A stretch of 64,000 nt of DNA from NCBI GenBank assembly GCA_949130485.1, contig OX422183.1:9700636-9764635 (forward strand). The letters run 5' to 3'. How positions within the stretch are numbered: position 1 is the first letter of the stretch; the number at the start of each line of letters is the position of its first letter. The position numbers were made by a program, and so were the translations under genes. A model generated the notes under the pieces. It ran no database searches. It saw only the letters and a program-made list of their open reading frames with translations, and was not told the origin of the DNA. Source of the DNA: Agelas oroides (Eukaryota > Porifera > Demospongiae > Agelasida > Agelasidae). This document shows positions 1 through 64,000 of the stretch, one piece after another.

Positions 1-860
1 CAGGGAGGTGGGAGAACGCCCAATCCACCCACAAACCCTGATCCTCATGCATTCCCAGCACCAGATTCCAACACACCACTAGGGTTCCACCAGATGTCAC
101 TGACCCCGATGTACCTGATGCACCACCTGTTGCACATAACAAACCGCAATGTCAACATTTCACCCTACCCTTGTATTTCGATTTTTAACACCCTGTCTAC
201 GAGAGCATCAAGCTGCTTGTGGCTGCAAATACTTAGTCAAATATCCTGCTCATACCTATCATCCTGCTTACAGCCCCTTATACCACCCTGCTTGTAAACA
301 CGAGCACTATCATCCTGCTTATACTAAGCACTTTTACCCTTGAACCCCAAGCACTAACGATCCTGCTTATGCCAAGCCTTTCTTTTCTCTATCCTGTTTG
401 TAGCAACAAGCACTACTTATACCAACCACCACTGACCCTGCTTGTAGCGACAAGCCCTGCTTGTGGAAACAAGACCAACTTAAGCTTACAGAGCAAATTT
501 CACACTTACACCAGTGAGTCCACAATTATGCACGGGCCCAAGTGCCAGTTTTTATGACCGTGGTATGTAACCTTCAAACACCGATATAAGTATATACTGC
601 TCCTCCGAGCGCACTTCCTGGTCGCCCACGCAAGCACTGCACCCTAACCACCATGCGTGCAAGTACTTATCACCCACTTAAATACCTGTTTACAACGAGC
701 TTATCTGCCCAGCCAGAACATAAGATATAACATCACGAAACTATACACTGTGTCTTCTCGACCTCACAGCGCCTGCCTCTCTCCCAGTTAACTTAGTTTA
801 ACTACATTAAACCTTATATATAAGCAACTGCGCCCTTGGGCGGTATGCTCTATATATCTA
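1..860. repeat. Non-coding, irregular CCTGCTTGT-type repeats
   Basis: No gene seen. From about 240 to 480 the words cctgcttgta / cctgcttat and caagcac recur about every 30-50 bases, giving a degenerate minisatellite. The rest is low-complexity, C-rich on this strand. The 3' end of gene 1 should extend into this stretch, but I see no clean AATAAA. Confidence 0.4.
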
Positions 861-1432
861 CTAAAGCCCTCGTGAGCAGTTAATAACTATAACATACATA
901 TGCATACTTTTGACTGGCATTGGTGAAGAAGTTAGATGTATGACTTGTGCTGGAGGAAGGATGGTCTGGTACTGAACCCCAACATCCTGTGAAGGAGCCT
1001 TGGGCTTTTCATGGATGGTTTCCAAATCAGCATAGTGAACACCAGACTGTACAGTATAGAGAACATTTAAATGAGAAAACATCTTACTATTCTGTATGCA
1101 TGCATGTGCATATCTCCATTGTATGTGAATGGTTTGTTGAAATGGTGCAGATTTGTTTGCAGCTTCTTGGCATGCTGAAGTGTAACCAGTTGAAATACCT
1201 GAATAACTTTTTTACCATCTTCAACAAGACTATGTGAAGCTGAAGCACTCATGCCATTTGATGTCACTGAACAGGAGTCTTGGCTGTGGCAAGACTAGTT
1301 AAAATGAAAAAATGAATAAACATTGTTGGTACACTAAAGTTGTGCGAATATCTTGGTCATGCATCTAATTGACTTTTACCTCTGTTTCATCACCCCTGTC
1401 ATGTTCAGATGGATTCCTCAGTGCTGTTTCCT
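861..1432 (-). CDS. Gene 1 exons 11-12: ITIM-like cytoplasmic tail
   Basis: Exon 1380-1432 (53 nt, phase 1 to 0) encodes EETALRNPSEHDRGDETE. Exon 861-1046 (186 nt, phase 0) starts SGVHYADLETIHEKPK and ends at TAG 863-861. It holds VHYADL and VQYQTI, two matches to (I/V/L/S)xYxx(I/V/L), with the tyrosines 21 residues apart. That is the usual spacing of paired ITIMs that bind tandem SH2 phosphatases of the SHP type. The last 20 residues are uncertain because a GTATGC donor-like site lies inside the exon. Confidence 0.62.
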
Positions 1433-4400
1433 CTACACTACAGTCAGGTGCTTTCTCTTCTTGCTACACACATCATCACACAACAGTCACTTGACTACTA
1501 CCATTTACTTTTTGGGGAAATGAAGATAGCTAATATTTATGCATTCAGTAGACAAGAGCAAACTTATGGCCTAATAACATAACCCAAACCTGAACTCAAG
1601 AACCATTGAAAGATGAAAAATGCTACTATTACTGTCCAGGAACACATAACACATATGTGTGCATGCATTTATACTGAGAACTGTCGATAGAATTACAGCA
1701 TGTATCAATTTGCTACACTTTTGGGTGTGGGGTTGCATGGGGCTAAGTAACACTGTAGGCCCCAAGAGGTCACTGACATGGGAGTTCAGTGTATTTAGAG
1801 AGGACAAACAGACAGAGAGACAGAGTCAAATACACTTCAGTGACCTCAATGTACACATTCAAGTACGTGGAGTAACAACAACTCACAGTAACAACCAACT
1901 CACACTGCTAGACTGGTAGGCTGTAGTATTCACCGCATCTGAACTTATATTTCTGTTGAAAAAGGAGAAGGAAGATCTTAAAAATCCATGAAAGGGAAGC
2001 GCAAATAATTATCCCTAACATTTGCTGGTATTTACCTCTGACTGTAAGCAAGCTATCGACGGGGCATAAAAGCTAACATACATGCAAGGCCTCTTCATAT
2101 AAAATATTTTCTCAGGGATTTTGTTATTTCCAAGTGCTTTACTTTGGTGGGCAGGGGTTGACAGTGGTCGATTGAGTGCCGTCAGTAGCCTGAGTTCTAT
2201 AAAATGTATGAAAATTGGACAAAAAATAGAAGACAAACTCCAGGCCTAATATATATCAGCTAGTATGCTCCCCTACAACCGTATCTTGCCATAACACTAC
2301 ATATGTTTATTAGCACCCCATGAATGTAAGCCCCCCACTATTATAAGCACCCATTCGGTCTGCTAATTTTGAAAACAGGCACGGGTGCTTAAATATCCCA
2401 ATTTTATGGTACACATATATACAGATGTTCTGACCTTAGGATGGTACATATGCTTTTTAGTTTTGAAATGAAATAAGTGCATATAGGGATGGAGCACCCA
2501 AAAGCAACCAAATAAAGTAGAAGAACACTACGATACTTTAATAACTACCCAACATGTTTTGCCATTTTTCCAACCACACACACACTACAGTCTGCTACAC
2601 GTCACATTGGCCTACTCACAGACACAAAATGATTGCAGCACTTCGTCTCAATATAAACTCACTCACCTTCACTTTCATAATCACTCAGTAAATATATGCA
2701 CACATTCAAATGAGGAGCCTTATCCCAGAAAACACTATATTTGTACAAAAAAATTATTATGTACCCTTTCGGATCTTCCTCAGGTAACACCACTCCTATA
2801 AAATAAAACAGGTGTTGTAGTGTGAGTACTATTTTCTTTTACAGGTGTAGTGTACTTTCTGAATCAAAAGTTATTTAATCATACCTTTCTTTTTCTTCTT
2901 CGCAATAACTTTAAAAGTAGTGAGAACAATTGCTACAGTAGAGGAGACTGTGGAATACACAGTGCAGTTAAGAATCTGTAATCTCACCCTAGAGTAGAGT
3001 TGTCAACAAGTTGGTTGTTATTTACCTGTAACCAGCAATGTAAGTGGCACAATAACTGCCACAATAACAACCGGTGAAGATGGTGTTTGGTCTGTCACAG
3101 ATGGCACAGCAGGTGCTGCAGGTGTGCAGTGTTACTGTACATCATGACACTTTTTGCCAAAAATTGTAAATCAAATTGGGGCTGACCTTTATAGCATACT
3201 TACTAAAAATTGTATGTTCAGCGTACATTCTGAACAAAGGGTGTGTCAGAGTGAGCTATTTAGCATTCACATAGTTATAGATTATTACTCTACTCACCCA
3301 CTGGCTCCTGGCCAGTTGAAATTATAGTCAGAGGCTCCTGTTGATCAATATCAATTGTACCATCTGTGTTTCGTTTGTATACAGCAGCTGTGCAGTTGCT
3401 TGTGCTGCAGATGCTTGTATCAATACATTTTTGAACAAGCCCTTCTGGAGAATTCATTGGTCTGGTGGTGTGCACACCAAGATGTCGTGGGTTACTAGTA
3501 GAGTGTATTAACACAATACATCCAGATGTAAAGTTGCAGATGAGACACAAAGTTCCATTAATGAAGGGCTCAAGAATAGTCCCACCAGTTTCGGCAGAGT
3601 GATCTTGTACTGTAATTCACAATAAAGGTACAAGTATTGTGTGCAATGCCATGCATCATTGTAAAGTTACATCAGTATTGAACAGTTTTACCTGATTCAA
3701 TGTTTATTCCATTTTGAAGTTCAACCTCCTCTATGTAAGCTGAACGATTCCCAGGTAGACCATTGTGCTCAATGTCGAATGTCACCACAGTGTAGTTGTC
3801 TGAGTCAAGGTTTCCAATTGATAGTGTATTATTTGATCTTCTAGCAACATGGAAGCTTTCATTTCCTGAAGACTTTCCTCCAACAATACTCAAACAGCCC
3901 AAAGCTGAAGAGTTGGATGCAAATACACAGGTTACATTGAGTCTTCCAGCTCTCACAGGATCACTGATTGAAGTTGTCTTCTGAACATCATAAGTACCTA
4001 GTATGTATAACCAATATATGTACTGTCTGCATGGTATTGTACCACTGAAGCCATACAAATCAAAGGAACTACTATATACTAACAATGTAAAACCCATACA
4101 CAGCTCATGCATATTCATACCATGGTATAATTAGTGCCATCCATATACGTATACCTCTTGTGCCATAATTAGTGCCATATACCTCTTGTGCATATTATAC
4201 CATGGTATATACATAGCTCCATATTCCACTCATGAATAACCACATTGCAATAACAATTGGTCAGTACTACATGTAGCTGAGTCCAAGAACAAAGAAACAA
4301 TGTTATCCACAAAAATTCACATGCGGTCAATTTCCAAGTCATCTTCAGTACCCCAGGTAGGCAACAATGGAACAAAATTAGGGAGGTTAGATAGATCACT

Positions 4401-7400
4401 AGGCAGTCCTTCCATACATGCAGCTAGTTACACTAGAAACCTAACTGAACTCAACTTGACTACAGTCACAAATGAACGTCTAGCTGAGCTTGAGCACTAG
4501 TGAAAAAGGCAGTTGTAGTCATCGCTACAGATCAATGAATTGTTTTGGTCATTAGGAATTAGTGACACCTTCTATGGTACAAATAGATTATAGTACTCAC
4601 ACTTGTGGGGTTAGGGTTAGGGATATACTACTTGATTGTGTTCGTACTATAACCTATATTTAAACTTTGCATTCAGTCATTAAAATATTCATAGCAACAT
4701 GCAATGCTACAGATTAGAACAGGGGCTAGTCCAGAACTTCTATGAGGGGTGTGGCTGATTTTTGATGGATGTGCTTCATTATTATGAGGTGTGTTAATTA
4801 TTACTGTGGAAAGCATTTGCACTTTGCATGCACATATTGCACAACAGACATGCACAAAAACTTCTGAAGTAGTGGGGGGTGGTAGCCTCGTTCCAACTAA
4901 TCCTAGGTGTACCTCGCTCTGTACACGCCCATGCATGTTTCTGCTGGCGTTTCTGGAAACAAATCCCTGCCCGACCCTATACCTTACCCTTGTTTCCAGA
5001 AACAATTAACGGGTCGAGGTAATGTACATTCCCTAGCCTCGTACCCAGGCTCTCCCCGTGCCTCAACGAAAAATCAAAAGGAAAGGGGAGAGCCTGGTAA
5101 AATTTATCACGTGAGAAACGTCATAGGTAAAGAGAACTTAATTACACGTGGGTGAACAAATGAACTCACCCAAGCTTCATGAACAGAATGGGACTAGGCA
5201 ACACTACGCTACATTACCTGGCAGTATGGCAAGCTATGGTGAGCGTATTCAGAGCATACATTTGAAACTCACGCTAACTTACTTGCTTACCTAGGCAAAC
5301 TGACCGCTGTATACCCCGGAGAATGGCTTTCAAGGCGCTATTACCGTAGTGTCCCGTTAATACGCCCCCCCATTTTGTACACTACATCCAGCCTAAAGTG
5401 GGGGGGGGGCTTATATTCGAGGATGCAATTAGTCTCGACTATAAGCCCCCCCCCCCCCCAAAAGATTTTACGCAAGTGCTATGTACGCAATTAGGACACT
5501 TCCAACTAACTATGGCGACGACTTTCAAGATCGAGAGTACTGTTCGTGGACATCACGTTTACAAAGCTGCGTGGTCTCCCTACATCGGAGAAGAGCTGCC
5601 AGTTTAACGCGAGGTCAATAACATTCACGACGACTTCGCTGTAGCTGTCCTCAAGAACGGCAACACTGTCGGTCATGTACCACGGGAAATTTCCGGAGTC
5701 TGCTGGTATTTCTTGCACAAGAGGGGCAGCGAGATGACTTGCATCGTCAATGGTGACAGAAGACGTTCTGAAGTTGATGGGAAAGGACTCGTGGTTCCGT
5801 GCGTGTACATCTTCAGAGGGAAACAAAAACACCTTGACAGACTGATAAACCTGTTTGCTAAACTAGCAGCTTAAAACTTGGAACATCTAACCGGCTTTTC
5901 TAAAAGCCACAAAACTTACAAAAGATTCACCGACTACTATAGTCTTACTGAACGCACTTGCAACGTATAGTAAGCACGTGTAGTTTTGATGTTCCAGAAG
6001 ACGCTCACCGGGGGGCGTTATAACGAGTCAAACTACCCTGTGCAGGAACTTTGGCGGAAAAGAGGGGGGGGCGCGTATTTTCGAAGGGGGCGTATTAGCG
6101 GGACACTACGGTAAACGCCAAGGAGGGGGGCTTTCCTAGGCTTTGCTCAAGTCCTCTCTGCCATTATTGTTCGAAAAAAAGCCTGCCAGAACGGGCTCCT
6201 ACTAAAACGCAGCTATGTGTATAGGGTTGGGCGGATTATGGTGGCATAATTTTGGGAATAATAGGTACCAGAAAGCATTGAGCATTATGCAGGAATAATA
6301 GGTACTTTTTGAGCATAATGTGTCTGTGGTAGACTGGTAGTCTTGTCCTCAGACCGTGTACCAATCCCAGACCGTGAAGTATCTCGTCCCATGCCCTGTT
6401 GGTAAGGGGCGAAGTAAGGGAGCAATCACAGAGTCTGGTGGACTACATTGAACTTTCCATGATGTTACAGTTCAATGGTCGATGAACTGCAATATCCTGT
6501 TTCAATTGCAGTTCCAGAAATAATGCCCATGCATTATTTCTGGAAGGAGCAAACTTGTATGTTCAAATAATTATTTTACACATGTACCACGTAAAATAAT
6601 TATTTGAACATACAAGTTTGCTCCTTCCAGAAATAATGCATGGGCATAGTTTGAGCATAATAGGCAAATTTGGGGCATAATTTTAGGCATAATTGGTACA
6701 ATTTTGAGCGTATTGGAATAGCATAATGGGTAAAAAAATTGAGCATAATCCGCCCAACCCTATACGTGTATTGTCGATTATCAATTGATACCAATTACGT
6801 GCATGGGCACACATCGACAATCCACCTACGCTCAATTAAGTCCTTTCTACCTTCTCTCTACCCTCTACGTCACTCACGTGATAAATTATTCCAGGCCCTC
6901 TCCCGCTTTTCCATACTGCAAGCGGCGGAAAGCTGGGTGGGGCCTGGGAACGAGGCAAGGGGGGTGACTAGCCACCCTTTCCACTCCTCTCCCTCCTGGA
7001 TCAGCCCCTCTAGAAGATGGCATCACAATGTACTTTGACTGTAACATGCAATCAAGGCTAGATATACAATGCAAAGCAATGCAAAGCACATGTAGCTATA
7101 TGTACAAATTATAATCCACAACTCTTGGACAATCACACTTGTGTGCAAGTGAGCAAAGGTATTCTGATGCATCTAGCTATGTAGATGCATGATGGGAATG
7201 CTGATGACACAGTACTCACTCAGTCGTAATTTCTGGGAGAAATCCTTTCCAGCACTGTTTTTCCCTTCAACAGCAATGGAGTAGTTTCGATCAAATGGTA
7301 GAGTGTGGCTCTTAACTGTAATGTTGAAACCAGTAGTGTTTAAACCTCCGGGAATGCCAGGCAGTTGGGGTGAAATTAATGGAAGATCATCACTGCTGTT

Positions 7401-10400
7401 TACATGCACTCTCCATACACAGATGTGAGATGTCTGCATGATGGACAAGTTAGATATGCATGGGTTGAGTTTGTAGATTGGGATCTTGTGACATGGTATT
7501 GCTAAAATTTATGAACAATATTCACATTATGATTCATGATAACTTACGTCAGAAAAGGAAAATTTCACAATAATTTCATCAGAAATTATGGCAACTTCAA
7601 TAGCAGGAGCAACCTGCAGATTAGGAGCTAGAGATGTAGGGATAGTAAATCCACATGCTCATAAAATGGTAACCAACATTTCACATGCATGCCTTCAGAA
7701 AACCTTTTCATACATAGGTGCTGGTAGCTAGTGAAGGTGTGAATATGTATAGCATGCAAAGTACCATATCTATCCTGCACACATGCATGCGTTTTGCACA
7801 CAATTAAATTATTAACAGGTCTCAAGTCTAAACCACACCCCAAGAAGCTCACACAACAGTTTAGTGCAGCCACTAAGACTAGGTCCCAGGCATGTGTTCC
7901 CCATGCTATAGTATATGAAAAGCTAAGCATATCCAACAATGTAGCATCACACTGTGGGGAACACATAACTGCAACCTCACTATCAAATTAGTCAATAGTC
8001 AAACACCTTTAATTTTTGGGGTATCTTTTAACCCTTTAACCACCGATGACGCTTTTGGCGTCGTCTGACTTTGGCCGCATGTTATCAGTTGGCGCAATCC
8101 GTTTTGAAGTTAGGTTCTGCACTAGCAGAAAGGGTGGGACAGGGGGTGGTGGGTGGGTGCACCCCTCTGGGTGCCAGCACTTAAATATTGTGCAAAGTAA
8201 ATTGGCCTGCTAGTCATGTATCCCAGCCTTCTTTCACATGAAGCCAGTTGAGTTATGTGTGGCTGCAGGATCGTTTGTATAGACTTGAAGGTATAGGTAA
8301 TGTCTTACTCCTATATGCATGTATGAGACTGACCATGATGGTTGAATTTACCTTCAAAAAAGTATCCAGTAATGTTATTTGATGTCCCATTTCCTGCACC
8401 ATTTACTGGGATGACTTGAAACTTGAACTGGTCACATGCACTTGGGGTAGTCACTCTGAAGACAAACTCAGGTTGACTTAAGTTGCAATTGATATGGAGG
8501 AGATCATGTTGTGAGTTATGGGTAATGTTGTAGATGTTAATACAGTAGAGAATGTCAGGTGTCACATTAGTAATGTCCAAAGTGAATGGAGGATGCCAAG
8601 TAAGGTGAAGTAATCCCTCTCTTGGAACAGCAGTAAGTCCAACCACAGAAGCAAGGGTTCCTGCATAAATATTTACATGTATATACATATGGTAAACAGC
8701 TAGTGGCTGTGTGAGTTGTCTAAGCTAACTGCTTTCCATGCACTTCCAATAAACATAGCTGTAGCAAGATAAACCCTGCACAGCCAAAGTTCCAAATGCT
8801 TCACATGCCATAAATTCACACTAGAGGGGTCTAGGGGTGTGCTCCCCCAGGCAAATTTGTAGAAAATACCCCTTCTGGGACTGCTTCTGGTGACCTCTCG
8901 AACCAGTTAGATACCAAAAATCACAACTGACAACCTTGAACTTGCCTGCTGAAAAACTGCGACCCTCAGGTTCTCAGTCTCTCCATCAGTAGCCATTCGA
9001 TCGAAAACGAGCATGTTTCCAAGTTGAGTGTTTGAACCTTGAATCATGCAGTCTTGCAATATTGTTTTAGTTAACCAAACCAAAAACTGAATTACATTTT
9101 AGTAAGGCATTTTCACCTTAGTCCACTAATCTAAATCCTTTCACAGTAAATATGGGCATCCTGCTATGAAAATAGGCACCTCATCCAAACATTGAAATTT
9201 TGCCGATTTTAACAATGAGTGTAGGCGTCCCTATGTAAAAGTAGGCATCCCATAAAAACAGTTAGATTTTGCGTGTAAGTACAGGAATCCCTGTGCGAAA
9301 ATAGGCATCTTATGCATTCGGTAAAACTTTACACATAAATTTAGGCATCTGGGTACCTATACTTACATACAGATAGGCTTCCTAGCTAATGTATATTCAC
9401 TAGCCTCGTTCCCAGGCCTCCCCCGTTATTTTGTTCTTCGGTTTGCGTTCAGTATAAAACCGGGAAGGCTGGAAACACCTATCATGTGACTAACGTCTGG
9501 TGGATGTACGTAGGGGGCGGGGGCGGTGCACAACTACAAATTTGTGTGCGGTAAACCATAGAGCAAGTTTCTTACCGGTGAATTCGAGTAATGTCGATCT
9601 CGTGAACGTCTACGGTCCTGGCTATCGTTGGAGCGCCTGATGATGAAGTCTAGTACGTTATTTGAATGTGGACCCCTCCCCCCGGCCACCTACGTCCACC
9701 TGACGTCATTCACACGATAGGTGTTCCGCAGGGGTTCACTTAGTCTCGTCCCCAGACACCAAATTTTTCGCGCGCGCCCTGCGACCTTGTCGAAAAATAG
9801 GGTCTGGACACGTTCACTGGTAAAGCTGGGGCATAATCATACGAGCGTATCGGCATGTTGTTGCACCAATCAGATTGCTCAGGTAAAGTAAATTGTGTTA
9901 TGCGTCATCACAAATATCCAGCTTGCAAATTTTTGGGCGCCAAATCAAATGCTGCCGGTGGCTGATAATGTAATTAACACCTACAATTACCCAATTTACT
10001 GACCGCCGTATGTAAACTTGCCTCAGTTTTCGTAGTGAAAGTGTCTGCAGGGCGCATGCGAAAAATTTGGTCTGGGGACGAGACTAGGGTTCACTAACTC
10101 CATGTGGTAACGTCATAAAGTGTAATGTGCGCATTGCGTGCGCAGAGCGCCATAGAACTGGATCCAGACATGTAAGCACATTAGTCTCGCAAGCCACACA
10201 TCTTTGCGAAGGGTAAGACTTGTAGCACATGCATTAGCTCCTCAAGTCGAGTTTGAGTTGCTGGAGGGCATGCAGCAACAAACACCAGTTGGACAAGACA
10301 TCAGGTAGTCTGTATTGTGTTCAAAGAGATTGTGCAACTTAATTTTATGGCAAGAAAATTATGTAGCTAATACTGGACTCATGTAAAACCCCCAACAGGT

Positions 10401-12913
10401 TTAGTCAGTATTTTAATATTGAATACTGTGCTCAGGCTCGTCCCTAGCTTGTGAGCTAACCTGTTACCTACTACGACCAAGAGTTTATTACAACCTGTGT
10501 ATATTACAGTGTAATAAACTCCTGCTAAGACCAAGGGGTAGTCACTTGCATGCCGCCTATTCAAGCATTTGCGACCGGGATCAAGGTTTTTGATCGGCAA
10601 AAAGTGTGCTTAATCGCTTGATCGTTCCCTTCTGAGGCTCTTGAGTGCTTGATTTTCAAAGGATCAAAGGTCAAATTGCAGCCATGTGTTCTTGATCCAC
10701 TGATTTTTAATAGCAGTTCAGAGGTCTTTGATCCCTTGATCGGCCCCCAAAAGGGACTTTGATCGCTTGATTCAATTTTGATGCTGGTCGCAAATGCTTC
10801 TACACGGGACAAAGCCCTTTTGGGGGCTGATCAAGGGATCAAGGTGACCTCCGAACTGCTAACAATCACGAATGCACAGCTGCAATTTGACCTTTGACCC
10901 TTGGAAATCAAGTGATAAAGAGCCTCAGAAAGTAACGATCAAGCGATCAAGCACACTTTTTGCTGATCAAAAAAACTTGATCGCAGTCGCAAACGCTTCT
11001 ACAGGCGACATAAGTGACTACCCCTTGTACTTGCTATGATTCTCTTCTTTTGCATGCTCTGTGCTTATCCTAGCTCCACTCAAGTACTAGTCTTGGAACT
11101 GATGGCCCTTGACACATGAATTTTATTCTAGCAATTACATTTGTCAACCTCTACAATAGTTCAACCACTGTATATAGCACAGGGCAAAGGATTAACATTT
11201 ACTATTGCTCACCTTGTATGAAAGCCTCATGGCCCTTGTCCATGTCTGGTTTCTTGCCTCTTATTAGCTTAAAGGGTACAACTCCACCCATTTACACATG
11301 CACAGTTTGTTAGCAAGAGACTAAGTCCATAAAGGGTGCGTCAGTTGGAAATTCGCAAACCAGTACTGCTATATGGCCATGCTGGCCATAGTGGTTCCTA
11401 GGGCCTTTGTAGAATACTCTAAGTGACACAGTAGCTATGTGATCTGATTGCAGTCAGGATTGTGTGACCTTTAATTCGCATGCGGCATCTACGTATGCTG
11501 CAGCTATAAATTAATTTAGAACTAACCTTGAACAGTCAGAGTAGCACTGCTGTTCTCATTTTTGCCATCTTGTATGTCTGTCACGACACATTCTATAATG
11601 GTGTTGTTGCGCTCTTCACTTGCTTCAATATACAAGCAGTTGTGAGTTCCATTGATTGTGGTAGTAATGTTTGTAGTAATGTCAGTTGCTTGCAGCCTTT
11701 CCACATAATTTCCATTCACCCTCCACAAAACATCCCCTGGGCCTCCCTGGCTGGGAAGGCAACGAAATACAGCAACCATTCCAAGGGAAGCATTCACTGA
11801 TGTGGGCCTTTCAGAGAATACTGCAAGAAGAAAAACCTAATCGGTCATTGCCTTTGCAAGTCTGTTACATCTGTATAGGCAAGCATTAAATCTTTTGAAT
11901 GTTTCGTCAACTACTACGTAGCAAGTGGTGGGGCTGGTCGGGTTTTGGCCCGACCACTTTTTTGCAGACCAAACGTGCACATGCGCACTTTGAATACACG
12001 TGAAGTCGTACGTAGAAGAACTAGTAAGCCGAGTTGTCTGGGAAAACGGCTGCCTATCATTGTGAAAGTTCACTGACAAAAAGGTAACGTTGTGTTAGGA
12101 TTTTCAGCCATTTCGGTTTACTTGATGCCATTCCTTACTGCGACAAAGCCACACCTAAGTTCATATGCGGAATCTGAAATCACTAGCCTTGTTCCCCATC
12201 CTAGTCTCGTGCACCTCCCGGTGAGAAGCGTTTCTTCTCATGAGAGGGTGGGGTCTGGGGACGACACTAGTCCCGTCTAGCTTTCCATCGTTTGCAGTAT
12301 GTATTGCCAGCAAACAGAAAGCTGGGTGGGAGCCTGGGAACAAGACTACTCATTCAGTGAATAAGAATCCTTCTTGCCTATGATCACAGCTAGGAAACGA
12401 TCTCCGAGCAAAATTCTTGCAATCTGTGATCACTACCTCACAGAAAGTACGTGTAGCAACTTTTGACATTCTTTTTGCTAAGAACTGCACAACATACGAG
12501 ATTTGGGGCCTAAAAATGGCCTCAGAAGCGATCTCCTAGCGTCTAATTTAGCAAAATTTTTCTGAGGGGATACCCCCAGACCGCCCTAGATACTACATGC
12601 AGTATGTACACTTTAGCCACACCACCTTGAAATAGCTTGCTATGTTGTTGCGCTCACTGTGTATACTGCTCTTTTCGTGTAAAAGGAAAGACTTTGACAG
12701 AGAATTCTCAAGGGAATACAGTAACCAACAAATTCATTGACCTTAATGACTCATTATTATATAGCTAAACAATTGGCTCATTATGTAGAACACTTCAGAG
12801 AACTGATTAGCTTATTTCATTGTGAAGATAATTGTAGTCTTACATGAATCTTGAGTCAGTGTAGGTATCAGCGCTGGTACAATAAGAGCCAGGAGAACCC
12901 AAGCTCTATTCAT
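861..12913 (-). CDS. Multi-exon Ig/FN3 transmembrane receptor with ITIM-like tail (gene 1)
   Basis: I spliced this gene by eye. Exons, in transcript order: 12844-12913, 11527-11820, 8352-8660, 7548-7627, 7220-7433, 3692-3997, 3298-3609, 3026-3115, 2885-2932, 2667-2795, 1380-1432 and 861-1046. Every intron is GT-AG and the phases agree. The total is 2091 nt, or 696 aa plus stop TAG. Order along the protein: signal peptide (1 to about 21), Ig-like domain (24-121), FN3 (122-224), FN3 (225-322), two Cys-containing modules (323-424 and 425-528), TM helix with a KKKKK stop-transfer (about 542-574), cytoplasmic tail (575-696). The tail has VHYADL (Tyr640) and VQYQTI (Tyr661), which both fit the ITIM consensus. 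The likely role is a type I cell-surface receptor that recruits SH2 phosphatases; that is inference. Introns hold transposons. Exon 2667-2795 is the least certain, and extra exons could be missing in the 2.9-kb and 3.2-kb introns. Confidence 0.7.
2010..2415 (-). mobile_element. Element A copy without nested element B
   Basis: About 400 bp related to the half-elements at 42140-43402 and 51385-51905. Shared words include tggtgggcaggggttgacag, 'ccaggcctaa', 'ttattagcaccccatgaa' and a terminus 'atatcccaattttatggta'. At 2236-2260 it runs ccaggcctaatatatatcag with nothing inserted, exactly where the copy at 42 kb carries element B. It is non-autonomous, and no transposase is seen. Confidence 0.55.
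2667..2795 (-). CDS. Gene 1 exon 10: possible cytoplasmic exon
   Basis: A 129-nt open stretch between acceptor TTTTATTTTATAG and donor GTGAGT, phase 1-1 like its neighbours. It encodes VVLPEEDPKGYIIIF and continues to SDYESEG. It is hydrophobic for a cytoplasmic segment and sits next to a repeat remnant, so it may be alternatively used or a chance match. The phase agreement on both sides is the main support. Confidence 0.4.
2885..3115 (-). CDS. Gene 1 exons 8-9: transmembrane helix and stop-transfer
   Basis: Exon 3026-3115 (90 nt) encodes a Pro/Thr/Ser stalk and VVIVAVIVPLTLLVT. Exon 2885-2932 (48 nt) continues AIVLTTFKVIAKKKKK. Together they make one hydrophobic helix ended by five Lys, so the protein is type I. 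Both exons are phase 1-1 with acceptors CTGCAG and CTGTAG and donors GTAAAT and GTATGA. Confidence 0.7.
3298..3997 (-). CDS. Gene 1 exons 6-7: two Cys-containing ectodomain modules
   Basis: Exons 3692-3997 (306 nt) and 3298-3609 (312 nt) are both phase 1-1. The first reads LNVTCVFASNSSALGCLSIV and later SDNYTVVTFDIEHNGLPGNR. The second reads LCLICNFTSGCIVLIHSTSN and has six further positions rich in Cys and Thr. Both start with a short lead-in and a Cys-x(7-10)-Gly-Cys type pair, so they look like diverged copies of one membrane-proximal module. I do not recognise a named domain. Both are glycosylation-rich, which fits an extracellular position just before the TM exons. Confidence 0.62.
5342..6113. 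mobile_element. TIR element carrying a HIRAN-like ORF (element E)
   Basis: The left end is taccgtagtgtcccgttaat plus acgcccccc, and the right end is its reverse complement (6085-6113). The perfect terminal inverted repeat is about 29 bp. The interior holds the HIRAN-like pseudogene at 5512-5874. The TACCGTA terminus is shared with several other elements of the window (21908, 42675, 43565, 47312, 50697, 53975). No transposase is present, so it is non-autonomous. Confidence 0.75.
5512..5874 (+). pseudogene. HIRAN-like domain ORF with one premature stop
   Basis: ATG at 5512 opens a frame of 121 codons that ends at TAA 5872-5874, with one internal TAA at 5605-5607. Before the stop it reads FKIESTVRGHHVYKAAWSPY and GEELPV. 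After it reads REVNNIHDDFAVAVLKNGN, then VGHVPREISGVCWYFL, and later CVYIFRG. This order (GEEL, R-E-x-N-x-x-D-x-x-AVAV, VGHVPR) is the pattern I associate with the HIRAN domain, a DNA-end binding fold in HLTF-type proteins. The stop falls where such proteins have a residue between GEELPV and RE. The call is from memory of the pattern, and a related orphan domain is the alternative. Confidence 0.5.
6222..6762. mobile_element. hAT-like non-autonomous element (element F)
   Basis: Termini are tagggttgggcggattatg and its inverse (ending 6762), flanked by tatgtgta (6214-6221) and tacgtgta (6763-6770), a 7/8 match. An 8-bp duplication and TAGGG termini fit the hAT superfamily. The interior repeats 'gcataat' words. 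It contains a near-perfect hairpin at about 6523-6648, with about 55-bp arms around a short centre near 6580-6592. Confidence 0.6.
7220..7627 (-). CDS. Gene 1 exons 4-5: second FN3 domain, split by an intron
   Basis: Exons 7548-7627 (80 nt, phase 1 to 0) and 7220-7433 (214 nt, phase 0 to 1) together encode one FN3-like domain. It starts APNLQVAPAIEVAIISDEII and ends with YSIAVEGKNSAGKDFS, the strand F/G signature. I chose the CTAG acceptor at 7628 over the CTGCAG at 7618-7623 because only the former keeps phase 1 without a stop. The intron inside the domain is phase 0 and falls between strand B and C, a common place in FN3 domains. Confidence 0.66.
8020..8270. repeat. Dispersed repeat shared with 13088-13235
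   Basis: The stretch 'ttaaccctttaaccaccga' and, further on, 'agcagaaagggtgggac' with a G-rich run recurs at 13085-13235 as 'ttaaccatttaaacacta' and agcagaaagggtgggagagg. No coding content is seen. It is likely a transposon end or SINE-like piece of unknown class, inside intron 3 of gene 1. Confidence 0.35.
8352..8660 (-). CDS. Gene 1 exon 3: fibronectin type III domain
   Basis: A 309-nt, phase 1-1 exon. The translation starts VVGLTAVPREGLLHLTWHPP, which has the FN3 strand A/B pattern with the Trp, then YCINIYNITHN (strand C) and FQVIPVNGAGNGTSNN, a typical FN3 strand F/G 'xVxAxNxxGxG' ending. The acceptor is ATTTATGCAG and the donor GTAAAT. The FN3 call rests on the pattern only. Confidence 0.72.
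9130..9390. repeat. Irregular repeat of 'taggcatcc' words
   Basis: Intron sequence in which phrases such as gggcatcc, aaaataggcacc, gtaggcgtccc and aaaataggcatc recur every 20-60 bases. The wording resembles the interior of element A (42.1-42.4 kb), so this is probably a decayed relative. Confidence 0.35.
9471..9730. mobile_element. Small inverted-repeat element
   Basis: The left arm ggaaacacctatcatgtgac and onwards (9469-9525) is inverted at 9668-9730, ending acgataggtgttccg. The arms are about 50 bp with mismatches. It directly abuts the snap-back element at 9741. Both lie in the intron between gene 1 exons 2 and 3. Confidence 0.45.
9741..10086. mobile_element. TAGTCTCG snap-back element with 9-bp target duplication
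   Basis: Ends tagtctcgtccccagacacc and the reverse complement (ending 10086). It is flanked on both sides by the same 9 bases, gggttcact (9732-9740 and 10087-10095). It is 346 bp with no ORF of note. A 9-bp duplication is characteristic of Mutator-like elements, but the class is an inference. Confidence 0.68.
10532..11026. mobile_element. GATC-rich foldback element (element L)
   Basis: Terminal repeat caaggggtagtcactt (10532) and aagtgactaccccttg (ending 11026). Inside, two arms of about 200 bp (about 10570-10795 and 10810-11005) are inverted copies with scattered mismatches. Both are rich in TTGATC/GATCAA words. The whole would fold into one long imperfect hairpin. No ORF. Confidence 0.6.
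11527..11820 (-). CDS. Gene 1 exon 2: Ig-like domain
   Basis: A 294-nt exon, phase 1 on both sides, preceded by the pyrimidine-rich acceptor TTTTTCTTCTTGCAG. It encodes about 98 aa with the Ig hallmarks: first Cys in VAVFRC, a Trp in VLWRVNG about 15 residues later, and the second Cys in NTIIEC, with a beta-strand-like pattern and several N-glycosylation sequons (NIT, NGT, NNT, NSS). A symmetric 1-1 exon for one Ig domain is usual in animal receptors. The donor is GTTAGT. Confidence 0.72.
12180..12347. mobile_element. Nested TAGCCT/TAGTCT snap-back remnants
   Basis: The outer pair is tagccttgttccc (12184) and gggaacaagacta (ending about 12346). Inside, at 12203-12270, a second pair is tagtctcgtg and gacgacacta with an internal hairpin. 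I see no clean target duplication. They lie in intron 1 of gene 1. Confidence 0.4.
12844..12913 (-). CDS. Gene 1 exon 1: signal peptide
   Basis: The exon begins with ATG at 12913 and encodes MNRAWVLLALIVPALIPTLT followed by Q-D-S. This is a short n-region with one Arg, a strongly hydrophobic core and a polar end, as in a cleavable signal peptide. It ends before a GTAAGA donor in phase 1, which matches the acceptor of the Ig exon at 11820. It is too short to show as a long ORF. Confidence 0.7.
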
Positions 12914-13429
12914 CTGGTGAGGCAAAATGAATAATGATTCTGACTTAGCTGCACTCATAAATTTCCCCAACAACCGCACCACCAAACCATGAATAATTTG
13001 TCCATGATGGGTATGTATCAGTGTAAATGATGCAGTTACCCTTTTTGGTTAGGCTGTGCCAGTAAAAACAAATACAAACGCTTAACCATTTAAACACTAT
13101 AGTACACTTTTGATAGTGTCATACTGCGCACTGCGCAGCAAAGATAGTCTCTGCGTGCTGGCACGCAGGCAGTGTTCTGCGTTAGCAGAAAGGGTGGGAG
13201 AGGGGAGGTAGGTGGGGTCACCCACAGGGTGCTGTGCACATGGCAGCTGCTAGGCTCAGGTTTGGCTGTAAAAGGACCTTAGTTGGCACTGGGTGTGCTA
13301 ATTCTCGCCCTGGCTGCATGAGCAGGCTTAGAAAACGCTACTCTCACACTCCAGGGGGTTTATTTCTGGTAGGGAAGGCTTCTTGGGCTCTAAGTGGGTG
13401 TTTTCCATGTTATGGCATAGCCCAATGGG

Positions 13430-13456
13430 GTCATTGGGGGGGGGGGGGGGGGGGAG
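13430..13456 (+). repeat. Poly-G tract
   Basis: An uninterrupted run of about 18 G followed by AGGG. Similar runs are at 15144-15166, 20921-20938 and 63096-63122. These tracts sit inside or next to transposon copies and are prone to length error in assemblies. The stretch 12914-14780 otherwise shows no gene that I can support. Confidence 0.7.
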
Positions 13457-15114
13457 GGTCATTTATTGACTTTATGAAACAGGCAATCAACGTACTTGTC
13501 TCCAGCTCATATACTGTACTGAAAGATCAGGCTTAAACCCCATGGCTTCATCTCTGCGTATGAGTGGTCGAAAGTCGGTGTCTTAGTCTGCTCACTTTTT
13601 GAACAAGCTAGTACTACACACTTGTCGTCAGTTTGTTTACTTGTACTTGACATTATTAACAGTCAGAGTCCCTGCACATGACATAATTTGCAGTTTGGTG
13701 GTTTATAAAGGCCCCTAGTGCTTATCGGGCATATTAAAACAGCCTTCTGATTTGTTGATTGCAGAGCGTAACACGCACCTGCGGAAGAAAGAGAGCCTGG
13801 TACTTCCAGTCATAGTAACTCAGAGTGAATATTGTAGAAATGTAAGTGCAATAATTCTTGTGGATGCGAGTATACGTCACGTGGAAACATGTAGGAGACA
13901 TTATACTGTTGTGCCAATTAGACTGTATCAATGAGTTCAGCCATATGTCAACTGTTATTAAAATCGCTGTGTCTAGAGTATATACCAGTAATGAAAATTG
14001 TATTCTAGGAACGATAACTCCTGATAGCAAACTCCAATTTTAATGAAACTACTATCAGTAGACAGAGCATTAAAGGAGCTACAAAATGGTACCCTTTTGT
14101 CAGCAAGCTGTTTAGTATATACGGGCGCTGAAGCTAGTAAAATTGACTTCGCATTATCTTAAAGTACCGTATCGGTACTTAATCCTTTAACACCTAAATT
14201 TGCTTCACTTGTGACTACTTTTAGCATACACATGCCCGTAACGCACCATAATATCCTCATTTCTGTCTGAAACGGTACAAAGAGATAATTACAATAAACA
14301 CAGCCGGTTCAGATCAGGCGCATGATTCAGGCGTTCCTGATCCATGTCCAATCAATGAAGAGGCGTGTTCATGAAGAAAATTAGTCACAACCTTGCCTGT
14401 ATAACATTTCCTACCATAAAGTTACCGGATTTTTACAACAGAGCAGTCGATATAGACGGCATTCGGCTATTGTTCGGCATAACACTAAGGGGGCATCTCC
14501 AAACCTTTTTTGGCGCAGATAACGTCATTGTGACATTAAGTATTGCCCCCCCTCCCCATAACTCAGGATAACCACAATACATGAAGCTGTCGCCTTTTCA
14601 AACATCGTGGACAGTTAAAATCCAAGTCAGCTGTTCATACTTATCCATCGGATTTGTGTAAATTAATGCAGCCCACTGGCTCATGTACAACAGTACCAAA
14701 CAAGGTAATTTGCACGGTACGTTTAGCCATGGCCTACTGCTAGAAGCACATGGCGTAAATTAACTAGATGAATGCAGGGCATTGTGGGGCGAGCGTGAGC
14801 AAGCAGTATGCCAAGGACTACAATTGCGCAGGCGCAGTTGAGCACTGTTGAAACAGTGGGAGTTGTGGCTCCACAGACTATTGTTCTGCGTACCTAGTAC
14901 TGTAACGCTCTAATCTCAATTCTCTCTCCTCGGGGGTTTCAATTGCCAACCTTTCACGCTGGTTGGTGCTCAACTGCTGTAATCTTGTTTCACTCTCTTC
15001 AGGGGTTTCTGCTGCCAACCTTTCACGCTGGTTGGTGCTCAACTGCTGTAATCTTGTTTCACTCTCCTCAGGGTTTTCAGCTGCCAGTCTATCTCTCATC
15101 CGCTGCAACCTCGT

Positions 15115-16014
15115 CAGGGGCGGATCCAGAGATTGAAGAAGGTGGGGGGGGGGGGGGGGGGGGGGGCATACAAATAGAGTGGGGATTGCGCGCCGCACGC
15201 AGTTGTCCGTGCGCGCGCGTATATAGCGCACAGTCTTGTAGGGGGGTCTGGGGGCATGCTCCCCCAGGAAAACTAGACAGTGTGAGAGAGCTTCTGAGGC
15301 CGTCGGAGACCACCATAACCACGCGAAACAAGTTTGTGGCAACCGGAGTGTAACTCAGGCGATTCATCGTATGGTCGTTTCTCAGAGCCCTTCCCTTCGG
15401 AATCAGCCTTTGTGTTTGAGGCAACTGTCTCTTGGGAGCTGCATACTTGAGCGCTCTATGTTTGCAGGACATGAAGCAGTGATTCCTATAGAGATGTGCG
15501 CTGCGTCGGTGTAGCTACGTGCGCTAAGCGCGCGGTAAGCCTCCACGTCTCGCGCGTGCTCAGTCCGGAAGGGGCATTGGGCCCCCCTAGTCTCGCTAGC
15601 CAGACCCACTTCCGCAAGAGAGGGAAGGGTCTGGTGAACTGCGTATACTAGCCTTGTCCCGGCGCACTGTACAGTGCGCCCCAATCACGTTGCAGTATTT
15701 TGTCACATGATACATTACATCATTGTTTCAGTAGCAATAGCAGTCTTGAAACAGCGAAAGAGAGCTAGGACATCTTTCCCGCTACTACAGGAACTGTAAA
15801 AACACTTCGAGAATAGTTTTCAGGGAGCGTGCTTACTCAGCAACAGGTAATTCAAGAGTGTATTATTTGAAATCTGGTTACGTAATCCAGCTAATTGCAT
15901 TCCGGTGGGACAAGGCTTGTGTACGCAGTTCACCAGACCCTTCCTCTCTTGCGGAAGTGGGTCTGGCTTGCGAGACTAGGGCCCCCCATGCCCCCCCCCC
16001 CGGATCCGTCCTTG
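15115..16014. mobile_element. GGCGGATCC-type element inserted in the STPR gene
   Basis: Ends caggggcggatccagag (15115) and ggatccgtccttg (ending 16014), flanked by ctcgt on both sides (15110-15114 and 16015-16019). A related element lies at 57818-58332 with ends cagtggcggattta and agatccgccactg. A fragment at about 20921-21070 shares the words 'ggggggtctagaggg', atgctcccccaggaaaa and 'ccttctgaggcc'. It contains a poly-G run and a nested element at 15588-15978. It is non-autonomous. Confidence 0.62.
15588..15978. mobile_element. Nested snap-back element with 9-bp duplication (element J)
   Basis: The arms start tagtctcgctagccagaccc and continue for about 85 bp, inverted at about 15895-15978. 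Flanks are gggcccccc on both sides (15579-15587 and 15979-15987). It sits inside the GGCGGATCC element, which sits inside element K. Confidence 0.68.
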
Positions 16015-16554
16015 CTCGTTTCTCTCTCCTCAGGGGTCTCAGCTGCCATTCTTTCTCGTTCACGGGTACTTTTCCGCTGTGAAGTACCTTGTTTTTCACT
16101 TGCAGTTTGAGCAGCACGCCTTGCACGATCCCTCTTCCTCCGCTTTCTCAACCGTTCGCTCCTTTGTTCCGCTGTCTCTGCAGCACGTCGAGCTCTCTCT
16201 CTTTCGTTTCTGCGCCGTCGCCGATCTTCTTGCTCCTGCGCTGATTTGAGACCTCTTCTAGAACTGCACTGGGCATCCATGTTCAAGAAACTTGCTGTCT
16301 AAAACGCTGAAGAACTCTGGGTTAGAGCTCTAAAGTTGAACTCTAGACTTGAGTAACGTATATACACACAATCTACTTCGACACGTGTTCTTTTCGAAAT
16401 TCCGTCCACACTTGTACTCGGCGTGCGCAATGTTTCGGGTTAAAAGGATGTCAACTTGCATTCACGGAACGATGTACGACAGATAATTATGTATATAGGC
16501 CTATATATATATATGAAAAATCACCGTTCGACTGACAAGTGTGGGGCTCGCTCA

Positions 16555-17421
16555 GGCTCGCCCCAATAATGCTATCGCCACGTGGATTGCCGATAACCAC
16601 CTTCAATTTAATACAAGCAAGTGCAAATACGTGACCATATCTCGGAAAAGAGCAAAAGAGTTACCACCCACAATCAACCTGAATGGCATCCCACTTGACA
16701 GAGTCACTGGATTTAAATATTTAGGCGTTCTTATTACTGCTGATCTATCCTGGACTGCCCACATAAATATGATATGCACCAAAGCAAGAAGGCTGGTTGG
16801 AATGCTCTATAGGCAATTTTACCAAGATGCAGATACTACCACCCTAAAGCAACTCTATGTCTCTAACATCAGACCCCATCTTGAATATGCCTGTCAAGTT
16901 TGGGACCCTTACCTACAGAAAGATATAGATATGCTAGAATCAGTTCAGAAGTTTGCCTTGCGAGTCTGTTCAAAACAGTGGGATGCTAGTTATTCTATGC
17001 TGTGCAGTAGCCTAAATCTCCCGACTCTCGCTGCCAGGAGAAAGCAGATGAAACTCAGTGTAATGTACAAAATTGTACATGGTCTTGCTGACTTTCCAAA
17101 TGTTCCCATCTCTGCAAGAGACAACCCTTTCAATCTACGAAGCTTAGCCCCCCATACATTGTCAGGATTTACTGCAAAGACAGACAGCTTTAAGTACTCT
17201 TTCTTTCCTCACTCCGTTGAGCTTTGGAATTTACTACCATCTGATGTGGCTCTGGCAAATTATAACTCTTTTAAAAATTCTATTTTAAATATACTTTAAC
17301 TGTGTAATATTAGATGGGTACATACCATGTATTAGCGACATGTATGCTATTGTATGTATCCCTGACATGTAATCTCATGCAGAATTATTATACACAAAAA
17401 AAAAAAAAAAAAAAAAAAAAA
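16555..17421 (+). mobile_element. 5'-truncated non-LTR retrotransposon with poly-A tail
   Basis: An open frame runs to TAA at 17297-17299. It encodes the C-terminal part of a reverse transcriptase: 'thumb' motif FKYLGVLITADLSW, then RPHLEYACQVWDPYLQK and the end motif FFPHSVELWNLLPSDV. These are typical of CR1/L2/jockey-group elements. A 3' UTR of about 95 bp and a poly-A run (17396-17421) follow. The catalytic YADD and endonuclease are missing, so the copy is dead on arrival. It abuts the right end of element K. A second, longer family member is at 44206-45404. Confidence 0.8.
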
Positions 17422-20400
17422 TTTAACGACCTCCCCCCCCTAACGTCTCAATGACGTTATCTGCGCCAAAAATGGTTTGAAGACGCCCCCTAACTTTGCT
17501 ACAGTACACAGTCGAGTGACAGTAGGCGGCTGCTCGGTGGAGCACGAGTACAAACTGCTGCGCTCTGTAGCGACTGGTTGTTGTAAAAATCTGGTAGCTT
17601 TTTTGTAGGAAATGTTATACAGGTGACGGAATTAATTTATATTTTCGGACGCTGTTGCTTGCTCCTTCCTTCTCTGAAGCAACTTTTCGGCAAGATTTTT
17701 GCATCCTTGGGGAGCTGTAAGATCCTGTGAAGCACGCCTGATGAACGTCGCCGTAGTTGCCTCGCTGTTGATGAAGGTCGTTCACTCAATACTCGAGCGG
17801 TACATTTTGTCTAGTATGGACGTATTCTGTTACTCTCCCGACCTAATACATGCAGAATATCCGTACATGTCTTCACCAACGTTTGGTGTTCAGGGATACG
17901 TTGAACTACTCTTAAAATATATACGCTACTCTATACTTTCACTAGTGATGTCAGAGTTTCCAAAAGTATGTAAATATTCTTCTACACAGGCCATTTCTCC
18001 ACAATGTCTTAATGTATTCACATCAAATTTGATATAGAGGTTCTTTAGAGGCTTGGGTATATTTCCTTGCACAGCTTTGTTAAAAATATCTGCCTCGATC
18101 AAAACTACACACAATTTTTTGTCACATCTCGCTACTTTTCTGCAAATTGTTGAAGTATTAAGACATTTTGTGATGCTGCTCACAGTTACTTCAATATTCA
18201 ACAAAGCACAACCAGTTCTGTATACTAGAGTAGTTGTCCAATGGGATGGTACAGGTTTTTGATTGGAACCTTGCTCCAACTTCCCCGGAAATGCAACTAT
18301 TTATGGCCACAAAATGCCGTTTTTTAAGCATTTATCAAGCCTAGTGCAAGGATTATACTAGATATCTAAAATCCACAACCTTCATTGGACTGAATAGGTA
18401 CAGACTATCCTTCACAGCGAGTTTCGTTCTGATCGGGCTTACAGCGGCTTCCGGAAAGGTAGTGACCGGAATATTGCGCTAAAATGACGTAGAAAAAATT
18501 TGGCAAACCGGTTACATTTCGAAGACCGTACCGCTTGCTGTATTCACCCAATCTCATTGATATGGGTACCGTTGGAATCGCCATTTTATGCTCTTTTCGA
18601 AAATAAAGGTTGTTGTTGTGATAAACGAATTTTGATTTTCACCCCGACATCGCTACTTTCACTAGTGTAATGTTGAAATTTGACATTCAACATAGCTACA
18701 CATATGAACAAACTGAACGTACCTTGTCGTCCGAAGCTAGCTTGCACACTTGCCCTACCTCAGATACCTTCGCTCGCAACGCTGGCTAGGACAAGGATCT
18801 TACTTGGAGTTCGTTGAAAGTGCGTAAGACGAAATGACATGTCGATGCCACGTGACTCTGGCGTATATCGACCACACCGTCGCTCTCTGAATGTGATAGC
18901 GCTGGGAGGTAAGTGGCCCGTCCGAATAAATGTATCTATAGCGCTGTTTTGTGCCTTTCCTAAAGATTCAATATGATGACCCAAGACTCCACAACCAACT
19001 AACGTCGCAGAGCTACTTTGGGCACTTATACTGGCACAGCTGCGTGATCGTCATGATTAACAATCAATTACTTCATATCAAAGAAGTTCCAGGGCGTTAA
19101 TTGCTGATCAAATGTCCAAAACCAGCTTCTGGTAATTTCCAAAACCAGTCAGCTAAATTAGTTGGTTTTGGACATTTGGCCAGTAATTCACACCCTGGAT
19201 CATCACATGAAAGTACAGGTTAAGATATTAGATGAGAGCCAATCCATGATACGTATCTAGCCATTCTTCAAGGGCAACAGGAAAATCTTGATGGTTTCAT
19301 CCTTCATCCTTTCACTCATCTAAGAGGCTGCACCAGGAGAGTATATTTATGTCTACTCAGCTGCACTTTTGATAACATGCATGGGCAAGATAGAAGTTCT
19401 CCTCAACGCATATATTTAAGGGTTCTTCTGCTTTCTAGCTTTGAGCTCAGCCTGCCACTGTCCTGTCCAGCTTTCATTGCTGAAGTAGTGTATAGATACA
19501 CATGACTTGTCATGCTATCATGTATTTTCCTTATCCTAGCTAATTATTACCGCTGAGAGCATCTGAGATGAACCTAGATCAAAACTTCTAGCTATCCTGA
19601 CACCTATATCTGGAAAGACTCCAACAAATTTACTCCAAGAAGAGTAGTACAGTTGACAACAACAGATTCCTAGCCTTACTTCGACCCTGTAAAAACTGTT
19701 AACAAAGCCACCTGATCACTGGCAATCCTAATTTTGCCTTCATACGGGCACCTCAGAATTTAATACTAGGTACAACTGGGACAGTACACTCCAGCAAAAA
19801 CAGCACTTGGGGCCATCTGCATTGTGAATGCAAGTGATTTGATGTGTATAGCCAATTAACCGTTTCGTACAGGTGATTCCTGTCAATAGCATATGACTAT
19901 ACTGCATGCACTGACTGCTTATCTGTATAAGGAAGGTAGATAGTAAATGCCCTTACTCAGTGTGTACAATGCTACTGAATTAAGGTGGAACCACCTTGGA
20001 TCACCCCATTTTGAATTACATAACCATTATTACATCTTGTCCAATTTGCATAACTTGGCTCCAGTCTAGGGGCAATGATAGGGAGTAGGTTTGTAGCCAA
20101 CCTGGTACAGAGTTGAGAGAGAAAAAGGCATACCTTGTTTTGCAGGAAATGGGGTGAGCTTTCTGAAACTGGGCTCAGTTTTAGTGAAGAGAGAGGAAAT
20201 TTCTTTTTAAAGCCAGCCCAACTGATATGCTGTTTTTGAGCTCAACTATGACTTTTGGCCTATAGACTGGATTGAAGTGGTTGCATGACAAATCCATATT
20301 ATAAACTTTCACTTGTTTTGGATGATGTAGTCAGACGATGGGTAGAGGCTTGAAGTGAATGCAAATTTTAATTTTAGCTGAGGGACTCAAAAGTTTAGGG

Positions 20401-20560
20401 GCATTATCAAGTATAATAATGAGAGCAATTTGATGTAGAGCTTTTGTTAAGCTTTGTGTATGCTTTGATGTTACCCATTTAGCCATCCACTTGGTTTGGA
20501 GCTTTGTGTTCCTACCTTAAACAATCAATGGAGTCTGGTTTTTACTTATGGTGTTCAATA
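17422..20560. other. No supported gene; repeat fragments
   Basis: The start (17430-17490, 'gacgttatctgcgccaaaaa') is an inverted relative of 14484-14560. At 17645-17710 the text resembles the palindrome arm at 37265-37330 ('cttctctgaagc' and neighbouring words). A minus-strand open frame of 117 codons at 17926-18279 has no recognisable domain. A short palindrome at about 19110-19180 (tgtccaaaaccag / ggttttggaca) is present. Nothing else stands out. Confidence 0.4.
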
Positions 20561-21907
20561 GATGAAGAACCTTGATAACAGATTATTAGAGACCACATTC
20601 ATCAATGGCATCTCCAGTTCATACATCGTGAAGATTGTGCTAGTTGGGTCCTCATACTGCCCTTATAACTTGCCTTACATGTACATTGCACCAAAATGTA
20701 AACCATGCATGCTGCTGCAACCTATCAGGACCCAGCAACTATGAGTTCACCACGTTGTTGGTGAATACTTATTGTCAGCAACTTTATTTTCACATTTCTG
20801 CTATATTTTTAAGGTTACCATGTACCGTAAAATTTCTTCCCATGAGAATTTTTGGGGCCTGGCAAGGGGGATGCATGCATTCTCAGACACGTGTGAACCT
20901 TGTCAGACAGTTAAAAGTTGGGGGGGGGGGGGGGGGGGTGGCAAATTGTGTAAGTGCGTGCATAAGCATGCACCAACTAGGGGGGTCTAGAGGGTATGCT
21001 CCCCCAGGAAAATTTTCAAAAGTAGATGCTCTGAGATACCTTCTGAGGCCATGTTGGACCAAAAAATCCACTAGCCTGCTTGTAGTTCATGGCCATATGC
21101 AGCTGAGCTCTGACAAGGGATTTAAGATGCAGAGCTACTAGTACTAACTAAAAATTCTTTGAACTTGGCATGGCATTGCAGCAACATACAACTCGCACAT
21201 TACAACAATATACATGTACAGCTCAAACTAAAAAGGCCAAAACACTTCTTTCAGTCACTATTAACCTTCGACTTCTTTATCTCCTTCTATCACTGGCCGT
21301 CTTTTCTAAGCAAGCCACATATTCAGTAATGCTTGCCACTTAGCCATTGTCAAGTGCATGAACAGGCCACCATATTTTAATTACACTTAGTGCACACCTT
21401 GTAGTAAATGAGTGGGCTCCAAATTATAGTTATAGCATAGTAGCCTGGGATTTATAGTCAGTAACCACCCGACTCAGAGGGTGTAGCCCAAGGACAAGGG
21501 GTGATTACGTATTGTAAACTGTAAATCCCAGGCTAGCATGCAATAAGTATTATTGTACCACATTACATCACTTTCTATGTATTTCATTGGACTAACAGCA
21601 GAGTATAACAAGTCATATACTCCTCTTATGTAAACAATTGGAAACAATAGTTTGCACACAACTTGCATGTTGTACCAGAATAGTTTACATGTTGTACCAG
21701 AATAATTTACACAAAATTGAGTGATAGTTTACTGTCTCAATGAACCCACCTGATGGTCCCTTGTTGTTATTACTATACACACGAGGTAGTTTACACCATA
21801 CATGTTGCAAAAGTTTACTGTAACTCGACATGGTTATTTACACAACTTGTAATCAGCTGTACTGCATGCAGTACATTGTATTTGATTGAAAGTTACAAAA
21901 TGGGAAA

Positions 21908-22279
21908 TACCGTATAGCCGGAAAATTTGACGGGGAATTAAATTTGGTGGTTTGGCAGTCAGGGTTGAAACTGCCAAATTAAAGTCCGCCAATATTATTT
22001 CGTATGCAACACATAATGACATCATGCATTCAGTAGCGCTCTTGGCCTCGTCTATGCAAGCTGTACATGTAGCTAGCTCGGCGCTAGCACACTGCCTGTT
22101 TTATCTCTTGCAAATTTGCAAACTCATGTTCAAGTACCTCAAATGAGAGATGGCAACACTCCTTGATAAACAGACCTGAGATGCCACCGCCAAATTTAAA
22201 TTCCACCAAAATTTTTTCAAGATTATAAGGTCAGTTTGGGGCCAAACCGCCACATTTAAAGACCGCCGACTATACGGTA
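21908..22279. mobile_element. TIR element C, copy 1
   Basis: Ends taccgtatagccggaaaat and accgccgactatacggta. It is 372 bp with internal words 'aaatttggtggtttggc' and 'gccaaatttaaattcc'. A second copy lies at 62552-62930 in the opposite orientation, with the same order of interior words (ggcagtttggc, 'gagtgttgccatctctca', 'gctagctacatgtacagct'). Non-autonomous. Confidence 0.65.
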
Positions 22280-22556
22280 TCAGTGATATTCAAAGGTGAG
22301 TATGCCCAGCTGTTACCTAGGATAGTGTGATGATGTAGCTATCTGGATGGCTGGAGGCATGCAACAATTGAAGTGCTTGGAACCAGAGTGGGGTAACCCA
22401 ACTATGTACCAACATTGGAAATTGGGTAGCTATATACAAACCACTGCAACACTTTGCTCAGCCTCTGATCTTTGTGCACTTAAGGAGTTAAGGTTAAGCA
22501 TTGTCTATATTGTCATCCAATACGTGAATATTTCATAGACTGCACCATTGCTCTAA

Positions 22557-22797
22557 GCTCATCCTGTGGCACATGAATACTGCCATCTCTTGTGTGGCAT
22601 GATCATGTGATAAATAAAAGCATTCATTCATTATGCATGAATTTCCTGAAATCTACCCCCAGTCTACACAACAATGCAATCAGATTGCATACTTGAAAAG
22701 AGGGATGGACTTCAGGCAAAATTTATCTTTCTTGTGACCGTACCACACATGAGCTGGAGCTCTTGCTGGAAGTATTCATGTGCCACAGGATGAACTC
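22557..22797. repeat. Short inverted repeat pair
   Basis: 'catcctgtggcacatgaata' (22561-22580) is inverted as tattcatgtgccacaggatg (about 22773-22793). The arms are about 21 bp and the interior about 190 bp, so this is a small MITE-like remnant. Around it, 20560-23870 shows no gene. A tiny palindrome, 'tgcatacctgtacattgtac', is at 22998-23027. Confidence 0.4.
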
Positions 22798-23876
22798 TCA
22801 ACAAAATTGCAGCCTAGTGAATATTTTTTATAACTGGATGGCAGTCCAGACAATGATTTTTATATAATTATCTGACACACCCTTTTTTGGACCTAGACGG
22901 TGTGTGGTGCAACTATATTGCATCATCCATATCTGATTTGTAGTGTCATCACACCCCCCATGGAGATATAGCATGTACACTCCACCAATAGCATTCATTG
23001 CATACCTGTACATTGTACAGGTATGCAATACATTGTATAGGTATGCAGTGAATTTTATTGTTGGAGTTTGGAGGTGTATTTTGGGAGGAGTTACTGATGT
23101 TTTGTGTTGTACTGGTGACTCAAGATCAATCGCTGTAAGGATACATGGGTTTGAGATACATGGAATTTAGTTCCTGGCTCTCTGTACATCACTGCTAAAC
23201 TGAAGGTCATTCATGATATACTACGTCCACCAAATGCAATAAAGTTAACAATGAAGATGACACATATGACTAGTGGCTAGTGAAAAAATTACTCTATTAG
23301 AGACCAGACCAACACAAAGCTGAGTCTTCTAATAGCTTTTGTCTGACTTGTGTAGCTAATACATACATTGTTAATATTTCTTCAGTCAACTAGCCACTGT
23401 GACCTCAAGACTTCTTTTTTGAGTATGAAACAATATAAGAATAAACAGCTTTAGCCTTTTAACCACTAGCTAATGACTTCTTTTGAAGTATTTTTTACAT
23501 AATATAATAGCATTATAATAAAATACCTGTACTTGGGAGATGGGCTCTGCGTTTAAAAAATTGTTGGGACAGGGGGAGGTGCATGGTAGACGTTTGACTG
23601 TATAGCTACATGTTGTGGCTTTTGTTTTTGGCTGTAGAAAGCCCTTGGGTCCATGCATGGTGGGTGAAGAAACATGCATGTGTTAAGATCATTAAATAGC
23701 TCTCTGTTTTAGTTTACCAAGGAGCATGGCCAGTGTCGCTGCAGATTGTATCTGGCATACATGCATGATGTCTATGTCCTGATATGTCAATGCATATGAC
23801 AAGTTTTACTACAGTAATTTCATTATGTAAATGACAAAAGCCAGGTTGGAGGCCAGGTGAGAGTCTCTATAGTAAA

Positions 23877-24550
23877 GTCACAAAAAAGTTTGCCAAACGC
23901 AAACAAGCACATGTAGGGATGAAATCCTCAAAAACCAACCAAACAAGACGGGAACGACACCACAATACTTTTACACCATCCCTACATCTTGTGCCATTTT
24001 GCCAAAACTGTGTGTTTGTATTTGTTTGTTAGTTGTGTGTAGAAGAGGGTTGTCTTGTAGATGGAAGGGTGTGGCGTGGGTGTGTTGTGCATAGTGAGTA
24101 TGTTGTGTTGTTGGTGGTTGCTACTGAGTGTAGCAGGTATGGTCCAAGTTGTGTGTAGAAGGTGTGGAGTGAGTGAGGAGTGGTGAGTGTGTGTGTTATG
24201 TTGGAATGTGCATTATGTTGTTAAGTTTTATGCCTGTTTAGCATGATAGATATGGGTTGTCTTGTATACAGGAGGCTGTGAAGTGAGTAGTGGTAATTTT
24301 GTAATGCTTTGTGAAGGATGGGTTATTTTGTGAGATAGTTGAATGGAGTGAAGTACTATGTTTGTTTGTGGTTGGTGTGGGCTAATAAGTACAAATGTAG
24401 AGGGTTTTGTGTTGTGTACAGGTGGCAAAATGGCACAAGATGTAGGGATGGTGTAAAAGTATTGTGGTGTCGTTCCCGTCTTGTTTGGTTGGTTTTTGAG
24501 GATTTCATCCCTACATGTGCTTGTTTGCGTTTGGCAAACTTTTTTGTGAC
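23877..24550. mobile_element. Foldback element with ~129-bp arms (element H)
   Basis: The left arm (23877-24005, starting gtcacaaaaaagtttgccaa) is repeated inverted at 24422-24550. The arms are almost identical and each holds two 'tgtagggatg' motifs near its ends. The centre is G/T-rich (tgtgtg words) and non-coding. The minus-strand open frames at 24228-24664 are products of this composition and not genes. Confidence 0.72.
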
Positions 24551-24939
24551 TTGTTTCTGTTGTTTTTTTGTTGTTGTTGTGTAACCACACCCCAAGTGAA
24601 ATGACTTGTTATGTAGTTTATTGTTGATGTTGATGGATTTCTGGAGGATGTTAGCTGTTTGCACTTATCCACTTGACAATGGAATCATGGGTGTAACTGT
24701 TGTCTAATTGGGTATGTGCATGTGTGTGTGAGTGGTTGTTCTAAGGCACTGTGGTATATACATGACTGTCTACCTGTTCTGTTGTATGACAGGGTTGTAA
24801 CACTGTATGTTGTGTGTTGTCCAAGGAACAGTTTCTATAGCTGGTTATACATTGTGGGCAGGTGTGTGTAGGTTGTGTATGGTGGGTGGCAGGTACATAG
24901 GTCATAAAGAGGTAAGGCATAACTGTGGTAAAGGAACCC

Positions 24940-25085
24940 TTGGAGAGTAAGAGTGTTTTTCCGGGTTCTTCCAGTACTTGTTACGGGACGCTTGCCTTTT
25001 GCTTTCTTTGTTTCGCAGATAGTTCTGCTTATCCCGCGCCCGTTTCTTGTGGACGTTACGCATACTGCGTTCCTTGTCAAATCCA
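24940..25085 (-). pseudogene. K/R-rich relic of a transposon-type protein
   Basis: On the minus strand one frame reads FDKERSMRNVHKKRARDKQ, then NYLRNKESKRQASRNKYWKN and PEKHS. The short basic motif N-K-Y-W-K-N-P-E resembles the 'RxRYxxNPE' repeats that precede nuclease or helicase domains in some animal mobile-element proteins. No start, domain or partner exon is visible. It could be a fragment only. Confidence 0.3.
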
Positions 25086-25432
25086 GCACAAGTACGTCAA
25101 CTGCTGTATGAAAGTAGCAACATATGCAATCGTTTGGGAATCAATCGATCGTCAAGTTCTCTACGGAAGTAGAATAACCGCAGCTGCATGCCAACTTCAC
25201 GTGCTGTAGCTGTTGAACTTCTGTTGACGTAATCGCTATGAATATTCTATTCTAACAAAATGGCGTATAGCAGCAAGCATAAGCGTGGGGTTACCTGAGA
25301 ATCGCCGATTAATTCGACTTTTTTCTTTGAGAACGATGAGTGGTGGGTACAATACCCAGTAATTTATGCTGATCTTTCGCGTTTGAATCGTTGTAATAGC
25401 TTCAGCCGTTGTCGTGCTATCGTGGTGAGCAA

Positions 25433-25438
25433 AAGAAG

Positions 25439-25469
<31 letters not shown>

Positions 25470-25470
25470 C
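25433..25470 (+). repeat. (GAA)n microsatellite
   Basis: About 12 units of aga/gaa between 25433 and 25469, purine-only on the plus strand. Other simple repeats in the window are (TGGAA)n near 53140-53170, (CATA)n at 59641-59660 and (CTG)n at 61490-61505. Confidence 0.85.
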
Positions 25471-26681
25471 AGAAGATAGACGATTTGCCTTTTTTAGCGA
25501 CTTGACTGTCAGGTACTTAGCGATGCTTTCCAGCAAATTTAACGATCCTGTTGCCCATGGAAGCACTCGATAATGTCTGATATGGCTCATGGAGGCAGTT
25601 GACTTATCTAACGCGGACATTTCGAGCGTGTCATTTGTGCACTTTGAATGTGGCCGCCATTTTTTTTCGGGGTCATCCCTACATATGGCGTACTACCGTA
25701 CGCCATGATACTGTTTGTGTGTGTATATACGAGTGTATGTATGCATTTGTGCATGTGTGAGATTGTTTGTAGGTATAGTGTGTGCATAAGAGTGGAGTGA
25801 ATGTCGATATGTGTGCACGTGAGCAAGAGGTTGATACATGAAACTGTGATGCTTAACCCTACCACAGTCACCTCTTCAAGACCTGACAGAAGGCCAAGAA
25901 TATTCTAAACAAGGCTGGAGCCAAACGACTATGGACTATGACCTCACCCTTCCATCTCTCTTGCATCTGAATTATGGCAAAGTAGTCTTGTATCCAAACT
26001 GTGTAATGAGGGAGTTGGGGTATCAGGTGGGGGAGCGCCAACACTGCTACGCACATCGTAGCTCCCATTTGTTGAGGCAAGGCTCGCATAGTTGTGCAAA
26101 TTGTGTCTTCTCCTAATGCGTGGGGATCGTTGAGGGAGAGGGGGGGGTGATGGCCACTTGTTCTGGATTATGCTGGGGGTGGGGCTGAATAGTTCGATGG
26201 ATCCAGATAGGGATTCTTCATGCTGGGGGCTAGTGCTATGGGAAGAGGTTAGACTGTTAGTGGGGCTAAGTGGAGGGGGAGGTGGCTGGTCCTGGGTGGA
26301 ATCAGGGGTAGGGGCATGGACTGGGCTTGCGGTGGGTGTGGGGCTAAACAGTAAGGGGGAAGGGCTATGGTTAACAGATTCTATACTACTTATACAGGGC
26401 ATGCACGGGGTTACCGAGAGTACCAGCCTAAATTGGCTGTTTGGTGTCTCTTGTATGCTGCTGATGCTGTCATCCTGCGTCTGGGGGGGGCTCTGACAGT
26501 ATCTCCGGGGACGTAATCGGTTCCTCGGTATAGATCTCCCTGGATCGAAGTGCGTATCTCAGGCGAGTAGTATAGTGCAGTAGTTTCAAAAATGACGTCA
26601 TACTGCGGCGCTGCGGTATAGGCTTATTGATGAGGACAGTAGGAGGGGGTTGGCAAAACTTTATTCTCTGCTTAGAGGCCC

Positions 26682-26696
26682 GACGTTTCGCTCATC
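26682..26696 (-). ncRNA. Hammerhead-like core remnant
   Basis: Read on the minus strand the bases are GATGAGCGAAACGTC: the two conserved boxes GATGA and GAAAC plus a GTC. Penelope-like elements are known to carry hammerhead ribozymes near their termini. Here stem II would be one base pair long, so the motif is probably degenerate. Confidence 0.25.
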
Positions 26697-26984
26697 TATG
26701 GAGAGCTTTTTCAAGGGTAAGTACAATGAAATGAAACAGCGCTTAAATATAGGTTTGCTTAGTAACAGCGTGTATGATAACTAGCAACGGCGTGTATCTA
26801 GTGACAGCGTGTTTGTCATGGCAACAGCATGCTATCGTAAACTATGTAAGGCCTAAGGGATACAGCATGTGAAAGGCCTAAAGGGACTTCAAATACAAAC
26901 AAAAAATAATAAGGGAGGTATACTCCAGGGAACGAACCCTGGAGGGACAACAAAACGGGAGCAATGGCAGTAGGTGTAGGGAGG

Positions 26985-29331
26985 CTATGGGATGATATTT
27001 AGTCCGTAGGGTTCTATTGTTCTTAAGGCCTTGATCCAAGCACTTTCTCTCTTCTTCAGACTTCTTTGATCTTCTGTGCTTTCAACTGGCTGGACTTGGA
27101 CGTCAGAGGGGATGTGGTGGTTCTGTTGGACATGTCTATACAGGCGAGTTTGTACCCAGTTAGCTGGTCTTTTGGTGAACATTTCTCTCAAATGGTTTCT
27201 GAATCTATTGTGTAAGGGTTGTGTGGTCATTCCTGCATATTGGACTTTACATCTAGTGCATGTTATTACATAGATGACATTCCTTGTTTTACAGCTAATG
27301 GTGTTTGTAATCTTGAGGTTGTGGTATGTACCTTTGGAGGTGCTCTTAATATAAGGTTTGGTATCGAGGGCTCTGCATGTCAAGCAGTTATTACTGCATC
27401 TTTTGATTAGTGGGGGTGCATTCTGGGCAGGCAGGGGTTCACAAAGGAGAGTGAGGTCTCGGTCAATTTTATATACGATCTTTGAGTCCTCTAGTCTTGC
27501 TCGGGTAAGCTGTTTTCTGATGCTCTTATGGGTTCTAAAGGCTACCGTGGGTCTATTTGGGAAAAGTCTAGAAAGTAGCGGGGATTTCTCGATGAGGTGC
27601 CAGTGTTTAACAAGCAATCTTCTGAGGCGGTGTGTTGGTAAATGCGGTGAATATGTAGTAGTGAAAGTTAGGCGTTCATCTCCAGCGTGTGTTTTGCTTG
27701 CTAGTATTTTTAGTCTGTCAGGGAATTTAATCCCTCTAATGCTCTCGTCTATGGTCTCTTGCCTATATCCTCTTTTTTTCATATTTTCGACATGCTTCTC
27801 TCTGTGCGTTTGGAATGTAGCTTCATTTGAGTTTGTTCGGAGGTATCTAAGTAGTTCTCCTTTGATGATACCCCGGCCCGTTCCAGGGGGGTGGGCAGAT
27901 GAGGCATGTACATACTGTTGGGTATTGGTGGGCTTGATATGGGTTTTGATATCCAGGATGCCTTCCTTGGCAAATCTCTCCCCTTTGTATAAGCATAGGT
28001 CTAAGAACGTGATTTCGTCTGTTGAAAACTCGGCAGTAAAATTAATGCGCGGGTGTAGGTTGTTGATGCTTTTGATGAACTGTTCCAGGCTTTCTTTCGT
28101 GTCAGTCCACACTAAAAATATATCATCTATGTATCTCTTCCAATGTATGGGGGAGGGGTTTGTTTCAGAAAGGATTCTGGATTCCAGTGCACCCATGAAA
28201 ATGTTAGCATAGGCAGGTGCCATCTTTGTACCCATGGCTGTGCCTTGTTTCTGAATGTAAAATTTATCGTTAAATCTGAAAACATTTTTGTAAAGAATGA
28301 GTTCTAAAAGCTTTTTTAGCCAACTGGTTGGAGGACACAGAGGGTCCTTGTTATCCCAGTTTTCAATGGCTTGAAGCGCAGCGTGAATGCCATCTTCCGT
28401 CGGGATGTTGGTGTACAATGAGGAAACATCCAGGGTACAAAGAATGCAGTCCTTGGGTAATTTAGTGGATTCTATGTATTTAACAAATTCATTTGTGTCT
28501 TTTATGTAGGAGGGGAGTGACTTCGCCAGGGGCTGAAGCCAGTGGTCCAAGTAAGCTGAAATCTTTTCAGTTGGACCATCACAACCAGAAACTATAGGCC
28601 TAGCTGAGGGTGGGGTTTTATGTATCTTTTTTAGGAAGTACATTTCCTGTGTCCTCACCATTCGTGGAGGTAGGAGGTACTCAGCAGTGGGTTTATCTAT
28701 GTGTCCCTCTTGGTACATGGATCTAACAGCTTGGGTTACTTCTGCGGCTACTTGTTTAGTCTGGTCTTCCTGAAGCTCATTGTACGTATCTCTATCTGAA
28801 AGATGCTATAAACCAGTTTCAATGTATTCCTGTCTATCTTGTATTACAACAGTGGATCCTTTGTCTGCCTTTTTGAGATAATGTCTTTCCTTTTTCTAAG
28901 TTTTCTGAGGGCTATTCGTTGGCGTTGGCTTAGATTGTTTCTAGTCCTATGTGGTTTCAACTTGGTAGCTTCTATCTTGAGGGCATATATATAGTCTTCT
29001 AGGCAATTATTCGTTGATGGGGGGGGGTATGTAATTGCTTTGGGGTTTAAATTTCCTTTTCTTTGGCCTGTTTTGCTGAAACTCATATTTAAGCCTAAGG
29101 GTACGGGCAAATTTGTTTATATCTTTCTGAATGGCAGATGGGTGTGGTATGGGTTGTGGTTGGGACAAAACCTAAACCTTTGCTGAGTATCGAAGTCTCC
29201 TCTTTGGTGAGGGTGCAGGAGGACAAATTTACACAGTGGTCATTGTTTTGTACTCTATTTGGTTTTTGTTTATGTTGATTGTTATGATTATACCTTCTAA
29301 ATCTACGGCATTCTTTACTGTTACTTTTCAA
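26985..29331 (-). pseudogene. Penelope-like reverse transcriptase with GIY-YIG endonuclease, decayed
   Basis: The main frame (28718-26985, 577 codons) starts inside the RT. Visible motifs are YFLKKIHKTPPSARPIVSG, then CTLDVSSLYTNIPTEDG (catalytic Asp), then GTAMGTKMAPAYANIFMG, and WKRYIDDIFLVW (YIDD catalytic box). The C-terminus has NVIYVITCTRCKVQYAGMTT followed by H-N-R-F-R-N-H, a GIY-YIG nuclease (here VIYVI...YAGMT), with a Cys pair before it. Upstream, the start of the protein reads VNLSSCTLTKEETSILSKGL (29331-29095), then continues in another frame (29110-28844). After a further one-base shift near 28880 it resumes KADKGSTVVIQDRQEYIE and meets an in-frame TAG at about 28807. At least two frameshifts and one stop make it inactive. 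Confidence 0.8.
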
Positions 29332-29479
29332 AGGATATTCAGCTTCGTCACTTGAGCGTACCTCAGGGGGGCTGGCTTGGGGGCTAGTTGGTGTGCCTGT
29401 AGTGGGGGAAGCTTGAGAGACATTAATGGTGGGGGCTTGGTTAGTGGGAATGGAGGTAGAGGTGGAAGAATGAGTGCCA

Positions 29480-30220
29480 TTAGGGGGGTGGGGGTAGTTT
29501 GAGTGACATGAGGGGTGGGGGGGGGGGTTGTGTGTGCATGTGTGATTGGGTTGGGATATGGTGGTACTGCGGTGGTGGGGGGTGTGTTCTTTTCCTGTGG
29601 CACGTGTGTGCGTGTCGTTGGGTTGGGATGTGGTGGTACTGTGGTGGAGGATATGGTCTCATCCTGTGGTGTGCGGCTTGTTTTCGTGGGAAAGCCGGCT
29701 TGTTCCCACACTTGCCGTTTGGGTGTCGTGGGGATTGAGGGTTTGGTATCCAAACATTATTTCTTGAGGCTTTCTTCTCTCTTTTCTCCCTGAGTTGATT
29801 TCTTAATTTGCTAGCACGGTTTTCAATGGGAGTTATTTTGTTTTCAATGATCTTTGTGAGCCTTTGTTTGTCTTTGATTGAAAGGCTTGAGGCTTCTGCC
29901 TTATTAAACATGCTCTTTTTGGTCGATTCTATCTTAGATTCAATTGTATTGGCTAGGCTCTTATAATGCTCGAGTACCAAGTCTCGTAACCTGTTACCGA
30001 TTTCGGTTTGGAGGGATAAGATTTCTTTCCGTAGGTTTGAGTTTTCAAAGTCTGGCACTTGGACTGGCAATTTTATCCTAAATCCTTTCGGAAAAGAGTG
30101 TTGGTTGGCCTGCCCCCATACAAGGAATATACTCCAGTCCCTCATTACACAGTTTGGATACAAGACTACTTTGCCATAATTCAGATGCAAGAGAGATGGA
30201 AGGGTGAGGTCATAGTCCAT
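29480..30220 (-). CDS. Penelope-element upstream ORF, coiled-coil plus Pro/His-rich
   Basis: ATG at 30220 lies in the terminal repeat and opens 246 codons. Residues 60-145 are charged and helix-prone (KEILSLQTEIGNRLRDLVLE; KDKQRLTKIIENKITPIENR). After that the protein is rich in Pro, His and Thr. The frame shifts near 29490-29500 in a C-run and would continue into the RT region at 29331. It is probably the N-terminal part of the same polyprotein rather than a host gene. Confidence 0.45.
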   Translation of the reverse strand: MDYDLTLPSLLHLNYGKVVLYPNCVMRDWSIFLVWGQANQHSFPKGFRIKLPVQVPDFENSNLRKEILSLQTEIGNRLRDLVLEHYKSLANTIESKIESTKKSMFNKAEASSLSIKDKQRLTKIIENKITPIENRASKLRNQLREKREKKASRNNVWIPNPQSPRHPNGKCGNKPAFPRKQAAHHRMRPYPPPQYHHIPTQRHAHTCHRKRTHPPPPQYHHIPTQSHMHTQPPPPPLMSLKLPPPP

Positions 30221-30559
30221 AGTCCATCATTCAATGGGACAAACTGTGGTGTGACTTTCCAGTAGTATTACGGAGTATGACCTGTGGACCTGTATGCACA
30301 CAGACACACACATGCATTTATTCATGTAGTTTAAAAAAGAACTCAACGTGTGTTGTGGAGGTAGTGTGTGTGGGTGGGAGGGGGGGATTAGTTTCGTCTC
30401 AGACCAATCTTCTGTTTTTCATTGGCCTTCTCTGCATGCTGCAACTCTGTAAATGTAGCTTCCTTTGTCACCTGTGATTTAAGAACTTATACCTACAGAG
30501 TACAGATTTCATTTTGCTTCCCAGCACAACTTAGCAAAATGGTGTAAAATGTCATCAAG

Positions 30560-30800
30560 AGCACAGCAGTAGACATGGCAGTTCCCAAGAGTTTTCCAGG
30601 CTTGTGCACTCCACATGTACAAGTAGTGCACCAGCCTTGGAAATGCACTGTGCACCGTGAAGTCTTGGAAATGCTTGTACAGATGCCGTGTCCAAGGAGT
30701 GTCCAAGTCTTGCAAGAAATGCTTCGTATCCAAGAGTGTGTTACAGAACGGTTATGTAATATAATAGTGTCCAAGAAGTCCGAGTTATGAAATTTCAAAG
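30560..30800. repeat. Irregular 'ccaaggagtgtccaag' repeat
   Basis: Words such as ccaaggagtgtccaag, 'tccaagagtgtg' and 'ttggaaatgc' recur. The same vocabulary dominates 39745-40130. No coding potential is supported here. Confidence 0.35.
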
Positions 30801-31041
30801 GGCTAAATCGTACGCATGCGCAGATACTGACCTTGTGTGGTTGCGGTTTAGACCATAGAAAATGGCGTTCTCTCGTAGCTTGGAAGACGTCCCGCTAGAC
30901 GACTCTCTTCTCTGTGTAGGGACCTGAATGAACCACATAATCATTCGTCTTACCTACCGAACGAGTGTCCAACCCAGAGGGGTACTTAAAGTCGGGTTCA
31001 GCTCTCAGATTATGACCTTGGATTCTTTCAGACAACCGGTG

Positions 31042-31464
31042 AGGCCATACCAATTTGATCTTTTGATTCACGAGTAGGGTTCACAGAAAAAGTGGGTAGG
31101 TAGGTCGAATTATATTCATAAATGTAAATATGAATCTCATTATAAGTATTGCCCTGCTCGAGCTCGATATGGTCACTTTCTCCACAGTTTCACCGCAGAG
31201 CTCTTCTGAGACCCCAAAGTGTCCGTAGCCTTCGCAGAAACTACCGTAGAAGGAACCAGGGTTGTTTGTCCTCGTTTAACTTCCCCACCAACCAGTGCAA
31301 CCCACAACTCTGAAGGGATACACGTGTCAGACATCTTGTATACAGTGCCTAGCATCTCACGTGATTAATTGGTGACGTCATAAAATAATTTACATTTATA
31401 AATCCTTCTTTCTAAAAATAGAGTCGCCGTACTCGTGAATCAAAAGATCAAATTGGTATGGCCT
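31042..31464. mobile_element. MITE-like element with 34-bp terminal repeats
   Basis: The left end is aggccataccaatttgatct and onward (31042-31076). The right end is its exact inverse (about 31430-31464). The element is about 423 bp and lies just upstream of the small gene at 31558. It carries no ORF of its own that I support. Confidence 0.65.
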
Positions 31465-31557
31465 GAGTAGGGAGCGATTTGTAAGCCCGAGACTGATCGC
31501 CGGAACCCGTACCGTACAGCGGTGGATCACAGACTACGTCGTCTGCTACTATTGGAA

Positions 31558-34500
31558 ATGACTCGAGAAAAGTATAGTGAGTCATGTTCTTCATCAGGAG
31601 AGAAAAAGGGATCTGAGGCAGAGAATCTCACAGTAAGTAGCTCCCATTATTGTTGACAACTCGTTGGTTTGTCTAATCACTCCTTGGTTTGTCTAACCAC
31701 TCTCTGACCATTCTATTCAGGATAACGTTGTGGAATTTTATAGTGCTTTGGATAAAGATTGCATCCACAGAGGTGAGCTTGTACTACATGTATATACACA
31801 CTTTGAGTGTGGTCTCATCAGCAGGGTTGGTCGCATGTATATGTGTTGTGGCTTCTTCCTGACCGGCGACCTGCCAAGTGTGGTCTGGCCGGCAGGGTTG
31901 GTCGCATGTGTTCGCGTGTTGTGGCTCCTCCCTGACCGGCGACCTGCCAAGTGCGGTCTGGCCGGCAGGGTTGGTCGCATGCGTTCGCGTGTTGCGGCTC
32001 CTCCCTGAACGGCGACCTGCCAAGTGCGGTCTGGCCGGCAGGGTTGGTCGCATGCGTTCGCGTGTTGCGGCTCCTCCCTGAACGGCGACCTGCCAAGTGC
32101 GGTCTGGCCGGCAGGGTTGGTCGCATGCGTTCGCGTGTTGCGGCTCCTCCCTGAACGGCGACCTGCCAAGTGCGGTCTGGCCGGCAGGGTTGGTCGCATG
32201 CGTTCGCGTGTTGCGGCTCCTCCCTGAACGGCGACCTGCCAAGTGCGGTCTGGCCGGCAGGGTTGGTCGCATGCGTTCGCGTGTTGCGGCTCCTCCCTGA
32301 ACGGCGACCTGCCAAGTGCGGTCTGGCCGGCAGGGTTGGTCGCATGCGTTCGCGTGTTGCGGCTCCTCCCTGAACGGCGACCTGCCAAGTGCGGTCTGGC
32401 CGGCAGGGTTGGTCGCATGCGTTCGCGTGTTGCGGCTCCTCCCTGAACGGCGACCTGCCAAGTGCGGTCTGGCCGGCAGGGTTGGTCGCATGCGTTCGCG
32501 TGTTGCGGCTCCTCCCTGAACGGCGACCTGCCAAGTGCGGTCTGGCCGGCAGGGTTGGTCGCATGCGTTCGCGTGTTGCGGCTCCTCCCTGAACGGCGAC
32601 CTGCCAAGTGCGGTCTGGCCGGCAGGGTTGGTCGCATGCGTTCGCGTGTTGCGGCTCCTCCCTGAACGGCGACCTGCCAAGTGCGGTCTGGCCGGCAGGG
32701 TTGGTCGCATGCGTTCGCGTGTTGCGGCTCCTCCCTGAACGGCGACCTGCCAAGTGCGGTCTGGCCGGCAGGGTTGGTCGCATGCGTTCGCGTGTTGCGG
32801 CTCCTCCCTGAACGGCGACCTGCCAAGTGCGGTCTGGCCGGCAGGGTTGGTCGCATGCGTTCGCGTGTTGCGGCTCCTCCCTGAACGGCGACCTGCCAAG
32901 TGCGGTCTGGCCGGCAGGGTTGGTCGCATGCGTTCGCGTGTTGCGGCTCCTCCCTGAACGGCGACCTGCCAAGTGCGGTCTGGCCGGCAGGGTTGGTCGC
33001 ATGCGTTCGCGTGTTGCGGCTCCTCCCTGAACGGCGACCTGCCAAGTGCGGTCTGGCCGGCAGGGTTGGTCGCATGCGTTCGCGTGTTGCGGCTCCTCCC
33101 TGAACGGCGACCTGCCAAGTGCGGTCTGGCCGGCAGGGTTGGTCGCATGCGTTCGCGTGTTGCGGCTCCTCCCTGAACGGCGACCTGCCAAGTGCGGTCT
33201 GGCCGGCAGGGTTGGTCGCATGCGTTCGCGTGTTGCGGCTCCTCCCTGAACGGCGACCTGCCAAGTGCGGTCTGGCCGGCAGGGTTGGTCGCATGCGTTC
33301 GCGTGTTGCGGCTCCTCCCTGAACGGCGACCTGCCAAGTGCGGTCTGGCCGGCAGGGTTGGTCGCATGCGTTCGCGTGTTGCGGCTCCTCCCTGAACGGC
33401 GACCTGCCAAGTGCGGTCTGGCCGGCAGGGTTGGTCGCATGCGTTCGCGTGTTGCGGCTCCTCCCTGAACGGCGACCTGCCAAGTGCGGTCTGGCCGGCA
33501 GGGTTGGTCGCATGCGTTCGCGTGTTGCGGCTCCTCCCTGAACGGCGACCTGCCAAGTGCGGTCTGGCCGGCAGGGTTGGTCGCATGCGTTCGCGTGTTG
33601 CGGCTCCTCCCTGAACGGCGACCTGCCAAGTGCGGTCTGGCCGGCAGGGTTGGTCGCATGCGTTCGCGTGTTGCGGCTCCTCCCTGAACGGCGACCTGCC
33701 AAGTGCGGTCTGGCCGGCAGGGTTGGTCGCATGCGTTCGCGTGTTGCGGCTCCTCCCTGAACGGCGACCTGCCAAGTGCGGTCTGGCCGGCAGGGTTGGT
33801 CGCATGCGTTCGCGTGTTGCGGCTCCTCCCTGAACGGCGACCTGCCAAGTGCGGTCTGGCCGGCAGGGTTGGTCGCATGCGTTCGCGTGTTGCGGCTCCT
33901 CCCTGAACGGCGACCTGCCAAGTGCGGTCTGGCCGGCAGGGTTGGTCGCATGCGTTCGCGTGTTGCGGCTCCTCCCTGAACGGCGACCTGCCAAGTGCGG
34001 TCTGGCCGGCAGGGTTGGTCGCATGCGTTCGCGTGTTGCGGCTCCTCCCTGAACGGCGACCTGCCAAGTGCGGTCTGGCCGGCAGGGTTGGTCGCATGCG
34101 TTCGCGTGTTGCGGCTCCTCCCTGAACGGCGACCTGCCAAGTGCGGTCTGGCCGGCAGGGTTGGTCGCATGCGTTCGCGTGTTGCGGCTCCTCCCTGAAC
34201 GGCGACCTGCCAAGTGCGGTCTGGCCGGCAGGGTTGGTCGCATGCGTTCGCGTGTTGCGGCTCCTCCCTGAACGGCGACCTGCCAAGTGCGGTCTGGCCG
34301 GCAGGGTTGGTCGCATGCGTTCGCGTGTTGCGGCTCCTCCCTGAACGGCGACCTGCCAAGTGCGGTCTGGCCGGCAGGGTTGGTCGCATGCGTTCGCGTG
34401 TTGCGGCTCCTCCCTGAACGGCGACCTGCCAAGTGCGGTCTGGCCGGCAGGGTTGGTCGCATGCGTTTGCGTGTTGCGGCTCCTCCCTGAACGGCGACCT

Positions 34501-35832
34501 GCCAAGTGCGGTCTAGCCGGCAGGGCCGGCAGTGTTGGTCGCATGCGTTCGCGTGTTGCGGCTCCTCCCTGAACGGCGACCTGCCAAGTGCGGTCTAGCC
34601 GGCAGGGCCGGCAGTGTTGGTCGCATGCGTTCGCGTGTTGCGGCTCCTCCCTGAACGGCGACCTGCCAAGTGCGGTCTAGCCGGCAGGGCCGGCAGTGTT
34701 GGTCGCATGCGTTCGCGTGTTGCGGCTCCTCCCTGAACGGCGACCTGCCAAGTGCGGTCTAGCCGGCAGGGCCGGCAGTGTTGGTCGCATGCGTTCGCGT
34801 GTTGCGGCTCCTCCCTGAACGGCGACCTGCCAAGTGCGGTCTAGCCGGCAGGGCCGGCAGTGTTGGTCGCATGCGTTCGCGTGTTGCGGCTCCTCCCTGA
34901 CCGGCTACCTGCCAAGTGCGGTCTGGCCGGCAAGGTTGGTCGCATGCGTTCGAGTGTTGCGGCTCCTCCCTGACCGGCGACCTGCCAAGTGCGGTCTGGC
35001 CGGCAGTGTTGGTCGCATGTGTTTGCGTGTTGCGGCTCCTCCCTGACCGGCGACCTGCCAAGTGCGGTCTGGCCGGCAGGGTTGGTCGCATGTGTTTGCG
35101 TGTTGCGGCTCCTCCCTTACCGGCGACCTGCCAAGTGCGGTCTGGCCGGCAGGGTTGGTCGCATGTGTTTGCGTGTTGCGGCTCCTCCCTTACCGGCGAC
35201 CTGCCAAGTGCGGTCTGGCCGGCAGGGTTGGTCGCATGTGTTCGTGTGTTGTGGCTCCTCCCTGACCGGCGACCTGCCAAGTGCGGTCTGGCCGGCAGGG
35301 TTGGTCGCATGTGTTTGCGTGTTGCGTCTCCTCCCTTACCGGCGACCTGCCAAGTGCGGTCTGGCCGGCAGGGTTGGTCGCATGTGTTCGTGTGTTGCGG
35401 CTCCTCCCTGACCGGCGACCTGCCAAGTGCGGTCTGGCCGGCTGGGTTGGTCGCATGTGTTCGTGTGTTGCGGCTCCTCCCTGACCGGCGACCTGCCAAG
35501 TGCGGTCTAGCCGGCATGGCCGGCAGGGTTGGTTGCATGTGTTCGTGTGTTGTGGCTCCTCCCTGACCGGCGACCTGCCAAGTGCGGTCTGGCCGGCAGG
35601 GTTGGTCGCATGTGTTCGTGTGTTGTGGCTCCTCCCTGACCGGCGACCTGCCAAGTGCGGTCTGGCCGGCAGGGTTGGTCGCATGTGTTCGCGTGTTGCG
35701 GCTCCTCCCTGACTGGAGACATGCCGATTGCACTTTGGCCAGATGTGAATGTTTTGCTAATCTTACTTGCTCTACCTGTAGTTTCCCGTCACCATTCAAT
35801 TCTGGAATTAAGTCAAAGATTGGAAAGGAGAT
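31558..35832 (+). CDS. Possible three-exon small gene holding a satellite in its intron
   Basis: Exon 1, 31558-31632, encodes MTREKYSESCSSSGEKKGSE and A-E-N-L-T, then GTAAGT. Exon 2, 31721-31772, follows acceptor TTCTATTCAG and encodes DNVVEFYSALDKDCIHR, then GTGAGC. Exon 3 starts at 35782 after TCTACCTGTAG and encodes VSRHHSILELSQRLERR, then TGA. Phases 0 and 1 agree and all sites are GT-AG. The product of about 59 aa has no domain that I recognise. The gene may be longer at either end. The tandem array at 31805-35740 fills intron 2. Confidence 0.4.
31805..35740 (+). repeat. 73/82-bp tandem satellite array, about 53 units
   Basis: The unit runs ctggccggcagggttggtcg, then catgcgttcgcgtgttgcgg, then ctcctccctgaacggcgacc, then tgccaagtgcggt (73 bp). 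The first two units are diverged. From about 31950 to 34490 there are about 34 virtually identical units. Next come five identical 82-bp units with an extra 9 bp (ggccggcag). Then about 11 diverged units have 'tgtgttcg' and 'gaccggcgac' variants. It is far more GC-rich than its surroundings. Because 73 is not a multiple of three, the minus strand stays open in all three frames (ORFs of 883-908 codons), which is a composition effect. Confidence 0.95.
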
Positions 35833-36144
35833 GAAAACCTGACATGCACACAGAAACAAATCAACAGGTTTGTATACAAATACACACTAACTTGTATTGT
35901 GAAGTCCATTTAAGTTTGTTGCTTTCTACCAGCAGCAGTGCAAGTACAGAGTCTGAGGCGTCAGAAAAGCAAAGGCAAAGAAGTACAAAGCAGAGATGAG
36001 GGTAAGAAAGTAGTAGAAATATTACAGCATGTTAATGTACCACATTGAGTGCATTACAGTGATGATATGCACAAGCAAGCTGAGTGCTAGATTTCCCTCA
36101 ACACCCACCGCAAGTGCCATAGTGCACAAGACTGGCAGTTAATT

Positions 36145-36727
36145 GGGGCGAGCCTGAGCGAGCCCCACACTAGCGTGACTGCATTGCGCACGTGTGTGTG
36201 TATCTATGCTTGCTTGGACCGACCACTTACCGTAAATTTTGATAAGCACATTCAAATATTTCACAAAAATCGAAGCATGTGAAGGCATAGATAATAGAGC
36301 TACAGTGCTTTATCTATGGTGAACGTCAGTGGAGGACTACTGTCAGAGTGCAGCGTTGAGGACCCGGAGCAAAGACAAGCTGAAGTTGAAGCATGCATGG
36401 CGCTGGTTTGTGCTTCTATCCGGACGACAGCAGGCTGCTCACAGGCACCGGCTACATTTAGTATGGACGGTGGTTGACTGGGTCGCTTCAGGTAGCGGGC
36501 CATGCATAAACGGCACTCATAAACACCAGTAATTTAGCACATGATTTCGGCGTAAAGCTTAGTCCATGCATGTGTAGATACATTAGCTGCCCTGGCTGGA
36601 GGAATATGCCAGTGATACATTTATCTCTGCTGAGGACTTAGCTAATTAGCCGACAGTGACAAATCCTGCTGTGTACCATGACAAAGTAGTAAATCAGCAG
36701 TTTGCTGCTTGCTCAGGCTCGCCCCAT
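36145..36727. mobile_element. Element K, copy 2 (no gene inside)
   Basis: The left end is ggggcgagcctgagcgagcc and the right end gcttgctcaggctcgcccc. It is about 583 bp, shorter than copy 1, and has no STPR sequence. Minor open frames inside are not supported as genes. Confidence 0.55.
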
Positions 36728-36860
36728 AATGATGAATCATCTCACTAGTTATTAACTGGTTCTTGTGTGACATCACAGAGCAATCCAAAAGATGCCACTC
36801 TCCATAACCTGTATTATTTACCCAGCATTTGTTTTTTTGATAGTAAGTATACTTCTAAGT

Positions 36861-38741
36861 TATACAGTACAGGTCACAGGTAAGGTAACAAATTCGCACG
36901 TGTAGCGAGGGATTTACCCGCGTGTGACGAGTAATCAACACGCGTATGATGTGGCGGGTACTCGCAGTAGACTCACGTGTGTAGCGACTCGCGGGTGTTG
37001 GTGCAACAGCAAAGTAATACACTGTGCAAAGAAATACTGGGAGACAAACACTAGAGTAAGTTAGCAATCATCGGACGACAGGTATATTCGGACACTCAAA
37101 CGCGGAGGGAAAACTGCGTAAACATTCGGCGATACCACAAGACTGTAGCTGAGATACGTGGTACCTGGTGTACCGAAAATGACGCCCGCGCATTGTTTCA
37201 TGTTGGCGCTAGAAGCGATAAAATGGCCGTCCGAAAAACATCAATATTTGGAAACGTGTATGTATTTTCAGACACTGTTGTTTGTGCCTTCTCTGAAGCT
37301 GCTTTTGGAGAGATTTTAGCATCGATACGATGCCCCAAGACCTCCCCAATTCGCAATATATTTTGGTAGCGGTAGCTGCTTTGAACACTCAGGGGCGTAG
37401 CTGAACATGGACCAGTCCGATCGATCAATAATCGGACGGTGAAATTTGTCATTTCTTGCTGTGTTGTCTCCAAACATGTTGAAGTCTCCACGATATTAGC
37501 ATCAGTAGAATATACAGGCTCTTGGCTACATGCTGGTACTTGTCCGGAGTTTGTGCGTTGAGTAGTTCTCGAGATATAAATATATTTCATGTTTCTTTCC
37601 ATAAAGTACGCTGGTTGATTTATGTGCAGCATAAATACGTAGGTGAGTTCAAACGATATCGTGCAATATCTCGAGAACTACTCAACGCACAAACACCAGA
37701 CAAATACCAGCATGTAGCCAAGAGCCTGTAGATTCTACTGATGCTAATATGGTGGAGACTTCAACATGTTTGGAGACAACACAGCAAGAAATGACAAATT
37801 TCACCGTCCGATTATTGATCGATCGGACTGGTCCATGTTCAGCTACGCCCCTGAGTGTTCAAAGCAGCTACCGCTACCAAAATACATTGCGAATTGGGGA
37901 GGTCTTGGGGCATCGTATCGATGCTAAAATCTCTCCAAAAGCAGCTTCAGAGAAGGCACAAACAACAGTGTCTGAAAATACATACACTTTTCCGAATATT
38001 GATGTTTTTCGGACGGCCATTTTATCGCTTCTAGCGCCAACAGGAAACAATGCGTGGGCGTCATTTTTGGTACACCAGGTACCACGTACCTCAGCTACAG
38101 TCTTGTGGTATCGCCGAATGTTTACGCAGTTTTCCCTCCGCGTTTGAGTGTCCGAATATACCTGTCGTCCGATGATTGCTAACTTACTCTACTACGGGAA
38201 AGTATGAACATGCAAGACAGTTTTTCAGTGTTGCTATGCCGTTCTATCCGTCTTGTCTTGTTCCTCTTGCTGTTACTCTTCGTCTTCGCCCTTCGGTCTC
38301 GCCCTGCCCAGCTGTTTACCCTTCGCCTTCGCTCTTCGGTTCGCTCCTCTCGTCGCTCACTCTATGTCTTCGCTCTCCTAACTTGCTGTTTCCGCTGTTA
38401 GTCTTTGTTTTCGCTAGCCAGTCTCGCCCCTCCCGTCGTTTACGCTACGTCTTCGCTCTCCTGACTCGCTATTTCAGCTGCTAGTCTTCGTCTTCGCTAG
38501 CCAGTCTCGCGCCTCCCGCTTTTACTGTTTGTCGTGTTTTCTCCCTACTCTCTTCAACCGGCCTCTAGCTCTCTTTCGTCGTCGTTACTCGCTTTCCTCC
38601 TCGTTCAGTCTGCATACATGCACTCGCGCGGGGCGAAGGAGGAGACTCGCGCGGGTGGAGCGAGTACTCGCGTGTGCGCGCCTACGAACTCGCGAGTCAC
38701 ACGCTCGCGCATGTTACCTTACCTGTGACCTGTACTGTATA
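36861..38741. mobile_element. Large foldback element with 525-bp palindrome arms
   Basis: The outer terminal repeat tatacagtacaggtcacagg and onward (36861-36890) is inverted at 38712-38741. The inner arms 37053-37577 and 37666-38190 are near-identical inverted copies of 525 bp each, around an 88-bp spacer. Each arm contains the same open frame (for example VETSTCLETTQQEMTNFTV, 37749-38147 plus and 37632-37198 minus) with no domain that I recognise. The region 38200-38700 is C/T-rich and breaks the symmetry of the outer arms. Confidence 0.7.
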
Positions 38742-39744
38742 TGAAACGAACTGTTCATCCTTAGTAGCAAATATGTGGCAAGCTATAAAACCCTGAACGG
38801 AAATTATGAAACAAAACGAACTGAAACAAAGTTGGAAACCATGCCCAATATGCCTTCCTCTGCTTGAACATAGTGGACAACTGCGTGGTTGTTGGAAGTA
38901 ACTACAAGTACTGAACAAACATCGTGGCAGACCTCAATGGTCGCCTAGTCTCGCACTAAAATCTAGACTACATTTCACCAAGCGGGAGCAAAACTTACTG
39001 CCTGGAAATAAGACTAACTGTTACCCCTAGAGCTGAGCCTGAAAATTGTGCTCGTGAGAAGTACTTAGACTTACGAGGTGAAACCTATTCCCAAGACAAG
39101 TAGAGTCTAACTTAGTCAACCCATGCAAAGCGTAGGTAAAGAAGGTAGCCAGCTTTATAATGCAGAATGAATATGTTGTTTTAGCAATCATTTTCACGCA
39201 ACTCGTCTTACTGTGATGGCTCATATTCATATGTTGCAGTCCCGTGTAGAAATAGAAGATTACTCCATTGCGAATTTTGATTGCATTGCTGAGTTCAAAG
39301 CGCCGGATTGCTGAACTTTCGTTAAGGGTGTGGCTTGTATGCGCTTCGTAAACTTGTTAGCTATTTATGCTGAAGCGCATATGAGCCTTGCGGAAGTTCA
39401 GCGATACAGCACTTCAAACATAGCAATGTGGTCGAAATACGTGATGGAATAATCTTTTATTTCTACACATGACTGTCATGTCATTTGTAAACCTATTCAT
39501 GTATTGCTCAAATCATTTTACAGATACTCGCAATATTAAGGCCAAGAATCCACAAGGACTGAAACTGCAAAATTGTAATTATTAGTTCTTTTATTTATGT
39601 AAAGGGATTTCTATATTTTGTATTTTTTATTGCCCGCCTGATAATTATTTTGTCTCTGTTAACCATCACATTTTGTATTATAATGCAAAAGTGTACAACT
39701 GCAGGTAGTGTACATGTGGTGCACAAGCAAGTGGAAAGTTTGTT

Positions 39745-40000
39745 GGCAAGGAGTACCCAAGCATGTAGCTCTAGTGCGCCAGGAGTACCCAAACAGTATC
39801 CCTCTAGTGTACTAAGAGTGCCCAGACTTGAATGTGCACAAGGAGTACCCAAGCAGTACCTATGTAGTGTACAAGGAGTGCCTAAGCGGTACCTGTGTAG
39901 TGTACAAGGAGTGTCCAAGCAGTAGCTCTAGTGTACAAGGAGTGCCCAAGCAGTAGCTCCAGTGTACAAGGAGTGTCCAAGCTTGTACACAGGACATGCA
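39745..40000 (+). repeat. Irregular ~35-bp tandem repeat
   Basis: About seven degenerate units of agtgtacaaggagtgcccaa plus gcagtagctct. Related words continue to about 40130. No protein is supported. The stretch 38742-40688 otherwise holds no gene that I can see. Confidence 0.6.
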
Positions 40001-40688
40001 CAGAGTGGGCACTGGCTTGGGCACGTGTACATTTCCAAGCAGTTTCCCAGCTTGGGCACTCTAAGTGTCACAGCTTGGACACAGCTTGTTCACGTTTGTG
40101 AACAAGTCAGTTTCCAAGTTGGGCACTCAAACCTTTATAGCAGTGGAGCTGATGCTGAAGAGGAAGCACAAGGTATAACTGATCATGATCAATTACTGAT
40201 ATTACCATGGAAACATGCCAATAATTACACATAAATTCTAATTGATGTTTGCACATGTAGATGGTACATGGTAATTCATTAGCATCAATGAACACAAATT
40301 ATCATGGCAAGCAGAACAGTTCAGGTACATAGAATCAATATTCATATTTATGCCTTTTTGTTGCTAGGCAACAATGAAGGGGGGGGGGCTATGAAGAGAT
40401 ACAATCAATTACCTGTTCTCATGCATATAGTTTTGATATAACCTTCCCCATACCACTGTAAAAACTAGCAATGAATGATACATTTTATGAGTCCCATTGA
40501 GGACTATATACACTCACTGAAGTGATGAATAGTATGTTCAGAGGACAAACATTAATGTAATGACTCAATCAATAGTTATATGCAGGGGATGAAACAAGTA
40601 AAGCAATTACTGTTCAGACAATATTATGGCAGCTATATGACACTGGTATTACAATACTGTTACTGAGTTCTTTGGTGAGTTTATTCTA

Positions 40689-40901
40689 TCAAGTGTGTAA
40701 CCAGGGACACTCTGTCTCTGAGGTTGGCGACGTACTGTCCTCACCATCTCTAGACACTACACCAGCATGCCTCTGAAGTAGACGCTTGTCCTTGCAATCC
40801 CTATCATCACTACTAGTACCACATATTTGTTTAGCTTTGATCATTGCTGATTCAGAACCTAGGTGATCACTAGCAGCAATGAAATCATCTTGACTGGTAG
40901 C
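40689..40901 (-). CDS. Gene 2 exon 20: C-terminal exon
   Basis: After acceptor TTTCCTTTGTAG it encodes 70 aa in phase 0, starting ATSQDDFIAASDHLGSESAM and ending TSPTSETECPWLHT, then TGA at 40691-40689. It is polar, Ser/Asp-rich and without a domain. It lies 4.7 kb from exon 19, with the non-LTR copy and elements A and B in the intron. It could instead end a separate gene, but the phase matches. Confidence 0.5.
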   Translation of the reverse strand, partial: ATSQDDFIAASDHLGSESAMIKAKQICGTSSDDRDCKDKRLLQRHAGVVSRDGEDSTSPTSETECPWLHT

Positions 40902-43900
40902 CTACAAAGGAAATAAATATAGAAGTAGCTATTAATAAGCATATAACTTCACACTGAGATTAATAGATTATACTATCACACAAAAATACAATTGACATTG
41001 CCAATTACAGTCCAAAGATTCAGTGTTATATACTACAAGACTTAAAAACATTAAAAATGTAAAAAGATGTAGGGATGGCATGCCAAAAAGAAGGCAAACA
41101 AGGTAGGGATAACGCATGAAAGCAAAGGTCAACATATTGGCAAAGCCCCATCCCTACATCTTTTTCACACTACAGTTAGGGCATGGGGGTCTTCCTAAAA
41201 CATACCACAAGTTCACAACCTTTATTACTGGCAGTTCATGGCTGTAGCCTCATTCTCAGGCCACTTCCTCCTCCCACATGGCCTGGTAATGAGGCTAGTA
41301 TGACCCTCTTGGCAGCATTATGTTATACGGAACCTCTTCAACAACTTAAGCAGTGAGTTGGAGTAGACTGCAGACTTATGATAGTGTCGTTCAAGTACAT
41401 GGCATGGTTTTAACCTCGTCCCCAGGCCACATTCCTTCTCCCACATGTTGGCTCAGGAATGAGGCTAATATGATCTAGCAGCATTGCATCAGCTGTAGTG
41501 TGAAAAAGATGTAGGGATGGGGCTTTGCCAATATGTTGACCTTTGCTTTCATGCGTTATCCCTACCTTGTTTGCCTTCTTTTTGGCATGCCATCCCTACA
41601 TCTTTTTACATTTTTAATGTTTTTAAGTCTCTGATACAGTGATGCAATGTCTGTGCTATAACGGCTACAATTTAGAATAATATTGCACTGTGAAAATAGT
41701 GATGCAGAGACATCTGTTTCTTGTGTATACACCCATGTGTCTAAATGTTCATTGAAATAATTGTGAATTTAAAGACCTGCAAAAAATTTGTGCTCTAATG
41801 GTAATTGTTATCTCCCATAGTCAGAAGAAACCAGCCCTCACTCCAACAAACACTCTCATGTGCATTACAGTCATGCTTTTCGATGTGTAAAGCCCTTGTG
41901 TGACTTGCTATAGAGTTTATGTGTAGAATGTGCGTCACCTTGAACTAATGGAAGGTTGACTACTTGCATCAAGTACATGTAACAACTCTGTCCACAATAA
42001 CTTACAAGCACTGCACATTAAACATCTACAAAGCAAGCATGCTGCATGACAATGCCCAAAACACATGCATACCCAAATAAGGGGGAGGGAGTGGTACTAT
42101 TAAATTAACTACATAAATTATACAATACTGTTCCAGTCCTACTGTAAAACCGGGATACTAGGCACCCATGGAAAATAAGCACCCCATGAATATAGGCACC
42201 CATTTTGATTACAACAACCACAATTGAGTTTATAAGCACCCATACAAACATAGGCACCCACAGAAAATAAGCACCATGAATATAGGCATCCATTTTGATC
42301 AACAACAACCACATCGCATTTATAAGCACCTATACAAAAATAGGCACCCCCAATGAAAAGGCACCTGTTACCCCGCAAACAAAAGTGAATTTGCTGATTC
42401 AGCTTTTTCGAACATAGCGACTAATTTTCGCCAGTGTCTAGCTCCGATTGCAAGCAAGTTATCGACACAGGATACACACCAAAATTTAGGCAAGACCTCT
42501 TGATAAAAACATAATCAGGAATTTTCGAAAACATCTAACGGATTTGTTAGTTCCATGCGCTTTACGTTGGTGGGCGGGGGTTAGCAACGATTGCTGACTA
42601 TATGTCTCTGGTTCTAAAAAAGCTATAAACATTGGACAAAAGTTAGCAGAAAAAGAACCTCCAGGCCTAAAATATACCGTAAACTCAGGAGAATAAGTAC
42701 CCATCAATTACAAGTACCCTATGAATATAAGTACCTATCAAAACCGCTGCTATCAATTCACTGAATAGTAGTACCCACACAAACCTATGAATATTAGTAC
42801 CAATCAGCCCGTAACCGGTCTGTGGTCAGAGTTTCATCGAGGACGAAATGTAGATAGCAGTAGCTAACTTTAGCTGTCCCAGGAGCAGCAGAAACAATAC
42901 TGAAGCTTGGGCAACAATGGCGAGATGCTACTTCACGGAAGCTCGCTACAGTCGGGATGCCGACGATGTTGTGCAATGAGCTACGTGTAGTGGTTTGGTC
43001 GGTTGGTCATGTGGCTGTTTTCGGTCAATAGTGACGCTGAAGATTGACAGCAGATGGCAGTAGGTCCGTTCGTAAGTGCAGACTAGTCAAGCAGTCTACT
43101 CTAGCGGTAGCTTTGGCGGTACCGCAGCATCACTATGGCTGCATATGCACTGCAGTTATTTAGCTTCATGGTATGGTACCCCATGATTATAAGTACCCTA
43201 TGCGATTGGCACCACAAAAATGCACATAAAAGTTTTGGTACTTATGCTCCTGAGTTTACGGTATCACAGCTAATCCGTTCCACACAACTGCACGCTACCA
43301 GAAAATTACATGCGTTTATTAGCACCCCATGAAAATAAGCACCCATTGTGGCTGCTAATTTCGAAAATAGGGACCGGTGCTTAATATCCCGATTTTACAG
43401 TATAGTATGTCAAGTCTCAGTAGTAGCTTTGAACCCAGGCTTTCCGTTCTGGATTTTATATTGTAGCTTTCGCTTTTCTCCAAAGTTATGAGACAAAATC
43501 TTGAACGGAAAGCCTGGGTTCAAGGCTATTTCAGTAGTATTGTTGCTGATCATGCAATCACATGTACCGTAGATCTGGGAATTTTTGTGTTGTAAAATTT
43601 TTGTGTTATATTACTTCGTGTAAAAAATCTTCATGGTCTACAATACCCACAAATCTTTTTACAATACTAAATGGATTCTATGTTCCAAGGTTGCTGCATT
43701 CGTGTCTACCACACAGATGCATGCGAAAGGGTACCGAGGAATGCTGTATACATGTGCTGTGGCAGTAAAGACGGATGATTATCAGATACAGAGAAAGTTG
43801 TCACGCATTTGCCATGAGTCATCTGCGGGTATCGAACTCGGAGGCCGTCTTGTGCAAAATAACTGGCTAGCTGCGCTAAAACGAAGAGTTTTTTTTTGTG

Positions 43901-45369
43901 CAAAACAACTATAGCTAGCTGTATTGTGAAACCATGTGTGCAAAATGTGCTGACCAGAATAATTTATATCCGTTGTAAAATTTTTCGTGGTTTACGCAAA
44001 CCAAAAAAAAAGCATTTTCACAATGTAAGTTTCCAGATCTACGGTATGACCGCGTATGCGGAGAGCGGTTTATGCAATTGGTTCTGTTAGTCAGTCTGAC
44101 TCAGTTGGTCTTAAGTCAGTAGGACTGCCAGTCAGTAGGTCTGTCAATCAGTCTAACAAACATATAATGTGGCAACTTACTTGAATAAGCAATTCTGTCA
44201 TATTATACTCTCACAATAGCAAAGCCTTTGACAGTGTTCCCCACCTTCCACTTCTCATGAAATTAGCTGTCATCAATGTTGATCCATATATCAGAAAGTG
44301 GGTTCATAGCTATCTATCGTGCAGAGAACAACATGTTGTTGTCAATGGAGCCAAATCACCAGTCTTGCCAGTTGTCTCCGGGGTTCCTCAAGGCTCAGTG
44401 CTTGGCCCACTGTTGTTTCTAATTTATATCAATGATGTAACCTGTGTAGTGTCAAATGGAAAGATGGTTGTGTATGCAGACGACATTGCTCTGTACCAAA
44501 TTATTCAGTCTCCTGAGGACTACCTCCTGGTACAACATGATATTAATGCTGTCTCTGAGTGGATTACTGCCAACTATCTGGCTTTGAACTATCGAAAATG
44601 TTGCCATCTACTCTTCTCACGTAAAAGATCTCCTACCCTTCCAGTTGCTCCACTAGAGGTCAATGGGAATTTTGTCAAACAAGTTAATGAATACAAATAT
44701 CTTGGAGTCATCCTAACCTCAGACATGTCGTGGTCATCTCACATCTCTGCCATCAGCTCTAAAACTAGAAAACTTATTGGGGTTCTTTATCGAAAGTTCT
44801 ATCTCTATTCAGAACCACATACCCTCCTACGTTTGTACCAGTCATTGATTCGTCCACACCTTGAATATGCTTGTAGTGTTTGGGATCCTCACCTGAAGAA
44901 AGACATTGAGAGGCTTGAGGGTGTTCAGAAGTTTGGGTTGAAAGTTTGTCTAAAGCGATGGCGATGTGGATATGAGGAACTCTTGCAACTCGCCAACCTT
45001 CCAACATTAGTCACAAGAAGAAAATGTTTAAAACTCTGCCTGTTCTACAACATGGTTAACAGGCTTGCTACTTTTCCAAACATTCCCACTGTTTTTAGAT
45101 CCACTCCCTATGGCAATTCTATTCGGTCTATTAACTCCAGTTCCATGGTACAGCCACGTGCGCATTCAAACTTCTATTCAAATTCATTTTTCCCCTCTTG
45201 TACTAGTTTGTGGAATAGTTTACCTTCAGATGTTAGTGCTATTTCTACCTTACCTGTTTTTAAGCGTGCCATTGTAAATTTGTTTTAGTTTTGTCTTTTG
45301 TCTTTGTAGGTTATCAGTTTATATTAGCTTACTAGCTACTTCTGATGACCTGATATAACAAATTTGTTC

Positions 45370-45407
<38 letters not shown>

Positions 45408-48400
45408 CGATTAGCGCAATTGTGTACCAGTGAAAATAACTAAAGTGATGCATTCCCAGTATCTGGATTGTCTCTGTATCCAGACAGCAAAACATCTATC
45501 TGGGTACAATGTCAGTCTTTGAATCTTAACACATGTGTCTAAACTTCTAGCACTTTTGGGATGCAATTTCAAGAAGGATGAATGTGGGGTAAGTGCTCTA
45601 CTTGGCACCTCCAGTTGTCATAGTACTCACCTCGATAGGCACCTCAAATATGTCACTAGTCCGTAGCACAGAATCCACATGACTGAAGTAACCTGGACAT
45701 AATAGACAATAGTTACAGGTACTTGTTACAGGCACATGCTTGCTTACTACTTGGATTACCTTCAGTATCTGGTACCTCACCAGGCAGCTGTTAAGATGAG
45801 ACACTTCAAGATAATTTGATAAGCTCTCAACAACATTGCATCATTGTTAACTTGTATTGATGATTCAGCTACTTACTTTTATGGAAGATGTACATCTGCC
45901 ACTTGGTGCATGCATCCGGCTACATATGAAAACCAATATGGACATCAAGTAATAATGCATGGCAAGGGGAAGTACTAAGTTACTAACTATGTCACTTGAC
46001 AGAGTCACAAGTATGCCGACTATACAGTTAACAAGCCTACATTGTAAGCAAACATTGTCAAGATCATTCACTAGCAAACATCCAATCATCCATACAACAA
46101 GCATGTCTGACCAGACTAAACTAAGCTAACTAAATATTCTGAGGTATGACACACTGTGAACTCACGAAGTGTCGAGCTGCTCAGCATAACTGACAGACCC
46201 TAAAGCATACAGAAATATCTCATTTTGGTTTAGACATACTAAATCACAAACATTCATGCAAAAATTACCAACAACGATGACATCTGTGCTCTCAGTAATG
46301 ACTGTGGTCTCAGAGGTACACTGAGTGCATTCAATGAGCTATAAAAAAGGATTGAAAAAATGAACCACAAGAATCCAGCGAGGAGTTATTTGTAGAACCC
46401 ACATTTGATAAAAAGGCAAAACCTACAATACGACAAACAAATCTGAAACAGAAGTCATAAAGAGAGAGGCAGATAATCCATACCTCTGGAGGGACAATGA
46501 CTTGATCCCAATGGGAGAAATCTCCAGCAAGGGCTACAGAAAAGTTATCAACAATAATTAATAGCACCTCTGTTAAAAGAGGTCCAATAATGTGAAACAT
46601 GACTACAAAAAAATAAACTAAAATTGTGCTGAGATTATAAGCTTACCAATGAAAGGTTTAATTGATGATTCTAACACTGAAAGACTTTGAGATTTCTGAG
46701 GTAAGACAAACCAATGTGAATCAGGAGAGCAGTATAGCCAAAGATACATCATCAAGCAACCAAATGTGGCAAGAGGGCCTTTGGCGACTTGATGCACTGT
46801 GCAATATGGCAAACAGGATTGATCTGGACTACAAAGATAAACTTACATAATCCTGAAGCATTGGTTTATGATCAAATGGTGCAATGATTTCATCAGACAC
46901 AGACAGCTTACTATAAGAAGAAGCAATGGTTGTGACTGGTAACACGTGTACACAGTACCAGATACCAACAGTGATACATACATTTGATCTTCTATCTCCT
47001 GCATAGTATCCTCTAAATCAATGTAGCCTGTATAACTTGAGTTAAGAATCTCCTCTTCTGAATACACAAGTGGAACATAAAAAATGAACAACGTACACAA
47101 GTTAGAATTGAAAGGGCTTCCTTTGCATGTATACAGTGTGTGGCAAGTTTTTAAAAATTTCACTGTATCCAGGAAGCTTCCCACTGCTTTTCAGCTTTCT
47201 AAGAGTATTCAAGCCCAATCCTAATGAAGGCATTTTGGAGAGTTGCCATTAGCAACAAGACTTGTGCATATTTATGCATATTCTTGCCATGCATCTAGCT
47301 TGCTATCCATATACCGTATAGCGGGTTATTTTCGTGGGTGGAAATTTTCGTGAAAAGCTGGAAGAGGCCCTCAGAATTAAATTTCGTGGTTTTAAATTTC
47401 GTGGCTCGCAATGTGAACTTTGAACTCGGTACACGTGATGCGGTTTCGACGAGGAACGCGTAGCCAGACTCTTGCTGGAAAGAGTCTGGCTATGCGAGAC
47501 TAGAGGAAAGATGGAGCGCTTCAGTGTCGCGTCTTACGTGGGAGGCTACCACGTCTACAAAGCACGAAGTCCGTTGGTGCTCGCATACCTGAACGAGAGG
47601 TACTGGCTCCGCTTTTTGGTTGTGCTTCTGCCTTGTTCACTTCTCTGTTCACTTCCTCCAGCACCACACGCGGGACAGCTTGAGAAAGGGGACCCTACGG
47701 ATCAAGGGCACTGTCAACAGGACACAAGTAGCGAAAAAGAGCTATAAAAAACGTCGCCCAGTCCGAACGTTAGCACGTGTAGACAGAGCAGCAGTGTGGG
47801 TGGAAAATTTCGTGGGTAGAAAATTTCGTGACACCAGGGTTAACCACGAAAATAACGAAAATTAGCACCCCACGGAAATAACCCGCTATACAGTACTACA
47901 GCTCTAGAATGTCATGGTAATTGCATCACCAACACTATTCAGGTGTATTAATATAAGGCAAGGGAGCTCTGACCAAGATATTAAAGAATACTAAATTGCT
48001 CACAGATGCCTAAGGGATACTGTTACATGGTAGGAATATTTTATGCACCACACTTGGTTTCCTTAATTACTGGAAGTCACAGCCACTCTAATAATTAATA
48101 AACAGCAACATGCATTCAACACATGAATGATGCACAGCAAACACACTATGAAAAAGGAACCAATTAACTTGTACATAATCCAGCTAGAAGTTGCTACTGT
48201 CCTTACAATGGCTGCCAAAAGTATTTTAAGGTGGGTTATGCTCTAAATAGACTTCTTGAACACTTAAATCGCAGCATAACTTTTGATTCAAGCTATAGCT
48301 ATTATTCTACCTGGGCCAGGCCAATGGTAGCTATACCTACATTCACATTTTCAATTGGAGATAATTTTAAGGAACAATTTCAAGCCATCCACCTTGCAAC

Positions 48401-51400
48401 AAGTCATTTTCCAACGCTTAGCTTGTTGTCAGACTGCAAATTAGCATCAGAAACATGATGTCATAGGCTACTTCATTGATCAGCCATTGAAGTTTGAAAC
48501 GCAGTGAGATGCCATGAGAGCTGTTCTACCAGTAATATTTTTCTGTGCATGGTGCAAAACATGTAAAAATAAGATGCTTACTTTCTTTTGGGCCCACCCT
48601 TTTTGGGGGGTAGATCTGCCCCTACCCCTGATGGTGACATTGATATTGCTTGTGGTAAGTACTTTTAGGGTAGAGAAAAGGGATGATATCTAAAGTGATG
48701 ATCTCAAGTACTGTCCCACATCAACATACACAGTCATCCACTCACACATCCCTCACAACAGACACAGACCTGGTTTATCGGCACATATCTCTTCAGCTTC
48801 CTCTGGTGGTGGTCTCTCAATGAAAGCAGGTTCCTGTCTATCTCCTGCTACCTCAGAGCTGGCTGAAGGTGGCATCCTTTCAGAACTAGTAGGTGGTGGA
48901 GCCACAGCTATCATCCCAGGAAGTATGTCTGCATGAGCATAGCAGAAACAAATGAATGGGGCATATTTGCAATTTTGAGTTGTTATGGTCCTAAGCGTAA
49001 ATATTTTCACAGCCCTCGTCAGAGTGCACTCATTAAATGGAAATTTAACTATATGTACTTACTCCAAAACACAGCTGTGTTTCTGTGTAAGCTGCCTAGC
49101 TATAACTGCAGAACATTAGTACATAGTACGTACTACTAGTTTGTGTTTACCAAGAGTTATTACAGTAATGAACTCTTGGGTTTACACAGCTGCTATGAAC
49201 CATGGCCACTTCAAGGGATGACATAAGCATTCTAGCATGTTATGATGAAGCACTAGCTCTTTGCACATATTCACTGAGCAGGATGAGGAATTCTATGGGT
49301 CAGATCTAGAAACACCTATGGTTGTTGCAGAACATTCTGATGCAGAAGACAACGGGAGTGAAGATGATTTGGACCTTGGCATTCTGATCGCTAGAGTTGG
49401 TTCAAATGAGGATGATCAGGCAAATGCCTGATTTGGATAGCATACGTCATCAATTTTCAACCTATACAAAAAGTTGACCGCTAGTGCCACCAGTTCTCGA
49501 CCGCTCTACGTATAGTTGACGGGAATTAGTATAAACGGAGGTTTGCAGACTTCAACCATGAGGCAGCTGCTTACATTGAGCGCCTACTGGGCTAGTTAAT
49601 ATATCCATGCGATTTCTGTTTCGAAGACGGACCAAAACTTAAGTATAGGTCAAGTCTATTAGCATGAGATCCAAACTATTTCTAGTCTGGCCAAAGGGTG
49701 AGGTGCCATGGATGGGAAGAAAGCTGGCTTGCTAGAATATCTGTAATGACCATGTACCTCATCTTAGCTAATGTTGTCTTACTCCGTAGGATATGGGGAA
49801 GCACAAACGCTTGAGACCTAACCCCAAGTTGTCCACAAGGTGTCAGCGTCCAAATCAACCAGCCAAGCTGCACTAGTGGAATAAAGCAGGAAGGGTCATG
49901 CATGGCTCAAATCTAGGACCTAAACCTTATCTGTCTGCAGAAGAACAAGAACTGGCTGAGTTTTTGATAACCAGTGCCAGAATTGGATATGGCAAGACCT
50001 GATCACAGGTTTTGACAATAGTCGAGGAAGTGGCTGCTAAGAAAGTGATAAATGTGAAGAAACATATCACTGACAGTTGAGGACTGTGTGTCTGATCTTG
50101 TTGACTTAGCAGTAGATGGCCCTTTGTGTCTCATTTGTACTGAGAAGTGAAAACATTTTGTGTTCTGTAATTTGTAGTCATTAACAAGGCTATGTCATAT
50201 TTTGCTAAGGTTGTTATGAAGCCTATATATGAGGCTGGGCAATAAAGCACAGTGAGTGGTCGACTTAACACCCATAGGCTGGGCTACAGTGAGTGGCCAA
50301 AATTATGTACACTGACTACCATGACATCAATAACCCACTGTGGACACTATACTGGTACTAGTATTTGTATTTTTTTTGCAGTGGTGACAGTGATTTAAGT
50401 ATATAGGGCACTTTGACTTTTGGTATTCAATAAATGTATGGACAGTCAACATTTGGTATCAGATGTCGACTTTTGATCTAACACAAGGTTTGGCATTCAG
50501 GTTCATAAATTTTCACTCGGGTGTGCTGTAAGTAGAGTGTAACTTAGGCAGACATGCTATCGATTGGTGGGAGGCAATACTCGCTACATAGCACAGAACC
50601 ACAGTTATGGTGGGAAGTTCAAAATTCAGTAGAGACTAGATGATTTATGCTAATAAAATGAAGCTAGTGCAAAAAGAGCTAGAAAGTGGATGTTGTTACC
50701 GTATTGTCCTGGGCAAGCACCCATGGGCACTCGCAGTTCAAGCACCAAAAATTGAGGGTGGGCGGTTACACGGAGGAGTTGCCTGAATGGTTCGACTATC
50801 TCCCACTACCCTGGATGCGAAGTTAGCTGTCGGGGTCTACTGAATTGACCTGCATCGTCGTGTTGCCTGTGCTTTGTCAAGGCCAGCCCGATGGTTTAGA
50901 AAGCTGTATCATGCTAGAAGGGGACCGGCTCGTGGCCTCGTTGCCAAGCTTCCACAGCATTTGTCACTTGCAGTACGCGGATTTCGTGCTGCAAGCAAAG
51001 AATGCTGCAAACAAGGCTACGGACGGGTGTGTGCGAAACTTTAATTGATGCCGGATGTAGTGGCACCTGAAATGCATCAGAATGATTGCAGCTATGTACG
51101 TGAGCTCAGCCGACCTACTTTTGATTCTCTCAGCAAGCATTTAATTTAGCATGGTGGGCAGTGACACGGAGGAGCTCGAAAAACCACAAAACTGTCAAAA
51201 TTTGGGGGTGGGCGCTTACGCGGGATGGGCGCTTGCCCGGGACAATACGGTACAATCAATTTCCTGAGGATGAGAAGTACTCAATTCAATTGCAAAAAAT
51301 AACTGAGCTAGAAAAACCAGAATGTGATATGTACACATTAGTCGAACTTTAAATCAACAAATATACTTAGCCAGGGACTCGGGTGCTTGGTATTTTCAAC

Positions 51401-54400
51401 ATTAGTAGACAGAATGGGTGCTTATATTCGTGGGGTGCTTGTATTCATGGTAACATACCGTTGTAGGGGAACATATCAGCTAGTATGTTTTGGGCCTAAA
51501 GTTTTCCTCCCTGCTGATTTCTGTCCAAAGTTTCTAGAATCAGAAATACAAGTGGCACACATTGGCAAATTCCACCCACTCAAGTAAACTAACAAGTCCC
51601 TTAGAGGTTTTCTCAGATATAATTTATCAGGAGGCCTTGCCTATAAATGTTGGTTTTTATCTTGCTTAGACAGGTTGCTTACAATCTAAAATAGATGCTG
51701 GCGAAAAGTTAGTTGCAACATTTGACAAACCAAATCAGCAATTCACTTCCGTTTGCACAGTAACAGTGCATGTTTTTATGTTAGGTGCCTATTTTTGTTG
51801 TATGTGTGGTTATAAACGCGATGCGGTTGTAATCAAAATAGCTGCCTATATTCATGGTGCATACTTTGTATGGGTGCCTATTACGGTGTGTCTTCAATTT
51901 AGTTACCGTATCAGCCTATTATTTCAAGAGTGCCATGGAAAAGTAAACAATGTGGCATTGTACTCACTATTTGTGGCTAGCCTGGCAAAAGTGGTCAAGC
52001 CTTGCATGGCTACAATAAACTTGCGAGCATAAGTTAGTATTGGTACTTCTATTTCAGAATTGCACATTAATTTTTAGAGGGACTGATAACGTGGGGTACT
52101 TATAATCATGGGGTACCATACCATGGGGTTAAATATACAGCAGTGCAAAGGCAGCCGTCGCGATGCCATGGTACCAAAAAGGTTACAGCTAGAGTGGGCT
52201 GCTTGACTAGTCTGTGCTTACGAACTGCTACCAATCTTCGGCATTGCTGTTGACCGAAAATGGCCACATGACCAACCGCTCGAACGCAGCTCGTCACACA
52301 TCGTCAACATTCCAGATTGTTGTCAGCTGCCGTGAAGTAGTATTTCCTCAATGGTACCCAGCTGCAGCTGCTCCTGAGACAGCTAGATACTGCGATCTAT
52401 GTTTAGTCTTCAATGAAACTCCGCCCACAGACCGGTCATTGGCTGATGGGTACTATATTCATAGGGTACGTACTTATGTTGCCGTGGGTACTACTATTCA
52501 GGAAAAGGGTAGCAGCAGTTTTGATAGGTACTTATTATATTCATAGGGTACGTGTAATTGATGGATACTTATACTCTGAGTTTATGGTATATATTTATGC
52601 TGTCAGGATGACTGACTTGGTTAGTGCTTGGCAGAATCCTTGTCAATGATGTCTTACATTTGAGGTACAGATATTCAGCTAGCCAGTCTTCTCTGCTTTC
52701 TGAGATAGCATCTGTCACATCCTTCCAGGTTGGATTTGTAGATTTCTGGAGCCACACCTCTAGCATGGCTCTGAGGCATTCCTCATCTGCTTCATTATTA
52801 GTAAAGATCTCATCCAGCAAGTCCTCATCCATTCCCAGTAGCTCCCCCAGTTTTTGCCACTTGGGAGTTACAGTAGGATGTAGCTCAGTGAGGAGGGTTT
52901 CCAGGGTAAGAGGTCTGACATGGCAAGCTGCAATGGCAGAGAGAAAGTCATGTCCCAACATGATTCTATATGACTTGAGCCACAATCATGTTCTACAAAG
53001 AGTGTATTCAAGGTGGAAGTGATCTGTTGCCCAGAATACTCTGCGAGGGTGGGGTAATCTGTAGACCGGTTCTATGTATTCTCTCACGTTCCCAGTTCTT
53101 GTCCCATGTTTATAGCATTAGGATTTGAAGAGTAGAACCCGGAATGGAATAGAATGGAATGGAATGGAACTGGAAGTAATTGACACACAATACGGACATG
53201 AACAATGGACACGTGACTGATCGAAGATTAGCGTTATTTAGAACTGTTCAGCTACATGTACAAACTCTGATCTTGTGTTCAGCACCATGGAGCCACAAGC
53301 ACCAGCAGAGAGCATAAAGTATGTGAAACATCTGAAGTAGGACATAGCCAGCTATAGGCTCAGCCATGGGTCATGTTAGCTTACACATTGCTGAGTAGAA
53401 CAGGAAATTGACTGCATGATCTCATCTTCTTTACTATTTAGGAAGTCGAAACAAGCTCTAGCACAAAGTGTATGAAACATTCTAGCTACTTGTACACTGA
53501 GGCATAGATAATACACCTCATGGATGAGCCAACAACTGTCCTGGCTCGCTGATGATGATGTGCCCACAGGTGCTCTCTGCTGGCGCTTGTCTCATATTTG
53601 TGGCTAGTACAGAACACGAGACCAGTCTCCTCCTGTCCTAGCTATTTGCAAGGTGAGCACCACAGATAACCATATTCCCAATGACTGAGCCCATAAATGT
53701 TCTGGCATTGCCAACTTCTCACTTGTAAGCGAAAGGTCGGCAACACATGACAAAGACAGTAGATGAGCTATGTCCCCAGCTAGAATGTTTCATATGCCTG
53801 ACATGGCTCTATGCTGTCTGCCAGGTGCTTCCTTTATGGCAGGTACAGAATGCAAGACCATACATTGTTGAACTGCAGGCCTGCAGACCTATTCAGTCCA
53901 AAAACCTTGAGACTGGGATGTGCCCACTGGGTACACACTGCATGTTGAATCAGCTAAGTGGGTGTGGCCCAATATACCGTATTTCCTTGATTACTTCCCG
54001 CGGGTACTATTAATTTCAGACCATACTTACCGGTGGGTACAATATGAGGGCGGGAACAAAATGAGGACGGGTTCAATTAACTTCAGCCTAGTCCGGCATG
54101 TGCTCCAGTCGTGCATGCACCATCGAAATGCACACGACTGGCGTCTTTGTACAGCACAAATGCTAGGTATTTACAGTGCAGTACAGTGTGTGAGTACAGA
54201 CCGGCTAGACAAGCAAAGTGAGTCGTCCAAGTCGTCCTCGTTGCCAGCAATGAGTGTGGCTGCATAACTGTGTGGGAACTATTCGAGGGCGGGGTTAATT
54301 TTCTTCAGGTCAAGCGAGCGCTCGCGTGCAGGGTTAATTCAAGGGCGGGAAGAAATCAAGGAAATACGGTAGTTGCTTCTGTATAATCGTTTTAGTCTCA

Positions 54401-57400
54401 CAAGCCCTAGTCTCCACAGAAAGAGTAATGAGTCCAAGTCAGAAGCCACCTTAGCACTAGTTTCGCATGGCTGTGAGACTGTTAGATTAGCACCGAAATC
54501 GTGATCGAGAATCACTGTAAATCCATGTGACTTGGCAGGCCTAGAGCTGGCATACATGGCGTATTAACACCAGTTTTCAACCATTGTATCCAGCATCCAA
54601 GTTTGTTCAGCTTTGGGTTTTATAACTTTTGGGCTTGGAACAAGATAAGTCATTGCTACTAACATTCATAGGTTACTTCTGTCTCATAGATACTACTATT
54701 CAGGAAATTGGCAGTAGCAGTTTATGCCTTTATACTTATAGTTAGAGTTCCTGTAATTGATGGTACTCGTACTTGCATGGTAGGAAATAGCTACAATAAC
54801 ACACTTTTGGCCGTGAGTAATGGAGGAGTGGGCTCTTCACTCAGAACAAAGGTGGCACCAGAAGGTAATGTTTTCCGGGGCAGGATATCTGAGTATTCAA
54901 CCACATCATCCTCAGTAGTCGCAGTGGGAGTGACATCAGTCAACAGGCCAGCATGGTGAGCTATATATATAGTTGAGAGGTCAAAGGTAGAGTAAACACA
55001 GTCAGATTTTGCCTTTCTGCACTGGATAGTGCTTTGAGTTTTGGACACAGCATGGCAAATATTGTCGGATTGCAGTGTTGCTGTCACTTTCTATGGTATA
55101 CACATGTTGTGAAAAAGAGTAGGAGCAGCAATCAGCCTTTTTTTAGCAATGAAGAAAACATATTGCCAAAAATGTGACAACACAAATTTTTAAACCCTTT
55201 GAAAACGTCCATTACACTTCCATTATATACTTTACTACGTGAGCCTATGGAGGCCTAAACCTTAAGTGAAGTAATAAGTTTATCTTGTCCGTAATGATGT
55301 TGTACAGTGAAACCTAGCTCTCTTAACAGACTTCTATAGTGGACACCTCATTAAATCAAACAAAAAATTTGCAGTTCGGATTGAATCTCCATTGCGTGCA
55401 ATAGTTTATAGTTCTCCAAAATCCAGACACCTCCATATTTCGTACAACGAACAATAAAAGCCATCCCAATTGTATGCAAACAATACTCATCGACCTTCAT
55501 TGATGCTGATCTACCTCTCCTCCTGGATATAACAACTGGAATATATTTTAGTGTTGATTGCAGAAACAGGCTCTCATTAACTTTTCTCACCAGCATGCTC
55601 ACCATATATAGAGCATAACACAGCCTAATGGAGTGAGTACTGAAAATATACCGGAAGTACTGGAAATATGGACCCCTCCCTACAGTAAATACGCAGCGTG
55701 GGTCCCTATGGTGTCCGTCTTAGAGAGGTTCTACTCTACTACCTCAGAGCTAGCCACAGATATCTACTAGTGCTCCTACACATCACAGAATCCCTGATAC
55801 TATTTCTACTGACACACACTCATGGATGTGCACATGATACTGAAATTTCTAACTTTCTGAACTGAAAATAAACACTCTTTAGCTCATTCTTATTGGTCAG
55901 TGATACAATACACCTATTTTAGATGTCCTCTGCCCTACTGATCATACCATCATTATCCTAACAGAATGGTATAATTTCAAATCTGGCTTCTGCTCAATTG
56001 TATTTACATAAATTCCAGAAACTGAGTTTCTTCTGCTAGATTAGATCCATTACTGTAATAGAAGCTTGTTTTCCAAGAAAGGCACTTGCCACACATGGAG
56101 GCCTCCTTACCACAGTGTTCAGTGGTTCAACTGCTTGCAGTACTGAGGCGCCAGAAGTGTGTAAGCGCAGAATGCAGGGAGCTATGACCATCCACTGTTT
56201 GTCATTTGTTAATATTTGTTTTGATAAGAACACCATCTGGATGCACTCCTTTTGTTTTGCCTGTGACTTCACATGCTTCCTGGTGCACTAAACAGCCTTT
56301 TCTCTACCCATGACTTTGCTTTGCTAAGAACACTTTGTGGCAGGTATGTACATTCTGCTAAATTGGATTCACTCAAAACAATTAGTGCAGCAGCCTTTCG
56401 CATGGATTAACAAAACTTCCAAGATTTTGAATTTCTTCTACTAGAATGGATCTACCGTTCTATTAGAATATGGGCAGTACTTTTTTTTGCAGATTTTGTT
56501 CACAAAATTTGTGCAAAATTAGGTAAGAAAGTACAGGTGGCAGTTCCAGATAGAAATCAAATATTATTCTGTGTTGTACATATTTGGAGCACATCACTGA
56601 GTTTTACATACTGCAGTGCTGAGCTTCCGAGCAGGGATCACACACGCTTCACAGACGCATCAGATATTCATACATCTACAAAGTGCGTTATGAACCCCAC
56701 TTTCAGTGGAAGATCAGTGTTGAACTTAATGATGTAATCGAAATATGTAGCAGTCTGTTTCTACTGCCATATATGCCGGCATATACACAATCGTGCATAA
56801 TTGAATATACAATACAACATAAACTCTGTTTTACTTGACTCCCTAACTAGACACAAACTGTCTAAAACCTACTGAAGACAACGTACTTTTGGTTGATAGT
56901 GGGGGATTGGTAGGTTCTTCACCCAGAACTAGGTTGGCACTCTCTGGTAGTGTCTTCCTAGGACGGACATCTGAATACTGAATCCTGATATCGTGTGCAG
57001 GGGGTTTCACAGGAAGTGTTCCCACATCAGAATCTGCTGGCTACAGGGAATAGACATCTTTGTGATTCAAGTGTTTGAATTGTAACACTGTCTGCAATCA
57101 GCTTCATCATACTACATTGTGTGACCATGGTTGGCTGTTGTTTGTTGCTCTCACTATCATTCATCTCACCTCTGGAGTTTCAGAAGTGATCAAAGATGAT
57201 GGCATATTGGATCCCACGTATGGTCCAGCAGTTTCTCATGGGTTTTCTACCCAGCTGGCTATGAAAGTAGCAGTGCAGTGCTAGAGATACTGTGTTAAAT
57301 TGTTCACGCGAAGAAGTGCACACTTACACATGCACAGCCTAAAATATTCCCGAGCAAAATTGTCGCTGAGTATATAGCATTGTGCTCAACAACCGATGCA

Positions 57401-60400
57401 AAAACATAGCACTATTATGGTATGTAAGCATATAGCTGAGTTGCAAATACATAATAATGTATAGGTACCTCCTGTTCAGTGTGTTGCTCTTCTATTTGGT
57501 GTTCATGGTAGGATACATTACTACAAACAGAAAGGAAGAGAAAATGCATCTATACTGGTTAACTTAGGATCAAAGCAGTCACATGAAAATGTTTACATTG
57601 ATAAAACTAAAGGTGGGAGGCTATGGTTTACACACACACTGCATTACAAATTTTGTGGAGTAGCTACATCCCAAAAGTTGTAGCTTCTCAAACTCTGAAA
57701 ATTCTTTAAGGTTAGGATGAGCATGTTTCTCGCTTGAATCTGTGAGTTGTGTGTGCAGGCATTTTAGCACTTCAAAATCCTATTAGAAAGACCAAAGACC
57801 AAGCTATACATGTACAACAGTGGCGGATTTAGGGGGGGTAAGGGGGGTGCAAATGCACCTCCCTTTGGTTGCTATAGTAGTGTATTTTTGCGTACATAAC
57901 TGCACGAGTCCATCAAATGATTATGCAGCAGTGGCATGCAGCAACAACAACCAGGCACAGTTACACACTCACGTATCAGTTCTTACTGATCTCCAGATGT
58001 TCGACTAGGCCTAGAGTTGCTTCGAGATATTCAGTTCGGACAAAGCCTTTGTAGCCTCTGCGGAGCTAGCGGAGCCACGCCTTTTAAATTCTGCAAGCGT
58101 TTAAAGGCTTCAAACACAATGACTAGATTTGGCAGTAGGTCGTCCAACTCTTGCTATTTCACCTCAAAACGGCACCAGAAACGATCTCAGAAGGTCTGAA
58201 ATCGAAAATTTTCTTGGGGGGGCATGCCCCCACACCCCCGTAGCGGGCGCGCTTTATTACGCTCCACCAAGTATAGCAATCAGTCAAGTGCACACTGGAA
58301 CCCCCCTTTTGAAAATCCTAGATCCGCCACTGCACAATATGCTGATTTGGTCACCAAGCAGGTTAAAATCCACACCATTTGGAACTAAGCCTTTTTTACC
58401 TCAAATATCTCCTTATTGAGTCGAACTCACTGTTTTCAGTAACTAGTCTCTTAGCACAAGCATCTAGGTAATGCTTGAAATTTGGGCACTACATGTGCTT
58501 AAAATTCTGAGTAACATTCTTTGTAAAACCATGACTAATAAAGCAAGAGTTTTCCTCCAGTTATTTGGCAAAAGTAAATGACAAAATTTTGTGTGGAAAG
58601 CTGCAGCAAATAACCTACTAAAGTTGATGGAAACTTGACAATGTATTGTAAGAACTGAAGACCAAGAAGTTGTTTTGCATTGTGTTATGAAACCTCCCTC
58701 CCCCACAAATTCCTTTGAATACCATTACAACACATGATTCTAATCTCAGGCAAGAAAATCAATTTTTAAAATTTGTGGCTAGATATGCGCTAACTCCCTA
58801 CAACACACACTGGAACATCTTATTTATAAACACATTCACAAGATACACATACTAGCTAGATGATGTACAATTAATAGCCATAGTTACGCACCTTTGTTGG
58901 GACACTGGAGGTCTCTCATCTAAGGGAATAGTAATAACAACATTGCGATATTATACACTTCACAGGCCATTAGTACTCACTTGCATGTTGGTTCCATTTC
59001 CAGCATACACATACAACAAGAGCCGCTGTACCTACTGTCACTACAACAGAAGAATGAAGTGCACATATAGGGTTTCCAAAGTAGTACTCTAACTCATGTA
59101 AATGTTCTTACATACCAGCAACCACAATTTTAGTAGTACAATCAGCTGCACATACCACCACAGCATCTAAAGAAGATAGTAATCATTAATGTTACAACCT
59201 TTTAATGCACACAATTTACATGTGGCAGTCCCATGCAGAAATCAAACATTGTTTATTTTGAACGTGTTACCACGTTCGAAGCACTGTAGTGCAGAGCTTC
59301 CATTAGAGGCAGGGGCTGATACATGCTGTGTAGATGCACGAATGCCTGACACATCTATATGCAGCACATATCAGCCCCACCCCTAATGCAATCACATGAT
59401 GGGCATGGTAATTTGTTTGAAAATAGTAAAATTGTATTCACCATCTTCTAGTTGAGGAAAACACATCCCTCTGTCTGATTTTGAAATTTCCTGACTGGTT
59501 TCTTGAGAAGGGTGTGTAACTTCAACACATCCCTTTGACACACCATCATCAGGACAAGTAACACAGATATGGTCATCAGTTGTGTTGATGATACTAAGCC
59601 CTGAAATATCAAACATAAATGGTCACATTTCAGTGAACCGTACATACATACATACATACAATAGTACTCAGGGGCATTAAGGACTGGGTCCAGGGCTTCT
59701 GAGGCTATATTATGGCAAAGTTTGAATCAATTTTATGACAAATGAAGAGGCTTAAAGTAATTGTTTTGTGTTGTTACACGTACCCCACCCTTATTGTTTA
59801 CTGTGACATAATTTTAGGCCACACCCACAAACAACTTAGCTATACCAAGCCCCTCCCTCAGGGTATATCAGTGCAATAAACGTGATATGCGGAATTTGCA
59901 CGAGCAAAATTTCACGATTCTTTTTGCACCATTACGTTCTATTTCAACTGGCCCAACTTTTTATCCGTGGGAATAGTCGATGTCGCTTTCCAAAGCGCTG
60001 GAACTGGCAAATATGCCACACCCACCGGCCATTTAAAGTGCCAGTTCGAACCTTTAGCGGTAAGCTACGAACTTTTCCCACGGTGAAATCAAAGACCATT
60101 AGATTTCTTCTCCATCAAACCCATTAATACACGCCAGCTCTCTTCTGACGAATTCTGCGTGAGTTACTTCCGGAAAAAGAGCTGCCAAGCGGCCATTATG
60201 CGGCTTATTCAAGAGTAGCTGGCACGTGCTACCGTACATGGTGCAAGTGACTCACTACAGAAGCGTTGAAAATTGCTGGAAGCGCTATGCAGAATGACTT
60301 TTAGTGTTACAGACGTGCCTATCGCATCACGTTTAGTCGAACGAGGTAAGGACAAGACTGTTAGGAAGAGTACAAGCCTACAACTGTCCTTCGGTACCGT

Positions 60401-63057
60401 GATAGCGAAGGTACTTAATTGCATTCCAAGGTTCCGCATTGTTTACATAGATACAACCGCCTTCCTGTTTATGGTAAGATAATGCCCGCCCCAAGGGTAA
60501 TTTAGGCAGCGCGCGCAAAAACAGCTGGACCCGGTCCTTAACGCACCTGAGTAAGGGAATGTAGAACACTGTGGGGTGATCGTGAGCAAGCAATGCACTA
60601 CAGCATTGAACTGCATGTTATGTAGCTAAGGCTGTTAAAGTATCAGATCACAGCACATAAGCCAAGCATGCATGGCATGTAGCTAAAACGAGGTTTGTAG
60701 CACTGTCTACAAAAGCTTAGAGAAAATTGTCATGTTGCAGAGAGGAGCTAGTCTTGCAAGCCACACCCTTCGTACAACAAAAGGTGTGGCTGGTGAGACT
60801 AGAGAAGACCTTGTCATGGAGTGGTACCACACAATTGAGCCATTTGCCCTACCAGTGCACAGCTACTCTGGTTGCTGTACAAGTAGGCTAATTAAGTCTA
60901 AACACAGCCTGGCATGCATAGTCCTTACTTGAGGCATCTTGGAGGAATAGCAGAGGGAAGTCACCACACATCAGCTATAGAGCAAAATCTCTTGCCGCCT
61001 TCTGTGTTCTGCAAGTAGCCTATCTACACAACTGTTGTTCTACACTCCAGATGCTTTTCACTTGTACATTAGGTGCGCATGCTCCGGCTGTCCTTCCTGG
61101 CTGTTTTTCATAACTGTCATCAGGCAAGCTCATGCTAGCTGGCTGCCAGAGAAGTCAAGTTGTACGAAAATCTTACTTACGTGTCGCTGCGGCCCACGGC
61201 AATCGCATTGAATTACATTGAATTACAGCATCAAGAATATGCGTAACGACGTACAACAGATAATAATAATTATACATGAAAAATTGCATTTAAACTCACT
61301 AGTGTGAGGCTCGCTCATGCTCATCCAAATTATACCGTAGTCTTGCGAAAGAGTGCCCACCTCATAGACTATGTCATGTGTAGAAGTTCATGTTTCAAAT
61401 TTTCACAGAGTAAAATCTTTGTGGACTGAACAAAAAGTTTACCCCTCAAAATTTCGCTTTATACAGTCCACAATGTGACATGAGCCAACTGCTGCTGCTG
61501 CTGCTAATTCATACATGTACGGTGCAGGTTGTAAGGTCACTTAGTACATATGCACTGCAACTGTTTTGTTTTAAGGTTACAGGATAGTCCCGGTTTTATC
61601 AATTATAGAGATGCGTCTAATAAGTATGCCGGCATAATTTCCGGAATAATCGGTTTGCGAAAGCATAAAGCATAATTCGGGAATAATCGGGCAGTTTTAC
61701 AGGAATAATGCACGTGTAGTGCTCGTCCAATGGAGTCGTCGGCTGCAGGTCCGAGCAGCAGCATAGAATCTAGCGATAGCGGGCCTAGCACTAGTAGTAG
61801 TAGTGGCCCAGCAGCTGTCGACAGCTCCGGAAGCGAGCCAGAGGATTCCCAGGAGCCTGGCCAAGAAGTCAACATTCATCATTATTGAGCAGGCTAAAAA
61901 TAATTGTGAGTTTTGTTGCGCAAAAACCCAGGCATAATGGGCACTTTCTTCAGCATAATTGGTACATTTCTTGAGAATTGCTTAAAAGCATAATAGGCGA
62001 GAAAAAAAGCATAATAGACTCATCCCTAATCAATTATATCAACATCAGATATCTCACACAGAGTGGAACGAAACCTACCAAATGCAAAGCAGGCCAGGTG
62101 CCTTACATGTACAACAAATACTTCTTAAGCATCCCATTTCGTAACTGTAGTAATCTAGTGGGGGTTACAGCACACTATTCACAAATGTGGAAATAACAAC
62201 CCTGAAAATACATTCCACCCAGTTCCATATTGTTGATGCACTTGCGGTAATTAACATATGAATATCGATAATCAATTTTAGAACAAAACCACAAGTCATG
62301 TATATAATTATCCAAAATGCATTCACATGGAGACAATGTGGAGGCATATAACATTGGTATAGCCTCGAACCCAGGCTTTGCATTTCGGATTTTGTTTTCT
62401 CCAAAGCTGCGAGACAAAATCCGGAACGGAAAGCCTGAGTTCAAGGCTAACATTGGCATGCCATGCCCAGTTCCAGAAAAATCATGCACTTAATCCTTTG
62501 TGTTAATTTTTCAGAGGATTGGTTCATCAGCTGGTGATAGTAAGATATACTAACCATATAGCCAGAAATGATGGCGGTCTATAAATTTGGCAGTTTGGCA
62601 CCAAACTGACCGTAAAAAATATTCACGGAATTTAAATTTGGCAGTGGGGTCTCAAGGAGTGTTGCCATCTCTCACTTTAGGCACTTGAACAAAGCCATGA
62701 GCTCGCAAATTTACAAGGGATAAAACTGGCAGCGTGCTAGCACCGGCCGAGCTAGCTACATGTACAGCTCACGTAGAGGGGCACCGTATGGGGCCAAGAG
62801 GGTACTGCGTGCATTACATCATTGCGCATTGCATACGAAATAATATTGGCGGATTTTAATTTTGTGGTCTTAACCCCAACCACCAAACTGCCAAATTTAA
62901 TTCCCCGTCAAACTTTCCGGCTATACGGTATAACTGCTCTCCTAATCAAAGCCCATAATCAAGTACATGGATGACATCACTCACCTGTTTGAGTTGTAGC
63001 TCCAACCAGGATCAATAGTGTCATAACACCGCCAATGATGTGGTGTCTCATTGCCAT
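40689..63057 (-). CDS. Transmembrane receptor with ITIM-like motifs and a Death domain (gene 2)
   Basis: I spliced 20 exons by eye: 62985-63057, 59442-59600, 59116-59166, 58981-59040, 58892-58919, 57469-57520, 56887-57040, 54805-54960, 52658-52927, 48770-48928, 46982-47057, 46847-46910, 46647-46695, 46484-46533, 46269-46338, 46166-46199, 45877-45919, 45760-45787, 45631-45692, 40689-40901. All junctions are GT-AG and every phase agrees. The total is 1851 nt, 616 aa plus TGA. Protein order: signal peptide (1 to about 23), Cys-rich ectodomain (24-89), TM (about 90-108), ITIM-like IQYSDV (Tyr163) and VEYSDI (Tyr215), Death domain (245-334), acidic/Pro-rich tail (335-616). A polyadenylation-like AATAAA lies 4 nt after the stop (40685-40680). 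The likely role is a signalling receptor that couples phosphotyrosine motifs to Death-domain adaptors; that is inference. Small exons may be missed or alternative. Confidence 0.72.
41039..41629. mobile_element. Foldback element with ~136-bp arms (element I)
   Basis: The left arm 41039-41174 (starts gacttaaaaacattaaaaat) is repeated inverted at 41493-41629. Each arm again carries 'tgtagggatg' near both ends, as in element H. Two short snap-backs of the TAGCCTC type (41245-41300 and 41411-41468) sit in the centre. Confidence 0.72.
42140..43402. mobile_element. Element A with element B nested inside
   Basis: The left end of A is tactgtaaaaccgggatac and its right end atcccgattttacagta. The interior is rich in 'ataagcacccc' and 'taggcaccc' words. 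Element B (42675-43263) interrupts it. Other copies of A at 2010-2415 and 51385-51905 lack B at this point. Confidence 0.65.
42675..43263. mobile_element. Element B, nested copy
   Basis: Termini are taccgtaaactcaggagaat and the inverse, ending tcctgagtttacggta at 43263. Sub-terminal words are 'aagtaccc' and 'ataagtacc'. The empty site at 2236-2260 suggests a TA target. A diverged copy of B lies at about 52085-52590 (end 'tctgagtttatggta'). Confidence 0.65.
43424..43528. mobile_element. Short snap-back with 9-bp duplication
   Basis: Ends tagctttgaacccaggcttt and its inverse, ttcaaggcta. Flanks are tctcagtag (43415-43423) and tttcagtag (43529-43537), 8 of 9 matching. It is a close relative of 62360-62449 with a shared 'aggctttccgttctggattt' type core. 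Confidence 0.65.
43565..44046. mobile_element. TIR element, TACCGTA terminus
   Basis: Ends taccgtagatctggga and tccagatctacggta (ending 44046). Sub-terminal words are 'tttttgtgttgtaaaattt' and gtaaaatttttcgtgg. It is 482 bp with no transposase. Confidence 0.55.
44206..45404 (+). mobile_element. 5'-truncated non-LTR retrotransposon (longer copy)
   Basis: The open frame enters at about 44206 with HNSKAFDSVPHLPLL (RT motif A region) and runs to TAG at 45286-45288. The ORF from the first ATG (44257) is 343 codons. It shows VSGVPQGSVLGPLLFLIYIN (motif B), VVYADDIALY (catalytic YADD), YKYLGVILTSDMSW and RPHLEYACSVWDPHLKK. A short 3' UTR and poly-A (45374-45404) follow. It is the same family as 16555-17421. 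It has no endonuclease or ORF1, so it cannot move by itself. The element lies in the last intron of gene 2, in the opposite direction. Confidence 0.85.
45631..47057 (-). CDS. Gene 2 exons 11-19: string of nine mini-exons in the tail
   Basis: Nine exons of 28-76 nt, all GT-AG and phase-consistent. They encode, in order, EEILNSSYTGYIDLEDTMQE; KLSVSDEIIAPFDHKPMLQD; KSQSLSVLESSIKPFIG; ALAGDFSHWDQVIVPPE; LIECTQCTSETTVITESTD; SVSYAEQLDT; RMHAPSGRCTSSIK; LPGEVPDTE; and GYFSHVDSVLRTSDIFEVPI. Y-I-D-L is a possible SH2 site. FSHWDQVIVPPE and FSHVDSV...FEVPIE look like related acidic motifs. There is no known domain. Individual mini-exons are less sure than the chain. Confidence 0.52.
47312..47894. mobile_element. 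TIR element with HIRAN-like remnant (element D)
   Basis: Ends taccgtatagcgggttattt plus tcgtggg, and the inverse at 47868-47894. The sub-terminal zone repeats 'aaatttcgtg' words. The interior (47511-47760) contains the HIRAN-like remnant. It lies in the intron between gene 2 exons 10 and 11. Confidence 0.68.
47511..47770 (+). pseudogene. HIRAN-like remnant
   Basis: ATG at 47511 encodes MERFSVASYVGGYHVYKARS, parallel to FKIESTVRGHHVYKAAWSPY of the ORF at 5512. After about 30 codons the parallel is lost, and a second frame picks up FLQHHTRDSLRKGTLRIKGT and VNRTQ, similar in position to the second half of the domain. It is deleted and frame-shifted. Confidence 0.4.
48770..48928 (-). CDS. Gene 2 exon 10: Pro/Glu-rich linker
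   Basis: Phase 1-1, 159 nt, encoding ILPGMIAVAPPPTSSERMPP, then SASSEVAGDRQEPAFIERPP and PEEAEEICADKP. It is proline-rich, with PPP runs that could bind SH3 or WW domains. The start 'ILP' and Pro/Ser context resemble the ILPRKTLP region of exon 8, perhaps a distant duplicate. Confidence 0.55.
49202..49432 (+). pseudogene. Relic ORF, acidic, probably transposon-derived
   Basis: ATG at 49202 reads MATSRDDISILACYDEALAL, then after a one-base shift EQDEEFYGSDLETPMVVAE, then DNGSEDDLDLGILIARVGSN and TGA. It is short, acidic and broken, and I cannot name the family. It lies upstream of the pogo-like relic at 49889. Confidence 0.3.
49889..50080 (+). pseudogene. pogo/Tigger-like (CENP-B type) transposase relic
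   Basis: One frame reads GRVMHGSNLGPKPYLSAEE, then QELAEFLITSARIGYGKT, stop, then SQVLTIVEEVAAKK, then stop. The phrase G-P-x-P-Y-L-S-x-E-E-x-E-L-x-x-F-L...G-Y-x-K-T is typical of the region after the first helix-turn-helix in pogo/Jerky/Tigger transposases. Two stops and the lack of the DDE domain make it a fossil. Confidence 0.5.
50697..51252. mobile_element. TIR element, TACCGTA terminus
   Basis: Ends taccgtattgtcctgggcaa and the inverse, ttgcccgggacaatacggta minus one base. The sub-terminal zones have 'gggtgggcgg' and 'gggtgggcgctta'. It is 556 bp with no intact ORF. Confidence 0.65.
51385..52590. mobile_element. Inverted, diverged copies of elements A and B
   Basis: 51385-51905 matches the reverse complement of the left half of element A (ggtgcttatattcgtggggt; 'gatgcggttgtaatcaaaat'). 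52085-52590 resembles element B ('ggggtacttataatcatggg' to 'actctgagtttatggta'). Both lie in the intron between gene 2 exons 9 and 10. Confidence 0.5.
52658..52927 (-). CDS. Gene 2 exon 9: Death domain
   Basis: A 270-nt symmetric phase 1-1 exon after a strong acceptor (TTTCTCTCTGCCATTGCAG). It encodes about 90 aa: LTLETLLTELHPTVTPKWQK, then LGELLGMDEDLLDEIFTNN, then CLRAMLEVWLQKSTNPTWKD and VTDAI. The W-x-x-LG-x-x-LG core (helix 2), an acidic helix 3, M-L-x-x-W-L helix 5 and the final T-W-K-x-V-x-x-A-I are the Death-domain signature. The domain mediates homotypic assembly with adaptor Death domains. Confidence 0.8.
53975..54371. mobile_element. TIR element, TACCGTA terminus
   Basis: Ends taccgtatttccttgattac and atcaaggaaatacggta. 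It is 397 bp. The interior is G/A-rich with 'gagggcgggaacaa' words. A plus-strand open frame ending KQSESSKSSSLPAMSVAA lies inside but has no recognisable domain. Confidence 0.65.
54805..54960 (-). CDS. Gene 2 exon 8: second ITIM-like motif, duplicate of exon 7
   Basis: Phase 1-1, 156 nt. It reads THHAGLLTDVTPTATTEDD, then VVEYSDILPRKTLPSGATFV and LSEEPTPPLLTAK. V-E-Y-S-D-I fits the ITIM consensus. The block xYSDxxPRKTLPxxAxxVLxEEPT is shared with exon 7, so the two exons arose by tandem duplication. Confidence 0.62.
55308..55741. mobile_element. Tigger/pogo-like non-autonomous element
   Basis: The left end is tacagtgaaacctagctctc and the right end, read inverted, tagagtagaacctctctaag. Both continue into acagac.../acggac... 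and a GTGGACACC/ACGGACACC box. CAGTRRAACCT termini with TA flanks are familiar from Tigger-type Tc1/mariner elements. It has no transposase. The pogo-like relic 5 kb away could be of the same group. Confidence 0.5.
56887..58919 (-). CDS. Gene 2 exons 5-7: juxtamembrane tail and first ITIM-like motif
   Basis: Exon 58892-58919 encodes ERPPVSQQ. Exon 57469-57520 encodes NVSYHEHQIEEQHTEQE. Exon 56887-57040 (154 nt) encodes PADSDVGTLPVKPPAHDIRI, then QYSDVRPRKTLPESANLVLG and EEPTNPPLSTK. I-Q-Y-S-D-V fits the ITIM consensus. Phases run 1 to 2, 2 to 0 and 0 to 1. Confidence 0.6.
57818..58332. mobile_element. GGCGGATT-type element
   Basis: Ends cagtggcggatttagggg and cctagatccgccactg, flanked by tacaa and cacaa. 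It is related to the element inserted in the STPR gene. It lies in the intron between gene 2 exons 5 and 6. Open frames inside are not supported. Confidence 0.55.
58981..59600 (-). CDS. Gene 2 exons 2-4: short Cys-rich ectodomain and TM helix
   Basis: Exon 59442-59600 reads IINTTDDHICVTCPDDGVSK, then GCVEV and GMCFPQLED. Exon 59116-59166 reads DAVVVCAADCTTKIVVA. Exon 58981-59040 reads VTVGTAALVVCVCWKWNQHA. The helix KIVVAVTVGTAALVVCVCW crosses the exon junction and is followed by K-W-N-Q-H. All three are phase 1-1. The open frame of exon 2 runs past its donor (GTGAAT) into YNFTIF, so an alternative end is possible but would break phase. Confidence 0.62.
60565..61328. mobile_element. Element K, copy 3
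   Basis: The left end is ggggtgatcgtgagcaagca and the right end gtgaggctcgctcatgctca. The sub-terminal text gacgtacaacagataataat and 'acatgaaaaattgc' matches copy 1. No STPR sequence is inside. A 53-bp snap-back (60749-60801) is nested in it. Confidence 0.5.
60749..60801. mobile_element. 53-bp snap-back element
   Basis: Arms tagtcttgcaagccacaccc and ggtgtggctggtgagacta with only about 13 bases between them. Flanks are gagaggagc and gagaagacc, 7 of 9 matching. It is the shortest member of the TAGTCT family here. Confidence 0.5.
61606..62028. mobile_element. hAT-like element with perfect 8-bp target duplication (element G)
   Basis: Ends tagagatgcgtctaataagt and, inverted, tagggatgagtctattatgc. 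Flanks are atcaatta on both sides (61598-61605 and 62029-62036). The interior repeats 'gcataat' like element F. TAGRGATG ends with an 8-bp duplication fit hAT. Confidence 0.72.
61730..61888 (+). CDS. Small Ser-rich acidic ORF inside element G
   Basis: ATG to TGA, 52 aa: MESSAAGPSSSIESSDSGP, then STSSSSGPAAVDSSGSEPED and SQEPGQEVNIHHY. It has low complexity and is Ser/Glu-rich. Such leaders are seen at the start of some hAT transposase genes, so this may be the retained first exon of the parent element. It is probably not functional alone. Confidence 0.35.
   Translation: MESSAAGPSSSIESSDSGPSTSSSSGPAAVDSSGSEPEDSQEPGQEVNIHHY
62360..62449. mobile_element. 90-bp snap-back with 9-bp duplication
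   Basis: Ends tagcctcgaacccaggcttt and ttcaaggcta. Flanks are acattggta (62351-62359) and acattggca (62450-62458), 8 of 9 matching. The arms carry gcatttcggattttgttttc and its inverse. It is a sister copy of 43424-43528. Confidence 0.66.
62552..62930. mobile_element. TIR element C, copy 2 (inverted)
   Basis: Ends aaccatatagccagaaat and the well-kept ttccggctatacggta. It corresponds to 21908-22279 in reverse orientation, with a short extra segment near 62780-62810. It lies in intron 1 of gene 2, 55 bases from exon 1. Confidence 0.62.
62985..63057 (-). CDS. Gene 2 exon 1: signal peptide
   Basis: ATG at 63057 (second Met at 63051) encodes MAMRHHIIGGVMTLLILVGA then T-T-Q-T before a GTGAGT donor in phase 1. 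The hydrophobic core and small residues near the end fit a cleavable signal peptide. This mirrors exon 1 of gene 1. Confidence 0.7.
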
Positions 63058-64000
63058 TGCTCTAGGTGTAATGACAAAAAAAAACTGGAGTTTTGGGGGG
63101 GGGGGGGGGGGGGGGGGGAGGGGGAGTGTTAAGGCTACACATCTTGTGTAAGGCATGGATTTTATAATTGAAATAGTGGACTACATGTACTTGTACTTAA
63201 CACAACAATGTCACAGTAAAATTTTGCGTGAGACACAAACACACCCGCAGCACTATCGCTGTCTGACTCGACACGAAAGAATCTTCAGGTGACAGGATGT
63301 CACAGTGACCACTTATTAAGTAGCCTCATTTCACCACCAGTACTGTTTATTGAACGATTCTTCAGTTCCAAAAACTATTTGTCAGGCAAACTGTTGGCAT
63401 GGATACACTGACTGCTACTGACATAACATTTATGTTTCTCACATGACAATAGCTACAGCTAGCTAGCTACATAGCTCAGATTGGCCCAGCGCGGCCTTGG
63501 ACCAAGTACATCTGCATGTACGGCAGCTGGTTTCGGGGGATCTACACCTCCCTCTACCCCCCCCCCCCCACCTCCCCCGTGTGCACGCCACTGGTACTAA
63601 TTAGTTAGTTAACTAAAACTTTACGTATAACGTTTTAGTAAGGCATGTTGCATTTTAGTAACTAGAACTTAAACTAAAACTAATTCTGAAATCCCTCAAA
63701 AATGATAGTTCACTAAAACTCAAAGTGCTTTTAGTAACCCGTTTTAGATTCAGAAATTAAAACTAAACTACCAATTTCAACTTGTAGCCTAACTAAACTG
63801 AAGCTGTTTCTACATGGCTTGTGTGAGCCCTTATTATGCTAGCTTAGTACCCAGGTGCATGCAGTTAGCCTGAGTGCACCTGGAGTACAAGGCTAACGAA
63901 TAAATTTATGGTTTGTGTATACCCAATTTTTTGGATGGGGCCTGGGAATGAGGGTAATATGACAATGTGTAATGCAGTGGAGAGTTTTAACAGTTTTTAT
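63058..64000. other. Upstream of gene 2; no further gene seen
   Basis: The region contains a G-run at 63096-63122, C-rich text at 63555-63580, an 'aactaaaact' word repeat at 63600-63800, and a small snap-back (tagcttagtacccaggtgc / gcacctggagtacaaggcta, about 63838-63894). The promoter of gene 2 should lie here, but I cannot point to a TATA box or a start site. Confidence 0.4.

Follow-up and report, generated by a model that had tools for sequence, protein, structure and literature searches.

A putative receptor family of the sponge Agelas oroides that joins ITIM-type tyrosine motifs to a Death domain

The receptor locus and its surroundings

The window analysed here is a stretch of 64,000 nucleotides (C1:9700636-9764635, C1 being the contig) of the Agelas oroides assembly, which was searched for relatives over its 259 Mb and 141 contigs. 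On the minus strand we re-derived from the splice sites a chain of 20 exons that runs from 63057 to 40689 and encodes 616 amino acids followed by a stop. Its 19 junctions are all GT-AG, in frame and consistent in phase, which reproduces exactly the gene model and domain order of the preliminary description. The chain starts with a hydrophobic N-terminus and a 53-residue Cys-containing exon, continues with a transmembrane segment (TM; residues about 89-110, the top Kyte-Doolittle window), the motifs IQYSDV (residue 161) and VEYSDI (residue 213) and a Death exon (residues 246-334), and ends in a tail of about 280 residues. From the hydropathy peak and the hydrophobic N-terminus it is predicted to be a single-pass protein with the tyrosine motifs on the cytoplasmic side. 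Its exons, all on the minus strand, are the following:

62985..63057 (-), exon 1: start and hydrophobic N-terminus, a candidate signal peptide (MAMRHHIIGGVMTLLILVGATTQT); no relative elsewhere in the genome search
59442..59600 (-), exon 2: Cys-containing ectodomain piece, a 3'-truncated relative of a longer sister-receptor exon; read-through hits a stop where the relatives go on
59116..59166 (-), exon 3: juxtamembrane part of the ectodomain and beginning of the TM; boundary and phase agree with paralogue C
58981..59040 (-), exon 4: transmembrane segment ending in CVCWKW; at this place in paralogue C, a hydrophobic stretch ends in CWRKHR
58892..58919 (-), exon 5: short juxtamembrane exon, from the splice-site model
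57469..57520 (-), exon 6: short cytoplasmic exon with VSYHEHQ, from the splice-site model
56887..57040 (-), exon 7: first ITIM-type exon, IQYSDV followed by PRKTLP and NPPLSTK; Ka/Ks of the ITIM region 0.30 against C
54805..54960 (-), exon 8: second ITIM-type exon, VEYSDI; 59% identical to exon 7 over 32 residues
52658..52927 (-), exon 9: Death domain (PF00531, 26.2 bits; best profile match in the PDB the RIPK1 Death domain; Ka/Ks 0.09-0.31 against seven paralogues)
48770..48928 (-), exon 10: Pro/Glu-rich tail exon, poorly conserved
46982..47057 (-), exon 11: tail, SSYTGYIDL; tyrosines not kept in B or C
46847..46910 (-), exon 12: tail; boundary and phase agree in B and C
46647..46695 (-), exon 13: tail; entry without a phase match in C
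46484..46533 (-), exon 14: tail; entry boundary and phase agree in C, and a DNA block conserved with C overlaps it
46269..46338 (-), exon 15: tail; boundary and phase agree in B and C
46166..46199 (-), exon 16: tail; boundary and phase agree in B and C
45877..45919 (-), exon 17: tail; entry boundary and phase agree in C, and a DNA block conserved with C overlaps it
45760..45787 (-), exon 18: tail; boundary and phase agree in B and C
45631..45692 (-), exon 19: tail; boundary and phase agree in C
40689..40901 (-), exon 20: last exon with the stop; boundary and phase agree in B and partly in C

A reverse transcriptase fragment (44185-45285, plus strand) lies within the last intron of this model. 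Downstream, a second receptor gene of the same superfamily occupies 864-11836 on the minus strand, where an exon carrying VHYADL and VQYQTI comes after ectodomain pieces of Ig-like, FN3-like and other kinds; this ITIM-type exon has no Death match within 10 kb among the matches listed. Its recognized parts are:

11525..11836 (-): Ig-like exon (I-set E=0.0024, under the curated cut-off; tblastn to sister receptors)
8314-8724 and 3675-4130 (-): further ectodomain pieces (tblastn to sister receptors)
864..1211 (-): ITIM-type exon, VHYADL and VQYQTI 21 residues apart (ITIM-exon query E=0.45)

Elsewhere in the window are a GC-rich tandem array at 31821-35712 (73-bp unit, about 53 copies, 97% matches), which is open in several minus-strand frames, and a minus-strand open frame at 26988-28805 with a reverse transcriptase and a sub-threshold GIY-YIG match, a combination from which we take it to be a Penelope-like element.

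A family of Death loci on one contig

The preliminary description regarded the in-phase junctions as unlikely to arise by chance, and this argument did not hold. Run without exon-boundary hints on eight decoys (four plus strands, one unrelated 30-kb stretch and three shuffled queries), our purpose-written spliced aligner strung together 11 to 31 in-phase GT-AG introns on each; in-phase splicing therefore proves little, and we rejected it as proof of a gene. The number of ITIMs was likewise rejected as stand-alone evidence: a motif scan does find IQYSDV and VEYSDI, but two such motifs in the tail of the window chain are not significant against shuffles (P=0.14 with a loose and 0.07 with a strict pattern). 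What carries the claim, at the level of sequence, is the family in the same genome, and conservation among the paralogues is its real support.

A genome search with the Death exon returned at least 149 matches, of which we looked at eight family loci and at two clusters on contigs C20 and C7. Among the matches listed, seven close relatives of the window's exon (60-77% identical, E<=2.3e-27) are all situated on the minus strand of C1:

C1:9777133 (-): Death paralogue A
C1:9872943 (-): Death paralogue B
C1:10575575 (-): Death paralogue C
C1:20401136 (-): Death paralogue D
C1:9591555 (-): Death paralogue L005
C1:10162769 (-): Death paralogue L006
C1:10479206 (-): Death paralogue L008

At all eight loci, the window included, an ITIM-type exon lies 0.26-3.0 kb upstream of the Death exon on the same strand. 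The ITIM-exon query yielded 20 genome matches at E<=10, and 13 of them belong to the eight Death loci; the best match per locus ranges from E 4.4e-20 to 0.008 (the weakest, at L008), while some of the 13 are weak (E up to 0.41) and one is a duplicate 9.8 kb upstream in B. The B locus contains an 8.85-kb tandem duplication (C1:9874116 and 9882968), by which an FN3-like piece and the ITIM exon are repeated before a single Death exon. On C20 (3199000-3206500) and C7 (1732000-1738500) several Death-like exons were seen by eye in a row on one strand, the best of them 43 and 41% identical, respectively; in these two clusters (7.5 and 6.5 kb, read by eye) we found no ITIM-type exon and only scattered single motif matches.

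The window protein was submitted to spliced alignment with A, B, C and D, leaving L005, L006 and L008 aside. The scores were 775 for C, 565 for B, 552 for A and 506 for D, against 137-178 for the plus strands, 149 for the unrelated 30 kb and 102-130 for the shuffled queries. In the alignment with C (590 columns), 10 of 23 introns fall on an exact window boundary with the same phase by manual count, namely the entries to exons 3, 8, 9, 12 and 14-19; the corresponding figures are 8 of 19 in B (one into a 4-base exon), 3 of 22 in A, 2 of 24 in D and 0-1 in the decoys. Under a looser count (within 2 residues, same phase) A has 3 and D 2, no better than the 0-4 of the decoys, so that A and D back only the ITIM and Death part and hardly the tail. 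B and C are recent duplicates that are still alignable through their introns, and thus count as one witness. At the DNA level the window and C share 11 blocks: six overlap exons 2, 7, 9, 14 and 17, and the other five fall in introns and are presumed to be repeats. Wherever the Death exon was aligned (window, A, B, C and D), its entry is in phase 1, and the order TM, ITIM, Death, tail is kept in C; continuity from TM to Death is seen only in the window and C. Exons 10-20, joined into one tail query, found only themselves in the genome, and relatives of the tail did emerge by exon-wise and spliced alignment. The single receptor chain of the preliminary description thus stands insofar as TM, ITIMs and Death domain are collinear and in phase in the window and in C; it is not one odd gene, but a member of a family of eight Death loci plus ITIM-only relatives.

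The Death and ITIM parts have low Ka/Ks. For the Death exon (NG86) the window gives 0.28, 0.28, 0.21 and 0.19 against A, B, C and D, and 0.31, 0.30 and 0.09 against L005, L006 and L008, the last value resting on a saturated dS of 2.65. Region by region against C, with codons chosen by the aligner and the values thereby biased downward, Ka/Ks is highest in exon 2 (0.74), stands at 0.54 in exons 11-19, 0.52 in exon 10 and 0.51 in the TM region, and falls to 0.30 in the ITIM region (B and C together: 0.28-0.30).

The tyrosine motifs are conserved in most members. Among 17 ITIM-exon rows that we read, 10 carry both motifs, two carry one and five carry none at the aligned places. The paired motifs have the form S/I/V/LxYxxI/V/L, and the 10 rows represent nine distinct exons (B being present twice), all nine with V, L or S at position -2 of the consensus and a tyrosine-to-tyrosine spacing of 21-24 residues; examples are VLYTDV/VKYSGI in A, LHYADL/VQYSDV in C, VHYADV/VQYSVV in L008 and LVYAQL/VQYAQI at 10544541. 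Two motifs arise in 0.04-0.5% of shuffles of the same trimmed exons, with some ascertainment in the count of pairs since the search query itself contained the pair. Exons 7 and 8 of the window are duplicates of each other that each retain only the second motif of the usual pair, and its ITIMs are for this reason 52 residues apart; the "paired" motifs noted earlier are indeed two in one tail, but not the usual pair within one exon. The five rows without motifs are exon 8 of C and both rows each of L005 and L006, the tyrosine being replaced by cysteine in the former and by phenylalanine in the latter two. At least one ITIM stands at an aligned place in six of the eight Death loci, and the tyrosine is lost at two.

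Some relatives end with the ITIMs. Those at 10544541 and 10133231 on C1 (the latter with VVYAQV/VQYAQI; motifs 22 residues apart in both) run from the paired ITIMs into EHQD and a stop, with no Death domain, and are candidate ITIM-only inhibitory receptors. Two sister receptors that share the exon-2 domain (L020 and L021) end in VxYxPV..H-stop, and an end of this type is matched by the receptor lying upstream of A.

Death domain, ectodomain and putative partners

Exon 9 was proposed earlier to encode a Death domain, and the HMM search bears this out: PF00531 matches a 98-residue read of the exon with 26.2 bits (E=8.8e-6; cut-off 22.6), and the whole 616-residue chain with 21.7 bits, just under the cut-off. 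In the Pfam scan of that chain up to E=1, Death is the only family reported. A profile built from seven of the eight family exons (L006 was omitted as near-identical to L005) was compared with the PDB and matched the Death domains of RIPK1 (E=6.6e-4) and THOC1 (0.0038), followed by FADD (0.04) and p75NTR (0.17). A single-sequence AlphaFold (AF2) model of the exon has six helices at a pLDDT of 57, and Foldseek with this model gives the RIPK1 Death domain as its best match, at E 2.0.

Outside the membrane the window copy looks like a truncated version of its relatives. Upstream of the C locus, on the same strand, lies an Ig exon at 10594854 (PF00047, 23.2 bits; cut-off 21.8), and the B locus likewise has one at 9890596; both loci have further ectodomain pieces upstream without a Pfam name, and Pfam assigned no family to the FN3-like, d0, d1 and exon-2 pieces. 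Their order and strand suggest that these exons belong to the same transcript as the Death exon. Between 59.6 and 63.1 kb of the window no relatives of the Ig, FN3-like, d0 and d1 pieces were detected at E<0.1, and Pfam found no Ig domain in the 616-residue chain. The donor of exon 2 lies within the longer exon of the relatives, and the frame stops beyond it. The "short Cys-rich ectodomain" described earlier is therefore present as a short Cys-containing exon, but it is probably a truncated remnant, relatives B and C having Ig and further pieces upstream; given the missing relative of exon 1 and the truncation of exon 2, the window copy may be decaying.

Putative partners are encoded in the same genome. 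At the exon level SH2 and PTP gave 91 and 179 matches, respectively. By our reading, four sets in the order SH2, SH2, PTP, PTP stand on one strand at C3:1.39-1.48 Mb (C3:1378738-1477016), and one more is found on C28. In the gene that we inspected, the joined exon pieces match SHP-2 (PTPN11) with E about 1e-122, and its catalytic loop, HCSAGVGHT, has His in the position of the CX5R Arg. The DED gave 40 genome matches, 28 of them above the cut-off.

Interpretation and comparison with known receptors

The window locus belongs, to judge from the sequence, to a real receptor family, whose function we can only infer. We read it as a family of type I receptors with SHP-type docking ITIMs, a Death domain similar to those of RIPK1 and FADD, and a tail that evolves fast, which together would act as a brake and a trigger, and give this reading a probability of roughly 0.6. 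A single transcript would encode the receptor, and its product would be expressed at the cell surface, where an Ig-like ectodomain (in the window copy a short remnant) may bind a surface ligand or a microbial product. Putative kinases of the Src-family type would phosphorylate the ITIM tyrosines, and the tandem SH2 domains of an SHP-like phosphatase would dock on them; the docked phosphatase would make the receptor a local brake and keep the adjoining Death domain from nucleating an assembly. With phosphorylation lost, or under strong clustering of the receptor, the Death domain may recruit Death/DED adaptors with caspase-type or NF-kB-type outputs. Phosphatase signalling would in this way be coupled to Death assembly, as the analogy of Fas (PMC4778973) and TRAIL-R (PMC10967194) suggests, and the switch might run in either direction.

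An unlikely alternative is that the loci make two products: ITIM receptors that terminate with the ITIM exon or beyond it and, immediately downstream, an intracellular Death gene of its own (Death exon plus tail), to which alternative splicing would at times connect them. On this view the ITIM-only relatives represent the standard form. Those ending in EHQD and a stop at 10544541 and 10133231 fit it, and so do L020 and L021 with their VxYxPV..H-stop and the receptor upstream of A, which aligns to that end; two ITIM-type exons, at 9546564 and 9701583, for which the matches listed include no Death domain within 10 kb, and the joined tail exons, which find only themselves in the genome, point the same way. 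Against it, ITIM and Death exons are neighbours on one strand at eight of eight Death loci, all five members aligned enter the Death exon in phase 1, and C retains the full order from TM to tail. Rather less improbable, but still doubtful, is that the window copy is a decaying pseudogene and the 20-exon chain the reconstruction of a dead locus, as the missing Ig and other ectodomain exons, the read-through of exon 2 into a stop, the solitary exon 1, the reverse transcriptase fragment in the last intron and the ectodomain Ka/Ks of 0.74 against C would suggest. Such a locus is hard to reconcile with 616 open codons and every splice site present, with a Ka/Ks of 0.09-0.31 for the Death exon against all seven paralogues tested, with an ITIM region at 0.28-0.30 against B and C, or with both ITIM tyrosines of the window intact.

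The YxxPhi consensus fits both endocytic signals and ITIMs, and the YxxV/I motifs could be endocytic or SH2-adaptor sites that, together with PPPLPTK-type prolines, organize trafficking or SH3 adaptors of a plain Death receptor. The fit of the motifs to YxxPhi and a P-x-x-P-x-K/R sequence in three of nine paired exons (A, D and the exon at 9546564) agree with this, as does Fas, where phosphorylation of Y291 primes clathrin-dependent endocytosis according to PMC4778973. We nevertheless consider this explanation improbable in view of the -2 residue (V, L or S) and the 21-24 spacing in nine of nine distinct paired exons and of the several SHP-type tandem SH2 genes in the genome. Trafficking signals are not known to need either the ITIM -2 residue or a pairing at 21-24 residues.

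We know of no vertebrate paired-ITIM inhibitory receptor (LILRB, KIR, Siglec, SIRP-alpha) with a Death domain in its tail. In inhibitory receptors the ITIMs of a pair are usually about 20-30 residues apart; the relatives' pairs (21-24) compare with this, and the window has IQYSDV and VEYSDI at 52. Our receptor family shares with these receptors the type I TM topology, the S/I/V/LxYxxL/V/I pairs, Ig exons upstream (in B and C only, the window chain having none), ITIM-only tails and SHP-2-like genes in the genome; it differs in the Death domain, in the Ig-less window copy and in a recruitment of SHP that is only putative here. In UNC5-type receptors ZU5 and UPA precede Death, with Ig and TSP1 outside; Pfam up to E=1 reported neither ZU5 nor UPA in the window chain, so that this UNC5-type feature is absent. 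The allorecognition receptors of Hydractinia (Alr) and Botryllus are clustered genes with ITIM/ITAM-like tyrosine motifs in the tail, and are set apart by description, since to our knowledge none has a Death domain there. With Fas/CD95 and TRAIL-R the window chain shares a TM receptor with a cytoplasmic Death domain; it differs from them in that consensus-fitting, usually paired ITIMs stand in separate exons between TM and Death, and in that Pfam up to E=1 detected no TNFR family. Because the TNFR ectodomain repeat was not detected, we file the family, on its sequence, as a variant of the ITIM-type receptor and not as a TNFR death receptor.

In the literature, LILRB receptors are also described in PMC11999971. 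The preliminary description placed inhibitory tyrosine motifs and Death domains on different vertebrate receptor families, which is too strong: as reported in PMC4778973, the death-domain tyrosines of Fas are under the control of Src-family kinases and SHP-1, phosphorylation by the former switching apoptosis off and SHP-1 reversing this. Fas provides an earlier example of a death domain under tyrosine control. TRAIL-R, according to PMC10967194, is said to lack ITIMs, yet binds SHP-1 at its death domain. Among sponges, the Death-domain NLRs of Dysidea avara (for example NLRD; PMC12909245) are likewise an expansion of immune genes with Death domains in an early animal, but they are NACHT-LRR proteins and not TM receptors with ITIMs. 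That no receptor with this domain order has been described agrees with the open-access PMC papers listed and with passages of the reviews PMC11999971 and PMC9505182, in which no receptor with ITIM and Death domain appears for a sponge or other invertebrate.

Paired ITIMs and SHP are usually treated as brakes of vertebrate immune cells, and Death-domain receptors as a separate class. We tentatively suggest, as a possibility short of an even chance, that an early-branching animal possesses a complete ITIM-SHP inhibitory system (Ig ectodomains, paired ITIMs and an expanded SHP array), one branch of which joined its brake to a Death domain, with allorecognition or the control of symbionts as plausible uses. 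If so, both messages, "do not respond" and "assemble a death complex", would meet in a single tail. From Fas, the control of Death assemblies by tyrosines is known piecemeal. Should the chain prove real, ITIMs and Death would stand in cis in a non-vertebrate animal, at several loci and in a genome with SHP-2-like and DED genes, and the origins of ITIM-SHP checkpoint signalling and of the tyrosine control of Death assemblies would become directly testable.
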